Below, one piece after another: positions 1 to 64,000 of a DNA stretch of 64,000 bases. The DNA lies in NCBI GenBank assembly GCA_025526915.1, contig JAHLKH010000086.1:43047-107046 (forward strand). Reading direction: 5' to 3'. This DNA is from Entophlyctis helioformis. Its lineage: Eukaryota; Chytridiomycota; Chytridiomycetes; Chytridiales; Chytriomycetaceae. A program made the translations under genes and the position numbers. How positions within the stretch are numbered: the first letter of the stretch is position 1; every line of letters begins with the position of its first letter. Below the pieces are notes generated by a model, which was given only the letters and a program-made list of their open reading frames with translations, had not been told where the DNA came from and did not search any database.

Positions 1-298
1 GACACCGGAACAGCGGTCTAAGCTTAAGCACGCCATGATCAACAGCTTCTTTCGCTCGTCCCACCATGTCCTTGCGTCCATCAGGCTGTATGAGGAAGCA
101 CAAATGAATCCCATTGTATCCTGGCCTTGCACTGTATGTCATCCAATATCACCGTTCATCTCGCCTTGTGTGAGTGATGTGCACGCAAGCCATAAACGTC
201 TGCATCCTGTCCCTCTTGTCTTGCAGTCTCGATGCCGCGTTGTGTGTTGTTGTTGGGGTTTCCGTTCATTTCGGACACTCGAGTGAAGCTGGTCGGAC
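1..298 (+). promoter_or_regulatory. 5' flank of ankyrin gene 1, possible leader intron
   Basis: No protein gene is supported here. A good donor (GTGAGT at 169-174) and acceptor (CTTGCAG ending at 226) could bound a 58-nt intron in the leader of the ankyrin gene that starts at 299. About 180 nt of this stretch (from about 159) reappear, diverged, at 1985-2165, so it is part of a duplicated gene start. Confidence 0.35.
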
Positions 299-1821
299 AT
301 GCCGTCAAAGGGTCGCAACAGGAAGAAGCCAACGAGCAAGGCCCATCGTGGCAGCAGCCAGACCCATGCCAACCAACTCGCTTCTCTTACTGTCAGCCAG
401 ACAGCTGGTGGCCACTCGCCTGCCGCCCCTGCCGCTGCCCCTGCCGCCACCCCTCCCGCCGCCTCGCTCAAGCCAACGCTGCCAACGACCGCCGCTCGTC
501 CTCGATACCAGGAGATGGCCCGGCTGCAGTCCCTTCGGGCTGTCAAGGCAGACAACATCTGGGATCTCTTCTTTCCCGAGCTGCAAGACAAGATCCTGCG
601 GTACGCTGGCCCACTCACTCGCTTCCTGTGCGGCCGCCTCGAGGTCGCCAAGATGGACGACGCTGCCAAGCGAGCGCTGTGGGTCGACGTCTTCAAGCAA
701 AGTGGCAAGGCAGCCTGGCACGGCTCCCTTTTGTCCTGCTGACACCCAAAGACATTGCGCACGTCACGACTCGCACCATGTACGAGCGACTGAGCCGTTT
801 TTTCCCAGATTACTGCCAGCAGCCTTGGATCACATACATCCCGATGAAGAACATGTGGCTCGACTTGGTCCATGTGAGGTTGGACGTCAACACTGCTGTG
901 ATGGCTGCCGAGGCCAACTGCGCCGACTTTGTTGCGTACATGTTCGACGTCGGCTTTGTCACGATCGAAGATTTTGAGGAAGAGGACTACCACCTTCTCG
1001 GCGACGCGACGTCACGCGGTCATCTCGAGATGGTGCAGTACCTGTCATTCAGGGGCGACATCGAATTCACAGAGTCCACGATGGATGTTGCGGCAGGCTC
1101 GGGCAACCTGGACCTCGTCAAGTGGCTGCATGCGAACCGCAAGGAAGGTTGCACGGAAGACGCGATGGACAATGCGGCAGGCTCAGGCAACCTGGACCTC
1201 GTCAAGTGGCTTCATGCGAACCGTAAGGAAGGATGCACCTACCGCGCGATGAACAAGGCAGCAGAGAACGGACACCTTCCCGTGGTCCAGTGGCTTCATT
1301 CCAACCGCACCGAGGGATGTACGAAAGAGGCGTTGGACAAGGCGGCCGAAAGTGGACACTTGGAGGTTATCCAGTGGCTGCATGCCAACCGCACCGAGGG
1401 ATGCACGACCGACGCGATGGATAATGCGGCCAAAGGCGGCCACCTGCACGTCGTCCAGTGGCTTCACTTTAACCGCACGGAAGGGTGCACGACCGACGCG
1501 ATGGACCTTGCTGCATCACATGGACGCCTGCACGTTATCCAGTGGCTTCATGCCAACCGCACCGAGGGATGCACCACGCAAGCGATGGACAATGCGGCCG
1601 TTTGTGGACACTTGGAGGTCGTCCAGTGGCTGGCGAAGCATCGCACTGAAGGCTTCACCCACAGGGCCTACGACATGGCCCTCAACGACAAGGTCAAACA
1701 GTTTCTCCTTGACAGCTTGACACCAGCGCAGCGCGACGCCATGCAGCAGGAGCTCAATGCCAGAGTTTTTCAACAGATGCAACTGTGGAGGCGTCAGCAG
1801 CAAGCTTTTTTCGGGTTCTGA
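299..1821 (+). CDS. Ankyrin-repeat protein 1 (one apparent -1 frame break)
   Basis: No enzymatic motif; the protein is probably a protein-binding scaffold. The ATG at 299 opens a Lys/Arg- and Ala/Pro-rich N-terminus, followed by a domain with a PLTRFL motif that is shared with the gene at 11573. From about 1021 there are short ankyrin-type repeats of 28 residues (84 nt period), each with a core like VVQWLHxNRTEGCTTDAMD, seven to eight copies. The frame of the N-terminus (299-about 697) does not continue into the repeats. Alignment with the paralogue (FKMDWQGDLALLP against FK.KWQGSLARLP) places a single missing base at about 695-700; with one base added the length is 508 codons. Such repeats occur in chytrids, oomycetes, amoebae and giant viruses. 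The break may be a consensus error or early pseudogenisation. Confidence 0.7.
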
Positions 1822-1984
1822 TCCATTCTGAATGAAGGCGTCGATCTGCAAGTTGCTGCACTTGCATCAGCCATTGACCAACATCGTTTCCAGTCATGGA
1901 TGAGAGGCAAGCCATTCCGCTGATCCAAAGAAGCAAAGCAGCGAGGCAGGCACTCTCTCTGCAAGGCACAATGGCAGCCAGCCA

Positions 1985-2165
1985 TCTCGCCTTGTGTGTG
2001 AGATGTGCACACATCCACAAACGCCTGCATCCTGCCACTCTTGTCTTGCAGCCTCACTGTCGCGTCGAGCGTGTTGTTGTCGCGCTTTCCGTTCATCTCC
2101 AACACTCGAGCGAAGCTGGTCAGACATGCCGTCAAAGGGTCGCAACAGGAAGCAGCCAGAGAGCC
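1985..2165 (+). repeat. Diverged partial duplicate of the ankyrin gene 1 start
   Basis: This stretch aligns with 159-335: the same TCGCCTTGTG run, the same CTTGTCTTGCAG acceptor-like segment, and the same first codons (ATG at 2126, MPSKGRNRK). The copied reading frame stops within about 30 codons and is not followed by ankyrin repeats, so it is a truncated gene-start copy. It ends about 170 nt before the 3' end of the dynactin gene on the other strand. Nothing else coding is seen between 1822 and 2332. Confidence 0.75.
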
Positions 2166-2332
2166 AGGCTCATGGCGGCGACGGCCAATCGACTCGCGTC
2201 CCTCCATCCAAGTGACTACACACCAACCGCGCAAGGGCGATGCGGCCATGAACAGACACCTGTACAAGCAGCACATGAACCCTTCTGCACAGATTGTTTC
2301 GTCCACTTGTAAGGAGATGTACGTGTTTGTGT

Positions 2333-5300
2333 TCATTGCACAAAAACAGCATGCAGGGCTGCCAAGTCGCGACTGTTGCTGATTTGGAGACACAGCCGGC
2401 TGCTCCGTTGCTGTGGCTGCTGGTCGCTCGATCGGATGGGCGACAGGGACCGCGATCCCGTTACCGACATCCTACGCTGCGGCTGCGGCTGCGGCTGCGG
2501 TTGAGGCTGAGGCTGAGGCAGCTGTTGTGGGTGATCGCCCACGGCCCAAGCCGGCAGCCGGATGCGTGCAAGAGGAAGCCCGCCTCGCCCGACACTAGCA
2601 GCAGGCCGCGCAGCCACTGACGCAGACGCGTTCTTGGCTGTCAGTGGATGGTCGGCCACGGCAGAGAGCTGCTGCGCCTCGACCTGCAGCTGCTCCGACC
2701 GTTTGGCCAACGCGGCCATCCGGTGCCGCATGCTCTGCAGCTGCACCTCGGGATCCAGGCTCTGCCGCACCCACTTGCGTCCAGGACGTCCAGCGCCAGT
2801 CTCGGCAGCCGATGCAGCACCAGCACCAGCACCAGCACCAGCACCAGCACTGCGCACCTCGAGAATCGCCTGCGAGAACCGTGTCAAGTCAACCACACGC
2901 GCTGACGCCTCAAACGTGTTAATGTCATGCGACAGCAAGCGCGCACGCCCGCGGAGCTCAGTAAGCCGCTCGGTATGCGAGAGCACATGTCCGCGTCCGG
3001 CAGCATCGTGACTAGGCGTTCCAGCACGCGACGGCAGCGAGGCGTTTTCCAGCACAGGCGATGCCGAGAATGTCTTGCGCTGGCTGGTGCGCGACACGCG
3101 TTTGGTGATGGGATCCGCCGGGTGGAACAGGTCCGCCAGGCCAGCGACAGAGGCCGTGGCCTGCAGACGCGCGACCTCGGACATGAGGAACCGGATCGCA
3201 GTCCGCTGCGCATCGAGTTGCGTCAGAGTGTCGGCCTCGGCGACCGCGTCCCAGCCTGCGTTGGCAGCAGTTCCGGGCATGCCCATTCCCATGGCCAGAG
3301 CAGTCGGGTCGCCATGCGCGTCGGGGCCGCCCATGAATGCGCCATTCATGACACCCATGGATGACCGCTTCGTCGGCGATGTGGACCCAGATGCCGCCGC
3401 ATGGACAACGCTCGCGCGCTCAAGCCGGCGCACCGTCTTCTTAAGCTCAACCACCTCGCGGTCCTTTTCTTCCAGGTCAGCGTAGATCGAGTTGAGCGCC
3501 TCGAGGTGCATGGTCGCCTGCTCCTTGGCTTTGGCAACCTCGTCTTCGAGGCTCTGCACGTGTGCCACCTGCTTGTCCTGCTTGTCCATCTTGGACCGCA
3601 GGATCTCAATCTGGATCGTGGCCTCACTCAGCTGCTCCTTCTTGACTGCTGCCTCCTGCGCTGACACGAGGATCTGGCGGTCAAGGTCTTCGACGCGCTG
3701 CTTGAGCTCCTTGGCGAGCGCATAATCGGCCTGGACGACCTGTGCACGCCACGACCACGCCTTGGGTATCTCTGCGACTGTGATGCGCCACGCCATTCAG
3801 TCAGCCAACAGCCACGCCACAGACACAGCAGAGACAGCAAACATACCAGGCTCGACCTGCTCCTTGTTGACCAGCAGAGCCTCGACCTGGCGCAGAGACT
3901 GGACAACAAGCCCAGCCTGCCGCGCAAATGCCTCGCCGGGACTCTTGTCAAGCCCGCCCAGCGCCTCGTAAGCCATGGTTGAAATGAGCGTCGTTGCCGC
4001 CTCATAGCTGATGGCCCTGCGCCGTGTCTTGCACTCCGTCGTCATGGCATGCAACTTGACACGCAGCTGGACAGTTGCACAAGAGTGAGTAGGTCGCTCA
4101 AACAGCCGAGCCAGCAAAAGCCAGTTGCGCAACAGTGGTACGCACCTGTGTGACAAACTGCGAGAGCGTTCGGAGGGTCGACAGGGCTTTGAGAATGCGC
4201 GAGGACAGCTCAGCAGTCGGCACAAGCTGCCCGCCCCCCACAGACTGCAGTCGCTGCTGCATCGACCTGCACAAACACGTCAGTCTCGCTGTCTGGCTCA
4301 TCAACACTGCCGTCAAGTTACAAACACGTACTGGACAGCATCGCGACACAGCTGCACCTGCCCGTTCGCCTGCTCGAGCAGCGACGGCAGCTGCGACCCG
4401 CTCAGCATGGCCAGACTCGCGAAATACGGGTTCTCGTCATCGCGCTCCGAGTCTGGGTCCGCAAACACGCGAGCAAGCAGGCCGGTCTCGAGCTCGATGC
4501 GCGTGACCGCGTGGTCAGACTCTTCGGCCGCTGCCACCAGCATCGACATGCGCAGCGCAGGCGGGAGCGACTCGGGGCTGCCAACATGCTGCTCAAGGAA
4601 CTCGCCAAGCCGCTCGAGTGCTTGCGTAATGACCGACAGGTTGGCATCGTCGTCTGCAGACTCGGAGCGCGCGTTGGCACGCACAGTTTCGACCATCTGC
4701 TCGACAGGGACAAGCTGGTGGTAGAGGCGGCCGAACCGCACGTACGCGTCGTGGTCTGCAGATGTTTCCAGCGCTGCTTCGAGCCGGCGGACAATCTGGC
4801 AGACTCCGACGAGAGCAGCCTGGAGATCAATATACACCGAGTACTTGGTGAGCTCGCGCGCGTTGGGCAGTGCAACGAGGTCGCTGTAGTGGGACGCGGC
4901 CGACTGGCTCTTGAAGTTGAGACGGCGAAGGGACAGCAGACACTGCACCACGTCGTGGTCCATGCGCGCGTACTCGTCGGGTAAAAAGTGCTGTCACAGC
5001 AGCCCATTGTCAGCATGTGCATCCGTTCCGTCCTTCACGCCGACCGCAGCATCGGCAGAACTTACCCTGACAATAGCAAGCTCTTGGGCGGCAAGCTCGG
5101 CATCCAGACGGCGCATGTCCATCTCTGCAAACCGCGACTGTGCCTTTGACATTGCATTGCGCAGCTCATTGTTCATGGCCATGACAGACCGGATCTGCTC
5201 AGTCAAATCAGCCTCGACACGCTTAATCGCCTCGTCCTGCTCGGCCTCGGTCACAACCACCGGCTTCTCCCTGAGATCCCTGCATTCCCAAGCATGGTCG

Positions 5301-8300
5301 TAAGTCGCCTGGGCTCGTAAATGGATGCCCATCACTGGCACTTACTCTTGCAGCTGCTGCACAAGAATGCGGTACTGTCCGATCGTGCCTTCACAGTCGC
5401 GCAGAGCATCACGCTGCCCAGCAGCACGACTCGACAGCTCAGCAATCACGGCATCCTTGAAACCTGCACACACACAACACATGCAAAGTCAGCAGTCGGT
5501 CCCACCACACAGACACGGGCAGACCGCAACGGCCCATCAACTCACTAATCTCGTCCATCATCATCCGCTGCATGTCCAGGTGCGCTTCCTCGAGCTCATT
5601 CCCCAGCACGCGCAGAACCTCAAACTCGTCAATCACGCCCTTCATCTCGTCAATCTTCTCGCCAAGGCGGAGGTTGGTATCGGTGAGCGACTGCACAAGG
5701 TCTTCCGAGCCGAGAGCGTCGTCGAGATGCAGCTTGAGGTCCTCGATGTTGAGGAGTGCCGTGCGGAGATCCGCCTTGACGCGACTGTGCTCCGCCTCGA
5801 GGTGATTGAATCCGTCAGACGAGTTCTGCATGGCACGGATGCGGTCGTTGAGCATCTGCTCGTTGGCCAGACTCATGTCACGCAGCCTGCCCATAAAACC
5901 GTGTCAGCACTCGCCCAACACCAGTCAGCCATAGCAGGTGGCAACGACTTGCTTGATCAGCGCTTCGCGCAGTCGCTCGTTCTGCAGCTCGAGCTGTCCG
6001 ACATTCCGTGGCCGCTCTACATCCGCGCTGCTGCTCGAGCCAACAGGCACAAACCCGACTTCGGCCTCGCCCTTGATGATGTCCAGCTCAAGCGTCAGCT
6101 CTTCGACGCGCTCAGCAAGCAGCCGCTGCTCAGCACGCAGCACATCGACGTGCTCCTCGGCCATTTCCTTGTCAAGCAGCATCATCTCCATGGCATCATG
6201 TGCTTCGTCAAGTTCAGCCCGCATCGACTCGGCGCTCTCGACTGCATCGCGATGTTTGGCCTTGAGGTCGCGCATCTCGGCCTGCAGTTTGGAGTGCTTG
6301 TCCGTGAGAGCAGTGAAGGACGTCTCGAGCGAGTGGAGGGTCGACTGGAGAGCGTCAAACTTGTCGAGCTTGGACCGGTCCTGCTCGCGGGATTCCTGGA
6401 GCAGGCGGATCTCGAGCTGCAGCTGCTCGTACTGCCTCAACGGTACCGTCTGTCGCACAGACCTGGTGTCAGTCGGAGCTCATCGCCACACATGCTGGTC
6501 CATGCGAGCAAACTCACCGGCTCAGTGGAAACAGTGGAAGGAGCCGGTAGCACGGCAGACACACGGTGCTGAGTAGGTGTCATCTGGCCATTGCTCAATG
6601 GCGACTGCAGACTGAGAGCAGGAGACGTCAATGGCGACTCTGTCTTTGGCTGCGCAGCGACAGTCTGCGGCTGGGAGTGCGGCATGGGCAGGCTGCTGAG
6701 CGACATGCGGGAGAGTCCCGTCTTGGGTCGCTCAGACACGCTTGACCTCGTGGCGTCACCAGCCAAGCCACTTGTCGATGCAGATGCAGATGCAGATGAA
6801 GATGCAAAGCCAGAGGCAGAGACAGACGAAGGAGCAACAGGCGGCTGAGCAACCGACTCCATCGACACGACAGGCGACGTCTTTGCAGAGATTGGCTTGG
6901 GAACGGCAAACTGGTGCTGGTGCTGCTGTTGATCCGACGCCAAGGCGTCATTCGATGGTCTGGAAAGCGACGCGGCAGAGCCAGAGAGAGAGGCAAGCTC
7001 TGCCTCCCGGGTAAGCGGCGACGTGTGTGGCGAAAGAGCAGGAGCTGCGACAGAAAGCGACTGCCGCCTTGATTCGAGGTCTGCAACGCTGTCGTCCAGA
7101 TTGGCAATCGACGAGGGCAGACTCTCGCTCAGCAGGCTCTTGATATTCTGCGGAATAGGAGGGAAGCCAGCATCGCTTTGAGCGCTTGTGCTTGGTCGGT
7201 ATTCGCTCGCAGCGTGCTCATAAGGAGCGTTGAAGGTCTCGATGTGACTGTCGTTGACGCCGTTGAGGTGCTTGGCAGACGCGTGCACCGAGTGGTCGAC
7301 AGTAGGACGTTCAAACTGGCTGGTGGAAGACACGAGCACAGTGGGCAGATCGACGCCAGGATCGCGGGTCCATTCCGAAGACATGGAGCCGATTTGTTGT
7401 TGCTCATGGTGGCCGCTGTCCTCGACCTGGTGTTGCTGCTGCTGGATGTGGTGTCCTAGATCGTCGCTGGATATCGAGGCAATCTTGCCATCGACGACAT
7501 GCCCCATAGCATGAGTATGCAGCAAGGCATTGGCCACGACATTCGTTGCTGCTCCAGCAGATCCGTAGTCGTGTGGCTGCTGGTACGCCTCGTGATGATC
7601 GTATGGCTCGTCCTGGATAGGCGACTCGTACTCGCTCTGGTCAAAGATCATGTGGTCGTCGCCATTGTGCTGCTGATCTGTGAGTGGGTTGTTGGTCTCG
7701 GACGTGCTTGACATGGTGGACAAACGGCGACGCGCCAGAGGGAGCTTGGTTGGGCTCGACGACCGTCTTGCAACCGATGCGGACGTTGCCGACGGCATGC
7801 CAGGCTGGCGAGAGGGAGACGGGGATGCCGACCGGCTATGGGCAGGCAGCCCGGACGGGCTTGACGATCGCCTGGAAGCGGCCGCCGACGTGGCAGGCGG
7901 CTGCGGCTGCTTGACGTTTGTCGTGGCAGATCGCGAGTTGACAGGCCCGCCAAAGCTGCGTCTGGCCTCCATGGCCGACGGAGCCGGGACAGTGACGGAC
8001 GGACGGGACATGCCCATTGAGGTCGCGGGTCTGGCTGGCGACAGCGGGGCCGTGAGGGCCGACGCGCTGCCGACTCTCGAGCGGCTGCCGAACGCCGACG
8101 TGCGGCCGCTCCTGGCTGCGGCACCAGCGATGGACGACGACGATGCGCCCGTGGCAGCGGACGCCGAGGCGGCCAGCGTCGAGACGGACGGGGCGGCCGA
8201 TCGTGCCTTGAGGCGAGACGCGGCGGCAGTGGTTGCGGCAGCCGAGCCGGCGGGAGTTGGCGCCGAGGGAGACGACGGAATGGGCGAGGGCGCCATGAGG

Positions 8301-9115
8301 CGAGAGGTGCTGCCCGTGGTCGACGATGGCCTGCCCGTGGCGCGGGCGGGCAGCGACGAGATGGACGTGCGATGGCTGGTGGCGGACGCAGGCGGTGCAC
8401 CAGCCGACGCCGATGGTGGCACAGACGCAGATGCAGCCAGAGACGTGCGGCGCATGGTGGGGCTGGGCGGCACGCTGGAGGCGGCGCTGGCGGGCGTGGT
8501 GCTGGTGCGGCGAGCGGCGCCGAGGACAGGGCCGACGGGGCGGGTGACGGACAGCGGCGCCTGCGAGCCCAGCGACGCGCGCTTGGCCAAGGGGGCGGCT
8601 GCTGGCTGCGGCGGCTGCGATGGTTGCGGCGGTTCAAGGGCCTCGGCGTGGCCATTGGCAGCGACGTCGGCGTGGTCGGCGTGGTCGGCGTACGAAGCAG
8701 AGGCAGAGGCAGAGGCAGAGGCAGAGGCAGGCGAGCTGAGCACGGCGGCGACCTGCGAGGGCTTGACAAAGATGCCGTGGGCGTCGGGGCAGTCAAAGTA
8801 GCGGCGGCCCTGCACGGCGCCGTCGTTCTTGCCGCTGGCGTCGGCGAGCTCGAGGCCGACCCAGTGGCCGGCGGCAAAGGCCGTCGGGCCCACGAAGCGC
8901 ACGGTGCCGCGCAGCCCGCTGGCCAGCGCCACGACCGCGCCGACGTGCAGGCCGGCCTCGCCCGGCTGCTGTGGTGCTTGTGGCTGCTGTGGTGCCTGTG
9001 GTGCTTGTTGCTGTGGTTGTGCCAGCGTCGACAGGCTGGTGCGGCTGGTGCGGCTGGCTGCTCCCGCCGTGGCTGCCGTGGGCCGTCGCAACGGCGAGCT
9101 TGGTGGCGACGGCAT
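2333..9115 (-). CDS. Dynactin large subunit, p150Glued type (DCTN1/Nip100)
   Basis: Microtubule-plus-end and dynein-binding subunit of the dynactin complex. Nine exons (minus strand): 9115-6518, 6449-5953, 5886-5546, 5463-5346, 5279-5066, 4990-4332, 4266-4146, 4066-3847 and 3771-2333; they sum to 2,069 codons with no break. A CAP-Gly domain lies at about residues 58-124 with the GKNDG motif at 95-99. About 740 residues of Ser/Ala/Pro-rich low complexity follow, then long coiled coil from about residue 867. The segment NERLREAL..LRDMS and the following heptads match the conserved p150 core, and LPDEYARMDHD and later segments match the C-terminal half. At 2,068 residues it is longer than animal p150 (about 1,280), mainly from the low-complexity linker and Gln/Pro and Ala/Gly repeats near the C-terminus. 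Intron 5887-5952 is GC-AG (GCAAGT donor). Exact start is inferred; the ATG at 9115 puts CAP-Gly near the N-terminus. Confidence 0.93.
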
Positions 9116-9262
9116 GCTGTGCGTGTGTCTGCAAGTGCCTGCAAGTGCCTGTAAGTGCCTGTGGGCGAAAGTGCCTGTAAGTGCAAGTGCCTGCGAGTGC
9201 TGCTGGCAACTTGCCGGCCAGATCCGCGATCCGCGATCCGATCCACGTCCGTGGCGCTTGCA
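9116..9262. promoter_or_regulatory. Shared divergent promoter, dynactin/P450, with decamer repeats
   Basis: Only 147 nt separate the two divergent start codons. About half of this (9126-9208) consists of degenerate tandem decamers of the type GTGCCTGTAA/GTGCCTGCAA, and 9222-9240 has CCGCGATC repeats. No TATA box is obvious. A role in bidirectional control is inferred from position only. Confidence 0.5.
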
Positions 9263-11350
9263 ATGCTGCCGTCGCTGTCGCTGCCGTCGTTGTCGCTGCC
9301 GTCGCTGTCGCTGCCGTCGCTCGCCGTCGCCGTCGCGGCCGCCGTGCTGCCCGTGGGCGCCGCCGTGCTGTTCCTGCGCTGGCGCTGGCGCTCGGCCGCC
9401 CGCATGAGGCGCATGCGCCTGCTCTGCCCGACGCTGCCGCTCGTCGCCTACCGCTTCCCGCGCTTCATCGGCGGCCTCATGTCGACCACGGCCCTGGGCA
9501 TCGTGCCGGCGTCGTGGCTGCCGCTGCCTGCAGACTACCTGTGGTCGGGCTTTTCCGTCCACCAGCCATGGTGCGTGTAAGCGTGTGCGTTGGCTGTGCT
9601 TGTGTTGTACCACCAGCCTGCACTGCCGGCACTGCTCGCGTCTACCAGCGTCTGCTCGCATCCACCGGCGTCTGCCGGAGTCCGCCGGCATCTGCCCGCG
9701 TCTGCTTGTGTCTGCCTGCAACTGATTGTCCGCGCGCCTGCCACACAGCGGCATCTTGGGCATCGTCGACCCCTTCATCGACCAGGTCGTGGTCGCTGAC
9801 GCCGAGCTCGTGCGCGAGATCGTGACCCGCCGCGCCGACTTCCCCAAGCCCACCGCCCTCTACCGCATCCTCAACATCTTTGGCGACAACGTCGTGACCA
9901 CCGAGCACGCAGAGTGGCGTCGCCACCGCAAGATCGTCACGCCCGCCTTCTCCGAAAAGAACAACGCCGTCGTGTTCAAGCAGACCCTGCGCTCCGTGCA
10001 GAACATGTTTGCCGCCTGGTCTGCCCTGCCGCTCGTCTCGCTCCCGGCCATCGACCGGGCCGTGCTGGTCGACGTGACTGACGACATGATGAAGTTGGCC
10101 CTGCACGTCATCAGCAGCGCCGCCTTTGGCGTGCAGCTGTCGTGGGATGATGCCGACGATACCGCTGCCCTTGCCCATGGCCACCACATGTCGTTCAAGA
10201 CCGCGACCCAAGAAGTCATCCACAATCTCAAGCTCAAGCTCGCGTTGCCCGCCTGGGCCTATTCCCTGCCCGTCAAAAAGTTCCAGCATGTCAAGCTGGT
10301 CTTTGCTGGTGCGCCGCAGATCTGGCACTGCATTCACATCCTCCCCTCACACGCCGACTAACGCCGTCGTGAACACCCAGAGTTTGAGACGTACCTGCGT
10401 GAAATGGTGCGCGATGCAGAGACGCAGACCGAGGCCAACCTGCTCGTGTCGCTTGTCAGGGCTGCCAAGGCAGACAATCCGGGAGAGGCTGGTCTGACGG
10501 AGCAGGAGCTCATCGGCAACATGTTCATCTTCATGTTTGCTGGACACGAGACGACTGCCAACGCCCTCACCTATGCACTCGCTCTTCTCGCCTCAAGACC
10601 CGACAAGCAGCAGCGCATCTTTGAAGAGGTGCAGCACGTGTTTGGAAACGCAGTGCCCGAGTACAAGAAAGTCAACGAGCTGGTCTACACCTTGGTGAGA
10701 TTGCGCTTGTCGCACGGTGATCTGGCACTGCATCCCATCGGCGCTGACTTGTGGCGAATCCTTCCATCACACAACAGGCCGTGATGAACGAGACTCTGCG
10801 CATGTACCCTCCCGTCGTCGAGATCCCCAAGATTACGACCAAAGATCGCGAGCAGAAGCTAGGCGAGTATCTGCTCCCTGCTGGATGCCGTGTCGGAATC
10901 CACACCTATGCGCTGCACCGCAACCCCAAGTACTGGGGGCCTGATGCGACTGAATTCCGTCCTGAGCGGTGGTTCACGTCGCAAGACTGTGCAGCCAGCG
11001 CAGTCAAGGCGTCTGCATTCCTCGCTGCTGCGGCTGCCAACAAGAATCCGACGAGCCCTGCGCGCACCAGCCAGACGGCCCCAGAAGACGCGAGCCAGTC
11101 GAGTGGCGCTGGATCCATCTTCACGTTCAACCGCTACGCCTTTTTGCCCTTTTCCGAAGGTGTGCGCTCGTGTGTCGGCAAGCGGTTTGCGCAGGTGGAG
11201 TTTGTCGCAGCACTTTCTCTCATTGTGCGTCAGTACACGATCCATCTGCCGCCCGGCGTGACGAGCGAGCAGGTTCTCGAGTCGAGCAACCGCATCACGC
11301 TGCAGACAACGCGGCCCGTGCATCTGCTGTTCCGTCCGCGTTCTGGATGA
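9263..11350 (+). CDS. Cytochrome P450 monooxygenase, membrane-anchored (class E)
   Basis: Heme-thiolate monooxygenase; substrate unknown. Exons 9263-9570, 9749-10308, 10381-10694 and 10778-11350 sum to 585 codons in frame. The N-terminus has a Leu/Ser/Pro run then an Ala/Val-rich anchor and basic RWRWR stop-transfer, as in ER-bound P450s. Visible family motifs are the I-helix AGHETT at about 343-348, the K-helix ExxR (E399, R402 within NETLRMYP), PERW, and the heme loop FSEGVRSCVG with the ligand Cys at about 526. Between PERW and the heme loop is an unusual Ala/Ser/Thr-rich insert of about 45 residues. The first intron (178 nt) is made of GCGTCTGC-like repeats. It shares a short promoter with dynactin, which probably reflects compactness, not function. 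Confidence 0.93.
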
Positions 11351-11417
11351 TCCGCCGAGAGAAGATTGCCGAGTATGTGAATGAAGTGTTGTTGAGCAGG
11401 CACATTGATCGCCGATC

Positions 11418-11462
11418 CAGCCATGCAGTCCAGCCATGCTGTCCAGCCATGCTGTCCAGATG
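11418..11462 (+). repeat. Short tandem repeat, 13-nt unit TCCAGCCATGCTG x3
   Basis: Three near-perfect copies of a 13-nt unit lie between the P450 stop and ankyrin gene 2. It may form part of the 3' flank of one and the 5' flank of the other. Confidence 0.7.
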
Positions 11463-11572
11463 ATACATGCCAAGATCTCACAGGTCCATGTCTGTGCAAT
11501 GGCACTTGTTGGACGCGGTCGCGCCGAGTGGATCTTGCCCTGTCGGCCACAAACGAGCAATGGGCTGTGACG

Positions 11573-13227
11573 ATGACGACGAAGCGACACCGGAAGCGAA
11601 AGTCGAAGCGACAGACGACAGACGGAAACGAGCATGTGCGCCGTCTGCAGAGCCAGCTGCAGAGCACAGTCGAGCAGCTGGTTGCCCTTGGCCGCACCGA
11701 CATTGTGCGTGCTGTGGTCGAGCAGGTCGTTTCAGCGAGTGGCAGCCAAGCCGTCGAGCCAGGGTCGCCAGGACAGCCAGCGGCAGCAACAACACAGCCA
11801 GTTGCGCCTCGCTATGTGGTGCCGCCAGCCACCGGCGACCTTGCATACGGACGCAGCCACTGGGACCGCAAGCCCGCCGAGGTACACGCCATGATCCTCA
11901 AGCACGCCGGCCCGCTCACTCGCTTCCTCAACGGCATGCTCGGCGACACGGCCACACTCGATGAAGCGACCAAGCTGCAGCTGTGGACCGATGCGTTCAA
12001 GATGGACTGGCAGGGCGACCTGGCTCTGCTGCCTGACGTTGAGCTGAAGGCCGACAACGGCCTGCTGCTCGCACACTCTCGCTCCATATACGACCGTCTG
12101 TGCAAGCGCTTTCCTCGTTACACCGAGATCCAGGACAGGTATGCGACATACGACCAAGAGTACAACAACTACGACAACTCGTTCCGTCACGAATGCGTGG
12201 ACAGCAGCCGCTTGCTTCTCATTCCCATGCGGCACGGCTGGTTCGATCTGCTCGACTTTACGTATCCGATCGCACTCGCTCGCATGGCCATCCGCTTTGG
12301 ATGCCTCGATCTGCTCAAGCATCTCGACGACGAGTACGACACATTCGAAGACTGGTTGGATGTTCATGGTGTGACAAGCGAGTTCTGGGTCGGCGCAGTT
12401 CATCAAGCAGCCTGCTATGGACATCTCGATATTTTGGATTTCTTGACTGGCTGGGGTCTGGCGAGTTGCTCGCATCACACCATGGACAACGCGGCTGCCA
12501 ACGGCCATCTGCATGTCGTCAAGTGGTTCCACGAGCTCTGGAAGGAAGGATTCACGACTGGCGCCATGAACGGCGCGGCTGCCAACGGTCACCTGCACGT
12601 TGTCAAGTGGCTCCACGAGAATCGAACGGAAGGATGCACGACCCGTGCGATGGATTGGGCGGCTCGTTTCGGCCATCTGCATGTCGTCAAGTGGCTGCAT
12701 GCCAACAGGACGGAAGGATGTACGACTGAAGCCATGGATGGCGCTGCACGCAATGGTCACCTACATGTCGTCGTCTGGCTCCATGAGAACAGAACGGAAG
12801 GGTGCACGACAAAGGCAATGGATTGGGCGGCAGAAACCGGCAACTGCATGTCGTCAAGTGGCTCCATGAGGCTCGCGGTCACGAGCTCACGTCTGCCGCA
12901 CTCGACGCCGCCATCACCAAAGGGCACTTGGACGTTGTCAAGTACATGCACTCGAAAGGCGAGCGCGCATCAAACAGCGCACTTTTCAAGGCAGCCATGT
13001 TCTGCAAGTCAGAGATGGTGCGGTACTTGTTGGATCACGGATACAAAGTTGAACTCGACGATCTCGACTTTGACGATTATGACCATGTCGCCGATTTTCT
13101 GCTTGACTGCCTCACACTGGACAAGGCACAGGCGCTGCTCGTGGAGGCGGAGCGAGGAGAAGGCGACAAGATCGCCATCGAGAGACTTCGAGCGACCATC
13201 CAGGAACTGCAAGCGTCAAGCACGTGA
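11573..13227 (+). CDS. Ankyrin-repeat protein 2 (one apparent -1 frame break)
   Basis: Paralogue of the gene at 299. I take the ATG at 11573 (MTTKRHRKRK) because it gives a basic N-terminus like the paralogue. The PLTRFL / WQGDLALLP domain is at about residues 105-160, followed by 28-residue repeats with the core HVVKWLHENRTEGCTTRAMD. In the repeat after about 12835 the frame shifts: ETGN should be ETG-x-LHVVKWLH, so one base is missing at about 12841-12844; beyond it the repeats continue in frame +1 to a stop at 13225. With one base added it is 552 codons. Protein-binding scaffold inferred; no catalytic motif. Confidence 0.72.
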
Positions 13228-13657
13228 TGAATGGATCGCCAAATATCGCAGTCCGAATGAAGATGCGAATGCCTCGCTTGTCAACATCAAACGCCATCTG
13301 CAACTTGTCCGCCAATACCGCCACGACAAGCACCGCGTCTACCAACAGCAGCCCACAGATGCCATGACCGTCGGCCACGACAGGGATGCTGATCTTGGGG
13401 ATGCCATCGAGGCTGTTGTTGAGGAACAGGTTGAACAAGATGCCAGCCTTGGTGGACGCCTCGCCTGACATGGAACGGCTCAGATAGCGCAATGCCTGAT
13501 CGTGCGCATGCTGTCGGGGTTTGTGGATGGAGACCATTCGGTTTAATTGGCTGTTGCATCAGTCTTGGTGGAGGAGCGTGCCATCTTGTGTGGCTTGGTT
13601 GTTAAATGAGAGCATGAGACGGACAGATCGCGCTTTGCAGAGGCATCACAAAGCAGA
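13228..13657 (+). other. Gap after ankyrin gene 2; possible extended C-terminal coding
   Basis: Directly after the stop, another frame is open from about 13215 to a TGA at 13466-13468 and reads like coding sequence (acidic, Gln/Asp-rich, with preferred C/G third positions). It could be a longer C-terminus of the ankyrin protein if another base is missing near 13215-13225, or a chance open frame. Nothing is supported from 13469 to 13657. Confidence 0.3.
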
Positions 13658-15659
13658 TCAGAAGAGGGCGAGAGGAGCGAGGAGAGCAGCAACGACCGAC
13701 ACGACCGAGGCAGCCATGGCAGCAGCACCGCTGAGAATGGGCTCGTCGCCACCGCCAGGCAGCGGGTGCTTGGTGTAGATCTCGCCAGCAGGCAGGTCGC
13801 CGGTGCCGTAGATAGAGCCGCCACCAGTGCCGTAGGTCGAGCCGCTGCCAGAAGGAGAGGGCGACGGAGCAGCGGATGACTGGCCGTACACGGCAGCAGA
13901 GGCGGTCGTGGCAGTCAAGACAGCAGGCGCGACGGTCGTGGTGGTCTTGGCAGCAGGAGCAGTCGTGGTCGAGGCTGCAGGCACGGCAGGCACGGTCGTG
14001 GAAGCAGGAGCATCGGGTCCGGCAGTGGCAGAGGCAGCAGACGCGGTCGTGGTTGTCTCAGGAACAACAACAGGCACGCCAGTGGTCGCGGATGCAGCCT
14101 CAGATGTGGTCGCGGAAGGAGCAACAGCCTCGGACGCGGTGGTGGTCGTCGCAGAAATGGTGGCAGTCTCGGAGTTGGTTGCAGTTGGCAGTCTCGGGAG
14201 TTGGTTGGAGCAGCGTCAGTCCTGGCGGAAGTCTCAGTGGCAGACTCGGTCGTCGTAGTAGTCTCAGTGGCAGACTCAGTGGTCGTTGGCACAGGGCCTT
14301 CAACAACAACCAGAAACGCGTGTCAGTTGCTGCACAGATCCACAACGCGTGCCAACGTCTGGGATGGCAACTCACACTTGGTCTCGATCTCACAGCTGCT
14401 GCCCTTGTGCCCGTCCGGGACGCAAACGCTCGTAACAAGACCAGAGCATAGACTCAGCGATGACGGGAGTTCCGGAAGCGGGCCAGTCAGCAGTGGGTTG
14501 CTATAGAAGTAACTGTTGGATTGAACGCCGAGAGATGGAGGAGGCGAGAGCATGTCAGTCAATTGCGCGAATGAATGGCAATGATTGATTGGCCATGACG
14601 TACAACCCTGTAAGTTTCGTAAAGTTACTGATGCCTGGTGGAATCGTACCGGTAAGGTTGTTAAATGTCAACCAGCTGTCCATAGAAGTGGTGTCAGCAG
14701 TCCAAGCCATTGCACAAGGTCAAGCACAGCATTCCAAGTCTGTGACTTACAGCTCCGTAAGCATGGTCAGCTTCTCAAGACTGCGAGGGATCTCGCCACC
14801 AAATTCAGAATTCGAGAGACCCCTGCAGTGGAGTATCATTGCAAGCCGAAGATGTGACCATGCCACAAATGGAGGCCGATGAATGCGCGAGGGACGAGTT
14901 GTGATGTGCGTGCGTCAATAAGAGACTGTGGTCATTCGAAATAGGAACAAAGCCAGCATGCATTGCGACTTACAGATACCCAAGTTTGGGCAGGTTGCCA
15001 ATGGACGATGGGATGGGCTTGCCACCAACCTTGCTGCCAACAAGTTCGCTTTGAGATGTGCAGCAGAGCAAGACAGAGATGCATGTCAGGACAATCCCAA
15101 AGCAAGTGCGAAGCGAAGCCAGCACAGTACATACAGATACTCAAGGTCAACCATATCGGCAAATACGTTGTCAGCGATCGAGGTGTACTCATTGAGGGAA
15201 AGATCGCTGTTCAAAGGTGTTCACGACACGGGCACGGCTTGAATGGTGAGCAACGGTGATGCCGAGTGCGTCTCGTAGAAAGTGGCACTCACAGATATGT
15301 CAGACCAGTCAGGGCAGCGATGTTGGGGAATGCATTGTCGGCAGTCTTGCCGGTACCAAGGAGGCTACTGTGGTTGTGAAGGGTCATGGTTGGTGTGGGC
15401 AAAGGCGTCGTCAAGCCATGGTGCACAAGGGGACGAGAGTGAGCAGGCGAGTGAGGTGGATTGAGTAGCGTCAGTTGCCTTGATGCGGCGCACAGCACTG
15501 TTGGCAAGTGACTTACAGCTGAGTGACACGAGTGTCACTGCATTTCACTGGCGAGTCTTCGTCGTTGCCGCAGCAGCTCTGACTTGCGTTGAACTTGTCT
15601 GACCAGATGCTGCTCAGGACAGCACAGTCTTGCTCGAGAAGCGTAAGGTTGGACATGAA
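13658..15659 (-). CDS. Secreted leucine-rich-repeat protein with GPI-type tail (5' end uncertain)
   Basis: Cell-surface protein; ligand unknown. Visible exons (minus): about 15659-15517 (Cys-rich LRR N-cap with SCCGND), 15367-15293, 15206-15135, 15048-14974, 14822-14751, 14675-14604, 14512-14376 and 14297-13658. The five middle exons are 72 or 75 nt, each encoding exactly one plant-type LRR (for example LTFNNLTGTIPPGISNFTKL), and all their introns split a Leu codon after its second base. The last exons encode a Cys-containing C-cap, a Ser/Thr/Ala-rich stalk (TTTESATETT) and a hydrophobic end (AASVVSVVAALLAPLALF), as for GPI attachment. The stalk changes frame near 14180, at an imperfect repeat. 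The signal-peptide exon is not identified; a Met plus Leu run near 15930-15968 (minus) is a candidate. Confidence 0.72.
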
Positions 15660-16356
15660 TGCGAGGGGATCCTTGAATGCGCTTGAGGTGGATGGTGAAG
15701 AAAAACAAGCGGGGGAACAGTCCGCCTTTTGAAGGAAACACAGCTGCGTTGTTCATTGCCTTGGCCATGCGTGTCCACTGCCACAGCCGTTGTTTCATTA
15801 TGCCCAAATTTGACGTGGCGTTCAAGGCTACCGTCAGCATGCAGAGTGCACGTACACGGAGGTGTTTGGGCTTGCTGGGAAGCTATGCTCTGCTGGTATG
15901 CACTAGCCAGTGTCTCTCGGTGGTCGCTCGCTCACAGCAGCAGCAGCAGCAGAAGAAGCAGAAGCATGGTGGTGGCAGGTTTGCTTGACGTTGGCCGCAG
16001 GTCAAAAGATTTTCGCAGCAAGCCACAAACAAAGGGGGACCCGCACCGGCTGTTTGGTTGAGGGAGCGCCAAACGCGGCCGCCACAACCTTGCCAAAGTG
16101 GCATGACGACCTCAACGTGCCCGGCCATGGACTGCGGGCTAAGATGCCTGACAGCCAAGCCGCCAAGCCGCCACGCGAGCACTCGGCAGCCAGCAGCGAC
16201 ACAAGACGGCTGACCAGCGACATGCTGAAGGACGTCCGTGTGCTGGGACCAGCTAGCACACATCAACTGCCATGCAGCATCGCATCAGGTCGCATCTGCG
16301 GACAATCAATTCTGTGAGTGTGGTGATGGCAAAGTTCATTCCAAGAAGATTCCCAG
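15660..16356. other. Unassigned stretch between LRR gene and duplicated block
   Basis: No supported gene. It has a CAG/AAG run at 15936-15965, whose reverse complement encodes Met-Leu-rich residues followed by a GTGAGC donor and could be the missing signal exon of the LRR gene. Otherwise I see only chance open frames. Confidence 0.35.
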
Positions 16357-16635
16357 TCCCCAAGACACTAGATGCCATACCCTTTCGAGCTTTAGGCCGT
16401 GCGTAGATCCCTCAGTTATGTCATCCCCCTGGTCCGACACGTCCATGGTGATGTATCCATAAAGTACGCTGGAACACACCATGGGCAGCCTGAAGAAATG
16501 CGCACATTCGCGAGGCAAACGAGAGAGAGAGAGACGGCGCAGTGGCAGAGCGAAGCCACGCAGGGCAAAAGAGCAGCAGGACAGCCAGATGAGGATGGCA
16601 TGCCAAGCAAAAGTGGATGGCAGGCAAAAGGGAAT

Positions 16636-16707
16636 GCTCCGTACAGGGATCGAACCTGTGACCTTTGCGTTATTAGCACAACGCTCTACCGACTAAGCTA
16701 ACGGAGC
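16636..16707 (-). tRNA. tRNA-Ile (anticodon AAT), no intron
   Basis: The reverse complement folds as a standard 72-nt cloverleaf: acceptor stem GCTCCGT/ACGGAGC (7 bp), D arm GCTTAGTCGGTAGAGC, anticodon stem TTGTG/CGCAA with loop CTAATAA (anticodon AAT, read as inosine-34 after editing), variable AGGTC, and T arm ACAGG-TTCGATC-CCTGT. Identical base for base to the copy at 36838-36909, although the flanks have diverged. Confidence 0.95.
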
Positions 16708-16711
16708 CCCT

Positions 16712-17363
16712 TCATGCCCGAAGAAATCTCTTGTTCTGTATATTCGTTACTTTGTATGAAGATGCAATTTGAAATGCGACGTGATGCGCTGGGCTCGACA
16801 AAGCAGTCCAGTGAAAGCACATCGGCCACCACCACCGTATCCATCCACTCCGCAGTATACCTCCGGAAGCCCCGAGATCAACATGGAAGAGACCCCAGAC
16901 CATTCTGTCCTCATAAATGCTATTCAGCAACATTGACAAGGCATGGCCGGAAACGCATGTTACCACGGGCGACTTGTGCGAAACAACCGTGAGCAGGTAG
17001 GCGTTTGACGGCATGCGGTATCGTATGATGAGCTCGCAAGTCCCGTTTGACGGTTGGGACATCCGTCTCGCGCCATATCACCTTACACTGCTGTGCAAGG
17101 CACACGGCCGTGCCAGTCGCAGCATCACCTGCAGCAGTCCAACAACGACCGTCTGCATCGCCCCTTGCTGCACAGTCCTCGTCGACCAAGACCGTCGCGC
17201 TCCAACTGCCGCCGTCGCTGTCGCTGTTTGACGACGCGTCCATGTCCCTGTCCAGCACCAGCAGCAGACTGTCGGCGTGGCAGTGGGGGCCGGGCGATGA
17301 GACGGCCGACATGTTTGGCTGGCCATCCACATCCAGATGATCCATCGCACCACAAGCAGACAC
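16712..17363 (-). other. Duplicated open frames of doubtful coding status, copy A
   Basis: Two overlapping minus-strand frames (17363-16920 and 17062-16712) stay open in this copy and largely in copy B (37563-37285 and 37261-36914). Differences between copies fall in all codon positions, which argues against strong protein constraint. A GTAAGG donor at about 17088 could join them, but the phases do not agree. I recognise no domain; could be a relic exon of the adjacent membrane gene. Confidence 0.25.
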
Positions 17364-17462
17364 ACATGCACAGGTAGAGAACAGTCAACGAGATGTGTTG
17401 AGAAGGAAACAAATACATTGGATATCACAAGAGTGTTCAGGCTTGGCAGTCAATCACAGCAA

Positions 17463-18480
17463 TCAGTCACCGCCGCCGTCACCACCATCACCACCATCAC
17501 CACCATCACCACCACCACCACCACCACCAACACAGCAACCACCATCATCATCACTGTCACTTCCGTCTCCATGTCCTGAAGTCGGCTTCTGAGCAGGTCT
17601 CCTTGAACACTTGATACAGCACACAAGAAGCAAGGCCACAAAGGTAACGTAAGCGCCGATACCTAGAATCACGGACATTTGGGTACTCTTCCTGGCCTCC
17701 TCCTCCGCGATCTGCCTTTCCTCTTTACTTGGGGGTGCCATGACACTGTGGACGCGGACAAAGAGCCTGGATGACCGCGGCGCGTACTTGGACGGCGTGC
17801 ACTGTGCGGGTGCAGTGGAGTTGTCGATCGAAGCGATGGTGGAACATGTCTTGCAAGCGCTGTCGCTGCAAGACTTTGTCCACGAAGCGCCGTCTGTGTA
17901 TGAGATGGACTGGTAATTGACGCATCTCTCAATGCCGATCAGGAACACGCGAGTGACGGCTCTGGGATCGCCTGCCTGACATCCAGCGATCGACGAGTAC
18001 TCGTTGACTTGGACGGCGGGGCTTCTCGTGTCCTCGTTGAACAAGGTGTACCACTGGCGGTTGTTGCGCACATTGCTGCTCGAGTTGGTCGGGCCAGCGA
18101 CGTCTGTGAACGGTCGGGCAGGAAAGTATCCGAGCTGAAGCCAGTTGATGGGAATGCCAGGTGATGCGGTGCTTGAGAACGGCGAGAGTAGAAGCGACGA
18201 GTGGCACGACGAGCAGCTGGCCGACGTCGTGGAGCCGCAGTTGCTGTACAGACGGACGTCGGTGACGTTGGATGGCAGGCGAGGCGAAGACGAGATCTGA
18301 GCCAGCCGGGCAGGCTGTGGAGACGTCGAGCACAGGACCGATGATGCTTGAGAAGGGGAACGACGGGATGGCGGGCGGGTAGACTGGGCTGCTGCTGACT
18401 TGGATGATGGTTGCTTGGGCAGCGACGGCAGGCACAAGGCACTGGAGCGCAAGGTGGAGCACGGCGAGCACAGGCAGCAT
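17463..18480 (-). CDS. Cys-rich single-pass membrane protein, copy A (frame broken)
   Basis: Unknown family. The ATG at 18480 opens a signal peptide (MLPVLAVLHLALQCLVPAVAA). The ectodomain is Ser/Thr- and Cys-rich (CSSC, CQAGD, CKTC). A transmembrane helix (about GIGAYVTFVALLLVCC) comes at the end, then a basic stretch and a Gly/Asp-rich tail encoded by a CAC/CAT-rich repeat at 17468-17550. Relative to copy B two bases are missing at about 18270-18276, where copy B reads SPAASNFTDV, so the signal peptide and the rest lie in different frames; with two bases added it is 340 codons. The membrane helix and tail differ completely from copy B. A surface receptor or adhesin is possible; no function is assigned. 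Confidence 0.6.
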
Positions 18481-18845
18481 GGCGATCGGGTACTGCTGCT
18501 GTTGTTGTTGTTGTTGGTCGGATCGTCGCAAGATGCCGTTTATATGGCGCTGCGGTCGAGCCAAGCAGCGGCTGCCGGACTCCAACCTCCGCTCTCAGCC
18601 AAGCATCAGAATGAAGTAGCCAGTCGGACGAGCACGTTGCTTGGTGTTGCTTGGCTTGCTCGGTTGGTTCGGACCGACAGCTTGTCACTTGGACTGCACA
18701 GTCCTTGTGCCACAGACGTACTCGCGCGGCATAGTCTGCCTTGGCTGGTCCTGGCAGTGTCCTTGCTGGCCAGCGTCAGTCTACAGCCATCACGCCACGC
18801 AGTACGCAGCGCAGATGCAGAGACATCCTTGAGTTTCAACTGGAC

Positions 18846-18905
18846 TCAAGGCAGCAGTGCCAGATCGCCCTTCCACTCTTGTTTGAAGCTGTCGACCCAG
18901 CACCG
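18846..18905 (-). pseudogene. Relic of an ankyrin-gene N-terminal domain
   Basis: Nineteen codons reading RCWVDSFKQEWKGDLALLP then stop, clearly related to WVDVFK(Q).KWQGSLARLP of the gene at 299 and to FKMDWQGDLALLP of the gene at 11573. It lies 23 nt downstream of the DMX-like stop. No repeats follow, so it is a gene fragment. Confidence 0.65.
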
Positions 18906-18928
18906 CTTCATTGGCACGAGGCCACACA

Positions 18929-21900
18929 TCAGAAACGCGGCAAGACAGTGCGTGCAACAGTGCCGCTCGACAGGCACGAGTACAGGATGCCGCCGGGCGA
19001 GACAGACAGCTCGGTGATCGATCCACCCGTGCCGCTGGTTGCATGTGCACCTAATCCGATAGTGCCGCGTGCCGCCTGGCTGATCTCTGCATTGCCCAGC
19101 GCTTGCAAGTCCCATATCTACAGACACATCATGCGTGAGTGGCACAAGAGCATTCCGGGACCAGATGAGAGAGAGAGTGCAGGAGCGTACCTTGACCTCC
19201 TCGCCCTTGGACCCAGAAAACAACGAGTCCGTGACAGGATCAATTGCAAGTGACTTGATAGCATGGTCGTGTGCGCGGAACATGTTGACAAGCGATGCTC
19301 CCTGCCGCACGTCAATGACATCTATGCCAAGCGTGTGAGTGCCGTCCCATGACGCTGGACAGCAAGGCTCGTGTATGGCGACTTACAGAGGTATCCGCGC
19401 TTGCCCCCAGCAATGAGCATGTCGCGTTGCGGCGAGTACACCAGCGACACAATGCCAGCCTCGCCGATCTGGAACGCTGTCAAACCGGCAAGAGAGTGTG
19501 AGATGGAACGAGCCGGCCATGGACACCAGCCGGCCAGCCAGCCAGCCAGCCAGCGGCACAGTCTCTTACACTTGATCTTTGATTTGCTTGGCGGCACCAG
19601 CGTATCCCAAACGGACACGTTTCTATCGCCGCCACGAGCAGTCAGTCAGTCAGTCAGTGAGTGAGCCAACCGACATGCGAGACCACCAAGCGCAAGGCTC
19701 AAACCCACAAGTGGTTGGACGAGACACCCGCCGTCGCCAGCGTCGTGGTCGAGTTCATGAACACGAAATCCGAGACAGGCCCGACATGGCACTGCCGCAG
19801 CGTGATCGCAGGCCGCAGTGCCGCAGGGTTAGAGTCAAAGCGCCAGATGTGCACATCGCCGCGCGAGTCGCCTGCGCCAAAGCGCACGCCAAACGGATCA
19901 AAGTGGCAGCGTGTGAGGCGGCTGCCGACCGACGCCTGCGACTCAGGCAGTGCGTACGTGAGAAGCTCGGCAGGCTGGCCAAACTGGTAGAGGTTGACGA
20001 CCGGGCTGGCCGCGTCGCCCATCCCCGCGAGATCTGTGGTTGCCATCATGTATGTGTGTATGTGTGAGTCGCAGTGTATGCAAGGAGAGTTGGTAGTGGA
20101 CATGAAACGCCGTCCGTCCTCTGGCACTCACAGTAGTTGAGGCTGCGGTGCGACTCGATGGTCGTCACGCCATGCATCTTGCGTTTGAGTTTCTGGCCGT
20201 TGGATGCGCTCACGGCCGAGTCGTCTGTCGCCACACTTGTCAGCCCATCACACTCAGACTACACACAACACGCAACCACTGCACCACCCACCGCGCGCAA
20301 ACAGATGCGACGAAAACGCGCGCTTGAGATGGCCCGTCGTCATATCGGCGCTCATGTTGCGGCGATGCTTGAGCACCAGCAGCCGGTCATCATTGAGCGA
20401 CGGCGTGCGCGTCATGGAGATCCCCGCACGTGCACGTCCAGGCAACGCCGACGATGCCGAGCCATGCGTGCCCGTCGTGTTGAGCACCAGATCGTCCATG
20501 GACCCGGCGCTATTGCCAAACGACCCGCGTCTCTACATACACATCCAAGCGTGTGAGTCGAGGGGAGTGCACCCTACTCGGCAGTCGCGACAATACTCAG
20601 ACACGGCTCACCTCGTAAAACTTGATCGACTGCTGCATATCAATCTCGCGGATGCCCTTGGCCGTCACGATCGCCATCTCGTTGGCGTCCAGCGGGTTGA
20701 CGGCAAACGATCCGACATGGTCGCTGCCGCGGTACACAATCTCGGTCGTCTCGGCGCCATAGCGCGGGCCGCTGTTGCGCCGAATATCCATCGACAGAAG
20801 CTGTGCGCCGCCGCCGATGCCGGCGAGACCCGTGGACCCGTCGCCGCCAAGCATCGACGACGCCGTTGAAAGGCGGAACGGCGAGTCAAACGATGGCATG
20901 GCGAGCGTCGACATGCTCGGCGTGCCGGGACCCGTGCCGGCGGTCCAGTCCGACGATCCGCCCGCCTGGCCGCCATCGCCCGGCACGAGGCCGCTCTCGC
21001 CCTGCTGGTGGCCATCGTTCTCGGCGGCGTCACCTGTCTCGGTCGACGGCGACACGGCAGGCACGTCCGGTGCAAACACGCGCACCATGCGTCCGATATC
21101 CAGCGACCGCTTGAGCAGCTCCCACACGGCCTTGAGGGGCGTCTCGTACAAGTACGCCTTCATCAGGCTCGGATCAAAGGCATGCAGCGTCCAGTCTGTT
21201 GCAAGCATCGTCTGCCGGTCCAGCAAGTACCCGCTCAGCCCGCGCATGACCGACTCGGCGAGAAACGCCTGCGTGTCGTCCATGGTCGGATGGACATTGA
21301 CCACCTCCTTGAGCCGCTCGAGGTAGTGCTCGAACGTGAGGCCGACATGGCGCAGCACAATCACATGGATGAGGCGGACGGCCACGCCAACGACAGGCGA
21401 CGACGCGCGGTAGAGGGGCAGACCAAACTCGTCAAACAGCGCGGCGTCGCCGTCGAGCGTCGTTGCGGGCGAGCCGCCGGCCGAATGGGAGTGGGAGTGA
21501 TCGTCGTCTTCCGGATGCGCCAGCGGACCGTGGTCGGCCAGCAGATCGCCCAGGAGATGCGACAGGCCCACGCGGTTGTTCTTGAGGAGCACGTCAAAGA
21601 GCCGGTCGCACATGGCGACGATCCACCAGACGCGGTTGGTGTGGGATGATTCGAGCGCCGTGAGGGCCAGCACGACGTAGCCCGTCACGGTCGTCTGCGC
21701 AACAACGGCGTCGGGGATCGCCGCGCTGCCGGCCTTGTCGAGCCAGATGGAGAACGACCGCAGCATGCGCGAGGTGAGCCGCGTGAGCATGTCCAGCCGG
21801 GCGACGGTCCCGCTGCCGACACGGTGTCCGGCGCACTGAACGCAAGCCGGGCTAGGGTGTTGGCTTCCTCGGCCATGAACGTCGCCATGACCGTGTTGTA

Positions 21901-24900
21901 GTCCGAGACGGCACCGCGCAGGGGGCAATCTCTGTAAACGAGATCAGCGCATGCATCTCGCGACACCGCAGACTGAGGATCCGGTCCATGACATGCGGCG
22001 GGATGTCGACCATGCTCGACAGAGTCGCAAAGCCTTGGCGGAGGTGCGCAAAGTAGTCGGCGAACACGGGGTCGGCCTTGAGGACGGCCATGTTGTCCGA
22101 GACCACGCCAGCCGAGTGGTAGACGGCCTGACAGACTCGCATGACAAGGATCCACGTGTGCGTCTTGATGGCGCCTTTCTCCAGCAGCAGCCTGAGCCGC
22201 TGGGTCTCGGTGAGCTGCAGGGCCGTGCTGTTGCCAGGATCCGAGCCTCCTCGTCCAGCGTCGCTAGTCTTAGGTTCAGACTCAGGCTCAGGCTCGAGCC
22301 CGCCACCCAGACTCTTTTGGAACGCGGCAAGCTCGGCATCCAGATCGTCTTCGGCAGGCATCGTGCTGCCCATCTCGCCCCAATCCAGTCCGCCACTCGT
22401 TGCGCCTGCAGCAGGCTCGCCAAGCCCTCCGCCCATCTCGCCCCAGTCGAGACCTCCCGTGGCCGCCGGCTTGGTATCCAGCACCGATTCGCCCCAGTCC
22501 AGTCCGCCGCCAGTCGAGACCGGCTGCACCACGGGCGAGTCGCCGCCAAACAGCGCGGCAGCCGTATCGCGTCCCGTCGTCTTGACGATCGGCTCATCTT
22601 TGGTAATGTCGCCACTCGTGCCAGCACCACCGTCACCGCCATCAATGACCTGGATCTCTGGTACCTCTGCAAGCCGCTCGCTCTCAATGATGTGCATCGC
22701 AAGCGCCGGACACCCAAGCCGCTCATACGTGCACGCAGCCTCGTACACAAACTCTGCTTGCCGCTCAGCCGATACGCTCGGCCGCTGAACCATAAACACC
22801 TTCTTGTTGGCCCGTTCCAGGTGGCGAAAGTAGATCACGAGCGCCGGGTCAAGGTGTTGCTGCACCAACGGCGGCTGTGCAGCGGTGACGACACCAGCCT
22901 GTGCAGGAGTCGACGGGAGAAGCGACGACAGCGGCATGACGGTGGCATAAAATGCTTGGTCACGTTTGCGCAGCATGTGGAAGAGCATGGACGCCATCCA
23001 TCGGTCGCCTTTGGCAATGGCGTCCGGCAGCAGCGTGTTCTCGATCAAGTCGATCAGCATCGGCCCGTCCTCTCCTGCACACCGCGTATCAGTTGCGAGC
23101 CCACTAACCGCACATGCAAACACACACACACCGAGAGAGACAACACGACTCACCTTCGCCACGCGGACAATGGCAATCGCAAGCTGGACATCGCGGAGCT
23201 GCTTGAGACACACGGACACGGCATCCTTGATCTTGCCCGCGAGCAAAAAGAACGCCACGGCATACTCGTAGCGCTGCTTGCCGAGCAACGCAAACGCGTT
23301 CTTGAGGGCCGAGTTGCGCCACCGCTCTTCGGCGAAATCGTTGGCAAGGAACTTGAGCATGGCCGCCTGTTCCGGATGCGCCGACGCCAGCCGCCACAGG
23401 CCGAGCAGCACGGCTTTTTTGCCCAGCGCGAGGTAGAAGAGGGAGCAAGGCACCGGGTCGCGCGTGTCGTCGCCGCGGCCGAGGTACTGGTTGCGCGCGA
23501 TCGTCTCGAAGGTGCGCTTGAGCGTCGCTGGGTCGCGGATCCACAGCGCGAGGCCGAGGTCGCGGGCATCTGACCATAACAGCTTGCCGCCGGGCGACAG
23601 CCGTGCAGCGAGATCGACGAGCGTGTCCTGCGACTCGGACGCGAATGCCCACGCCATGTCGCGCGTTGTGAGGCCCGTCATGTCGGCCTCGCGGTACGGG
23701 CCCGTGCTGGACGGACTGGACGGCTGCGATGTGTACGGCATGCCGGGCCGGCTGATGTGGCGAGCAACACGCGGGGAGGAAGCCGTAGCGCTCTGCACCG
23801 AATCTGCCGACCGGCCAAAGAGAAAGAGCGAGAGAAAGAGCAGGTACCGCACGCCATTGTCGTCGAGCGTCTTGTGGTACTCGTCCAGCTTGCCAAACGT
23901 GTCAATGAGAGCAAGGAGGAGCGTGCGGTCGCTCTCGCCAAACCGCGGGAACGTGGCACGCTTGAGCAGCTCGGCCAGGTGCTCGGCATCTGCCAGCGAG
24001 AACGAGCCGACGGCCGTATCGCGGGCCGCCGTGTCATCGCCAAACGCAAAGAGCGCGTCGTGGTTGGACGGCGTGCTGGCATCCTGTGCGGCATCGTTGC
24101 CAAACAGTTTCCACAGCGGGATCGGCGCATCCAGAACAATCTGGCTGGATGCCGGGTCTGGGATTGTGCCGGTCGACGACGATGTGGAGGACGTGGCAGC
24201 GCCGACTATGAGCGACGCGTAGCGGTGCAGAAGCGACAGGTTGTACTTGACGACATCGTAGCGACCCCACAGCAGGTAGTGGATGAGCAGCTGCGGGTGG
24301 TGGTCGGGCAGTCGGCCGTTGAGATCGGACGCCGTCCCAAAGATGCTGGCAGGCACGCCTTGGTCGGGTGTTGCGACCCATTTCTCGAGCATCATGGTGC
24401 GCGAGGCAGTGGAGACGAGGAGGGATCCGTGGTGCAGCCACGCGAGTGTGCGGAGAGGATCCGATGGCTGCAGCTGCGTGCACGAGATCTGTGTCCAAGT
24501 CGACGCATCCGACGGCGACTTGAGCCGTTCCTGCGCGTACACCATCATGCGGGACAGGGTGCCCACGGCAAGGAGGTGCTGGCCATCCGAGGCCAAGAGC
24601 CAGTCCAGACAGACAACTTGCTCTGCCAGCCTGACGGACCATTCCAGAGACATGGCGAGTCCAGACGCGCCGCTCGACCACACAGAGACCTCGCAGTCGC
24701 CCGAGGGCGATGGCTTGTGGGCAGCTGCGTTCGAAACAACAGCAAGTTTGCCAAGCGCATCGGCTACAATGGTGTCCAGAACGGCAGTGGGTCCCAGATC
24801 GACAGTGGCCACTGGAACCCAGACGAGCGCAGCAGGTTCGCACGCTTCGTCATGGGCCGGATCAGGCAGGCTTGTCGCAAGCGATCCCGACGCGCAATGC

Positions 24901-27578
24901 CACAGCGTGACCGTGCCCGAATGCGAGACCGTCTTGAAGACATGGGATCCAGGCGGATGGAGCGGTGTTTGGAAATACGCCAGATCAGTTGGCGCGTGCA
25001 CCGAGTGCAGATCAGTGCTTGCCATCGGCAGACTGCTTCTGGCCACGAGCGTCACCGAAGCGAGAACAGAGTCGGCCACCGTTGCAGCGGGAGCAGCCGA
25101 TGGATGAAACGTGGCCCTCCAGACAAGGACCACTGCCTGCTCTGTCACGCCGACGATATGGATGCAAGTGTCGGCAGGCACGAGCTCAGTCGAGCCAACA
25201 GGCTCATAGTAGAACGCATGGACCATTTTGAGCGGGCCTTGATCCATGTGGGGCAGACAGCCAATGCGAGCGCGCCATAGTCGTTGACACGCCACAGTAA
25301 CACGTCGTCGCCATCCGCACCATGGCAATAGGGGCATGCGGCATCCATGCAACGACCGGCATCTGTCCAGCATCACGCCGGCCACACACGGGCAACGCAG
25401 CCACAAACTGCAGGCTCGTTGTCACTCGCAGCCCACGACGAGGGATCCCCGTGCGATGCGCCGAGCACGCGCCATTCTCGTCGACCGTGGCCGCGTACGG
25501 CAGCCCAGGATGGCGGACGACGCGGCGCACAGGCACCTGCGGCCCGCTCCACGAGAACGCGAGCGTGAACCGCGGCGCCGTCCACGCCCCCGTGAAAAAG
25601 TCGTCCAGGTTCATCGTAAAGCACCGCAGCACGCCATCGCTGCGGCGCTGCGCAAGGAGCGACAGCTCGGCGGGAAAGTAGACGGCCGACCGCGCGAGCG
25701 ACTGGCTGTTGCAAAACACCTGCAGCGGTCCCTGGAACACGTCGGTATCTTCTGGGCGGAGCGTCTGGTCAGTTTTCATAATGACAATGAGCTTGGGTGC
25801 ACGGACGGGGTTTGTGGAGAGATGCTGGATGCCCCAGATGAGGACGGCGCCGGACCGCAGGACGCAGAAGAGCATGTCTGGGTAGTCGATGAGCATGTCG
25901 GCGAGACGCTTGCTGCGAGACGCAACAAGCTCGGCGGGCTTGACGGCCGTGCCGCGGAGGTAGCGCGTCTCGAGATCGTCACGGAGATGAGTGACGGCAT
26001 CAAGTGCGGCGCCAGTGAGCCAGTGGATGGCGAGCGGCTCGTCGGATTGGGATGCCTTGAGAGACGGATCGGAGCGATGGTCAATGCCACTGCTGGTGCT
26101 AGGCGAGGCGTGTGCATCCGCAGATGACAGACGGCCAACCAGACCGCCGGCGGCGTTGGTACCCGATGTGGCGCAAGCCCCGTGAGGCGAGTCGCCATTG
26201 CTGGTGGTCTCTGAGTCGGATGGCGATGAGAGATCAGGCGATGCGATGGAGAGGCCCTGGGATCGCAGAGGGTCGATGGCGACGGTCATGCAGAACGACA
26301 CGATGCCGGATGGCGACGTGGGAAACTGTGACCAGATGCGGCAGATGCCGTCCTCGGTCAGAGTCAGGATCGCGTTCATGGCCGACGACGTGCCCGATGC
26401 GGGCGACTGCAAGGAGGCGATGGATGACGGCGCTGACGCCGAGCGCCATTCAAACGACCGCACGGGCTGGTGGTGCGGCAGATAGACAAAGTCAAGAACC
26501 TGGGACGGAGGCGACGCGGGTGCTGATGCCAGAGGGCCAGATCCCAGACCAGCAAGGAGAGATGCCGAAGCAGCCGGCGTCGAGAGCTGGGCGACCGACG
26601 GCCCATTCGGCCGATGGTACCAGATCTTTGGCAGGCGATCGTTCTCGGACATGGTCAAGAGCAGGCTGCCGTCGGGAGAGTACTGCGATGCGGTTGCTGG
26701 CTGGGCAAGACGGAACTGCTCGACGAGGGTCATGGGCGACGACGACGAGAGGGTGGTGGCGTCCCAGATCGCGACGGTCTCTGAGCAGATGGTCAAGTGG
26801 CCTGTTGGAGTACGGAGAGCGGTGTCAGCAACGATGCATGCGGCAGGCGCGGCAAAGTGGTGGTGGTGGTGGTGGTGGTGGTGCAATGGGCACCTTGAGC
26901 GCTCCAAGCGAGCGACGACACGGGCTGTGGATGCTCGAGGACGGCGACGCGTTCCCACACAGGCGCTGGCGGGGCGAGCGGGACAGGGCCGGCCGGTGCC
27001 TGGAGAGGTGCAGGGATGCCGTCCCCCAGCGGGCTGGCTGGCTGTTGCTGTGGTTGCTGTTGCTGTTGCTGCTGTTGGACCGCATAGCAGGCGACGCTGG
27101 AGCCGAGCGACACGGCAATCTGCGATGCGTCCAAGGCAAGCCGGCGCGCCGTGTCAGTTGGCCAGTTGGTCAGACGGACAGGCAGGCAGCAGGCAGGCAG
27201 GCATACGGACCCAGGCGTTTGTTCTGTCGACGGCCAGAGCGCCAAGAGGGCCTGAGGTGCCGAAGAGCCACCAGCGGCGGCCTCAAAGGGCAGCAGTTCC
27301 TGCACGAGCTCAAACGAGCCCGAGCAGATGGCGAGCTTGTTGTTGCAGACGTAGACCTGGTGGCGACGCACAGGCAGACAGACAGGCAGGCGGACAGATA
27401 CGGCCAGCGTGCGTCAGCGAGGGCATGCCAAGGGGCACAGAGGGCAAAGACAAGGCGGGCGACTTGCAATGTAGGAGAGCGAGGCGACCGAGCAGGCGCC
27501 AAAGGTGCGCTCAGTGCCGCCGCGCGATGTGTTTGGGCGAGGCAGCAGCGCCGGGTGGTGCGCGGCAGCATCGGCCAT
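18929..27578 (-). CDS. DMX-like/Rav1 WD40 protein (RAVE V-ATPase assembly)
   Basis: Regulator of V-ATPase assembly. Exons (minus): 27578-27468, 27356-27207, 27119-26894, 26801-23154, 23069-20612, 20532-20292, 20224-20132, 20033-19709, 19622-19570, 19476-19387, 19321-19191 and 19117-18929. N-terminal WD40 blades include PKIWYHR, FVYLPHHQPVRSFEWR and ICRIWSQ; the Rav1 core includes GLALWIRDP, CSLFYLALGKKAVLLGLWR and YAVAFFLLAGKIKDAVSVC. A linker has repeated LDWGE motifs. A C-terminal WD40 domain follows (YLAGMGDAASPVVNLYQFG, VSVWDTLVPP), as in animal DMXL and unlike yeast Rav1. About 2,572 residues. Four apparent single-base losses (about 25320, 25251, 21936 and 21820) break the long exons; with four bases added the total is exactly in frame. 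First intron is GC-AG (GCAAGT). Confidence 0.9.
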
Positions 27579-28007
27579 GTCTTGGTCGTTGTCGTGGTTG
27601 TCGTTGTGGTTGTCGTGGCAAACTCCGCGGTGCGTTCACGGCATTGCAGGCAGGCATGCCAGGCATGTCAGGCATGGTTTGGCTGGTGCACACACGCAGA
27701 CACGTGCAGACAATAGGCGCACTTACATACACTTGCACACTTCTACAGACACACACTTATACAGACACACACGCACACTTGAACACGCACACGCAGCCGA
27801 TCGCCGCGTGTTCGATGTGGTTCTGCAGGCCGGCCGTCCAAGGGCACGTCGGCCGCACGGCTCTGTGCGAGCGAGCGAGCGAGAATTTATCCCCGTCCGC
27901 CCACCGCCACCGCACGATAAAACCGCGCACACGCATCGCATCACGGGTTGCCCGCACACTCGACACTTTACACCGTCACCCGTCACCCGTCACCTCTCCA
28001 CGCTCAA
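27579..28007. promoter_or_regulatory. Divergent promoter, DMX-like/mitochondrial Hsp70
   Basis: The 429 nt between divergent start codons hold CA-rich repeats (about 27700-27790), GAGC repeats (27867-27883) and an A/T patch GATAAAACC near 27914 that could position Hsp70 transcription. I see no clear heat-shock element arrays. Confidence 0.45.
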
Positions 28008-29266
28008 ATGCTCCTCAACCGCCTTGCATCGGCCTCGTCGTCGTCGCTGCGTGCGGCCGCCTCGATGCGCCACGCCGCCAAGGTGCGCTGTCTGTCTGCC
28101 TTAGTCCGCCTTAGTCTTTGTCTGTCTATGTCTGTCTTAGACTGACCCTGTCTGTCTACGCCTGCCTGCCACTCCAACCGTCCATCCATCCCCGCTTGCT
28201 CAGTTTGCTGCCGGCGTGCCCCGCTTTGCCAGGTGAGGCCTTTGCTGTCATGCTGCTACATGCTGCTACATGCTGCTACATGCTGCTACTGTTGCTCTGC
28301 TACGATCAGACCCGCCCGCTGACACTCTGCCACTCGCTCACTCGCTCGCTGTCTATTCGACCACCGCTGCACTCGTCGTCGTCCCGCCCGCCCGTGCCCG
28401 CAGCGACAAGGTCCAGGGCCAGGTCATTGGCATTGATCTCGGCACGACCAACTCGTGTGTTGCTGGTGAGTCGCTGGCTGGCCCTGTGGTGGTTGCCACT
28501 GGCTGCTACCAGTTGCTACTACTAGCAGTAGTAGTCGTCCTACTGCTGGCTATAGTGCCCCTTCCCTCTTCCCCGCACGGACCGCCCACTGACCGCCCTC
28601 TGCCCGCTCCCTGTGACTCGACCCAACTCGACTGATCCTCGGCCCCGTGCGCCTTCTCTCGGATTCTCGCGGATTTTTCTTCTTGCGCGGCCGGCCCTTC
28701 CGTGTCCTTCTGCGTCGTTCTGGCATCCACAACCACCAATACATCGACTACCACAACAACAACAACAACCAACAACAACAACAACAACCACGACGACGAT
28801 GAACGGCACCTGCTGATGCCCCGATCGCTCGCTCCGGCTCGTTTGATCGCTTGCTCACTCGCCTGATCGCCCCCGCCAGTCATGGACGGCAAGAGCCCCC
28901 GCGTGCTCGAGAACGCAGAGGGTGGCCGCACCACGCCCTCGATCGTCGCCTTCTCCAAGGACGGCGAGCTCATTGTCGGCACCCCCGCCAAGCGCCAGGC
29001 CGTCGTCAACCCCGAGAACACGCTCTTCGCCACCAAGCGTCTCATTGGCCGTCGCTTCGAGGACGCCGCCGTCCAGGAGGACATGAAGACCGTCTCGTAC
29101 AAGATCGTCAAGCACTCCAACGGCGATGCCTGGGTCGAGGCCCGCGGCAAAAAGTACTCGCCCTCGCAGGTCGGTGCCTTTGTGCTCCAGAAGATGAAGG
29201 AGACCGCCGATGCCTTCCTCGGCAAGCCCATCAAGAACGCCGTCGTTACCGTCCCCGCCTACTTCA

Positions 29267-29297
<31 letters not shown>

Positions 29298-30860
29298 TGG
29301 CCAGATCGCCGGCCTCAACGTGCTCCGTGTCATCAACGAGCCCACCGCCGCTGCCCTTGCCTTTGGTCTCGACAAGGAGGGCGACAAGGTCGTGGCCGTC
29401 TACGATCTCGGCGGTGGTACCTTTGATATCTCCATTCTCGAGATCCAGAAGGGCGTGTTTGAGGTCAAGTCGACCAACGGTGACACCCACCTTGGTGGTG
29501 AGGACTTTGACAACACGCTCGTCTCGCACCTTGTTGCCGAGTTCAAGAAGGAGGTACGTTGTCGTTGTGCACAGCCAAGTCGGACGCGCGCCGTGTGACG
29601 CGTGTTGTTGTCTCGTCTATCTCACACCCGTGTCCCTCTCTCCCTCCTCTCTCTCTCTCTCTCTCTCTTTCCCTCTCCTACCTCTAGTCTGGCATCGACC
29701 TTGGCAAGGACCGCATGGCTCTCCAGCGCATCCGTGAGGCTGCCGAAAAGGCCAAGATCGAGCTGTCCGCCACCATGCAGACCGACATCAACCTGCCCTA
29801 CATCACCGCCGACGCGTCTGGCCCCAAGCACATCAACACCAAGCTCACCCGTGCCCAGTTCGAGTCGCTCACCAAGAAGCTCATGGACCGCACCATCGAG
29901 CCCTGCAAGAAGGCCATCAAGGACGCCGGCATCGCCCCCTCGGAGATCAACGAGGTCATCCTCGTCGGCGGCATGTCCCGCATGCCCAAGGTCCAGGAGA
30001 TTGTCAAGACCGTCTTTGGCAAGGAGCCCACCAAGTCGGTCAACCCCGACGAGGCCGTCGCCATCGGTGCTGCCATCCAGGGCGGTGTTCTCTCTGGCGA
30101 GGTCACTTCCATTCTTCTCCTCGACGTCACCCCCCTGTCGCTCGGTATCGAGACCCTCGGTGGTGTCTTCACCCGTCTGATCAACCGCAACACCACGATC
30201 CCCACCAAGAAGTCCCAGACCTTCTCCACCGCTGCCGACGGCCAGACCCAGGTCGAGATCAAGGTCTTCCAGGGCGAGCGCGAGCTTGCCAGAGACAACA
30301 AGCTCCTCGGCCAGTTCAACCTCGTTGGCATCCCCCCCGCCCCTCGCGGCATCCCCCAGATCGAGGTGACGTTTGACATTGACGCCGACGGTATCGTCAA
30401 CGTCTCTGCCAAGGACAAGGCCACCAACCGCGACCAGTCCATCACCATTGCTGCCTCGTCGGGTCTCTCCAGCGCCGAGATCGAGAACATGGTTGCCAAT
30501 GCCGAGAAGCACGCCGAGTCGGACAAGAAGCGCAAGGAGGTCATTGAGGCCTTCAACCACGGCGAGTCGGTCATCCACGAGACCGAGAAGGCCATGGGCG
30601 ACTTCAAGGACCAGCTCGAGAAGGCCGACATGGACAAGATGCGCGCCGAGATCCAGGAGCTCCGCGACCTCATGGCCAAGGGTGCCGAGAACCTCACCCC
30701 CGACGAGGTCCGCGAGAAGTACGCTGCCGTCCAGCAGTCGTCGCTCAAGCTCTTCCAGAAGGTCTACGAGAAGAAGAACTCGGAGACTTCCTCTGACGAG
30801 TCTGCCAAGAAGTCCGAGACCGTCGACGCCGACTTCAAGGACGCCAAGAAGGACAACTAA
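28008..30860 (+). CDS. SSC1: Mitochondrial Hsp70 (Ssc1/mortalin type)
   Basis: Matrix chaperone and import motor ATPase; also partner of iron-sulfur assembly. Exons 28008-28082, 28204-28232 (29 nt), 28404-28465, 28880-29553 and 29688-30860 sum to 671 codons in frame. The N-terminus is a classic presequence (Leu/Ser/Arg/Ala, no acids before about residue 36). Hsp70 signatures are all present: [23 protein letters not shown] and [15 protein letters not shown], then the substrate-binding domain and an acidic/Lys-rich lid ending KDAKKDN. Close to bacterial DnaK in sequence, with no ER or cytosolic C-terminal motif. The third intron is long for this genome (414 nt) and rich in CAACAA repeats; the second contains TGCTGCTACA repeats. 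Symbol by homology to yeast. Confidence 0.95.
28246..28292 (+). repeat. Intronic tandem repeat TGCTGCTACA x4
   Basis: Four copies of a 10-nt unit inside the second intron of the mitochondrial Hsp70 gene. Confidence 0.7.
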
Positions 30861-31019
30861 GCGCTTAGGCTGTCCCTCTCCCTCCCCTTCACTTGTCTCC
30901 TCCCTCCCACCCTCGTCTCAATCCCTGAGACCTTTATCTGTGCAATCTCCTCCACTATTTTTCCCTCTTTGGCATTTCACCAATAAGACACAATCACGTC
31001 ACATTGCCTCAAACACGAG

Positions 31020-32663
31020 ATGGATTCCGAAGATGGTGGCTGGATGCGCCAAAAGACACGCCGTGGTGGCTATCGCGAGAGGAAACGCAAGGCCAAGGCA
31101 GCCGAGCAGCTTGCAGCGTCAGCAGCTACTGCCAGCGACACCGAGGCTGAAGTGGCGAGGCTGGCTAGGACTGTCGCCGACCTGCCACCCTTGACAATGC
31201 CGACAACGAACAAAACAGTGGCCAAGCCCAGACGCGTCAGGGCAGACGCGTCTGGATCGACCAGGCAGCAGGCGGGTAAGTCTGCCAGACGCTCGTCGCA
31301 TCAGAGTCTATCCACACTCTTGCCCGCCTGGCTCACACTCGACCTCTGGCCTGCCACGCCATCCACCAGCTGCAACGCTCGTCAGTCCAGACGATGCTTC
31401 CCAAGTCGTCAAGGAGATCAAAGCTTCTGAACGTTGTTCCAATGCATCCTCTGCCATCAGCCTTGCATCAGACATGGGCAGATCGCATGCATTGGCAAGT
31501 GTGGCAACTGACGACGATGCTGCAACGCAGCAACTGGTCATCCAGGCACTGCATCTGTTTGACCGACTCACAATCGCACAGCAACGCACCCGCCAATGCC
31601 GCAGCCGATGCCGCCAGTGAAGCACAGCAGATCAGCGAGATCCGCACAGCTGCCGCCTGTCTGCTCGACCGCTATGCCCACAGCGCCAACATCGCCGAGT
31701 CCACTCTGCTGCAGATCGTCCTGCTCCCGCTTGACTCGGCCCGGCACGTGCTTCCACTTGCAGCTGCATTGTGGACAAGGCGCGTGCGGATGCGGGCCTG
31801 TGTGTGCGCATGGCCGACATGGTGCTGCGGCTGGTCATCATGCTGCCTCGCCGCCACGCTTGGATGCCACCCCTCGTCGCGAGCAGCCCGCTCCTGCACC
31901 ACGTGGTCGACTGCTGGACCCAGACGCTGCAGACGCTGCTCGGCTCGGCTAGCAGTGGCCCGTGTCTGCTGCCTGCACCTCGCAGCGGCATGGCATGGCT
32001 TGACGGTGCGATGATGGCCGACATGGCCAGCATACTGAACGATGTCACGACGGCCGAAACCCGCAAAACAACGGCCATGGCGGTCGGCCATGTGCTGTTC
32101 CTTGGCCATCTGTACAACCGCTCGCTAGTGCCGACGCCGCTGGTCGTGGAACATCTCGTCCGTCTCTTGCGCGCAGTTGTCCGGGGCCAGCCGCCTGACG
32201 AGATGCGTCTGCATCTCTTCTGCAGCCTGATCCAATGTGTGTGCGACCGGCTGATGGACGCACTCATTGTGAAGGGTGGGCAGGCGGGCTGCAGCCAACC
32301 AAGCACACGATCGCCACAACGCGGGCACATCGAACCACAGTGCACATCACGGCCACGCCTGTCCAGGTCCATGGCTTCGAACTTGCCCATGCACACAACG
32401 CCGGCAGGGCTGAACGAGCGTGGCTGTTCGCATTGCAGCCGGCCATCCCACAGACACTGCCAGCCAGCATCACGCGCGATTTCCACATCCCGACTGTTGC
32501 AGTGACACTTCAGCACCTGAGCACAACAACCGGCAGAGAGTGTGCAACACGACTGCGCAGACAGCCACCGTCATGGTGTGCGTGTGGAAAGCCAAGACAC
32601 GCGACCACGCAGACGGCCGGCACTGACACGGCGACACGATCCAGGCGGCTACTGCTCGGCTGA
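31020..32663 (+). CDS. MIF4G-like (eIF4G-type HEAT) protein 1, frame breaks
   Basis: Probable RNA/translation-factor scaffold of the MIF4G fold. Exon 1 (31020-31275) encodes a basic, Lys/Arg-rich N-terminus (KTRRGGYRERKRKAKAAEQ); intron 31276-31369; exon 2 runs from 31370 to about 32268; intron 32269-32366; last exon to 32663. The region from about 31765 (IVDKARADAGLCVRMADMV, then GHVLFLGHLYNRSLVP and LVRLLRAV) matches the helical repeat pattern of MIF4G. The frame changes near 31575 and again near 31770, so one to two bases are missing or extra. The C-terminal ITRDFHIPTV matches [10 protein letters not shown] in the paralogue at 39584. It is shorter after the MIF4G core than the paralogue. 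Confidence 0.6.
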
Positions 32664-32853
32664 ATGGACAGAACGGCACAGCAGGGGCATGCGAGTGGTC
32701 AAGGCTGCAATGAATGAACGCACTGGTGTGTGAGTGGCTGGCAGTCGCCCATCTTCGCAAGTGGAATGGCAGCGTGCAGCAACAGTTTCGAGAACGCTCA
32801 GCGTCATGCCATCGTCCATGGCAAAATGCAGCCTTCAATCCACTCGTTCAGAA

Positions 32854-35800
32854 CTAAGTCAGGCGGAACCTCCCGATTGAAGCAATGCGCTCGCGATCAA
32901 TGTCTGATCGTTCTTCCATCAGCTGAGCACGCACTGCATGTGCATCGGCCGTGCTCATTGTGACAGGGACATGCGGCGTAATGTACAGGCCAAGCTCAGG
33001 CGGAAGCCGCGACGCTATCACGCCAGTCTCGTACCAGTCCTGCTGCTGTGGCGCCACGTGTGCAGTCGACACAACACGCTTGGTAGGATCCACAAGGAAA
33101 AAGACCAGCGTCTTGCAGTGTCCCGGCTTGGACGGATCAGCCAGCTTGAACGGCCTATCTTGGTGGTACCAGCTGTTGGGGAATACGACGCATCGGCCCT
33201 GGCTCGCTTGGATGCTTCCAAGAGCCTGCTCGCCAGAACAATTGTTCTGAACACCATACACAGCTTCGTAGTAGAAGTGATTGTCCGGCTCGTATTTGAA
33301 TGGCGGGTCGTGAGTGTTGACCGTGGTGCAGAACGACCAACGCGGCTCGGTGATGTTGACCATGTCGTAGTAGTAGATGCCTGTGGCGACAATCGACTCG
33401 TTGGCTGCGCCTTCGATGTGCCAGCTGTCGCCACCATACTCGGGATTCTCGGGCGTCAGGTGGATGTTGGCGAGCTTGACAATGACCTGCAAGTCGCGGC
33501 CATGCAGGCTGACGGGTGCTAATGGCGTCTTGGGCGGCGAAAACGTGGCCGGTAGTCGCGGCTTCAAGAAGCCCCTTGTTGGGAGATCTGCCTCTTCGTC
33601 CCAGTATTCATCAGTGTCCATGTTGATCTTGCCCGCCTGAGCCTTGCCAACATATCGACAGCCTTCCGGTAGTTCTCGTCGTCGTCGTCGCCTGGATATC
33701 TGATGATATTGGCGAAAAAGTCGCGCAGCTGGCGGCGGTCATGTACAGGCTGTTTGGATCATCATGTATAGCTCGAGGCCGTCGCTGTACCCAAACAGAC
33801 TCTCAAACAGCGGCACGAACCGCTCAAACACCTTGGCGATCGTCTTGTAGAGCGAGTTGTGCCAGATCGGATGCAGGTTGTTGATGTACGAGTTGATGGA
33901 CACGGTGCCGTCGTCGTGGACGCGGAACTCGGACGGCAGCCACTGGAACGCAGTGACACAAAGCTCGTATCCTTGCCAAAGACCGGGAGACCTGAAGTGC
34001 TTTCGCTTGCAGACACCACGTCCCATGACGGTGTCGAGGTGGCCATGGCGCGATCGTCGCTGGACAGAACCATACTGCGACCGTACACGAGCGGACAGAG
34101 TGATGGATGCACGAGATCGAGCACCTTGCCGTCCGATCCTGGATGCCAGTCCTTCTTGTGGTCTGGGACGTTCTCAGCACGGCAGCTTGGCGGACCAGAG
34201 CGTCTCGCAGCGACTCTGGCACGGCATCGTCCGACATGGTCGTGCATTTGACGGCTCCAGGCATGACAGTCACCACATCGCCGCTTGCGAGCTTGACAGT
34301 GCGCACTTCGTACTCGGCCAGATACTCCAGCTCGCTGAACAGCAGGCTCAGTGCGCGCTTTGAGACCCCCTGCGCAACAGCCTCTTTGCGCCATTGAGCT
34401 GCAATGGCGGCATCCGTGAACCTGGTCCACCAGAGCGGCTTGGAGAGTGTCGAGCCACGCAGTCCAAGATAGTCGCGCTCCTTGAGTGTAAGGAACGGCT
34501 GCTGCATCTCGGGAATGAGCGGCGACGGAAGATCAGCGCCGCTCTCATTGGGCAAGATGGATATGCCGACTGTCTTGAAATGGTGTGGAAAGTGCTCGTG
34601 CATCATCTCGAGAAGCAGATGCATCGACTTTGGGGGCGTATCGGCGTGATTGATGAGATCTTGGAGCACGGCGGGGAATCCAACGATTTCCATCTGGACA
34701 GCGGCGGGGTTCTCGGGCTTTCCGGCAGACGCCACCAACAGTGCGTGCAGCATTTCAACAACTGTGCCATCTCCAATGCCCGAATGCTTGATTTTCTCGA
34801 GGAGAGCAGGAACGATTCCGCATTGCAGATAACAAGCCAGGATGGCCGCAGTCCTGGCGGAGCGAGTGTTCCGAATAGGCTCATACAGGCGGCCGAGGAC
34901 AGTCTTTGAAAGCTCCTTGTTATGATGGCCAACGACGGTGATGAGCTTCGCGACAATGGATACCAATTCTGTGGTGCTAGTTGGGGCGTCATCCTTGCTC
35001 AGAACGACGACGATGATCCGAGAGATGCTGTTGACGAGCTCGCAGTGCTGATCGATGGCAGCAAGCGATTGTGCCAGGGCGACGTCAAGTAAATCCAAGA
35101 CTCCGGCTGGGAGTGCTTTCAGAATGATCGGCTCTCCGCCATAATCTTCCATGATTTCGCAAAGAGCGTTGGCAATTGGCGGCCGATGGCGCGGCTCATG
35201 GATTGTCCTGACGTATGCAGACGACACAAGCATTAGCACCATGCAATGCAGATCAGATCGTCACGGCCGCAACTTACTTGAGCCTGTTGATGATGGCATG
35301 CACTTTGCCCATTTTCACGTCCTCAGATGTCCGTATTGTGTTGCAGTAGAGAATGCAAATGGCTGCCTTTTCTGCAACTTCATCGTCCTTGCTAAGCAGC
35401 GGCCAAATCGCACCCAATAGCCATTGCTTATGCACCTGTCATTGAAAAGGGTCAGCAAACACAGAGAAGGGTTGTTGTGCGAGTGCGTTGGCAGAATAAT
35501 GCTCACTTGGTTCCGACGTTTGTGGAGGGTCCAGCACTTTGCAATGACATCAAGCAGATGCAGAATCATGTGCCTCTCTCTCTGCGATGTAATCGCTTCA
35601 GCAAGAAGTTTACCGCTGTTCTGAATCCAATGACACCATGAACCGTTGCTAGCCATGTCCAGCACGGTGTTTGCTGCCTGACAGTGTCGCATGCGGTGTC
35701 AGTTGGAGACCACGGTGGTTCTGCAAGATGAACGATGGATGCTTACAGCTGCGCGGACACTGGCGTCCTTGTCAATAAGCAGCCGAATAATCCTGGATCC

Positions 35801-36355
35801 AAGATCTTCTCTGCCAAATGAGCCAACTCTGCCGCTGGCATTGACATTCCGAGCAAGGCAGCCAGTCACTTGCAATGCAGCAATCTGGCAGCATGTCCGT
35901 CAGTCGAGAGCGACACCAGATCTGCCATCAACGCGCCGTGTCGTGGGTTGTGGCACGGCAGCAAGTTGCATCGACAATGACGAACCTTGACGAGCGGCGA
36001 GGTGTGCCAGAGTGCCAAGATGATGGCCCATGACAGGCCAGCCTCCCACAGGACACTTAGGGGGCCGTTGGTGCCGTTGGAGTGCTCAGTAGCTGCAGGG
36101 CCACACACACAGACACAGACAGCGGCTGGTGTCAGCTGGCGGTTGTTGGCAGACGCTCAAGAACGGGCTGTTGATAGCAGACTCACACAGCATGCCTTGA
36201 ACGGTCGTCCATGCGTTCAGTGCATCAGCAATATCGTCTGTGTCGTCCGCTAGCTTAAGGCGAGCAACAAGAGACTTTGCGGTGTCGGCGTCCATGCTGG
36301 CGTCTGGGCTGGCTTCTGGGCTGGCTTCTGGGCTGGCTTCCGAGCTGGCGTCCAT
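32854..36355 (-). CDS. Armadillo/HEAT-like repeats fused to DUF4246 (C-terminal frame breaks)
   Basis: Exons (minus): 36355-36187, 36092-35986, 35884-35747, 35677-35507, 35435-35279, and 35207 down to a stop at 32854. The first about 480 residues are helical repeats of armadillo/HEAT character (ALQVTGCLARNV, LLIDKDASVRAAAANTVLDMAS). The C-terminal part is DUF4246, a fungal family: WWTRFTDAAIAAQWRKEA, DWHPGSDGKVLDLVHPSL, INNLHPIWH, LQVIVKLANIHLTPENPEY, SWHIEGAANESIVATGIYYYD. The WHxE and later GHCKTLVFFLVDP resemble the metal site of 2-oxoglutarate dioxygenases; that activity is inference. The frame breaks at about 34170 and 33985 (one base missing each) and the join at 33640-33770 is unresolved. 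Residues 2-30 have SPEA repeats from a 12-nt unit. Confidence 0.75.
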
Positions 36356-36502
36356 GCTGGCTTCTGGGCTGGCTTGGAGCAGCGTGTTGGACGTTCGAGG
36401 CAAACAGCGGTTGTTGTCGTCGCTCTGAAAGTCACGTGACCGTCGCGTCTGGATCACATCTCCAACTGCAGATCGCTCACAGGTGCTGGTATGTTGGTGA
36501 CA

Positions 36503-36507
<5 letters not shown>

Positions 36508-36546
<39 letters not shown>
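36508..36546. repeat. (GA)n microsatellite at edge of duplicated block
   Basis: About 19 AG dinucleotides in a row, ending ten bases before the left edge of copy B of the 2.4-kb duplication. Confidence 0.9.
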
Positions 36547-36548
<2 letters not shown>

Positions 36549-36837
36549 GACAAAGCCCCCAAGACACTAGATGTCATACCCTTTCGAGCTTTAGGCCGTG
36601 CGTAGATCCCTCAGTTATGTCATCCCCCTGGTCCGACACGTCCATGGTGTTGGCTCCATAAAGTACGCTGGAACACACCATGGGCCGCCTGAAGAAACGC
36701 GCACATTCGCGAGGCAAACGAGAGAGAGAGAGGCAGACGGCGCAGTGGCATAGCGAAGCCACGCAAGGCAAAAGAGCAGCAGGACAGCCAGATGAGGATG
36801 GCATGCCAAGCAAAAGTGGATGGCAGGCAAAAGTGAT

Positions 36838-36909
36838 GCTCCGTACAGGGATCGAACCTGTGACCTTTGCGTTATTAGCACAACGCTCTACCGACTAAGC
36901 TAACGGAGC
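36838..36909 (-). tRNA. tRNA-Ile (anticodon AAT), second copy
   Basis: The same 72-nt cloverleaf as at 16636-16707, identical in every base, with acceptor GCTCCGT/ACGGAGC and anticodon loop CTAATAA. Identity within diverged flanks shows that it is under selection or converted. Confidence 0.95.
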
Positions 36910-36913
36910 CCCT

Positions 36914-37563
36914 TCATACCCAAAGAAATCCCTTGTTATCTATATTCCTTACTTTGTGTAAATATGCAATTTGAAATGCGACGTGATGCGCTGGGCTCGA
37001 CAAAGCAGTCCAGTGAAAGCACATCGGCCACCACCACCGTATACTTCCGATCCTTATACCTCCAGAAGCCCCGAGATCAACATGGAAGGGATCCCATACC
37101 CTTCTGTCCTCAAAGATGCCATTCAGCAACATAGAGTTGATGCAGCCAGAAACACGTTCAGGCGTAGTTGACTGGTGCGAATCAACCGTGACCAGGCAGG
37201 CGTTTGACGGCACGCGGTATCGTATGACGAGCTCGCAAGTCCCGTTTGACGGTTGAGCCATCCCTCTTGCGCCATATCACCTATTCACTGTTGTGCAAGG
37301 CACACGGCCGTGCCAGTCGCAGCATCACCTGCAGCTGTCCAACAACGACCGTCTGCCTCGCCCCTTGCTGCACAGTCCTCGTCGACCAAGACCGTCGCGC
37401 ACCAACTGCCGCCGTCGCTGTCGCTGTTTGACGACGCGTCCATGTCCCTATCCAGCACCAGCAGCAGACTGTCGGCGTGGCAGTGGGGGCTGGGCGATGA
37501 GACGGCCGACATGTTTGGTGGGCCATCCACATCCAGATGATCCATCGCACCGCAAGCAGGCAC
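36914..37563 (-). other. Duplicated open frames of doubtful coding status, copy B
   Basis: Counterparts of 16712-17363. The frames remain mostly open but replacements are spread over all codon positions, and the far end of the first frame is shorter than in copy A. No domain recognised. Confidence 0.22.
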
Positions 37564-37713
37564 ACATGCACAAGTAGAGAACAGTCAACGAGATGTGTTG
37601 GAAAGGAAACAAATACATTGAATATCACAAGAGTGTTCAGGCTTGGCAGTCAATCACAGCAATCAGTCACCGCCGCCGTCACCGCCGCCGCCGTCACCGC
37701 CTCCATCTCTGTA

Positions 37714-38687
37714 TCAGTGCCCATGTACAACCGGCTGCCGAGTATCCGAGAGCACAACAATGTTCGGATGCATGCCAACATCGTTTATGTCGCGAATGCG
37801 GCGACCATGGCGAAACCGCTTGAATGCAGATATGAAACGGGTGAAAATCTCCAGCAAACTCAAGAAAACGACCAGGATGAACACACAGGCGAGGAAATAC
37901 AAGATGCGCACAAGTCTACTGTCGACACTTGTATTATCACTGCTGCTATTGGTGGGGTCTGCTTGGATCGTGACACTGTGGACGCGGACAAAGAGCCCGG
38001 ATGACCGTGATGCGTACTTGGACTGCGTGCACTGTGCAGGTGCAGTGGTGTTGTCGATCAAAGCGATGGTGTAGCATGACCTGCAGAGGTTGTCACTGCA
38101 AGACTTTGTCACGAAAGCGCCGTCTGTGTATGAGATGGACTGGTAATTGACGCATCTCTCAATGCCGAACAGGAACACGCGAGTGACGGCTCTGGGATCG
38201 CCTGCCTGACATCCAGCGATCGACGAGTACTCGTTGACTTGGACGGCGGGGCTTCTCGTGTCCTCGTTGAACAAGGTGTACCACTGGCGGTTGTTGCGCA
38301 CATTGCTGCTCGAGTTGGTCGGGCCAGCGACGTCTGTGAACGGTCGGGCAGAAAGTATCCGAGCTGCTGCTGGTTGATGGGAATGTCAGACAGCGGAACT
38401 GACGAGTTGCACGATGAGCAGCTGGCCGACGTGGTGGAGCTGCAGTTGCTGTACAGACGGACGTCGGTGAAGTTGGATGCTGCTGGCGAGGCAAAGACGA
38501 GATCTGAGCCAGCCGGACAGGCTGTGGAGACGTCGAGTACAGGGCTGATGATGCTGGAGTAGGGGAACGACGGGATGGCGGGCGGGTAGACTGGGCTGCT
38601 GCTGACTTGGATGATGGTTGCTTGGGCAGCGACGGCAGGCACAAGGCTCTGGAGCGCAAGGTGGAGCACGGCGAGCACAGGCAGCAT
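37714..38687 (-). CDS. Cys-rich single-pass membrane protein, copy B (frame broken)
   Basis: Paralogue of the gene at 17463-18480. ATG at 38687 with signal peptide (MLPVLAVLHLALQSLVPAVAA), the same Ser/Thr/Cys-rich ectodomain, then a different membrane helix (ILYFLACVFILVVFLSLLEI) and a basic tail (FKRFRHGRRIRD). One base is missing at about 38349-38351 compared with copy A (TTTCTGCCC against TTTCCTGCCC), so the N-terminal and C-terminal halves are in different frames; with it the gene is 325 codons. At the place where copy A is broken, this copy is intact, and the reverse. Function unknown; membrane display inferred. Confidence 0.6.
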
Positions 38688-38985
38688 GGCGATCGGGTGC
38701 TGTTGCTGCTGTCGCTGTTGCTGTCGGAGCCACTGTCTTATACAGTGTTGCCACTGCCATGATCACTGCCACGTCGACCACTGCCACTGCCATCGCCACT
38801 CTTCGCCAAGCATGAAAGCGACACACGTGATCCGCAGCCAGTCAGACGAGCATGTTGTTGACTCACAGTTGGGGTTGCTTGTCACTTGGACTGCACATCG
38901 TCGTGCCGCAGACAGACTCGCGCGGCATAGCGTGCCTTGGCTGATCCTGGCGGTGTTCTTGCTGGTCGGCGTCAGCATTCAGGTC

Positions 38986-39583
38986 GCTGATACAGCGACG
39001 TCTTGGGCATGGCTCGTGCTGCCACAACCACGACTCAATCCACAGCATCCAGCACACAGCATCCAGCACACAAGACAAACACAGATGCTCATTCGCCGTC
39101 TTCAAATTCAACCGTCTTGACGTGACCTGTGAATGACATCACAGCCCATTGGCTCGCATCAGATACAATGCCGCACAAAACTCGAGATCTGCTCTCGCCT
39201 GTTCGTCCTCAACACACAACCCCCACAGACCAAATGCCACTCCGATCTGAGTCGCACAGCGCTCGCAGCAAGCCAGTCATTGCCGCTCGGACAGGTGAGC
39301 CAGCAAAGCTGCCCATCTGCCTGCCTGCCATGCTGTCAGCGTGTCCGTCGGCGTGGCTGCCTTCCCGTCGCGTTGCTTGCCATCGCGCTCCTTCCACTCC
39401 ATTCCACTCTCTGGCCAGCCAACCCGATCTTGCCCGGCTGCCCATGGTCTGCTGCAATGCCCTTCCTCCTGGTGCCTTGCGGTTGTGCTGGCCGCATTCC
39501 TCCTTGCCATTGCTCTGACATGATCCTGACACTTGTGATCCGCTGGTGCCATTCCACACAAAGACGATCGCACAGACACGGGC
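38986..39583. other. Intergenic stretch before MIF4G-like gene 2
   Basis: About 600 nt after the duplicated block. Several frames are open by chance, none with a recognisable domain or consistent splice sites. A CAGCATCCAGCACA repeat is at 39043-39072. Probably the 5' flank of the gene at 39584. Confidence 0.35.
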
Positions 39584-41165
39584 ATGTCAGATATCGACAT
39601 GCCGGCGACAAGAAGCGCTGCCCCTTGCGTGGCAAGACGGGCCGGCCAGTCTGCGCGCAAGCCGGCAAGATTCCGCGCCAAGCGTTCTGCGTGAGATGTC
39701 GCGTCCAGTTGTGCTGATGCCGTTGGTTTGTGCCGTGTGCTGACTCTCTGTGCGTCGCACGAATACCATCTGCGACCACACCACCATTGTGCCTTGATCA
39801 GGGCCGACTTTGCCAAGTTGATGGGCGGCGAAAGCGTCAAGTGCTTGGCGCCGTTTCCAGGTATGTGCTCAACAGTACGCCGCACTCGATCCAAACCAAA
39901 CCAAGCCATGGCTGCTGACAAGCCATCGATGCATGTTGATGCGATTGGCAGGATCGCCTGCCCAGCCTGCCGTGACCGTCCTGTCCGTACAACGCCAAGA
40001 AGGCATGACAGACAAGGAAATGGCCAAACTCGTCGCTGTATGCGATCAACTGGACCAAGACGAGCAAGAGGTGGCCAACATTGCCACCATCTGCAAGGTG
40101 CTCCTCGACAAGGACTCGCTTGGCCACGACACAGTCAAGGAAACCGCCACGGAACTCGCATTGGTTCCGTATCCAACCATTGAGCATCTGGAGTCGCTCG
40201 CGTCGGCCATTGTGGAAGCCGCCTGCGTGGATGCCGACCACGCCAAGCTGGTCGCCGATGTGGTGTCATGGCTTGACATCATGCTACCAGCAAAGAACAG
40301 CTGGATGGCAACTCGCCGCGTCCAAAGCATGCTCTCGGACCAAGTCGCCAGATGCTGGACAGCATCCATGCAGTCGATCCGCGGCGAATGGGCAGCAGCG
40401 TCACTGCAATGCTCCTCACATGAACAATGCACAGCGGCATGCGACCGTGACGATGCTGTCCGCGAGGTGGACGACTACATTCGAGCCAAGAAGAAGGACG
40501 CGGCGATCAACCACGTCGCGTTCCTGGGCTTTCTCGACAGGCACAACCTGGTGCCTGAAGCCATGGTTGAGGACCAGCTCCTCGACCTGTTGGACGCCAA
40601 GAAGCCGTCGCATCAGAGCGAGAACGACCTGATGCTCTTTTGCACGCTGCTGAGGGCCGTCAAGAGCTCGTTCCTCAAAGGACACAAGCGCAGCGGTGCT
40701 GTTTTCGAAGGCGCAGTCCAGAAGGCACTGGCTGCTGGCAAGATCCACCCAAGGCTGCGGCTCATTGCCACGTACCATTACTTGGTGCGCCACGGACGAC
40801 CTGATTCAAACGACGGTCCAGCAAGAGGCGATCGCTGCGAGTCTAAGCAGTACGACATGGCCGACGTGGTGAACATCACACCTGAACACCAGCCCGCCAC
40901 AGCAACAACACGGCCAGCGAACATCAGACGCGGGTTCAACATACCGACGGTCATTGCCAGACTGGAGGCAGAGAACATCCGTGTCAACAAGGAGTGCAGC
41001 GTCCTTATTGAGAAGACGCTGCAGATCCTCAAGGAACCCTTGCGCAAAGTGGCCAAACTGCCACATGAGATCTACGCCATGTATGGCGGCTCAGAGAGGG
41101 CAAACCATGACGATCGCATCTGGACGGCCAGGACCAAGGAACCGCAGCAGCGCGTCAATGGGTGA
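39584..41165 (+). CDS. MIF4G-like (eIF4G-type HEAT) protein 2
   Basis: Exons 39584-39690, 39802-39860 and 39952-41165 sum to 460 codons with agreeing phases. The N-terminus is short and basic ([12 protein letters not shown]). The middle is a helical MIF4G-type domain: [13 protein letters not shown], then [25 protein letters not shown] and [14 protein letters not shown], and [15 protein letters not shown]. The C-terminal part (about 330-459) has the motif [19 protein letters not shown] shared with the paralogue at 31020. Compared with true eIF4G it is small and lacks recognisable eIF4E- and PABP-binding segments, so it is a MIF4G-domain regulator or a diverged translation factor, not a full eIF4G. 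The paralogue 8 kb upstream is broken while this one is intact. Confidence 0.78.
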
Positions 41166-41859
41166 GGAGCATGCAAGTGGCATTGAGTGCTGTGGACACG
41201 CTGCTTGTTGTTGGCTTGAACTCACCGTGTGCTGCGTGGATGGCTCATGCAGAACCGGACGCATTGGCTCAACTGGATCCAACTCGGCGATCAACACCGC
41301 ACCACCAGCCATCCACTGTCGCCTGCCGCCGTGGCAGGTTGGGGTGTAATGCCACTCGATGCAGCCATGGCATCTTTGATACACCTGACAGCAGCCGCAG
41401 CAGACACGCCAGCAGCAACGGCACTCGAGATCTGCTTGATTGTATTGGTTGAACACACACACTTTGCCCGCATGGCCAAATACACTGCTGTCAACTACAT
41501 GCGAGTGCCATTCCACTTGATACAATGCGATGAGCATCCGGTACAGCTTGGCAAGGAGACACCGCACGCCTTGCCACGATGGCATGCATACACTGCCAGT
41601 CGAGCCAGCCACGACATGGACATGGACAGCCCAGTCACAGCCTCGACTCGACGCAATGCATGTCCGAGTGCCTGATCTTGCGAGCCAGAGAGGGTGCCAG
41701 CGACTGCCAACAATGCTGCGGCTGTGATGTTGCACCAGCAGGCAGGTGGCCGCACATCCCATGGCTGCATGGAGCGTGCACGGCACTGCCCTCCAGCACG
41801 ATGCCATGCACCTGAGCATTGACAAGTGCCGATGAGATTGGCTTTCGGCTGATCTCGCA
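41166..41859. other. Gap with unassigned open frames
   Basis: A minus-strand frame at 41494-41291 ([17 protein letters not shown]) looks weakly coding, and a plus-strand frame at 41229-41675 is also open; they overlap, so at most one is real. Neither has a recognised domain. No decision is possible from the sequence. Confidence 0.25.
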
Positions 41860-42420
41860 ATGCGTCCGACTCGGCTGCTCAGCTCGACGGCTGCCACGTT
41901 GTCGAGGTCGACCATCTGGTAAGCGGGCGAGCCACGGGTGACTGTGCACTGTCCTGCGACCATCCACCCATCCATCCATCCATCCATCCATCCATCCATC
42001 CAGCCTGCCATCCAGCCAGCCGACACACTGAACCCCGCCCGCTGCACGAGCAGGTCATTGGCGCAGGAGTCGTCGGTCTCGCAGTCGCACAGCGGCTGTC
42101 AGCGTCCAAGCCAGCCGCACAGACGCTTCTGGTGGATCGGTGGCCGCACTTTGGTGCCGAGACGTCGTCCCCCAACTCGGAAGTCATCCATGCAGGCATC
42201 TACTACCCAGACGACTCGCTCAAGACCCGTCTGTGCATCCGCGGCCGCGAGCTGCTGTACACGACATGCAAGCAGCAGCGCATTCCGCACTCGAACGTGG
42301 GCAAGTGGATCGTGGCCGTCTCGGCAAGCCAGGCAGAGGAGCTGGAGCGGCTGCATCGCAAGGCCGCGGGACTGGGCCACAGTGGCGGGCCAATGAGCGG
42401 CGAATTCTCAAGCAACAGAT
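41860..42420 (+). pseudogene. L-2-hydroxyglutarate dehydrogenase, 5' part only
   Basis: Mitochondrial FAD enzyme that oxidises L-2-hydroxyglutarate to 2-oxoglutarate. Exon 1 (41860-41918) starts with a presequence-like [13 protein letters not shown] and, one frame over, ends VVEVDHL; exon 2 from 42054 reads [16 protein letters not shown] (dinucleotide-binding GxGxxG), then ETSSPNSEVIHAGIYYPDDS, LCIRGRELLYTTCKQ and GKWIVAV, all typical of this family. The match stops near residue 115 (family about 400-460). The next recognisable feature is the GH76 gene start at 42524, so the rest has been lost. A single base seems missing near 41895. Probably a decayed or partly duplicated gene. Confidence 0.72.
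41964..42001 (+). repeat. (CCAT)n microsatellite in intron
   Basis: About nine CCAT units in the 135-nt intron (41919-42053) of the truncated dehydrogenase gene. Confidence 0.9.
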
Positions 42421-42523
42421 CCAGCCAATCAACGGGCGAGTCTCAAGGGCACAGGCGTGCACAGCCAGCCTCGATCGCACTGACCGGGCATCTAAGCATC
42501 CAAGCACCCAGCCGCCAACGAAC

Positions 42524-44269
42524 ATGATGCTGTCGCTCAAGTCTGCTGGCGCAAAGACCACCGCTGCTGCACTGGCCGCTGCAGCCGTCTGCGTGCTCTC
42601 GGCTGGTGCACCCGGTGTCCACGCTGCTGCCTCTGTCTCGCTCGCTGATGCTGGTAAGCCACATCGTGCCTGTCTGCCGTGCTCTGTTCTGCTCAGTCGG
42701 TCCTCCGTCCGACGGCCAGCCAGCCCGACTGCAGGCCACAGCCCGCAAGCGTGTGCACCGCCTGTCCACCTTGTCGCAGACCCGCCGCCGTCCGCGCTAT
42801 CGCCTGGCCCTGTCCTGCGGCATGCCTCGCTTGCATCACGCCACGGCGGTGCACTCACTGACACGGCTTGGATGTGGAAAACCCCGCAGCCTCGGTCAAC
42901 AAGGCCATCCAGTCCATCGCAGCCAACCTCATGGCCTACTACCAGCCCAACGCCCAAGGCGCCATCCCGCAGAACGGCGCTTCTGACGCATCCGGCGTGC
43001 AGTGGTACGAGTCGGGCATCCTGTGGGGTGCCATGATGGAGTACGCGCGCGTGGCCAACGACGGCCAGTTCTCGCCCACGGTCGTCGGTGCACTGGTCAA
43101 TGCGTCGTCCACAACCACGGCTTCGTTCCTGGGCCCATTCAAGCAGATCTCGGAGACCCTGCTCGGCCGCTGGAACGACGACATCCTGTGGTGGGGTCTT
43201 GGACGTGAGTGGCTTTCTTGAGATTGTCCGCACTGCTTGGTCTGGTTCCGCGGGGCGGAGTGGCTGTGCCTGGCGGTGGCTGACAGTGACTGCACGGCCG
43301 ATTTGGATTCGTCATCGACCGGCATCCAGCCCTGACGGGTGCCGAGATGTACGGCAAGGACGCCGTGATGCCGCGTGGTGGCAGCTACATCCAGCTTGCC
43401 ATCAACACTACGAAGAAGCATGGCAGCAGTGGGACACGGAGGCGTGCGGCGGCGGCATCTACTGGTCGCGCAACCGCCAGGCAGAGGACAACCGCAGGAC
43501 GTACAAGTCGACCATTACCAACGCCCAGCACATGATCATGTCTGGCCGCCTTGCGATCCTGACTGGCAACTCCACCTTTAACGAGCGCGGCGAGCTGGTG
43601 TATGCGTGGCTCAAGAGCTCGGGTCTCGTCACGGCCGACTGGCGCGTGCTTGACGGCGGCAACGCACCGACCTGCCGTCCGCCCAACCCGGAAGAGCTCT
43701 CGTACAAGATCGGCACGCTTCTCGGTGGTATCGGCTGGCTGTACAAGTCGACGGGCAAGGAGCAGTACCAGACCGAGGCTGCCAGCATGCTCGATGTTGC
43801 GCTGCGCACGTTTGCCCCCAACAACATCTTCACGGACCCGTGCGAGGCAGCGAACCCAACATGCCGCGCCAACCAGGTGTCGCCCAAGGGCACCATGATC
43901 CGCGGCCTGATGTACCTGTACATGACTACGACGAGTGCCGCCATCAAGACCAAGATCGCGACGGCCGTCGAGACGTCCTTCCTTGCCATGGCGGCCGCCG
44001 CGTGTGACGAAAAGTGGAACTGCGGCAACGTGTGGCAGGGTGCCGGTGCACGTGTCTACACAGACTTCCACACCCAGCTGAACGCGCTCGAGCTCGCGAA
44101 TGCGCTTGCGATTGTGAGAGCACCCAACGGCGCACCCAGTGGCACGCAGACTGCACCAAGCGGCACCGGCAACACCGGCAACACCAAGGGATCGGCGGTC
44201 GCTGTTGGCGCTGGCATGACGGGAGTGGCTGGCGCGGTTGCCGCTGCCCTCATGGCTCTTTTGGCCTGA
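42524..44269 (+). CDS. GH76 alpha-1,6-mannanase-like, GPI-type (Dfg5/Dcw1), copy 1, one frame break
   Basis: Cell-wall glycosidase/transglycosidase that acts on alpha-1,6-mannose backbones, in yeast attaching GPI proteins to the wall. Exons 42524-42653, 42890-43204 and 43330-44269. Signal peptide with Ala-rich core (AAALAAAAVCVLSAG), GH76 signatures YYQPNAQGAIPQNG, GRWNDDILWW with the catalytic Asp pair, CGGGIYWSRNRQ and CGNVWQGAGARVYTD, and a Ser/Thr/Gly stalk with hydrophobic Ala/Val/Leu end for GPI addition. One base is missing at about 43410 (AACAC.TACGAAG; copy 2 has NTYDEVW); with it the gene is 462 codons. About 80-90% like the copy at 44897. Confidence 0.9.
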
Positions 44270-44896
44270 GCAATAAACGATTGTGCGTGCCGTGTATCCA
44301 TGCCAGACGAAACGTCCCCATGCGCATGATTGTTTGAGCAACAATCGGCCGCCGGCATCGAGTGCTGGTGTGTCGAGTGCCGTGAAGCGTGACTGGATAT
44401 CTGGGCACGCGGCACACGCTCTCTGGACATCCACGACGCACACGCCCAATGACGATGGCTGCGATTGTGTGCACGGCCGAGCGCGATTGTGTGCGCCAGC
44501 CACGCCTGCACGGTCTCCACGGTGTCGACGCACGAGCGCAGGCAGCGACACGCGGCAGCAGCGAGACGCTTAAAAGGGGCCAGTGCGCCAGCCAGCCTCT
44601 TTGACGTCCACTCAGCCAGCCAGCCAGCAAGCCCACCAGCCAACCCGCCCGCCTCGTGGTCGCCAGATCCAAAGTCTCGCAACGTCGCGATACAGCCACT
44701 CCGTCCACTCCCGCACGCCCGCACCACGCGTCACGCTTCGAGTGCCACTCGGACCACCAAGCACCTGCTCTGCCACCCGCCTCTGCCACCCGCCTCTGCC
44801 CAGTTGCCAACAACAACCACTCGCACAACCCTAACCAGCTACAACAACCAACCACCAGCCAACCAACCAGCCAACCAACCAGCCAGCCAGCCAGCC
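44270..44896. promoter_or_regulatory. Intergenic region between tandem GH76 genes
   Basis: No gene seen. It contains an A/T patch CTTAAAAGG at 44570-44578 that could serve as a TATA-like element, and a tract of CCAGCCAACC-like repeats from 44855 up to the second GH76 start codon. Confidence 0.4.
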
Positions 44897-46527
44897 ATGC
44901 ACGCTCCACTCGTCCAAGCCGCCGCGCTGCTCGCTGCCGCCCTCTTGCAAGCCACGCCGGCTGTGCAGGCTGCCGCCTCCGTGTCCCTTACAGACCCAGG
45001 TACAAACACACCTGTGCATCCCCTCGCCTCGCTGTTTATCCCCTCGCTGCATTCATCCGCATCCCTCCATCGCTGACGGCCACCACAACCAGCATCGGTC
45101 GGCAAGGCCATCCAGTCCATCGCAGCCAATGCCATGACCTACTACCAGCCCAACGCCCAAGGCGCCATCCCGCAGAACGGCGCTTCTGATGCATCCGGCG
45201 TGCAGTGGTACGAGTCCGGCATCTTCTTTGGCACCATAATGGAGTACGCGCGCGTGGCCAACGACGGCCAGTTCTCGCCCACGGTCGTCGGTGCGCTCGT
45301 GAATGCCTCGTCGGCTACCACGGCGTCATTCCTGGGCCCTTATCGCCAGCTGTCCGAGACCCTGCTCGGCCGCTGGAACGACGACATCCTGTGGTGGGCA
45401 TTTGGACGTGAGTCTTGTCGGGCTTGGCTCGATTGGTGCTGGGCGGTGTTTCATGGTCGCGGGATTGTTGCTGACATGAGCATGACGATGGCGATGATGA
45501 TGACGATGGCGATGATGATGGCGACCATGGCGATGGCTTGATGTGCGTTGGAACAGCCCTGACGGGTGCAGAGCTCTTTGGCAAGGACGCCATAATGCCG
45601 CGCGGCGGCACGTACCTCAAACTCGCCATCAACACCTACGACGAGGTGTGGGAGCAGTGGGACACGGAGTCGTGCGGCGGCGGCATCTACTGGTCGCGTA
45701 ACCGCCGCGCAACAGACAACCTGCGCACGTACAAGTCGACCATCACCAACGCCCAGCAGATCAACATGGCTGCCCGGCTGTCCATCCTGACCGGCAACGC
45801 GACGTACAACCAGCACGGTGAGATGGTGTATGCGTGGCTCAAGAGCTCGGGTCTCGTCACGGCCGACTGGCGCGTGCTTGACGGCGCGAATGCACCCAAC
45901 TGCGCCACCCCGAACCGCAACGAGCTGTCCTACAAGATCGGCACGCTTGTCGGCGCGCTCGGCTGGCTGTTCAAGTCGACGGGCAAGACACAGTACCAGA
46001 CGGAAGCCGGCCTCATCCTGGACGTTGCGCTCCGCCAGTTTGCCCCCAACAACATCTTCACGGACCCGTGTGAGGCTGCGAACCCGACGTGTCCCGCCAA
46101 CCAGGTGTCGCCCAAGGGCACCATGATCCGCGGCCTGATGTACCTGTACATGACCACAACCGACGCGGCCATCAAGGCCAAGATCGCAACGGCCGTGGAT
46201 GCCTCATTCCTTGCCATGGCGGCCGCCGCGTGCGACGAAAAGTGGAACTGCGGCAACGTGTGGCAGGGTGCTGGTGCACGTGTCTACACAGACTTCCACA
46301 CCCAGCTGAACGCGCTCGAGCTCGCGAATGCGGTGGCGGTTGTCCACCCGCCCGCTGGCGTGCCTGGCGCGGTTGCCGTCACTGCACCCACGACCGCGTC
46401 GTCGGGAACCAAGAGCCCCGGTGCGGACCAGTCGGCCAAGAGCGCCGCGGACGGACGGAGTGTGCGGCTGTCGAGCGTGCTGTTGATTGTTGCCCTGGCC
46501 ACGGTCATGGCCAACCTCGGAGGATAG
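44897..46527 (+). CDS. GH76 alpha-1,6-mannanase-like, GPI-type (Dfg5/Dcw1), copy 2
   Basis: Intact tandem paralogue of the gene at 42524. Exons 44897-44999, 45093-45407 and 45557-46527 give 463 codons; intron positions and phases are the same as in copy 1. Signal peptide HAPLVQAAALLAAALLQ, the catalytic Asp-Asp in GRWNDDILWW, CGGGIYWSRN and CGNVWQGAGARVYTD are all kept. The C-terminal stalk and the GPI-type tail (VLLIVALATVMANLGG) differ from those of copy 1, as expected for non-catalytic parts. The second intron holds an imperfect GATGATGAC repeat. Likely role is wall anchoring of GPI proteins or mannan remodelling. Confidence 0.95.
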
Positions 46528-46683
46528 TCCCAGCCAGTACGGCGAGCCAACACGGTAAGCCAGCCCCAAGACTGTGAATAAAACGCGAGCATGGAAGCCC
46601 CAGTGTTATCCTACGCAGGCATTTCTTCATTGCGCCAGTACTTTGTCAAGGATGGTTGCAGGACAGCTGTCGGCACCAGACGC

Positions 46684-47536
46684 TCAAAGCTGGCCGCACT
46701 TTGCAATGACAATCTTGGCAGACGTTCTGCCCGACTGCGAGCCGTACGACTCGATCTTGTTAACCACGTCCATGCCCTCGACGACGGATCCAAAGACGAC
46801 GTGCTTGCCATCGAGCCAAGCGGTCTTGACGGTGCACAAAAAGAACTGCGAGCCGTTTGTGCCGGGGCCGGCGTTGGCCATGGAGAGGACACCGGGGCCG
46901 GTGTGCTTGAGCGTAAAGTTCTCGTCGGCAAACTTCTCGCCGTAGATGGACTTGCCGCCGGTGCCGTTGTGGTTGGTAAAGTCGCCGCCCTGGCACATGA
47001 ACTGCGGGATGACACGGTGGAAGGACGAGCCGGCGTAGCCGAAGCCCTTTTCGCCCGTGCACTGCCGGTTGTGTTGTGTTGGGATGGTTGTGGATGGCAT
47101 GGCATGTTAGCGTTGGTCTCCTGGCTCGGCGATGGACTGGCCAAGGCAACAGACTCACGAGAGCGCGGAAGTTCTCGGCTGGCGGCGAGAGCGAGAGTGA
47201 GCGAGGCGAGGCAGACGGACGGGCAGGCGGGCAGGCAGGGGTTAGCAGACATCCACACACACAAGCGCACACTTGGCAGACTGGCATGCGGCCCCACCTG
47301 TCTTGGGCACAACGTCGGCACGGAGCTGCCGCAAGCCGTCGCACAGTGTCAGCACAGTGTCAGTGTCTGCAGCACAGCGAAGCACAGAGGCAGACGCAGG
47401 AGGCGGGCTGCACCTCCATGACGATGCGGCCAAGGCTCTGCGAGTTGGCCTGGACGTCAAAGTAGACTCTGGGGTTGGCCATGCTGGATGCACTGGACGC
47501 AAAGCGGAGGAGCGACGACGACCGGAAGGGACCCAT
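46684..47536 (-). CDS. Cyclophilin (peptidyl-prolyl isomerase), possibly dual-targeted
   Basis: Catalyses cis-trans isomerisation of prolyl bonds. Exons (minus): 47536-47414, 47325-47298 (28 nt), 47178-47159 (20 nt) and 47061-46684 sum to 183 codons. The core is typical: [38 protein letters not shown] with the catalytic Arg, [11 protein letters not shown], and [10 protein letters not shown] with the Trp that binds cyclosporin A. A Ser/Arg/Leu-rich extension before the internal MANPRV looks like a mitochondrial presequence, so alternative starts at 47536 and 47483 could give two locations, as for yeast and Neurospora cyclophilins. Two microexons are unusual. Confidence 0.93.
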
Positions 47537-47620
47537 GGCTGCTGCTTGTTGGTTGTTGGAAAACGGGCGAGATCTCACGAGCCGTTTATTAGAGAGTCAG
47601 AGGTGGGGAGGGGACGACGA

Positions 47621-48095
47621 CTAGGACGCAGATGGCTGCCCCGACAGCCACACCAGGCCCGCAGTGCCAAGCACGAGGCCGACGCCGCCCGCATAGGCGG
47701 CCACGAGGATGGGCGTGAACCGTTTGGCGGCTGACCGGTCCTGCAGATGGTAGATGAACGTGAGCGAAGGCCGGTTGATGATGGTGAAGCGGTGCATATC
47801 GCGGGCGAGTGCGGCGTGTCGCGACTGCGACGGGTGGTCGGGCTGGCTGGCCGTGTCGGCTGCGGACTGTCGAGAGGGTTAGTGGCGAGTCTGCTGCGTA
47901 CGAGTACGGGTGCGCAAACTGAAAGGGCGGCGAGGCCGTCTGGCGTGCAGGATGCTGTGGCGAGAATGGCATTGTTGATGGCGATGGCTCCTGGGGAAAT
48001 GCCTGGCGAGCCTTGTTGTCCAGCAGCGTCTGGTACCGCTGGTAGTTGCTGCCGGCCATGTGAGCAGCCTGGCTGTAGAGACCGTCGAATGCCAT
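47621..48095 (-). CDS. Small single-pass membrane protein, unknown
   Basis: I do not recognise a family. ATG at 48095 (MAFDGLYSQAAHMAG). The N-terminal part is Gln/Pro/Ser-rich; the C-terminal part in another frame reads ARDMHRFTIINRPSLTFIYHL and ends in a hydrophobic helix (ILVAAYAGGVGLVLGTAGLVWL) and a stop at 47621. The two frames must join near 47870-47900, by a short intron (GTAC donors and a CACTAAC branch-like site lie there) or a base error. A tail-anchored membrane protein is suggested. Confidence 0.5.
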
Positions 48096-48121
48096 GTTGG
48101 AAAGTGGTCGGAGAGAGACTT

Positions 48122-48131
48122 GTTATTATAA
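48122..48131 (-). promoter_or_regulatory. TATA-like element upstream of small membrane gene
   Basis: Reads CTTATAATAA on the minus strand about 27-36 nt before the ATG at 48095. Rare A/T patch in a GC-rich context. Confidence 0.4.
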
Positions 48132-48165
48132 GACATGCACAAATGGATCGCGCATGGATCGCGCA

Positions 48166-48789
48166 TCAGGTTGCTTTCCGACGGCCAGCTCGTCGCGACT
48201 TGGCCGGCTGCTGCGGCTGTGGTTCCTGCGGCTGTGGCTCCTGCGACTGTGGTTCCTGCGGCTGCTCAGCAGCGGCAGCATCGCCAGAGGGATCGTCGTC
48301 CGAGTCTGGCTCAAACACCCACTCGTTGCTGTCATCACCGTCGTCATTGTCGTTGGCATGCTGGCTGCGAGCACCAGCGCCAGTGCCAGAGCCAGCGCCA
48401 GAGCCTGGACCGAGCAGCTCTTCGTGCCACCTGAGCATCGCCGTCTTCTGCTTGGCCGTAAAGAACGGCACCTTGAGTGCGTCCTCAATCAGCGGCAGGG
48501 CCGACTCGCCCGTCCCTGCACTCCGTCCCGTGCCCGACGATCGGTGCAGCAGCGTAAAGTACGCCTCGACTGCACCAAACAGCCGTGCCTTGTCCTTGTC
48601 GGTGAACCGGTACTCTTGGTTGCGGAACATGAACCGCTGCAGCAGCCGCATGGCCTTGACGGCCTTGGCGTTGCTGCCCGTGCCTGTGCTGCCAGCAGCT
48701 CCCTGTGCGGAGGACTGCTGCTGCTGCTGCTGCTGTTGTTGCACAAACGCAGTCGCCTCTTGGTGAAACTGCCGCACTCGGTCCTCCAT
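48166..48789 (-). CDS. Hypothetical protein, poly-Gln N-terminus and acidic/Pro-Gln tail
   Basis: One uninterrupted frame of 208 codons from ATG 48789. A Gln tract follows MEDRVRQFHQEATAFV; the middle (AMRLLQRFMFRNQEYRFTDKDKARLFGAVEAYF) looks like a folded helical domain; the tail is acidic (DNDDGDDSNEW), then QEPQPQEP repeats and a basic end (KSRRAGRRKAT) that could be a nuclear signal. No family recognised. It lies 147 nt downstream of the Ase1 gene on the same strand. Confidence 0.6.
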   Translation of the reverse strand: MEDRVRQFHQEATAFVQQQQQQQQQSSAQGAAGSTGTGSNAKAVKAMRLLQRFMFRNQEYRFTDKDKARLFGAVEAYFTLLHRSSGTGRSAGTGESALPLIEDALKVPFFTAKQKTAMLRWHEELLGPGSGAGSGTGAGARSQHANDNDDGDDSNEWVFEPDSDDDPSGDAAAAEQPQEPQSQEPQPQEPQPQQPAKSRRAGRRKAT

Positions 48790-48936
48790 GGGATGGTGTG
48801 CCTGTCGGCTGGTGTCAGTCCAAGATCTTTGTTGAACGCCAAGGCAACCTCAACAACATCTGCCCCGCTCTCGCCACGCTCTCCTCAAAGGCAGTCCCGT
48901 AGCTCAGGATGCACTCCATGCCAGTGTTTATTGAGC

Positions 48937-51331
48937 TTAGCCGTTCAGGCGTTTGTGGGGCGTGGGCCGTGTGTGGGATACAATGCGGCCGAGATCCGTG
49001 ATGGACGAGGCTCGGCGCATGGAGCTCGGTTGACGCACATTGGGCGACGGTGGCACGGCTGCGTGGTGGCTGAGACTCGACGAGGATGGCGATCGCGGCA
49101 GACGCGGGCTCCGTGGTGCGGCCAGTCGCTGTGTCCCTTCTGCGGCTGGGGCAGCAGTAGCAGCAGCAGTTGAGTGGTGGTGCGGATGGCTTGGATGGCT
49201 GGCATGCGCGTGCGACGACGACGGCCGGCTCAGCACAAACATCGACTCGTTGATGAACCGGTTGGCAATCTCGTTGTCCTGTTGCTGCAAGTGTCAGCCA
49301 TACGCGATTGCTGAGATCAGTGCAATGTCTACATACCAATGTGTCAAGATACCGCTCGCCGTTCAACTCAAACTCCTGCTCCGTGTCTGTCGTTGCATCA
49401 GCATCCAGTTCATGTACACACATATGTGCAAGAACAAGCCAACGCTGCTCACCATTCTCGTATGCCGTCACAGCATCGCGCAGCAGCATCTCGGTCTTCT
49501 TCAGCGTCGGCAAGCACGTCTTGCGGAACTTTTCCTCGTCGAGCAGCTGGAACGATGGGCGGAACAGACGCTTCGGGTCCGACGCCGTCGTCTCAAAGTC
49601 CTTCATCCGCTGCAGCAGCATCTTGCGGTCGTCGATGAGCTTGTAGATGGACTGGTAGCGGTTGAACCGGGTCTGCAGACTGCCCTCTTCCTGCTCGAGC
49701 CGCACTGCCGTGATGGGCGAGTACAGATCTGTGGAATCGCCGACGTGTGACGGCGTATGCGTGGTTGGTGAGCGTTGGTGCCCCTGTCTCGCGATGGCAT
49801 ATGAACAAGGACTTACGAGTGTCATTGAGCGATGCCATGAAACGCGTCTGGTAAGGTTCGTTGACATGGCACTTGGTCCACAGCTGCTGCACCGACTCGA
49901 GCAGCTGATTGCACCTGTTAGTCGGGTGCACAACGCCGCAGTCAACTGCATACCTCGTGACTCACAGTATCGATGCGGTGCTTCATCTTGGCCATCCACT
50001 CCTCTCTGAGCGACTCGCAAATCTCTTCATACTGCCCAACGACGTCAGCTTCCGAACACCATCAATGCATGCTGTGCCAACGCCTCCTTCTCACCTCGTC
50101 CAGCCGCGCGAGATCCGTCTCGATGGACACGCGCGTCTCGGGGGCCGTCTGCAGCTCTTCCCAGAACGCCACGATTTCGCTCGTGACGGCCGACAGTCTC
50201 GCCATCAGAGATTCCGTAACCACTGCAACCTGACGAACCGCATCATCCAGCGCAGAGCACAGGTCGAGCGACAGTGGCGGGAACGTCTGATCCGTGTCGG
50301 ACTGAATGGCTGCCATAAAGTCACGGACGTTGGATGGGATGTGTTTGTCTGGCAGTTGCGACAGGCTGGACTGCAGCAGAGACTTGGCGGTATCGATACG
50401 CTCTTGGCGCGCATCCTGTGTTTACGGTTTGTCAGCCAGTTCATCTGCCTCGATGCGTTGACCATGGGCCAGCTTGCCTTGGCTATATGGACCGCTGCAA
50501 GCGCATTGCGACGATCGGCGACGTCGGCCAGAGTCAACGCCACTGGAGCCTGTGCACCACTCGTCAGGTCAGTGCGTGAATCGTCAACGGGAAACAAGGC
50601 AGAAATGAACAGACCGGAAGCGACCACGTCCAGTCAGGCATCATGGCCGCAATTCTGGCATAGTCGGCAGCCATGGCATCCATCTCAGCCCGCCGATCGG
50701 CACGTAGTCGCTCCAACTCGCTCATCGCATCTGTCAGCATGCCGATGGCCTCGATTGGCGTCTGGTGCTTGCCAGATACATGGCGCTGATCCGCATCCTC
50801 GCCGAGCTCAGCACGCATTGCATCTACTTGCTCCTGAGCATCGCCCGTCAGTCACGCATCGCCTACACACGTACAAGCTGTAGACATGCGCACCTGCAGG
50901 CTGTGCATCTGTGCAAGTAGCCGCTCACGATGCTCCAACGGGGCCGACACCACTCGATGCACCAGACCCTCGAGTTGCTAGCGTCACCCGTCAGCTGCAG
51001 CCCCAACGCCAGGCAACAGGGCGTCGCCAGCGTACACTCAGCGTATCTGTCCATGCGCCGTCGAGCTCGTAGCGTGCGTCGGCCGAGTCCTGCTCAACCA
51101 GCTCGGCGCAGACGTGTAACGTGTGCAGCAGCCTGCGTATCTTGTCGACAGCAGCCAGCGGTGGCTGTGTGCGGTGTGAGTGCGTCATACAGAGCCATGA
51201 GTATGCAGGTGGGTTGTACGCACCAGCGCACTGCATGATGTGTGTGTCGGAGCTGGGTCTGCACCCGCCGCCTCGGTCTGCTGGCACTGCTGGGCACGAG
51301 TACTGGCGCTGTTGTCCGTGTCGGCCGCCAT
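48937..51331 (-). CDS. ASE1: Microtubule bundler PRC1/Ase1/MAP65
   Basis: Crosslinks antiparallel microtubules in the anaphase spindle midzone. Eleven exons (minus): 51331-51224, 51164-51036, 50977-50894, 50833-50615, 50549-50493, 50415-50095, 50031-49966, 49904-49817, 49728-49453, 49386-49337 and 49284-48937; they total 582 codons in frame. The first about 330 residues are coiled coil (dimerisation rod). Residues about 329-466 carry the MAP65 microtubule-binding core: SVQQLWTKCHVNEPYQTRF, FETTASDPKRLF, LLDEEKFRKT, LPTLKKTE and FELNGERYLDTL. The C-terminus is Ser/Pro/His/Arg-rich, as in other Ase1 proteins, where it adds diffuse microtubule contacts and Cdk control. Two early introns use weak donors (GTCTGT, GTCCAT), so those joins are less sure. 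Symbol by homology. Confidence 0.88.
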
Positions 51332-51744
51332 CTTGGCCAAGATCACCGCGACCGTGTCTTGTGCGAATGAGAGTTGTGCGATGTGATGGACGCTCGAGCG
51401 AGATGGCCAGCTCTCGCTCTGCACAAGACGGTTGGGATGGTGCGCACGCTGCGTGGCGTGACAAGACACCTTTCTGCGTGTATGTCGTGTCCAAGCGACC
51501 AAGAAGCCTTGCCACTTTGCGGGAGCGGTCGCATGAGGCGATCTGCACCAGCGGCACAACAAGTGCTCGGCAAGCCACCAGAGAGCACGGCGGCTGTGCG
51601 AGTGTGAGCAGCCGTGCCCTTGGTCAGGGGCGGCATCGAGCATGCGGCACATGGCATCGAGCACACACTCCAAGATCCGTAATGCCAGACGAGCCGAGTG
51701 TCGCTCGCTCCGAGAGATCTGTTCACCCGAGTTTTGCCGCCGCC

Positions 51745-51752
51745 ACATAAAG
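51745..51752 (+). promoter_or_regulatory. TATA-like element before Ecm4-type GST
   Basis: ACATAAAG about 34-41 nt before the ATG at 51786; consistent with a short leader. Confidence 0.35.
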
Positions 51753-51785
51753 CAACGCTGCAGCAGAGCCCAAACCCACAGCGCC

Positions 51786-52932
51786 ATGACGACTGCAGCG
51801 TGAGTGTGCTGCCGGCCGATCACGCCTGCTGCTGCCTGCCTGTCCACGGCCATGCGCTGACAGCAACACCCGCCCGTGCACACAGCGACGCCGATAGCCG
51901 CCCCGCCGGCCAGACCATCGAGTGGAAGACGACCAACGGCGAGTTCATCCGCCAGGTGTCGTCGTTCCGCAGCACCATCAGCACCGACCCCGCCAACCCG
52001 TTCCAGCCCGAGGCCGACCGCTACGTCCTGTACATCTCGCACGCCTGCCCATGGGCCCACCGCGCGGCCATCGTGCGCTCGCTCAAGGGCCTGCAGCATG
52101 TGCTGCCGCTCGCTGTCGTTGACTGGCACCTCGCATCGGACCTGGGGTGGCACTTTAGCAGCCCTGATGTGACGCCTGGCGCGACCGAGGAGCCGCTGTA
52201 TGGCTTCAAGTACCTCCACGAGCTGTACTACAAGGCCAACCCAGACTACTCGGCGCGGTTCACCGTGCCGGTGCTGTGGGACAAGAAGCTCGGCACCATT
52301 GTCGTACGTCTGCTGTGCTGCCCTACGCTATGCTGCTGTGCGTGCACGATCTGACTCGACTTGCACTGGACACACAGAACAACGAGAGCTCAGAGATCAT
52401 CCGCATCCTCAACACTGCGTTTGACCAGTGGAGCTCGGCGCCGGGCGTGACGTACTACCCGGAACACCTGCGTCCGCAGATCGATGCCATCAACAGCTGG
52501 GTCTACGACACGGTCAACAACGGCGTGTACAAGTGCGGATTCGCGACGACACAGGCAGCATACGCGAGCAACGCGGCGGCGCTCTTTGCCTCCCTCGCCC
52601 GCCTCGAGAGCATCCTGTCCGCCACGCCCTATCTCGTCGGCGACACGTTCACCGAGGCCGATATCCGCCTGTTCACGACCATCATGCGGTTCGATCCCGT
52701 GTACCACACGCACTTCAAGTGCACGAGCGGCACCATTGCCCACGACTATCCGGCCATCCTGAACTGGTGTCGCCGCGTGTACCAAATGCCTGGCATCAAG
52801 GAGACGGTGAACATGGTGCACATCAGACACCATTACTATGTCTCGCACGTCAAGATCAACCCGACGCAGATTGTGCCGCTGTGGGACGGCCCCGACCTTG
52901 CCGTGCCTGCCGTCTTTGAGCCGCGCGTCTAG
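51786..52932 (+). CDS. Glutathionyl-hydroquinone reductase (Ecm4/GST xi class)
   Basis: Reduces glutathionyl-quinones/hydroquinones using glutathione. Exon 1 is only 11 nt (51786-51796), then 51886-52303 and 52378-52932; total 328 codons. The thioredoxin-like half has the catalytic Cys58 in SHACPWAHR, preceded by the family's GEFxRxxSxFR segment; VPVLWDKKLGTIV.NNESSEIIRILN matches the glutathione-binding cis-Pro and Glu-Ser; the helical C-terminal half has YLVGDTFTEADIRLFTTIMRFDPVYHTHFKC and YPAILNWCRRVYQMPGI. Predicted cytosolic. The second exon begins at an acceptor CACACAG, and the 11-nt coding start is needed to supply the ATG. Confidence 0.94.
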
Positions 52933-53041
52933 ATCCGGCTCTCGCTGACCATCGCACACCTTGAATGAAGCACCTGCACATTGTAGTCGAGTTCATTTTG
53001 TACACACCGAGTGCTGCCCTTGCACCTGTTGCCTTGGCGTC

Positions 53042-53932
53042 TCAGCTGCAGCTGTCGAGGAACGCGGCGATCTGCTCGTGTCCGCACCGTGATGCCAGCT
53101 TGCTGGCCAGCCGGTCGCGCACATGTGCCTGCACGCCACACTCGGTCACGAGACACTTGACCACGTCGTCGTGGCCCTCCATACATGCCACCATCAGGCA
53201 AACTGCTCCGCACGCGTTGGCATCAACGAGCTGTCCGCCCGGATCGCCCGTGTCGCCCGTGCTGCCACCATCCGCACCAGGCCTACCTCGTCGGCACCGC
53301 GCGAGCAGCCGCACAATACAGGTGTTGCCTGCCCAGCACGACTGGTAGAGCGCCACGAGACCGGCAGGCAGCACGCCCGGACAGGCGTCAATCAGCATCA
53401 TGTACCGCTCGAGCGAATGCATGTCGTCGTACACGCGGACACCGGCCGATACCATGAGCCCACGAATGTAAAGCGACATGTCCGCGTTGCGGTCGGCGCC
53501 GTGCTGGATGAGAAGCCATGCAAACTGCGCACTGTCCTGCTGTGTTTGGTTGTTGGCGTGCGACGTGGCGGTTGCCATGTCTCCACCCGATCGTGGTCGT
53601 GGTTGTGACAAAGAGGGCGAACAGGGCGACCGGGACCGACGGATGGGTGTTGCAGCCACATCCACCAGCCAGTGCGCCAGCCACAGCGCACTGACCGTCG
53701 TGTGGCTCAGGATATAGGCGGCCAGGCGTGGCTTGGTCGCTCGCACGCAGACGTCGATGCTCGATTGAGTGTCGGCCGTGTGCCCGAGCAGCCAGCCGGA
53801 CTGCACAGACACCAGCGACCAGAGCGCTGCCAGCCGCTTGCAAGTGGCCGCGAGACGCGCCGGCCGGTCGGCCAGCTCGAGTAGCCGCATCAAGCAGAGA
53901 TCCGGCAGTGCCAGCAGCGACAACAACCGCAT
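53042..53932 (-). CDS. F-box-like/ankyrin protein
   Basis: Single exon of 297 codons, no break. The N-terminus (LLALPDLCLMRLLELADRPARLAATCKRLAALW) has the F-box pattern that would bind Skp1 of an SCF ubiquitin ligase. The rest carries degenerate ankyrin repeats, including AWLLIQHGADRNADMS, ANACGAVCLMVACMEGHDDVVKCL and SKLASRCGHEQIAAFL. A role as a substrate adaptor is inference. It differs in repeat type from the 28-residue-repeat genes at 299 and 11573. Confidence 0.68.
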   Translation of the reverse strand: MRLLSLLALPDLCLMRLLELADRPARLAATCKRLAALWSLVSVQSGWLLGHTADTQSSIDVCVRATKPRLAAYILSHTTVSALWLAHWLVDVAATPIRRSRSPCSPSLSQPRPRSGGDMATATSHANNQTQQDSAQFAWLLIQHGADRNADMSLYIRGLMVSAGVRVYDDMHSLERYMMLIDACPGVLPAGLVALYQSCWAGNTCIVRLLARCRRGRPGADGGSTGDTGDPGGQLVDANACGAVCLMVACMEGHDDVVKCLVTECGVQAHVRDRLASKLASRCGHEQIAAFLDSCS

Positions 53933-54061
53933 GCCGGTGTTATTGGAGGAGAGTGTGGTGAGGAAGCGCCAACTGTATTTTCAGAAAGAAACGGAGGGAA
54001 TGATGCATAGAATGACAGATGGAAAAGAGGAGACCATGTGTGCACCACATATCGGGCCGCT

Positions 54062-55861
54062 TCAGACGCGCGACTCTGAATTAGCAACGCGCGCTCGAGA
54101 GACGTTGGACACGACAAGCGGCACGGGTGCGGCATCATGGCTGGCCGAGGCCATCTGGCTGCCGTCCGTGCTCGTGGGCTGGTGGCTGGCCAGCCAGGTC
54201 GGCGTGCCCCGCACCGACGCTGCGTACTTGCTGGCCGCGCGCTTTTCTTTCTGCAGGTACTCTTCGGCAGGATCGATAAGGATTTGCGCGGGGGCAGGCT
54301 TGCTGTTGAGTTCCGAATGCCGCCGGCTGGCTTTGACTACTGCTGCTGATGCTGCTGCTGCTGTTGAAAGAGCGGCGCTAATGGACTCTGGGACGGACTG
54401 CATGCGCTGAGGTGCACCGTATGCGACAGGCGTGTGCAGCGGCCGCGACGCGGTTCTGTGGTGTGAGGGTAGCCCCATGTTGGCGCTGCTCTCGTAGCCG
54501 CTGCCGTAGCCGCTACCGTAGCCACTTCCATAGCCGCTGTGGTAACCGCTGTGGTAGCCGCTCCTGAAGCCCGGCTGGCTCGCAGTAGGCAAGTCATTGT
54601 CGGACGAGATGTAGCCGGTCACCATCGACAGCGGACGCACGGCTCGTTCAGATCGGATGGATCCAGTGAGGCCAGGCACGAGCACGCCATTGTAGCCAGA
54701 CGCATCGCTGTCGGTGCCGTCGTCCGTGTCGTCGGGGTTGCTGTCGTAGGACGAGAGGCCCGACACGGACGGGGGCGACGACGGCATGTACACGGGCATG
54801 CCGCTCAGCGACGTGCTGACGACCGACATCTGCGAGTGGCGCTTCTTGGGTGCCACCACCGACTCGGTCGACGGGCTGTTGGACAGGTGGTGGAACGGCA
54901 GCTGCTGCTGCGACAGGCGGCGGGACATCCGTGCCCTGCTGCCCCGCGGCGACACTGGCCTGTCTGCAGCAGGCTCGCCTGCACTGCCGCCGTTGATGAC
55001 GACGATGGCGGGCAGACGCGACAGAGAGAAGGCGCTTGCGCCACTACCACCACCACCGCCGCCACCGCCCAGGCTCATCAGGTCGGCACCGGCAGGGAGC
55101 GTGCCATGGTGGCTCAGGGACACGGACGGGCTACGTGTGCGGCGGCTCACCGAGACGACGTCGACGTCAGAGCCCTGATCTGGGCCACCAGGGCTTCCCG
55201 GGCCGCTCTCTTCGAGCGACAGCAGATTCGACAGGCGTCGCTCGCGCGAGTGTTTCTTCTGCACCTGCTTCGGCTTGTGGTACCGCACATAGTACACGAT
55301 GCCGAGCACGGCGACAATGGCAACGAGCAGCGCTACGATGGATCCGGCCACGCCGTAGATGATGAGCCTGCTGGACGATGCCGAGGGCGGTGGGCCGGCC
55401 GGCCGTGCAGACGGGAGCCCGGCGAGCTGGCCGGCCGAGTCGGTGGGCGGCAGACCGGCGCCGTCTGGATAGTCGCCAGAGTTTTGGTGGCCATCTTGGC
55501 CGTCAGACGACGAGTGATCTGGGTCGACGGTGTCGGTGTCTGTGGGCTGCGGGCTGGCACTGGCTGCAGGGACATCCGAGGTTGCAGGGAGCAGCGATGT
55601 CGTTGTCGTTGCTGTCGTTGCTGTGGTTCGTGAGCGTCTTGGAGCCTGCGGTTGGCGAAGCAACGCGACGCAGCGGACCGGGGCAGGGGTTGGCGTGCCG
55701 GGCGGAGATACCAGGCCGATGCGATGCGATGATGATGCGATGATGCGATGTCGTCGACGGGTGGATGGGTTGGTGGATGGATGGCGTGCACGCGCACATG
55801 CACAAGGGCACCAGGGCACGCACAAGGGCACGCATAAGAGCACGCGCGTTTGAGGCGGCAT
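54062..55861 (-). CDS. Single-pass membrane protein, Ser/Thr ectodomain and long Ser-rich tail
   Basis: 600-codon open frame; no family recognised. ATG 55861 is followed by a hydrophobic Cys/Pro-rich stretch (VLLCVPLCVPWCPCA) that may be a signal peptide, then a Thr/Ser/Pro/Asp-rich ectodomain, a clear transmembrane helix at about 170-195 (YGVAGSIVALLVAIVAVLGI) and a basic juxtamembrane KPKQVQKKHSRERR. The cytoplasmic tail has a poly-Gly run, many SP and RxxS sites and a tandem repeat HSGY/GSGY at 54488-54565 (minus). Architecture resembles fungal Wsc/Mid2-like wall-stress sensors, but without a WSC domain. The start could lie on an unseen upstream exon. Confidence 0.6.
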   Translation of the reverse strand: MPPQTRVLLCVPLCVPWCPCACARARHPSTNPSTRRRHRIIASSSHRIGLVSPPGTPTPAPVRCVALLRQPQAPRRSRTTATTATTTTSLLPATSDVPAASASPQPTDTDTVDPDHSSSDGQDGHQNSGDYPDGAGLPPTDSAGQLAGLPSARPAGPPPSASSSRLIIYGVAGSIVALLVAIVAVLGIVYYVRYHKPKQVQKKHSRERRLSNLLSLEESGPGSPGGPDQGSDVDVVSVSRRTRSPSVSLSHHGTLPAGADLMSLGGGGGGGGSGASAFSLSRLPAIVVINGGSAGEPAADRPVSPRGSRARMSRRLSQQQLPFHHLSNSPSTESVVAPKKRHSQMSVVSTSLSGMPVYMPSSPPSVSGLSSYDSNPDDTDDGTDSDASGYNGVLVPGLTGSIRSERAVRPLSMVTGYISSDNDLPTASQPGFRSGYHSGYHSGYGSGYGSGYGSGYESSANMGLPSHHRTASRPLHTPVAYGAPQRMQSVPESISAALSTAAAASAAVVKASRRHSELNSKPAPAQILIDPAEEYLQKEKRAASKYAASVRGTPTWLASHQPTSTDGSQMASASHDAAPVPLVVSNVSRARVANSESRV

Positions 55862-56807
55862 GGCCGTGTTGTGTCAGCAAGGGCTCAGGGCCGACATCAT
55901 CGCAGCCATCACAGTGTCGGAGATGGCGGGGGCGAAGGGGCGAAGGGGGGAGGGGAGTTGGCAGCGTCAGGGGCTGCACGGCGATAAGCGCAGGCCTGCA
56001 GGCTGGTTGCTTGCAGCACGGGCACGGCAGGCGCATGTGCACAGCGGGCGGCAGCGAGCGCACGAAAGCGGACTCGTGGCACAGCGATATACAGGCGGGC
56101 TGGCTGGCGGGCCGGCAGGCAGCCGAGTGGAGGGCAGTGGCATGCAGCCGAGTGCAGGCGGATAAAATTTGCCTGCTGGTCGCTGGTCGCTGCTGGTCGC
56201 TGCTGGTCGCTGCTTGGAGAGATGCGGGCGATGAGGGCGACGCAGCCATTGCGCGGCAGATACAAGGGGCGTGCGGGCGTGTGCACGGGCAGAGCGGCGG
56301 CAGCGGCAGCGACGCAGCGACGGGACTCACCGGTCTGGCTGGCGACGACATGGCCGAACGTGTGCGGGGTGCGTGCGTGCGTGTGTGCGAGCGTGGTGCG
56401 AGCGAGCGGGCTGCGAGTGGAAAGGTTGGACTGCCCGTGGCCTATCGGGCCTTGTTTTTGTGGGTTTGTGTTGAGGCGGCAAGATCGTCATTGCCGGCAG
56501 ATGGCCGCCTGATGGCTGCTGGCCGCGACCGCACTTGGCGTCCACCAGCCGCTGCTCGCAAGGATCGGCATGGTGGGGCAGGGCGCCGTGGCGTGGCGTG
56601 GCAGCCGATGCAGCCAGCCGATGCAGCCAGCCGATGCAGCCGAGCAGCCGAAGCAGCCGGCCTGCCACTGCCCGCCTCGACGACGCCTGCGCCAGATCGC
56701 GCCGGGCCACGGCAGATCCAGCGAGGCCACGCGCTGCCCGCCTCCTTGGCCGCTCAACCCACAACCACAACAACCACAACCACAACCACGAACAACCGAC
56801 CGCAAGC
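55862..56807. other. Long intergenic region between divergent genes
   Basis: 945 nt between two divergent genes. A long plus-strand open frame crosses it but its composition is repetitive. Repeats seen: GCTGGTCGCT units at 56168-56215 and GATGCAGCCAGCC units at 56598-56640. CACAACAACC-type repeats precede the mitofissin ATG. No supported gene. Confidence 0.4.
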
Positions 56808-57149
56808 ATGCTCGGCCGTCTGTTCCAAGTCACCATCGACGCCGTGCTCGTGTCTGCGCTCGTGGCCGGCGGCCAGCGCGCGGCAGGTGTTGGTGCGTCT
56901 GCCTGCCTGCCTGCCTGCTCGACCACATCACACCCACACTGACACAACCGACACAACCGACACAACCGACACAACTGACACAACCGACAACTGACAACGC
57001 CGCACGCTGCAGAGTTCAAGGCGTCGTCCATCGACAACGAGTACGCCCGCACCGCCGTGACGTCGTATCTGCGTGTGGGCGAGTGGGCCGTCGACACGGC
57101 CGCCGAGCAGCTCAGAAAGTACCCAGACCTCTTCCCCAAGAAGCGATAG
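56808..57149 (+). CDS. Mitofissin (Atg44-like, DUF1748)
   Basis: Small intermembrane-space protein that remodels and divides mitochondrial membranes, needed for mitophagy in yeasts. Exons 56808-56886 and 57013-57149 encode 71 residues, matching the usual about 70-75. MLGRLFQVTIDAVLVSALVAGGQRA is the family's amphipathic first helix with the DAVLVSAxxAG core, followed by EFKASSIDN, then TSYLRVGEWAVDTA and a C-terminal LRKYPDLFPKKR. The 126-nt intron contains a CGACACAAC tandem repeat (about 56938-56990). The gene is too short for most gene finders, and the intron hides it further. Confidence 0.85.
56938..56990 (+). repeat. Intronic tandem repeat CGACACAAC
   Basis: About five imperfect copies of a 9-10 nt unit inside the mitofissin intron. 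Confidence 0.8.
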
Positions 57150-57194
57150 TCGCCCACGCCTGCCCTGCCAACAACCACTAAAACAGACCTTCAT

Positions 57195-60100
57195 TCACAG
57201 TTTGGCTGACGCTGGTCTTGGCACTGGTCTTGGCGCCGCATTGGCAGATGCATCAGCTGCTGGAGCAGTAGCAGCAGCAGCAGCAGCAGCCGTCTGAGGT
57301 GGAACCACAATCTTGCCGTCATGCCACAACGACGCCATGCGTGCAAGCCGGAGCACGCGGATCGCCACCGTGTTGGTGTCGCGGCGGTTCTTGCCTTCGC
57401 GCCGGAACCGCCCAATCTGCTCACAGAGCTCCCACAGCCGCCCCGACGGCTGCACGTTGTACCATGACTCGAGCCGCATCGTGTCGGGATCCGTGTCGTC
57501 TGCCAGCTCGTCCATCCGACCGCCGGCTGTCTTGCCATTGCCGTTGCCGTTGCCGTTGCCACTGCTGCTGGGCTGCGGTGTAATGTCTTCAGAGTACGGA
57601 TCTGGCTCGCGACTGGCGCTGCTGCCACTGCTGCTGCTGGCGCTGTTGTATCCGTACGGCTCGATCAGCCCTGTGTGCTGAGACGTAAATGTCGTGAAGC
57701 CAGACATGTGACCGCCCCATCGCGATCCCTGGTCGCTGCCCCTGGACGCCTCGGTTGCCGCACCTGCCGCTGGCCCCACCGACCCGCGTCGCTGTCGCTC
57801 CATGTTGTCGCGCGCGTAGTGGTCGCTGCCATTGTCCAGGCTGATGGCCGCCGACGAGACGTCTTCGTTCTCTTGCTGCTGGTAGTGGTGGAACTGCTGG
57901 TACTGTGGGCTGCTGTGGTGCTGTTGTTGCTGCAGCGGCAGCTCGGCAAGAGGCAGCTCGCCTTTGGGGATCCACGCCTCCTTCAGGGAGATCCACGACC
58001 CTCCCGCCGCGCTATCCTTGGCCGGCGCTGGCGGGATGGCATACGATGCACCTGGTAACGCGTCTGGCGACTGTGTTGCCGGGGCTGGCCCTCCTTCTGC
58101 CGGTGCACCTGCAGGTCCAGCACCGATCGGCGAAGCAGGCATGGCGGGGAACGGCCCCTTGCGCGTCTGCACCACGCCCATCTCCTTGAGCCGCGCGACT
58201 GCATTGGCCAGAGTGTCCTTGTTGATCGCCTCAAAGTACGAAATGTCGCCCTCAGAGTACAGCGTGCGGCCAAAGAACTGGCACCGCTTGAGAAACAGCC
58301 GCTCGTCCACCCAGTGCGGCACGCCTGCCGGATGGCCCGGGTGAGGCAGGATCGTGTACAGCGACACCGCCGCCAGCCAGTACGTCTCGACAAACGGCCA
58401 GATGAGGAAACAGTAAAAGTCTGTCCATGGCGGCGAGTTAGACGGCGTCGACGGCGGGGCTTGCAAGCAGACAGTCAAACGCAGCCAGAGCCACTCTCAC
58501 CAAAGTTCTCGCGACCAATGCGGCGCTCTTCCTTGCTCAGCGTCACCCACCGCTTGCCGCCGACAGGCCCGGACTCGCCACCCTCAAACTGCCCAACAGC
58601 CAGCACGTTGGCTTGCTGCAGCTTGGCGATCGTCACGGGTAGGTTCTTGCCCAGACCGCCCGACTCGTACACAAACTCGGTCTTGAGCAGCTGTGACAGA
58701 AACGACACGTCGTCAACAAGGTTGGGTGTGATGGGCACGCGCTGCGCCTTGATCGGTCCGCCCGCCTTGATCGTCGCGTAGATGGCCAGCGACACGATGG
58801 CTGACGATGTGCACGGATGTGTAAGTCATGGCAGGCAGGCAGGCAGAGAGGCAGGTAGAACACGACACACTCACATTCAGCGACAAAGAGGTGGATGACT
58901 TGGTTGCGGTAGAAGCTGAGCTCGAACCGCTTGCCTGGGTAGTAGACCGGCTCGAGCAGGTCTGTTCGGCGGCCAATCAGATCGCCAAGCACCGTGATGG
59001 CTCTACGCATGGGGGTGCACACGCATGTCAGCCAATGTGCGAGTCGCGCGGTTGGATGGCTGGCAGACTGCCATGGGACAGACGACGGCTGCCTACCTGT
59101 CCAGAATCACGCTCAGCGGCACGTCGCCAAACTCTGCAACCGAGCCACCTTTGGACAGGATCTCTTTGCGGATCCACTTGACCTTGCGAATCAACTATGC
59201 AGTGTCATGCCCTAGATTGTCAGTCGCCGGCATCCATGACAGAGCAGCAGGCAAGAACAAGCGTACTTCGTTGCGGCCAACACCGCGGCCACGCAGTGTG
59301 AGCAGCGCTGTGCCGACCAGTGCCGTCGGCATGACCACGGTGATTTTGTTGACATCGCCCAGCACGCGGTATCCGAGAGACTGCAGCACAATGACTTTTT
59401 CGTCTGCCTCGGACCGTGCCACGATGCCCGCGTCAAAGCTGGCCATCCCAATCGAGCATCAGTCGACAAAGCACCAAGGCATACACGCGCATGCGATGAC
59501 TGAAGGCTTGCTCGACTCACCCGCGACGCGACGACTCGTGCGCAATGTAGTCCCTGAGCGAAAACGGCTCGCCGAAGCGCACATCAATACGGCCCCACTT
59601 GAATCCGAGGATATTGACGCTATTCAGCAACTGCCCCAGCGATTCCTTCTGCTTCGGCGTGCCCAGCAGCTCGTCTGCATACGAGGGCGTCTCAATGACC
59701 TTGTCGTAGCCAATGCTCACGGGCACGATCATGGCGTCGGCCACACGGCCGCTCCAGACGGCATCCATCATGATCTTGAGCACGCCAAACTTGGGCTGCA
59801 GCGGCTTGCCCGTGCGCGACCGCGTGCCTTCGACAAACGCCTCGATGTTGTGGCCGCGCATGAGCAGCGTCTCCATGTACTCTTTCATGATGGCTGAATA
59901 GAGCCGGTCGTCGCCCCACTGGCGCCGGATGAAAAAGGCGCCGTTGTGGCGGAGCAGCCAGCCGACGAGTGGCATGTTGAGGTTGTCGCCTGCTGCAATG
60001 TGCGGGAGCGCAAAGCCGAGTCTGTACAGCACGTAGCTGGCGGATACAGCAGGGTTAGACTGCGTGGCTGGTGGCGGGGGGTTGCGTGGACTGCAGATGA

Positions 60101-61297
60101 GCGGCACGCGTACCTGATGACGAGGTAGTCAATGTGGCTCTTGTGGCATGGAAGAAACACGAGCGACATCTTCTTTTCCTGCGCCATCTGCGCCACTTTG
60201 CGCAACTGGGTATGCAAAAGCGAGCGTCTGTCAGTGGTCCTGGATGATCGGCCGTTTGCATGGCTGACCGATCCAGCGAGATGCACTCACCCGCTCGATC
60301 TCGGCTTCGCGGATGTGGATACCGCGATGGTACATGCGCGACAGCAGGTTGTGCACAACGAATCCAAAGAACCTGCCAGGCGATCGCACGTCAGCCACTA
60401 CAAGTCACACACTTTCGAGGCTCGAGCGTGTTAACCGTCCCGACCCCGTCACAGCAACAGGAGAGGCAGACGTACCGCACAACACGGGTCGAGCTCATGT
60501 CAGCGACCATGCCCGAGATGATGCGATCCACCTGCGCACTCGTCTGCTGCTTGAACGTCTCGATGCGTGGCGCAGGCACCGTAAACGACTTTGTTGCACC
60601 CTTGACGCGCGCATGGGCCGCTCGCTGCGCTTCGTACGCTGTCTTGCTCTGTTCGTACTTTTCCTGAGCGACCTGATCTGCGACGGATTGAACTGGTTGG
60701 GATCGATGAGCATGTCAGCAGCGACGCAGCGAGACGGCGAGGAAGACGAAGAAGAAGGGTGAGGAGTGTGCTTGCCTCGACGGGACTGCTTGATGGCCTG
60801 CTCGATCGACGAGCGAGGGTAAAAGAGCGGCGTGCCGAGGTAGTCCTGCAGGAGGGTGAGGTCGTCGCCATCGCGCACCATCGCGGCAGATCAGATCGGC
60901 AGCCATCGGGGTCGGCCGGTCAGTGCGAGGGCCGATGCCGGCCCCTGGCGCATGCGGCGCATGGGCAGCCGGCGGGATGCACGCAGCGACGCCTCGGTGC
61001 AGCGCAACGTACCAGATGGGCGGCCGACTTGCCCGGGCCGGTGTTGCGGGCCGAGCGGCCGAGCGACACGCTGCTCTCGTGTGCCTCGACGTGCTCGCTG
61101 CTGGGCGTGGTGCTGGTGTCGGTGCTGGTGGCGACGGCATCTGCGTCGGCCGATGGTGGCGAGCCCTCTGCAGGCACGGGCAGCGATTCGGCCCCGTCAG
61201 CGCCGGCTGATGCATCTGCAGCGTCTGCAGCGTCTGCAGCGTGTGCAGCGCCTGCTGCGTCTGCTGGCAGCGGAGCTGTGGCCTTGAGGCTCGTCAT
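57195..61297 (-). CDS. Glycerol-3-phosphate/DHAP acyltransferase (PlsB/GNPAT type)
   Basis: First step of glycerolipid synthesis: acyl transfer to sn-glycerol-3-phosphate or dihydroxyacetone phosphate. Exons (minus): 61297-61013, 60845-60776, 60692-60476, 60372-60291, 60205-60114, 60036-59521, 59438-59267, 59194-59097, 59002-58875, 58800-58501 and 58420-57195; total 1,062 codons in frame. All four acyltransferase motifs are visible: PCHKSHIDYL with His239/Asp244, GAFFIRR at 281-287, EGTRSR at 318-323 and VPVSIGYDKVIE near 354. The long C-terminal part (GKRFELSFYRNQVIHLFV, FYCFLIWPFVETYWL, FLKRCQFFGRTLYSEGDISYFEA) is PlsB/GNPAT-like, unlike the ER Gpt2/Sct1 type. The tail has Gln/Ser/Gly low complexity. 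Intron 60693-60775 is best read as GC-AG (GCAAGC). Confidence 0.93.
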
Positions 61298-61598
61298 CAG
61301 TCGTGTTGCTTGTGTGTCGCTGACGGTGGAGGTCGAGGCAGAATGATCCGCGCTGATTGGCTGCTGCTCGTGCGTTGAGAGTCGGCTGCTGATTGGCCCG
61401 CCGTGTCAGCCCTGCTTCGCACGCCTTGGAGCGGGACGGGCACGCCAAGGTGCGATGGGGGCATCGCTCTGGATCGGGGATCCTCCCGATCGACACGGCA
61501 GGCCACTTGACAACGATCAGACGCTCGCAGATGCGCACCAGGACCTTTATCTCAACCTCGCCCTGATTCGGATAAATTTGCCGGGCAGTGGCAGTATC
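61298..61598. promoter_or_regulatory. Divergent promoter, acyltransferase/GPCR
   Basis: About 300 nt between divergent start codons. No repeat or clear TATA box; an A/T patch GATAAATTTG at 61571-61580 lies about 20 nt before the GPCR ATG. Confidence 0.4.
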
Positions 61599-63419
61599 AT
61601 GTCATTGCCATCGTCGTCGGTGTCGTCGTCGTCGTCGTCGACGCTGAGCACCAGCGAGCTGCAGGCCATTCAGGTGTCGTCGCGGATCTCGGCGTGCCTG
61701 TCCATCGCCAGCTTTCTCGGCACTATCGTCGTACGTCTCTGTTGCGTCTCTGTTGCGTCGTCGTCGCCGTCGTTGTCGTCGTTATTGGTACACTCGACAC
61801 TGACTTCAACTCACACTGCCATTCTCGCTGCAGTGCAGATACTTGAAGCCAAAGTGGTTCTCCAACTCGATCGGCCGGCTGGTGCTGGCGCTCGCCGTTG
61901 CCGACGTCGTTGATGCAGGTGCGTGTGTGCCAGTGTGTCCTGCAACTGTCGCGGTGGCTGGCGCAACGACCAGGCTGTGTCGTCCTGGATGAACGGCGAC
62001 TGACGCCATCGTGACTGTGCACTCAGTTGCCAAGGCCGCTGGCCGCCTTGGCCCCAACAGCGGCGCACAGTCGTTCCTCTGCCAAGCACAAGGTACTCCT
62101 CAGACCCATCTGCGGCATCCTGCCCCGCCCGCCTGCCTGCCAACTAACAGCCACCATCGCAGCAACGATCATCCAAGAAGCAACCCTCGCATCCGTGTTC
62201 TTTGGACTCACGGTTGCTGTCTACATGCTCTTCATCATGTACTTCCAAGGCTCGCTGGCGATCCTGAAGCGCTTCGAAAAGCAGGTCATTGCGCTCTGTT
62301 TCCTGGCGCCGCTTCCATTCACCATCACCCCGCTCGTTGTCAAGACGGACGGCCTGACCAACATGATTGGCGATGGAGACATGTACGGCTGTACCTGGTC
62401 TCTTGATTGCACATGCGTCTCTGTGCATCTCTGTGCGTCTCTGCGCACTGACACTCAACGCACAGATTCTGCTGGATCGGCAAGAAGGACGCCGTGTACC
62501 AGATCTACCTGTTCTATGTCATCGTATGGGCCGTGTTTGTGGTTCAGCTCGTGGCGTATTTCTTGACGTGGTACGGCATCTATCGCCTGGAGCAAGAGAT
62601 CCAGACCATTTCCAAGTACGTGCCCGTGGCGTGCACTGCCTGCTTGGCCGCTACTGACGTTTGCGTGGTGCAGGAGCTCGGGCAAAGGATCCAGCGTGTA
62701 CCGCACCATCATGGTCAAACGCATGATGGCATACACGCTTGCTTTCATGTACGTCCATATGCTCGCGTGCACGCACTCTATACAACATTAACACGATGGT
62801 CGATGGTTGCCATACCAGGATCACTTGGACACCGTCGAGCCTCAACCGCATGTATCAGATATCTACAGGATCGACTCTCTTTCCACTCGCGCTCCTGCAG
62901 GCCATCTTCTCGCCCCTGCGCGGCACCGTTGACTTTGGCGTGTTCCTCTACAACCGCAGCATCACGCACAGGTCCGAGGCAGCTGCCCACAAGCAGACGT
63001 CGGGTACCGGCGACAGCAATATCCTGTCGGATTCAGCCAATCGCGAGACAGATGCGGCTCCTTTTACTCGGAGCAGCCCTGGCAGCAAGAGAGCAAGCGG
63101 TGCGCCAGCTGCAGCTGCCACGTTTGTGTCTGTGGCGAGCACGGGGCGATCTGGAGGCCGCGCCAACCATCCCGAGTACCAGCTGTACCGCCCGCCTCCA
63201 ACCATTACGGTCACGGACCACTCAGAGCCAGACACACTCCCCGTTGTTGTTGTGGTGGTGGACTCGTCTCGGCCTGCGGCTGGTGTGACTAGCTCGTTCC
63301 GATCGCAGAGCCTGGATCTGAGGCTGGACGAGCAGCTCATGGATCTGCTTGGCGATGATGCGCAGCCGTCTTTGTTGCCTTCTTTGCAGCCCATCCCGCC
63401 TTCGCCTTGTTCGCAATAG
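61599..63419 (+). CDS. Seven-helix GPCR, cAMP-receptor-like (class E type)
   Basis: Plasma-membrane receptor of the Dictyostelium-cAR/fungal cAR-like family; ligand unknown. Exons 61599-61730, 61834-61918, 62027-62092, 62163 to about 62396, 62466-62615, 62674-62748 and 62819-63419. Helices seen in order: SACLSIASFLGTIV, RLVLALAVADVVDA, VFFGLTVAVYMLFIMYF, IALCFLAPLPFTITPLVV, YLFYVIVWAVFVVQLVAYFL, KRMMAYTLAFM and TLFPLALLQAIFSPL. Family marks are FCWIG before helix 5, the basic loop before RMMAY, and TWTPSSLNRMY. The cytoplasmic tail of about 170 residues is Ser/Thr-rich with a poly-Val run. The join between exons 4 and 5 does not agree in phase, so a base may be missing near 62390 or the donor is unusual. 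Confidence 0.8.
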
Positions 63420-63436
63420 ACACTCTTTCCCAGCGA

Positions 63437-63453
63437 GGGGGGGGGGGGGGGGG
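63437..63453. repeat. Poly-G tract (17 nt)
   Basis: Seventeen consecutive G residues just after the GPCR stop codon, within its probable 3' UTR; a site where length calls are unreliable and where G-quadruplex formation is possible. Confidence 0.9.
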
Positions 63454-63525
63454 TAATTGATTTCGTTCCCATAGAGCAACCTGTGCCGGCACCTGATTGG
63501 TCGGCTGGTTTGCCTCGAATTTTGT

Positions 63526-64000
63526 TCAATTTGGCATCCAATTTCCAATCTTTTTGAATCCAATTTCATATTCTTGTCCGGATTCCCAGTCACTCTGAGC
63601 AGCCTGCAGCCGATGCCTTCTCAAGTCGTAGTCGCTTTGGCGCTGGCTTGTGGACTGCTGAGCCTGTCCAAGGGGCAGCAGTTGGTTGCGTGTTGGTAGT
63701 GTCACGAAGAACTGTCGTGCCACTGCCTGTTGCAGCTGCTGTCCCTCTGCGTCCAGGCGGCGCACTTGTGTGTGCTGCTTGGGCGGCCTGCTGCAATGTC
63801 CGAACGGCCGACGTTACAGCCGACACAGACGCACTGGCATCTGCTGCTGGTCTCTTCCGCTTGCTTGACGCTCTTTGGCGGCTGGACGCTGGCGTGGCAG
63901 CTGCAACAACGGTTGTCTGTCCATGCTCGTCCGCAACGTCCTAGCCGTCGTCGAGATTGTCAAGGCACACAGTGTCAACAGAGTCTGCAACAGGACGATG
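63526..64000 (-). CDS. Gln-rich protein, C-terminal part (cut by window end)
   Basis: Partial gene, not recognised. From the right edge an acceptor CTAG near 63945 opens DVADEHGQTTVVAAATPASS and then KRKRPAAD, a likely nuclear signal. After TLQQAAQAAHT the frame changes by one (about 63762) to RRLDAEGQQLQQAVARQFF, LLPLGQAQQS and YDLRRHRLQAAQSDWESGQEY, with a stop at 63526. Helical, Gln-rich; might be a transcription co-regulator. Convergent with the GPCR gene. Confidence 0.45.

Follow-up and report, generated by a model that had tools for sequence, protein, structure and literature searches.

Private stalk, membrane-helix, and tail segments amid closely similar surroundings in a four-copy membrane-protein gene family of the chytrid Entophlyctis helioformis

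The window analyzed here, a 64,000-nucleotide part of contig JAHLKH010000086.1 (C86) in the 29.6-Mb assembly of the chytrid fungus Entophlyctis helioformis, contains two paralogous genes for single-pass membrane proteins, W1 (17463..18480, minus strand) and W2 (37663..38687, minus strand), each lying in a copy of a duplicated block. Self-comparison bears out the block, with 16355-17483 aligning to 36554-37683 (92.5% identity), 17741-18522 to 37971-38728 (90.7%), and 18680-18779 to 38877-38975 (87%). When the search was extended to the genome, the gene copies turned out to number four, not two: W1 and W2 on C86, and C10a and C10b on contig C10, where the latter are mutually inverted and form an inverted repeat. 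The proteins of this family, with all features read by eye, share a layout of signal peptide, ectodomain, stalk, one membrane helix, and a short tail; the ectodomain carries cysteines and N-glycosylation motifs, and in most copies the tail ends in Gly/Asp. W1 has the full series, from signal peptide to Gly/Asp-rich end, and the public model of W2 (BC831DRAFT_436406, 209 aa) omits the tail. No homolog outside E. helioformis was found at E 1e-3 (7999 and 7997 candidates scored), and, as judged by these comparisons, the family is so far only known from this species. None of the five proteins scanned contains a known domain above the cut-off, and structure prediction of the ectodomain, based on four sequences, yielded no usable fold (mean pLDDT 31.9). 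Weak domain matches, such as Syndecan at E 0.0016, fall on the membrane helix of the public protein P0002.

The blocks differ most conspicuously between the ectodomain and the stop codon. The original prediction placed unlike segments at 17490-17744 and 37690-37968; these are genuine, and were re-measured as 17472..17745 and 37672..37975 (both minus strand). They encode the membrane helix and the tail, as proposed, and the stalk as well, and the four copies carry four versions of 274-456 bases. For neither segment in the window was a second copy found in the assembly. The best hydrophobic stretch of the W1 segment (KD 2.63) lies in the gene frame, as does the hydrophobic stretch in each of the other three copies; the W2 segment includes an in-frame stop at 37714-37716. 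In C10b, the Gly/Asp-rich end and the helix are in different frames. Across all six pairs of copies, only 42.5-57.9% of the aligned tail columns are identical, with a further 84-182 gap columns, and silent divergence is saturated (pS 0.61-0.78; 0.70 for C10a/C10b), with pN below pS in every pair; both measures exclude the Gly/Asp-rich ends and, for C10b, the later portion of its tail.

The tails had been taken to be unrelated, which does not hold for C10a and C10b: 161 of 278 columns are identical, and in a shuffle test that covered the initial 180 bases of the tails, none of 1000 shuffles aligned as well (z 8.2). For the stalk protein alignment of this pair, the corresponding figure is one in 2000 shuffles. 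By these alignments, the tails of C10a and C10b are clearly homologous, though of ancient divergence, and not unrelated inserts; the other five pairs are weakly or not distinguishably related. Alignment of the tails at the protein level, the observation that was said to refute the original prediction, was thus obtained weakly for C10a/C10b and not for W1/W2. First-look searches of the assembly with DNA and protein detected no donor for the tails of W1, W2, or C10a, nor for that of C10b, which was searched as part of the whole protein; with the W1 tail DNA as the query, the 16 rows other than the self-match represent a simple repeat in the first ~90 bases. Among the three public models, two (P0001 and P0003) omit the variable part and one (P0002) retains it. 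That this part could be an intron is spoken against by its saturated divergence next to identical intergenic DNA and by the in-frame hydrophobic stretch in all four copies.

The surroundings of the tail are far younger in appearance. Ectodomain identity amounts to 90.5-97.0% in the six pairs, and dS to 0.03-0.15 (maximum 0.145; 0.03 for C10a/C10b), with gapped codons skipped and 233-243 codons kept per pair. The C10a/C10b ectodomains, with 5 silent and 17 replacement changes (dN/dS 1.15), give no sign of constraint. On the other side, the 3' intergenic DNA is 93.4-100% identical, and the DNA further out 95.4-100%, in all six pairs; for C10a/C10b, identity from the last codons onward is complete (136/136 and 238/238, that is, 374/374 columns). 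This shared 3' side occupies 17098..17471 at W1 and 37298..37671 at W2 (both plus strand) and comprises the last codons, the intergenic DNA, and the end (~78 codons) of a convergent gene whose C10 version is longer; the remnant of that gene at W2, matched at 37163-37537, contains three TGA codons. Low silent divergence thus surrounds a segment of high silent divergence, the pattern expected of interlocus gene conversion with a protected divergence island. The blocks had been described as collinear except for the tail. The tail gap is confirmed, but there is also a second, ~150-base gap in the W2 promoter (38725..38877, minus strand), where the sequence is homologous to the other three promoters and strongly diverged (alignment z of 3.3-5.0 for pairs involving W2, compared with 25-31 for pairs without it). 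By this measure, the W2 promoter is a second old island.

The ectodomain common to W1 and W2 is similar, as predicted, but is not a single open frame in either: compared with the other copies, W1 lacks two bases near 18274 and W2 lacks one near 38350. Frame breaks affect three of the four copies, C10a being the third. Beyond the breaks, the frames of W1 and W2 stay uninterrupted across the remaining ectodomain and into the tail (in W1, up to the stop at 17463), and so does that of C10a past its second break; C10b has an open frame of 405 codons that starts with MLPV. For PF00118 genes, by comparison, the coordinates of the 36 fragments on 10 contigs show no apparent frame breaks; six of the 36 contain internal stops, which were taken as read-through introns, and one overlapping junction on contig C150, once translated, resembles a short intron. 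Within the window, one of the GH76 copies has also lost one base relative to its duplicate. The breaks in the membrane-protein genes suggest decay or unresolved assembly and speak against function.

Both blocks include a tRNA-Ile, as initially reported, at 16635..16707 and 36837..36909 (minus strand); its anticodon is AAT. The duplicated gene unit does not include this tRNA, and the idea that it marks the boundary of a mobile unit fails: it is not at the edge of every copy, the same-scoring tRNA occurs without the gene at three more places (L011, ~5.6 kb from C10b, L012, and L013), and none is called in the 10-kb stretches around the C10 copies (L009 and L010). At the block edge near the tRNA lies a piece of a reverse-transcriptase-like repeat that is dispersed in the assembly (16322..16516, and a shorter copy at 36557..36715, both on the minus strand); 46 of the 56 block matches fall in block bases 1-160, and one copy of the repeat adjoins a reverse-transcriptase-like frame (PF00078, E 5e-4, below the gathering score). 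Past the gene, similarity continues over kilobases, with 3.5 kb at 94% and 2.5 kb at 98%. The interval 31338..36968 is a 5.6-kb segmental duplicate of C86:33088-38738 (96.7%) that reaches beyond the tRNA, and 38877..42377 is a 3.5-kb duplicate of C10:25535-29039 (94.0%), located upstream of W2 and C10b alike.

The distribution of substitutions carries a further, uneven signal. Of the 25 W1-private sites, 15 cluster within 120 gap-free columns (columns 1027-1143; 17768..17884, minus strand) that adjoin the tail, and in C10a, 8 of 12 private sites fall in columns 502-546; neither concentration was reached in 5000 shuffles. The W2 cluster is weaker (6 of 5000 shuffles, 120 columns), and the same test reveals none in C10b. 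Informative sites support a split between the C86 and C10 copies by 42 to 8, so that exchange between C86 and C10 has no strong signal. Among seven other duplicate pairs of C86 and C10, two of which are the gene's own flanks and two of which share one NRPS array, six have no 100-column window below 60% identity, compared with 8/114, 12/106, and 15/89 such windows in the three gene pairs tested. The NRPS-module array also has low-identity windows (3/204), so islands are not unique to the membrane-protein gene.

Because the tail and its surroundings differ in age, recombination must be involved, and in this respect the original proposal stands: tail silent sites are saturated and the neighboring ones little changed. 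Cassette replacement as the direction of change does not follow: searches of the assembly yielded no donor tail, and with no homolog found outside E. helioformis, the order of events has no polarity. Homogenization of everything but the tail accounts for the data no less well than cassette replacement does, and we favor, at about even odds, the reading that interlocus gene conversion homogenized the ectodomain and flanks around old, private tails. Four members on two contigs would have exchanged DNA, with conversion, aided by recent segmental duplication (the C10 inverted repeat), keeping the ectodomain, the promoter (except in W2), and the 3' flank similar. Conversion tracts would end at the borders of the anciently diverged stalk, membrane, and tail segment, which would thereby stay private to each copy; selection for different tails may maintain the island, and the proteins may display the same outer domain with differing anchors or signaling tails. 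Given the frame breaks in three copies, these final two steps, selection and display, are the weakest. The kilobase-long similarity past the gene, which looks like recent segmental duplication, would also require long or repeated conversion tracts.

Those young, kilobase-long duplicates surrounding the genes fit a less probable but serious alternative, in which, after a recent duplication of the block, short conversion tracts replaced the tails of at least three copies with those of diverged family members, since lost or left unassembled. A single short event per copy would suffice, and the W1-private changes abut the W1 tail as a co-imported edge would. However, such import demands three independent events with nearly equal borders and one more for the W2 promoter island, and the first-look searches of the 29.6-Mb assembly found no donor tail. 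It seems rather improbable that most of the copies are pseudogenes, lying in a region prone to rearrangement, with islands left as functionally meaningless accidents of old conversions: frame breaks in three copies, with none apparent in the PF00118 fragments, and the three TGA codons of the convergent-gene remnant at W2 agree with decay, but C10b is open, the three other copies are open past their breaks with the hydrophobic stretch in the right frame, and tail pN is below pS throughout. Mis-joining or bad polishing of repeats is less probable still; the base missing from the GH76 copy hints that duplicated genes may accumulate small indels, but each copy has its own tail, the ectodomains diverge by 3-10%, and in both cases two copies share a contig. 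Positive selection acting very fast on nothing but the tail, suggested by the tail being the most divergent part, is hardly credible: saturation of its silent sites excludes fast protein evolution as the sole cause, and a tail pS of 0.61-0.78 against an ectodomain dS of at most 0.145 and intergenic DNA that is 0-6.6% different contradicts it.

Several known systems offer themselves for comparison. In VSG-type antigen-gene cassette switching, a variable segment is set in a constant frame; here, by contrast, it is the inner tail that varies and not the exposed part, and first-look searches of the assembly yielded no donor copies. Siglec-11/Siglec-16 (PMC5701461) and CD300A/CD300C (PMC12447643) are described as paired immune receptors homogenized by gene conversion: single-pass proteins with ectodomains kept alike by conversion and a different membrane segment and tail. 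The chytrid architecture resembles that of these mammalian paired receptors in its shared ectodomain and differing membrane segment and tail, although we do not claim membership. Compared with those pairs, this is a fungus with four copies, an orphan ectodomain, and no known signaling motif logic; the 3' flank is alike too, the island stops at the stop codon, and three copies are frame-broken, so that intact frames in at least two copies, as expected of paired receptors, were not observed, although the breaks could be assembly error. A chytrid paired-receptor arrangement of its own, with one conversion-kept outer domain on four anchors or tails by which a single signal or ligand would be read in different ways or places, is rather improbable. 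In theory, a region that selection keeps different can stand out as a divergence peak between converted duplicates (PMC3924837). Divergence peaks are described for exon 5 of the red/green opsins (PMC3924837) and for the GOT1 paralogs of Tigriopus (PMC3728101). The chytrid genes share with these a narrow island of high divergence in otherwise little-diverged duplicates; unlike in those cases, silent sites within the island are saturated, the flanks are up to 100% identical, and the pattern is known from one species. A fungal example of such a pattern was not noticed in the literature searched, mostly without subscription papers.

Gene conversion normally renders duplicates alike. An anciently different segment beside neighbors that are up to 100% identical points to the part of the protein whose difference may matter, namely, the anchor and the tail. 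If the tails were imported instead, they would provide a clear case of natural membrane-anchor swapping. Should conversion around private tails prove true in related species, it would extend an arrangement of animal receptors to fungi, in an organism group with little-studied cell-surface biology.

The gene for the single-pass membrane protein is present at four places at least, the count being a lower bound from first-look searches of the assembly with DNA and protein queries: two on the minus strand of contig C86 (W1, window 17463-18480, and W2, window 37663-38687) and two on contig C10 (C10a and C10b). The window (C86:43047-107046) is the terminal part of C86 (107,046 bases), one of 482 contigs of the 29.57 Mb assembly. 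The originally noted duplication of blocks is real, with 16355-17483 matching 36554-37683 (92.5% identity), 17741-18522 matching 37971-38728 (90.7%), and 18680-18779 matching 38877-38975 (87%); so are the dissimilar segment between the first two matching stretches (17472-17745 in W1, 37672-37975 in W2) and the tRNA-Ile(AAT) in both blocks. W2 and C10b have 3.5 kb of upstream sequence in common (94.0% identity), and the 5.6 kb at W2 (window 31338-36968) repeats C86:33088-38738 (96.7%). C10a and C10b lie in opposite orientation inside a patchy inverted repeat (C10:905-3373 versus 30643-28166, 98.2%; C10:8305-9322 versus 24164-23147, 98.0%). Family proteins from the two contigs carry the public names BC831DRAFT_444369, BC831DRAFT_444350 and BC831DRAFT_436406 in this chytrid, and two protein searches (7999 and 7997 candidates scored) returned no homologs outside Entophlyctis helioformis at E 1e-3, nor did any Pfam domain exceed its cut-off.

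In an alignment of all four copies, the six pairs are 90.5-97.0% identical in the ectodomain, 42.5-57.9% in the aligned columns of the stalk, helix and tail (with 84-182 gap columns in addition), 93.4-100% between the last codons and the convergent gene, and 95.4-100% farther downstream, C10a and C10b differing nowhere in the two downstream parts (136 and 238 columns). By eye, this island begins at the V-R-V-H-S codons, roughly 20-30 residues ahead of the helix; it ends a few bases at most from the W1 stop codon. Three gene pairs tested had 8/114, 12/106 and 15/89 100-column windows below 60% identity, compared with none in six of seven control duplicate pairs on C10 and C86 and 3/204 in the seventh, tandem NRPS modules; the controls are partly non-independent, two coming from one NRPS array and two being flanks of the gene copies.

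The NRPS, on the same contig as W1 and W2 but outside the window (C86:1-11872; condensation, carrier and AMP-binding domains), has tandem modules 93-96% identical; a small divergence island, which by eye falls in the AMP-binding region, lies near 2782-2962 versus 9364-9544. The convergent gene next to the family gene, which by eye also encodes a hydrophobic helix and a tail, is 98% identical between the C10a and C10b sides (L009 8464-9322 and L010 3125-4006, in the 10-kb stretches around these copies), without an island; at W1 and W2 only its last part remains. Two GH76 genes (window 42887-44269 and 45090-46527) share 86-89% identity; their C-terminal ends are unlike and, by eye, resemble anchor signals. 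An ankyrin-repeat family (window 157-2173, with C86:27535-33008) includes an inverted pair 96.3% identical over 2 kb.

Were the tails inserted as unrelated cassettes, as originally proposed? The first 180 bases, compared with dinucleotide shuffles, gave z 8.2 for C10a/C10b (0/1000 shuffles as good), which are thus homologous, and z 1.8-4.0 for the other five pairs (per 1000 shuffles, W1/W2 39, W1/C10b 3, W1/C10a 1, W2/C10b 14, W2/C10a 7). At the protein level, C10a/C10b alone stands out (15/1000 for the whole tail, 1/2000 for the stalk); for W1/W2, similarity does not rise above shuffles (228/1000 and 53/2000). Judged from these comparisons, the tails are old homologs rather than unrelated inserts, most clearly in C10a/C10b. 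Silent sites of the tail are saturated (pS 0.61-0.78; pN 0.43-0.58, from codon alignments that are themselves uncertain at this divergence), against dS of 0.028-0.145 in the ectodomain. Silent divergence of this kind cannot be produced by selection acting on the protein; the tail differs in age from the sequence around it, and this requires recombination. That pS exceeds pN in each of the six pairs, and that all four copies have a hydrophobic stretch in their gene frame, indicates that the tail has long been used as protein; the best 19-residue hydropathy in frame 0 is 2.63 in W1, 2.71 in W2 and 3.35 in C10a, while in C10b the top stretch is a later Val-rich run and the helix was located by eye.

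Private substitutions are concentrated beside the tail in W1 (15/25 within 120 gap-free columns; 0/5000 shuffles) and near the ectodomain start in C10a (8/12 within 50 columns; 0/5000); W2 gave 6/5000 (120 columns) and 51/5000 (50 columns), and C10b no clustering in the same test (5000 shuffles). A second island is the W2 promoter: it is homologous to the other three (z 3.3-5.0), which resemble one another far more closely (z 25-31). Informative sites favour a split between the C86 and C10 copies by 42 to 8, which weighs against strong exchange between the contigs. The surroundings may have been homogenised, or the tails may have been imported.

The suggestion that the tRNA bounds a mobile unit did not hold: tRNA-Ile(AAT) with the same score occurs at three gene-less places, on C86, C10 and C90 (stretches L012, L011 and L013), and the 10-kb stretches containing C10a and C10b yielded no call of it. 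The outer edge of the block lies inside a repeat that accounts for 46 of the 56 matches listed for the block in the assembly, one copy adjoining a reverse-transcriptase-like frame (PF00078, E 5e-4, under the gathering score); the block may have been duplicated by way of such a repeat. This repeat is often close to small-RNA genes (tRNA, U6, SRP RNA), within about 0.9 kb at 5/5 sites (L014-L018, of which L014 and L017 have common flanks and may represent a single event) and, in a second set (L053-L058), within 1 kb at 2/6, both sets being taken from among the matches listed; 63.1 kb elsewhere on C10 and C86 gave 0 Rfam matches. An insertion preference for such genes is possible.

C10b is open over 405 codons from MLPV, with a Gly/Asp-rich end in a different frame. 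Relative to the other copies, W1 lacks two bases, W2 one, and C10a one base twice, all in the ectodomain. Since no frame break was evident by coordinates in the conserved control family PF00118 (36 fragments on 10 contigs, six with internal stops taken for read-through introns; one overlapping junction, translated, resembles a short intron), these three copies are either decaying or poorly polished repeats. The first GH76 copy (42887-44269) likewise lacks one base relative to its duplicate.

In architecture the present family is similar to receptor pairs described in two reports (PMC5701461; PMC12447643), whose ectodomains are converted and whose tails differ. The likeness does not extend to classification as a paired receptor, because three copies lack an intact frame. 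Divergence peaks inside converted duplicates arise, according to PMC3924837 and PMC3728101, where selection maintains a difference, and the present family bears the same signature.
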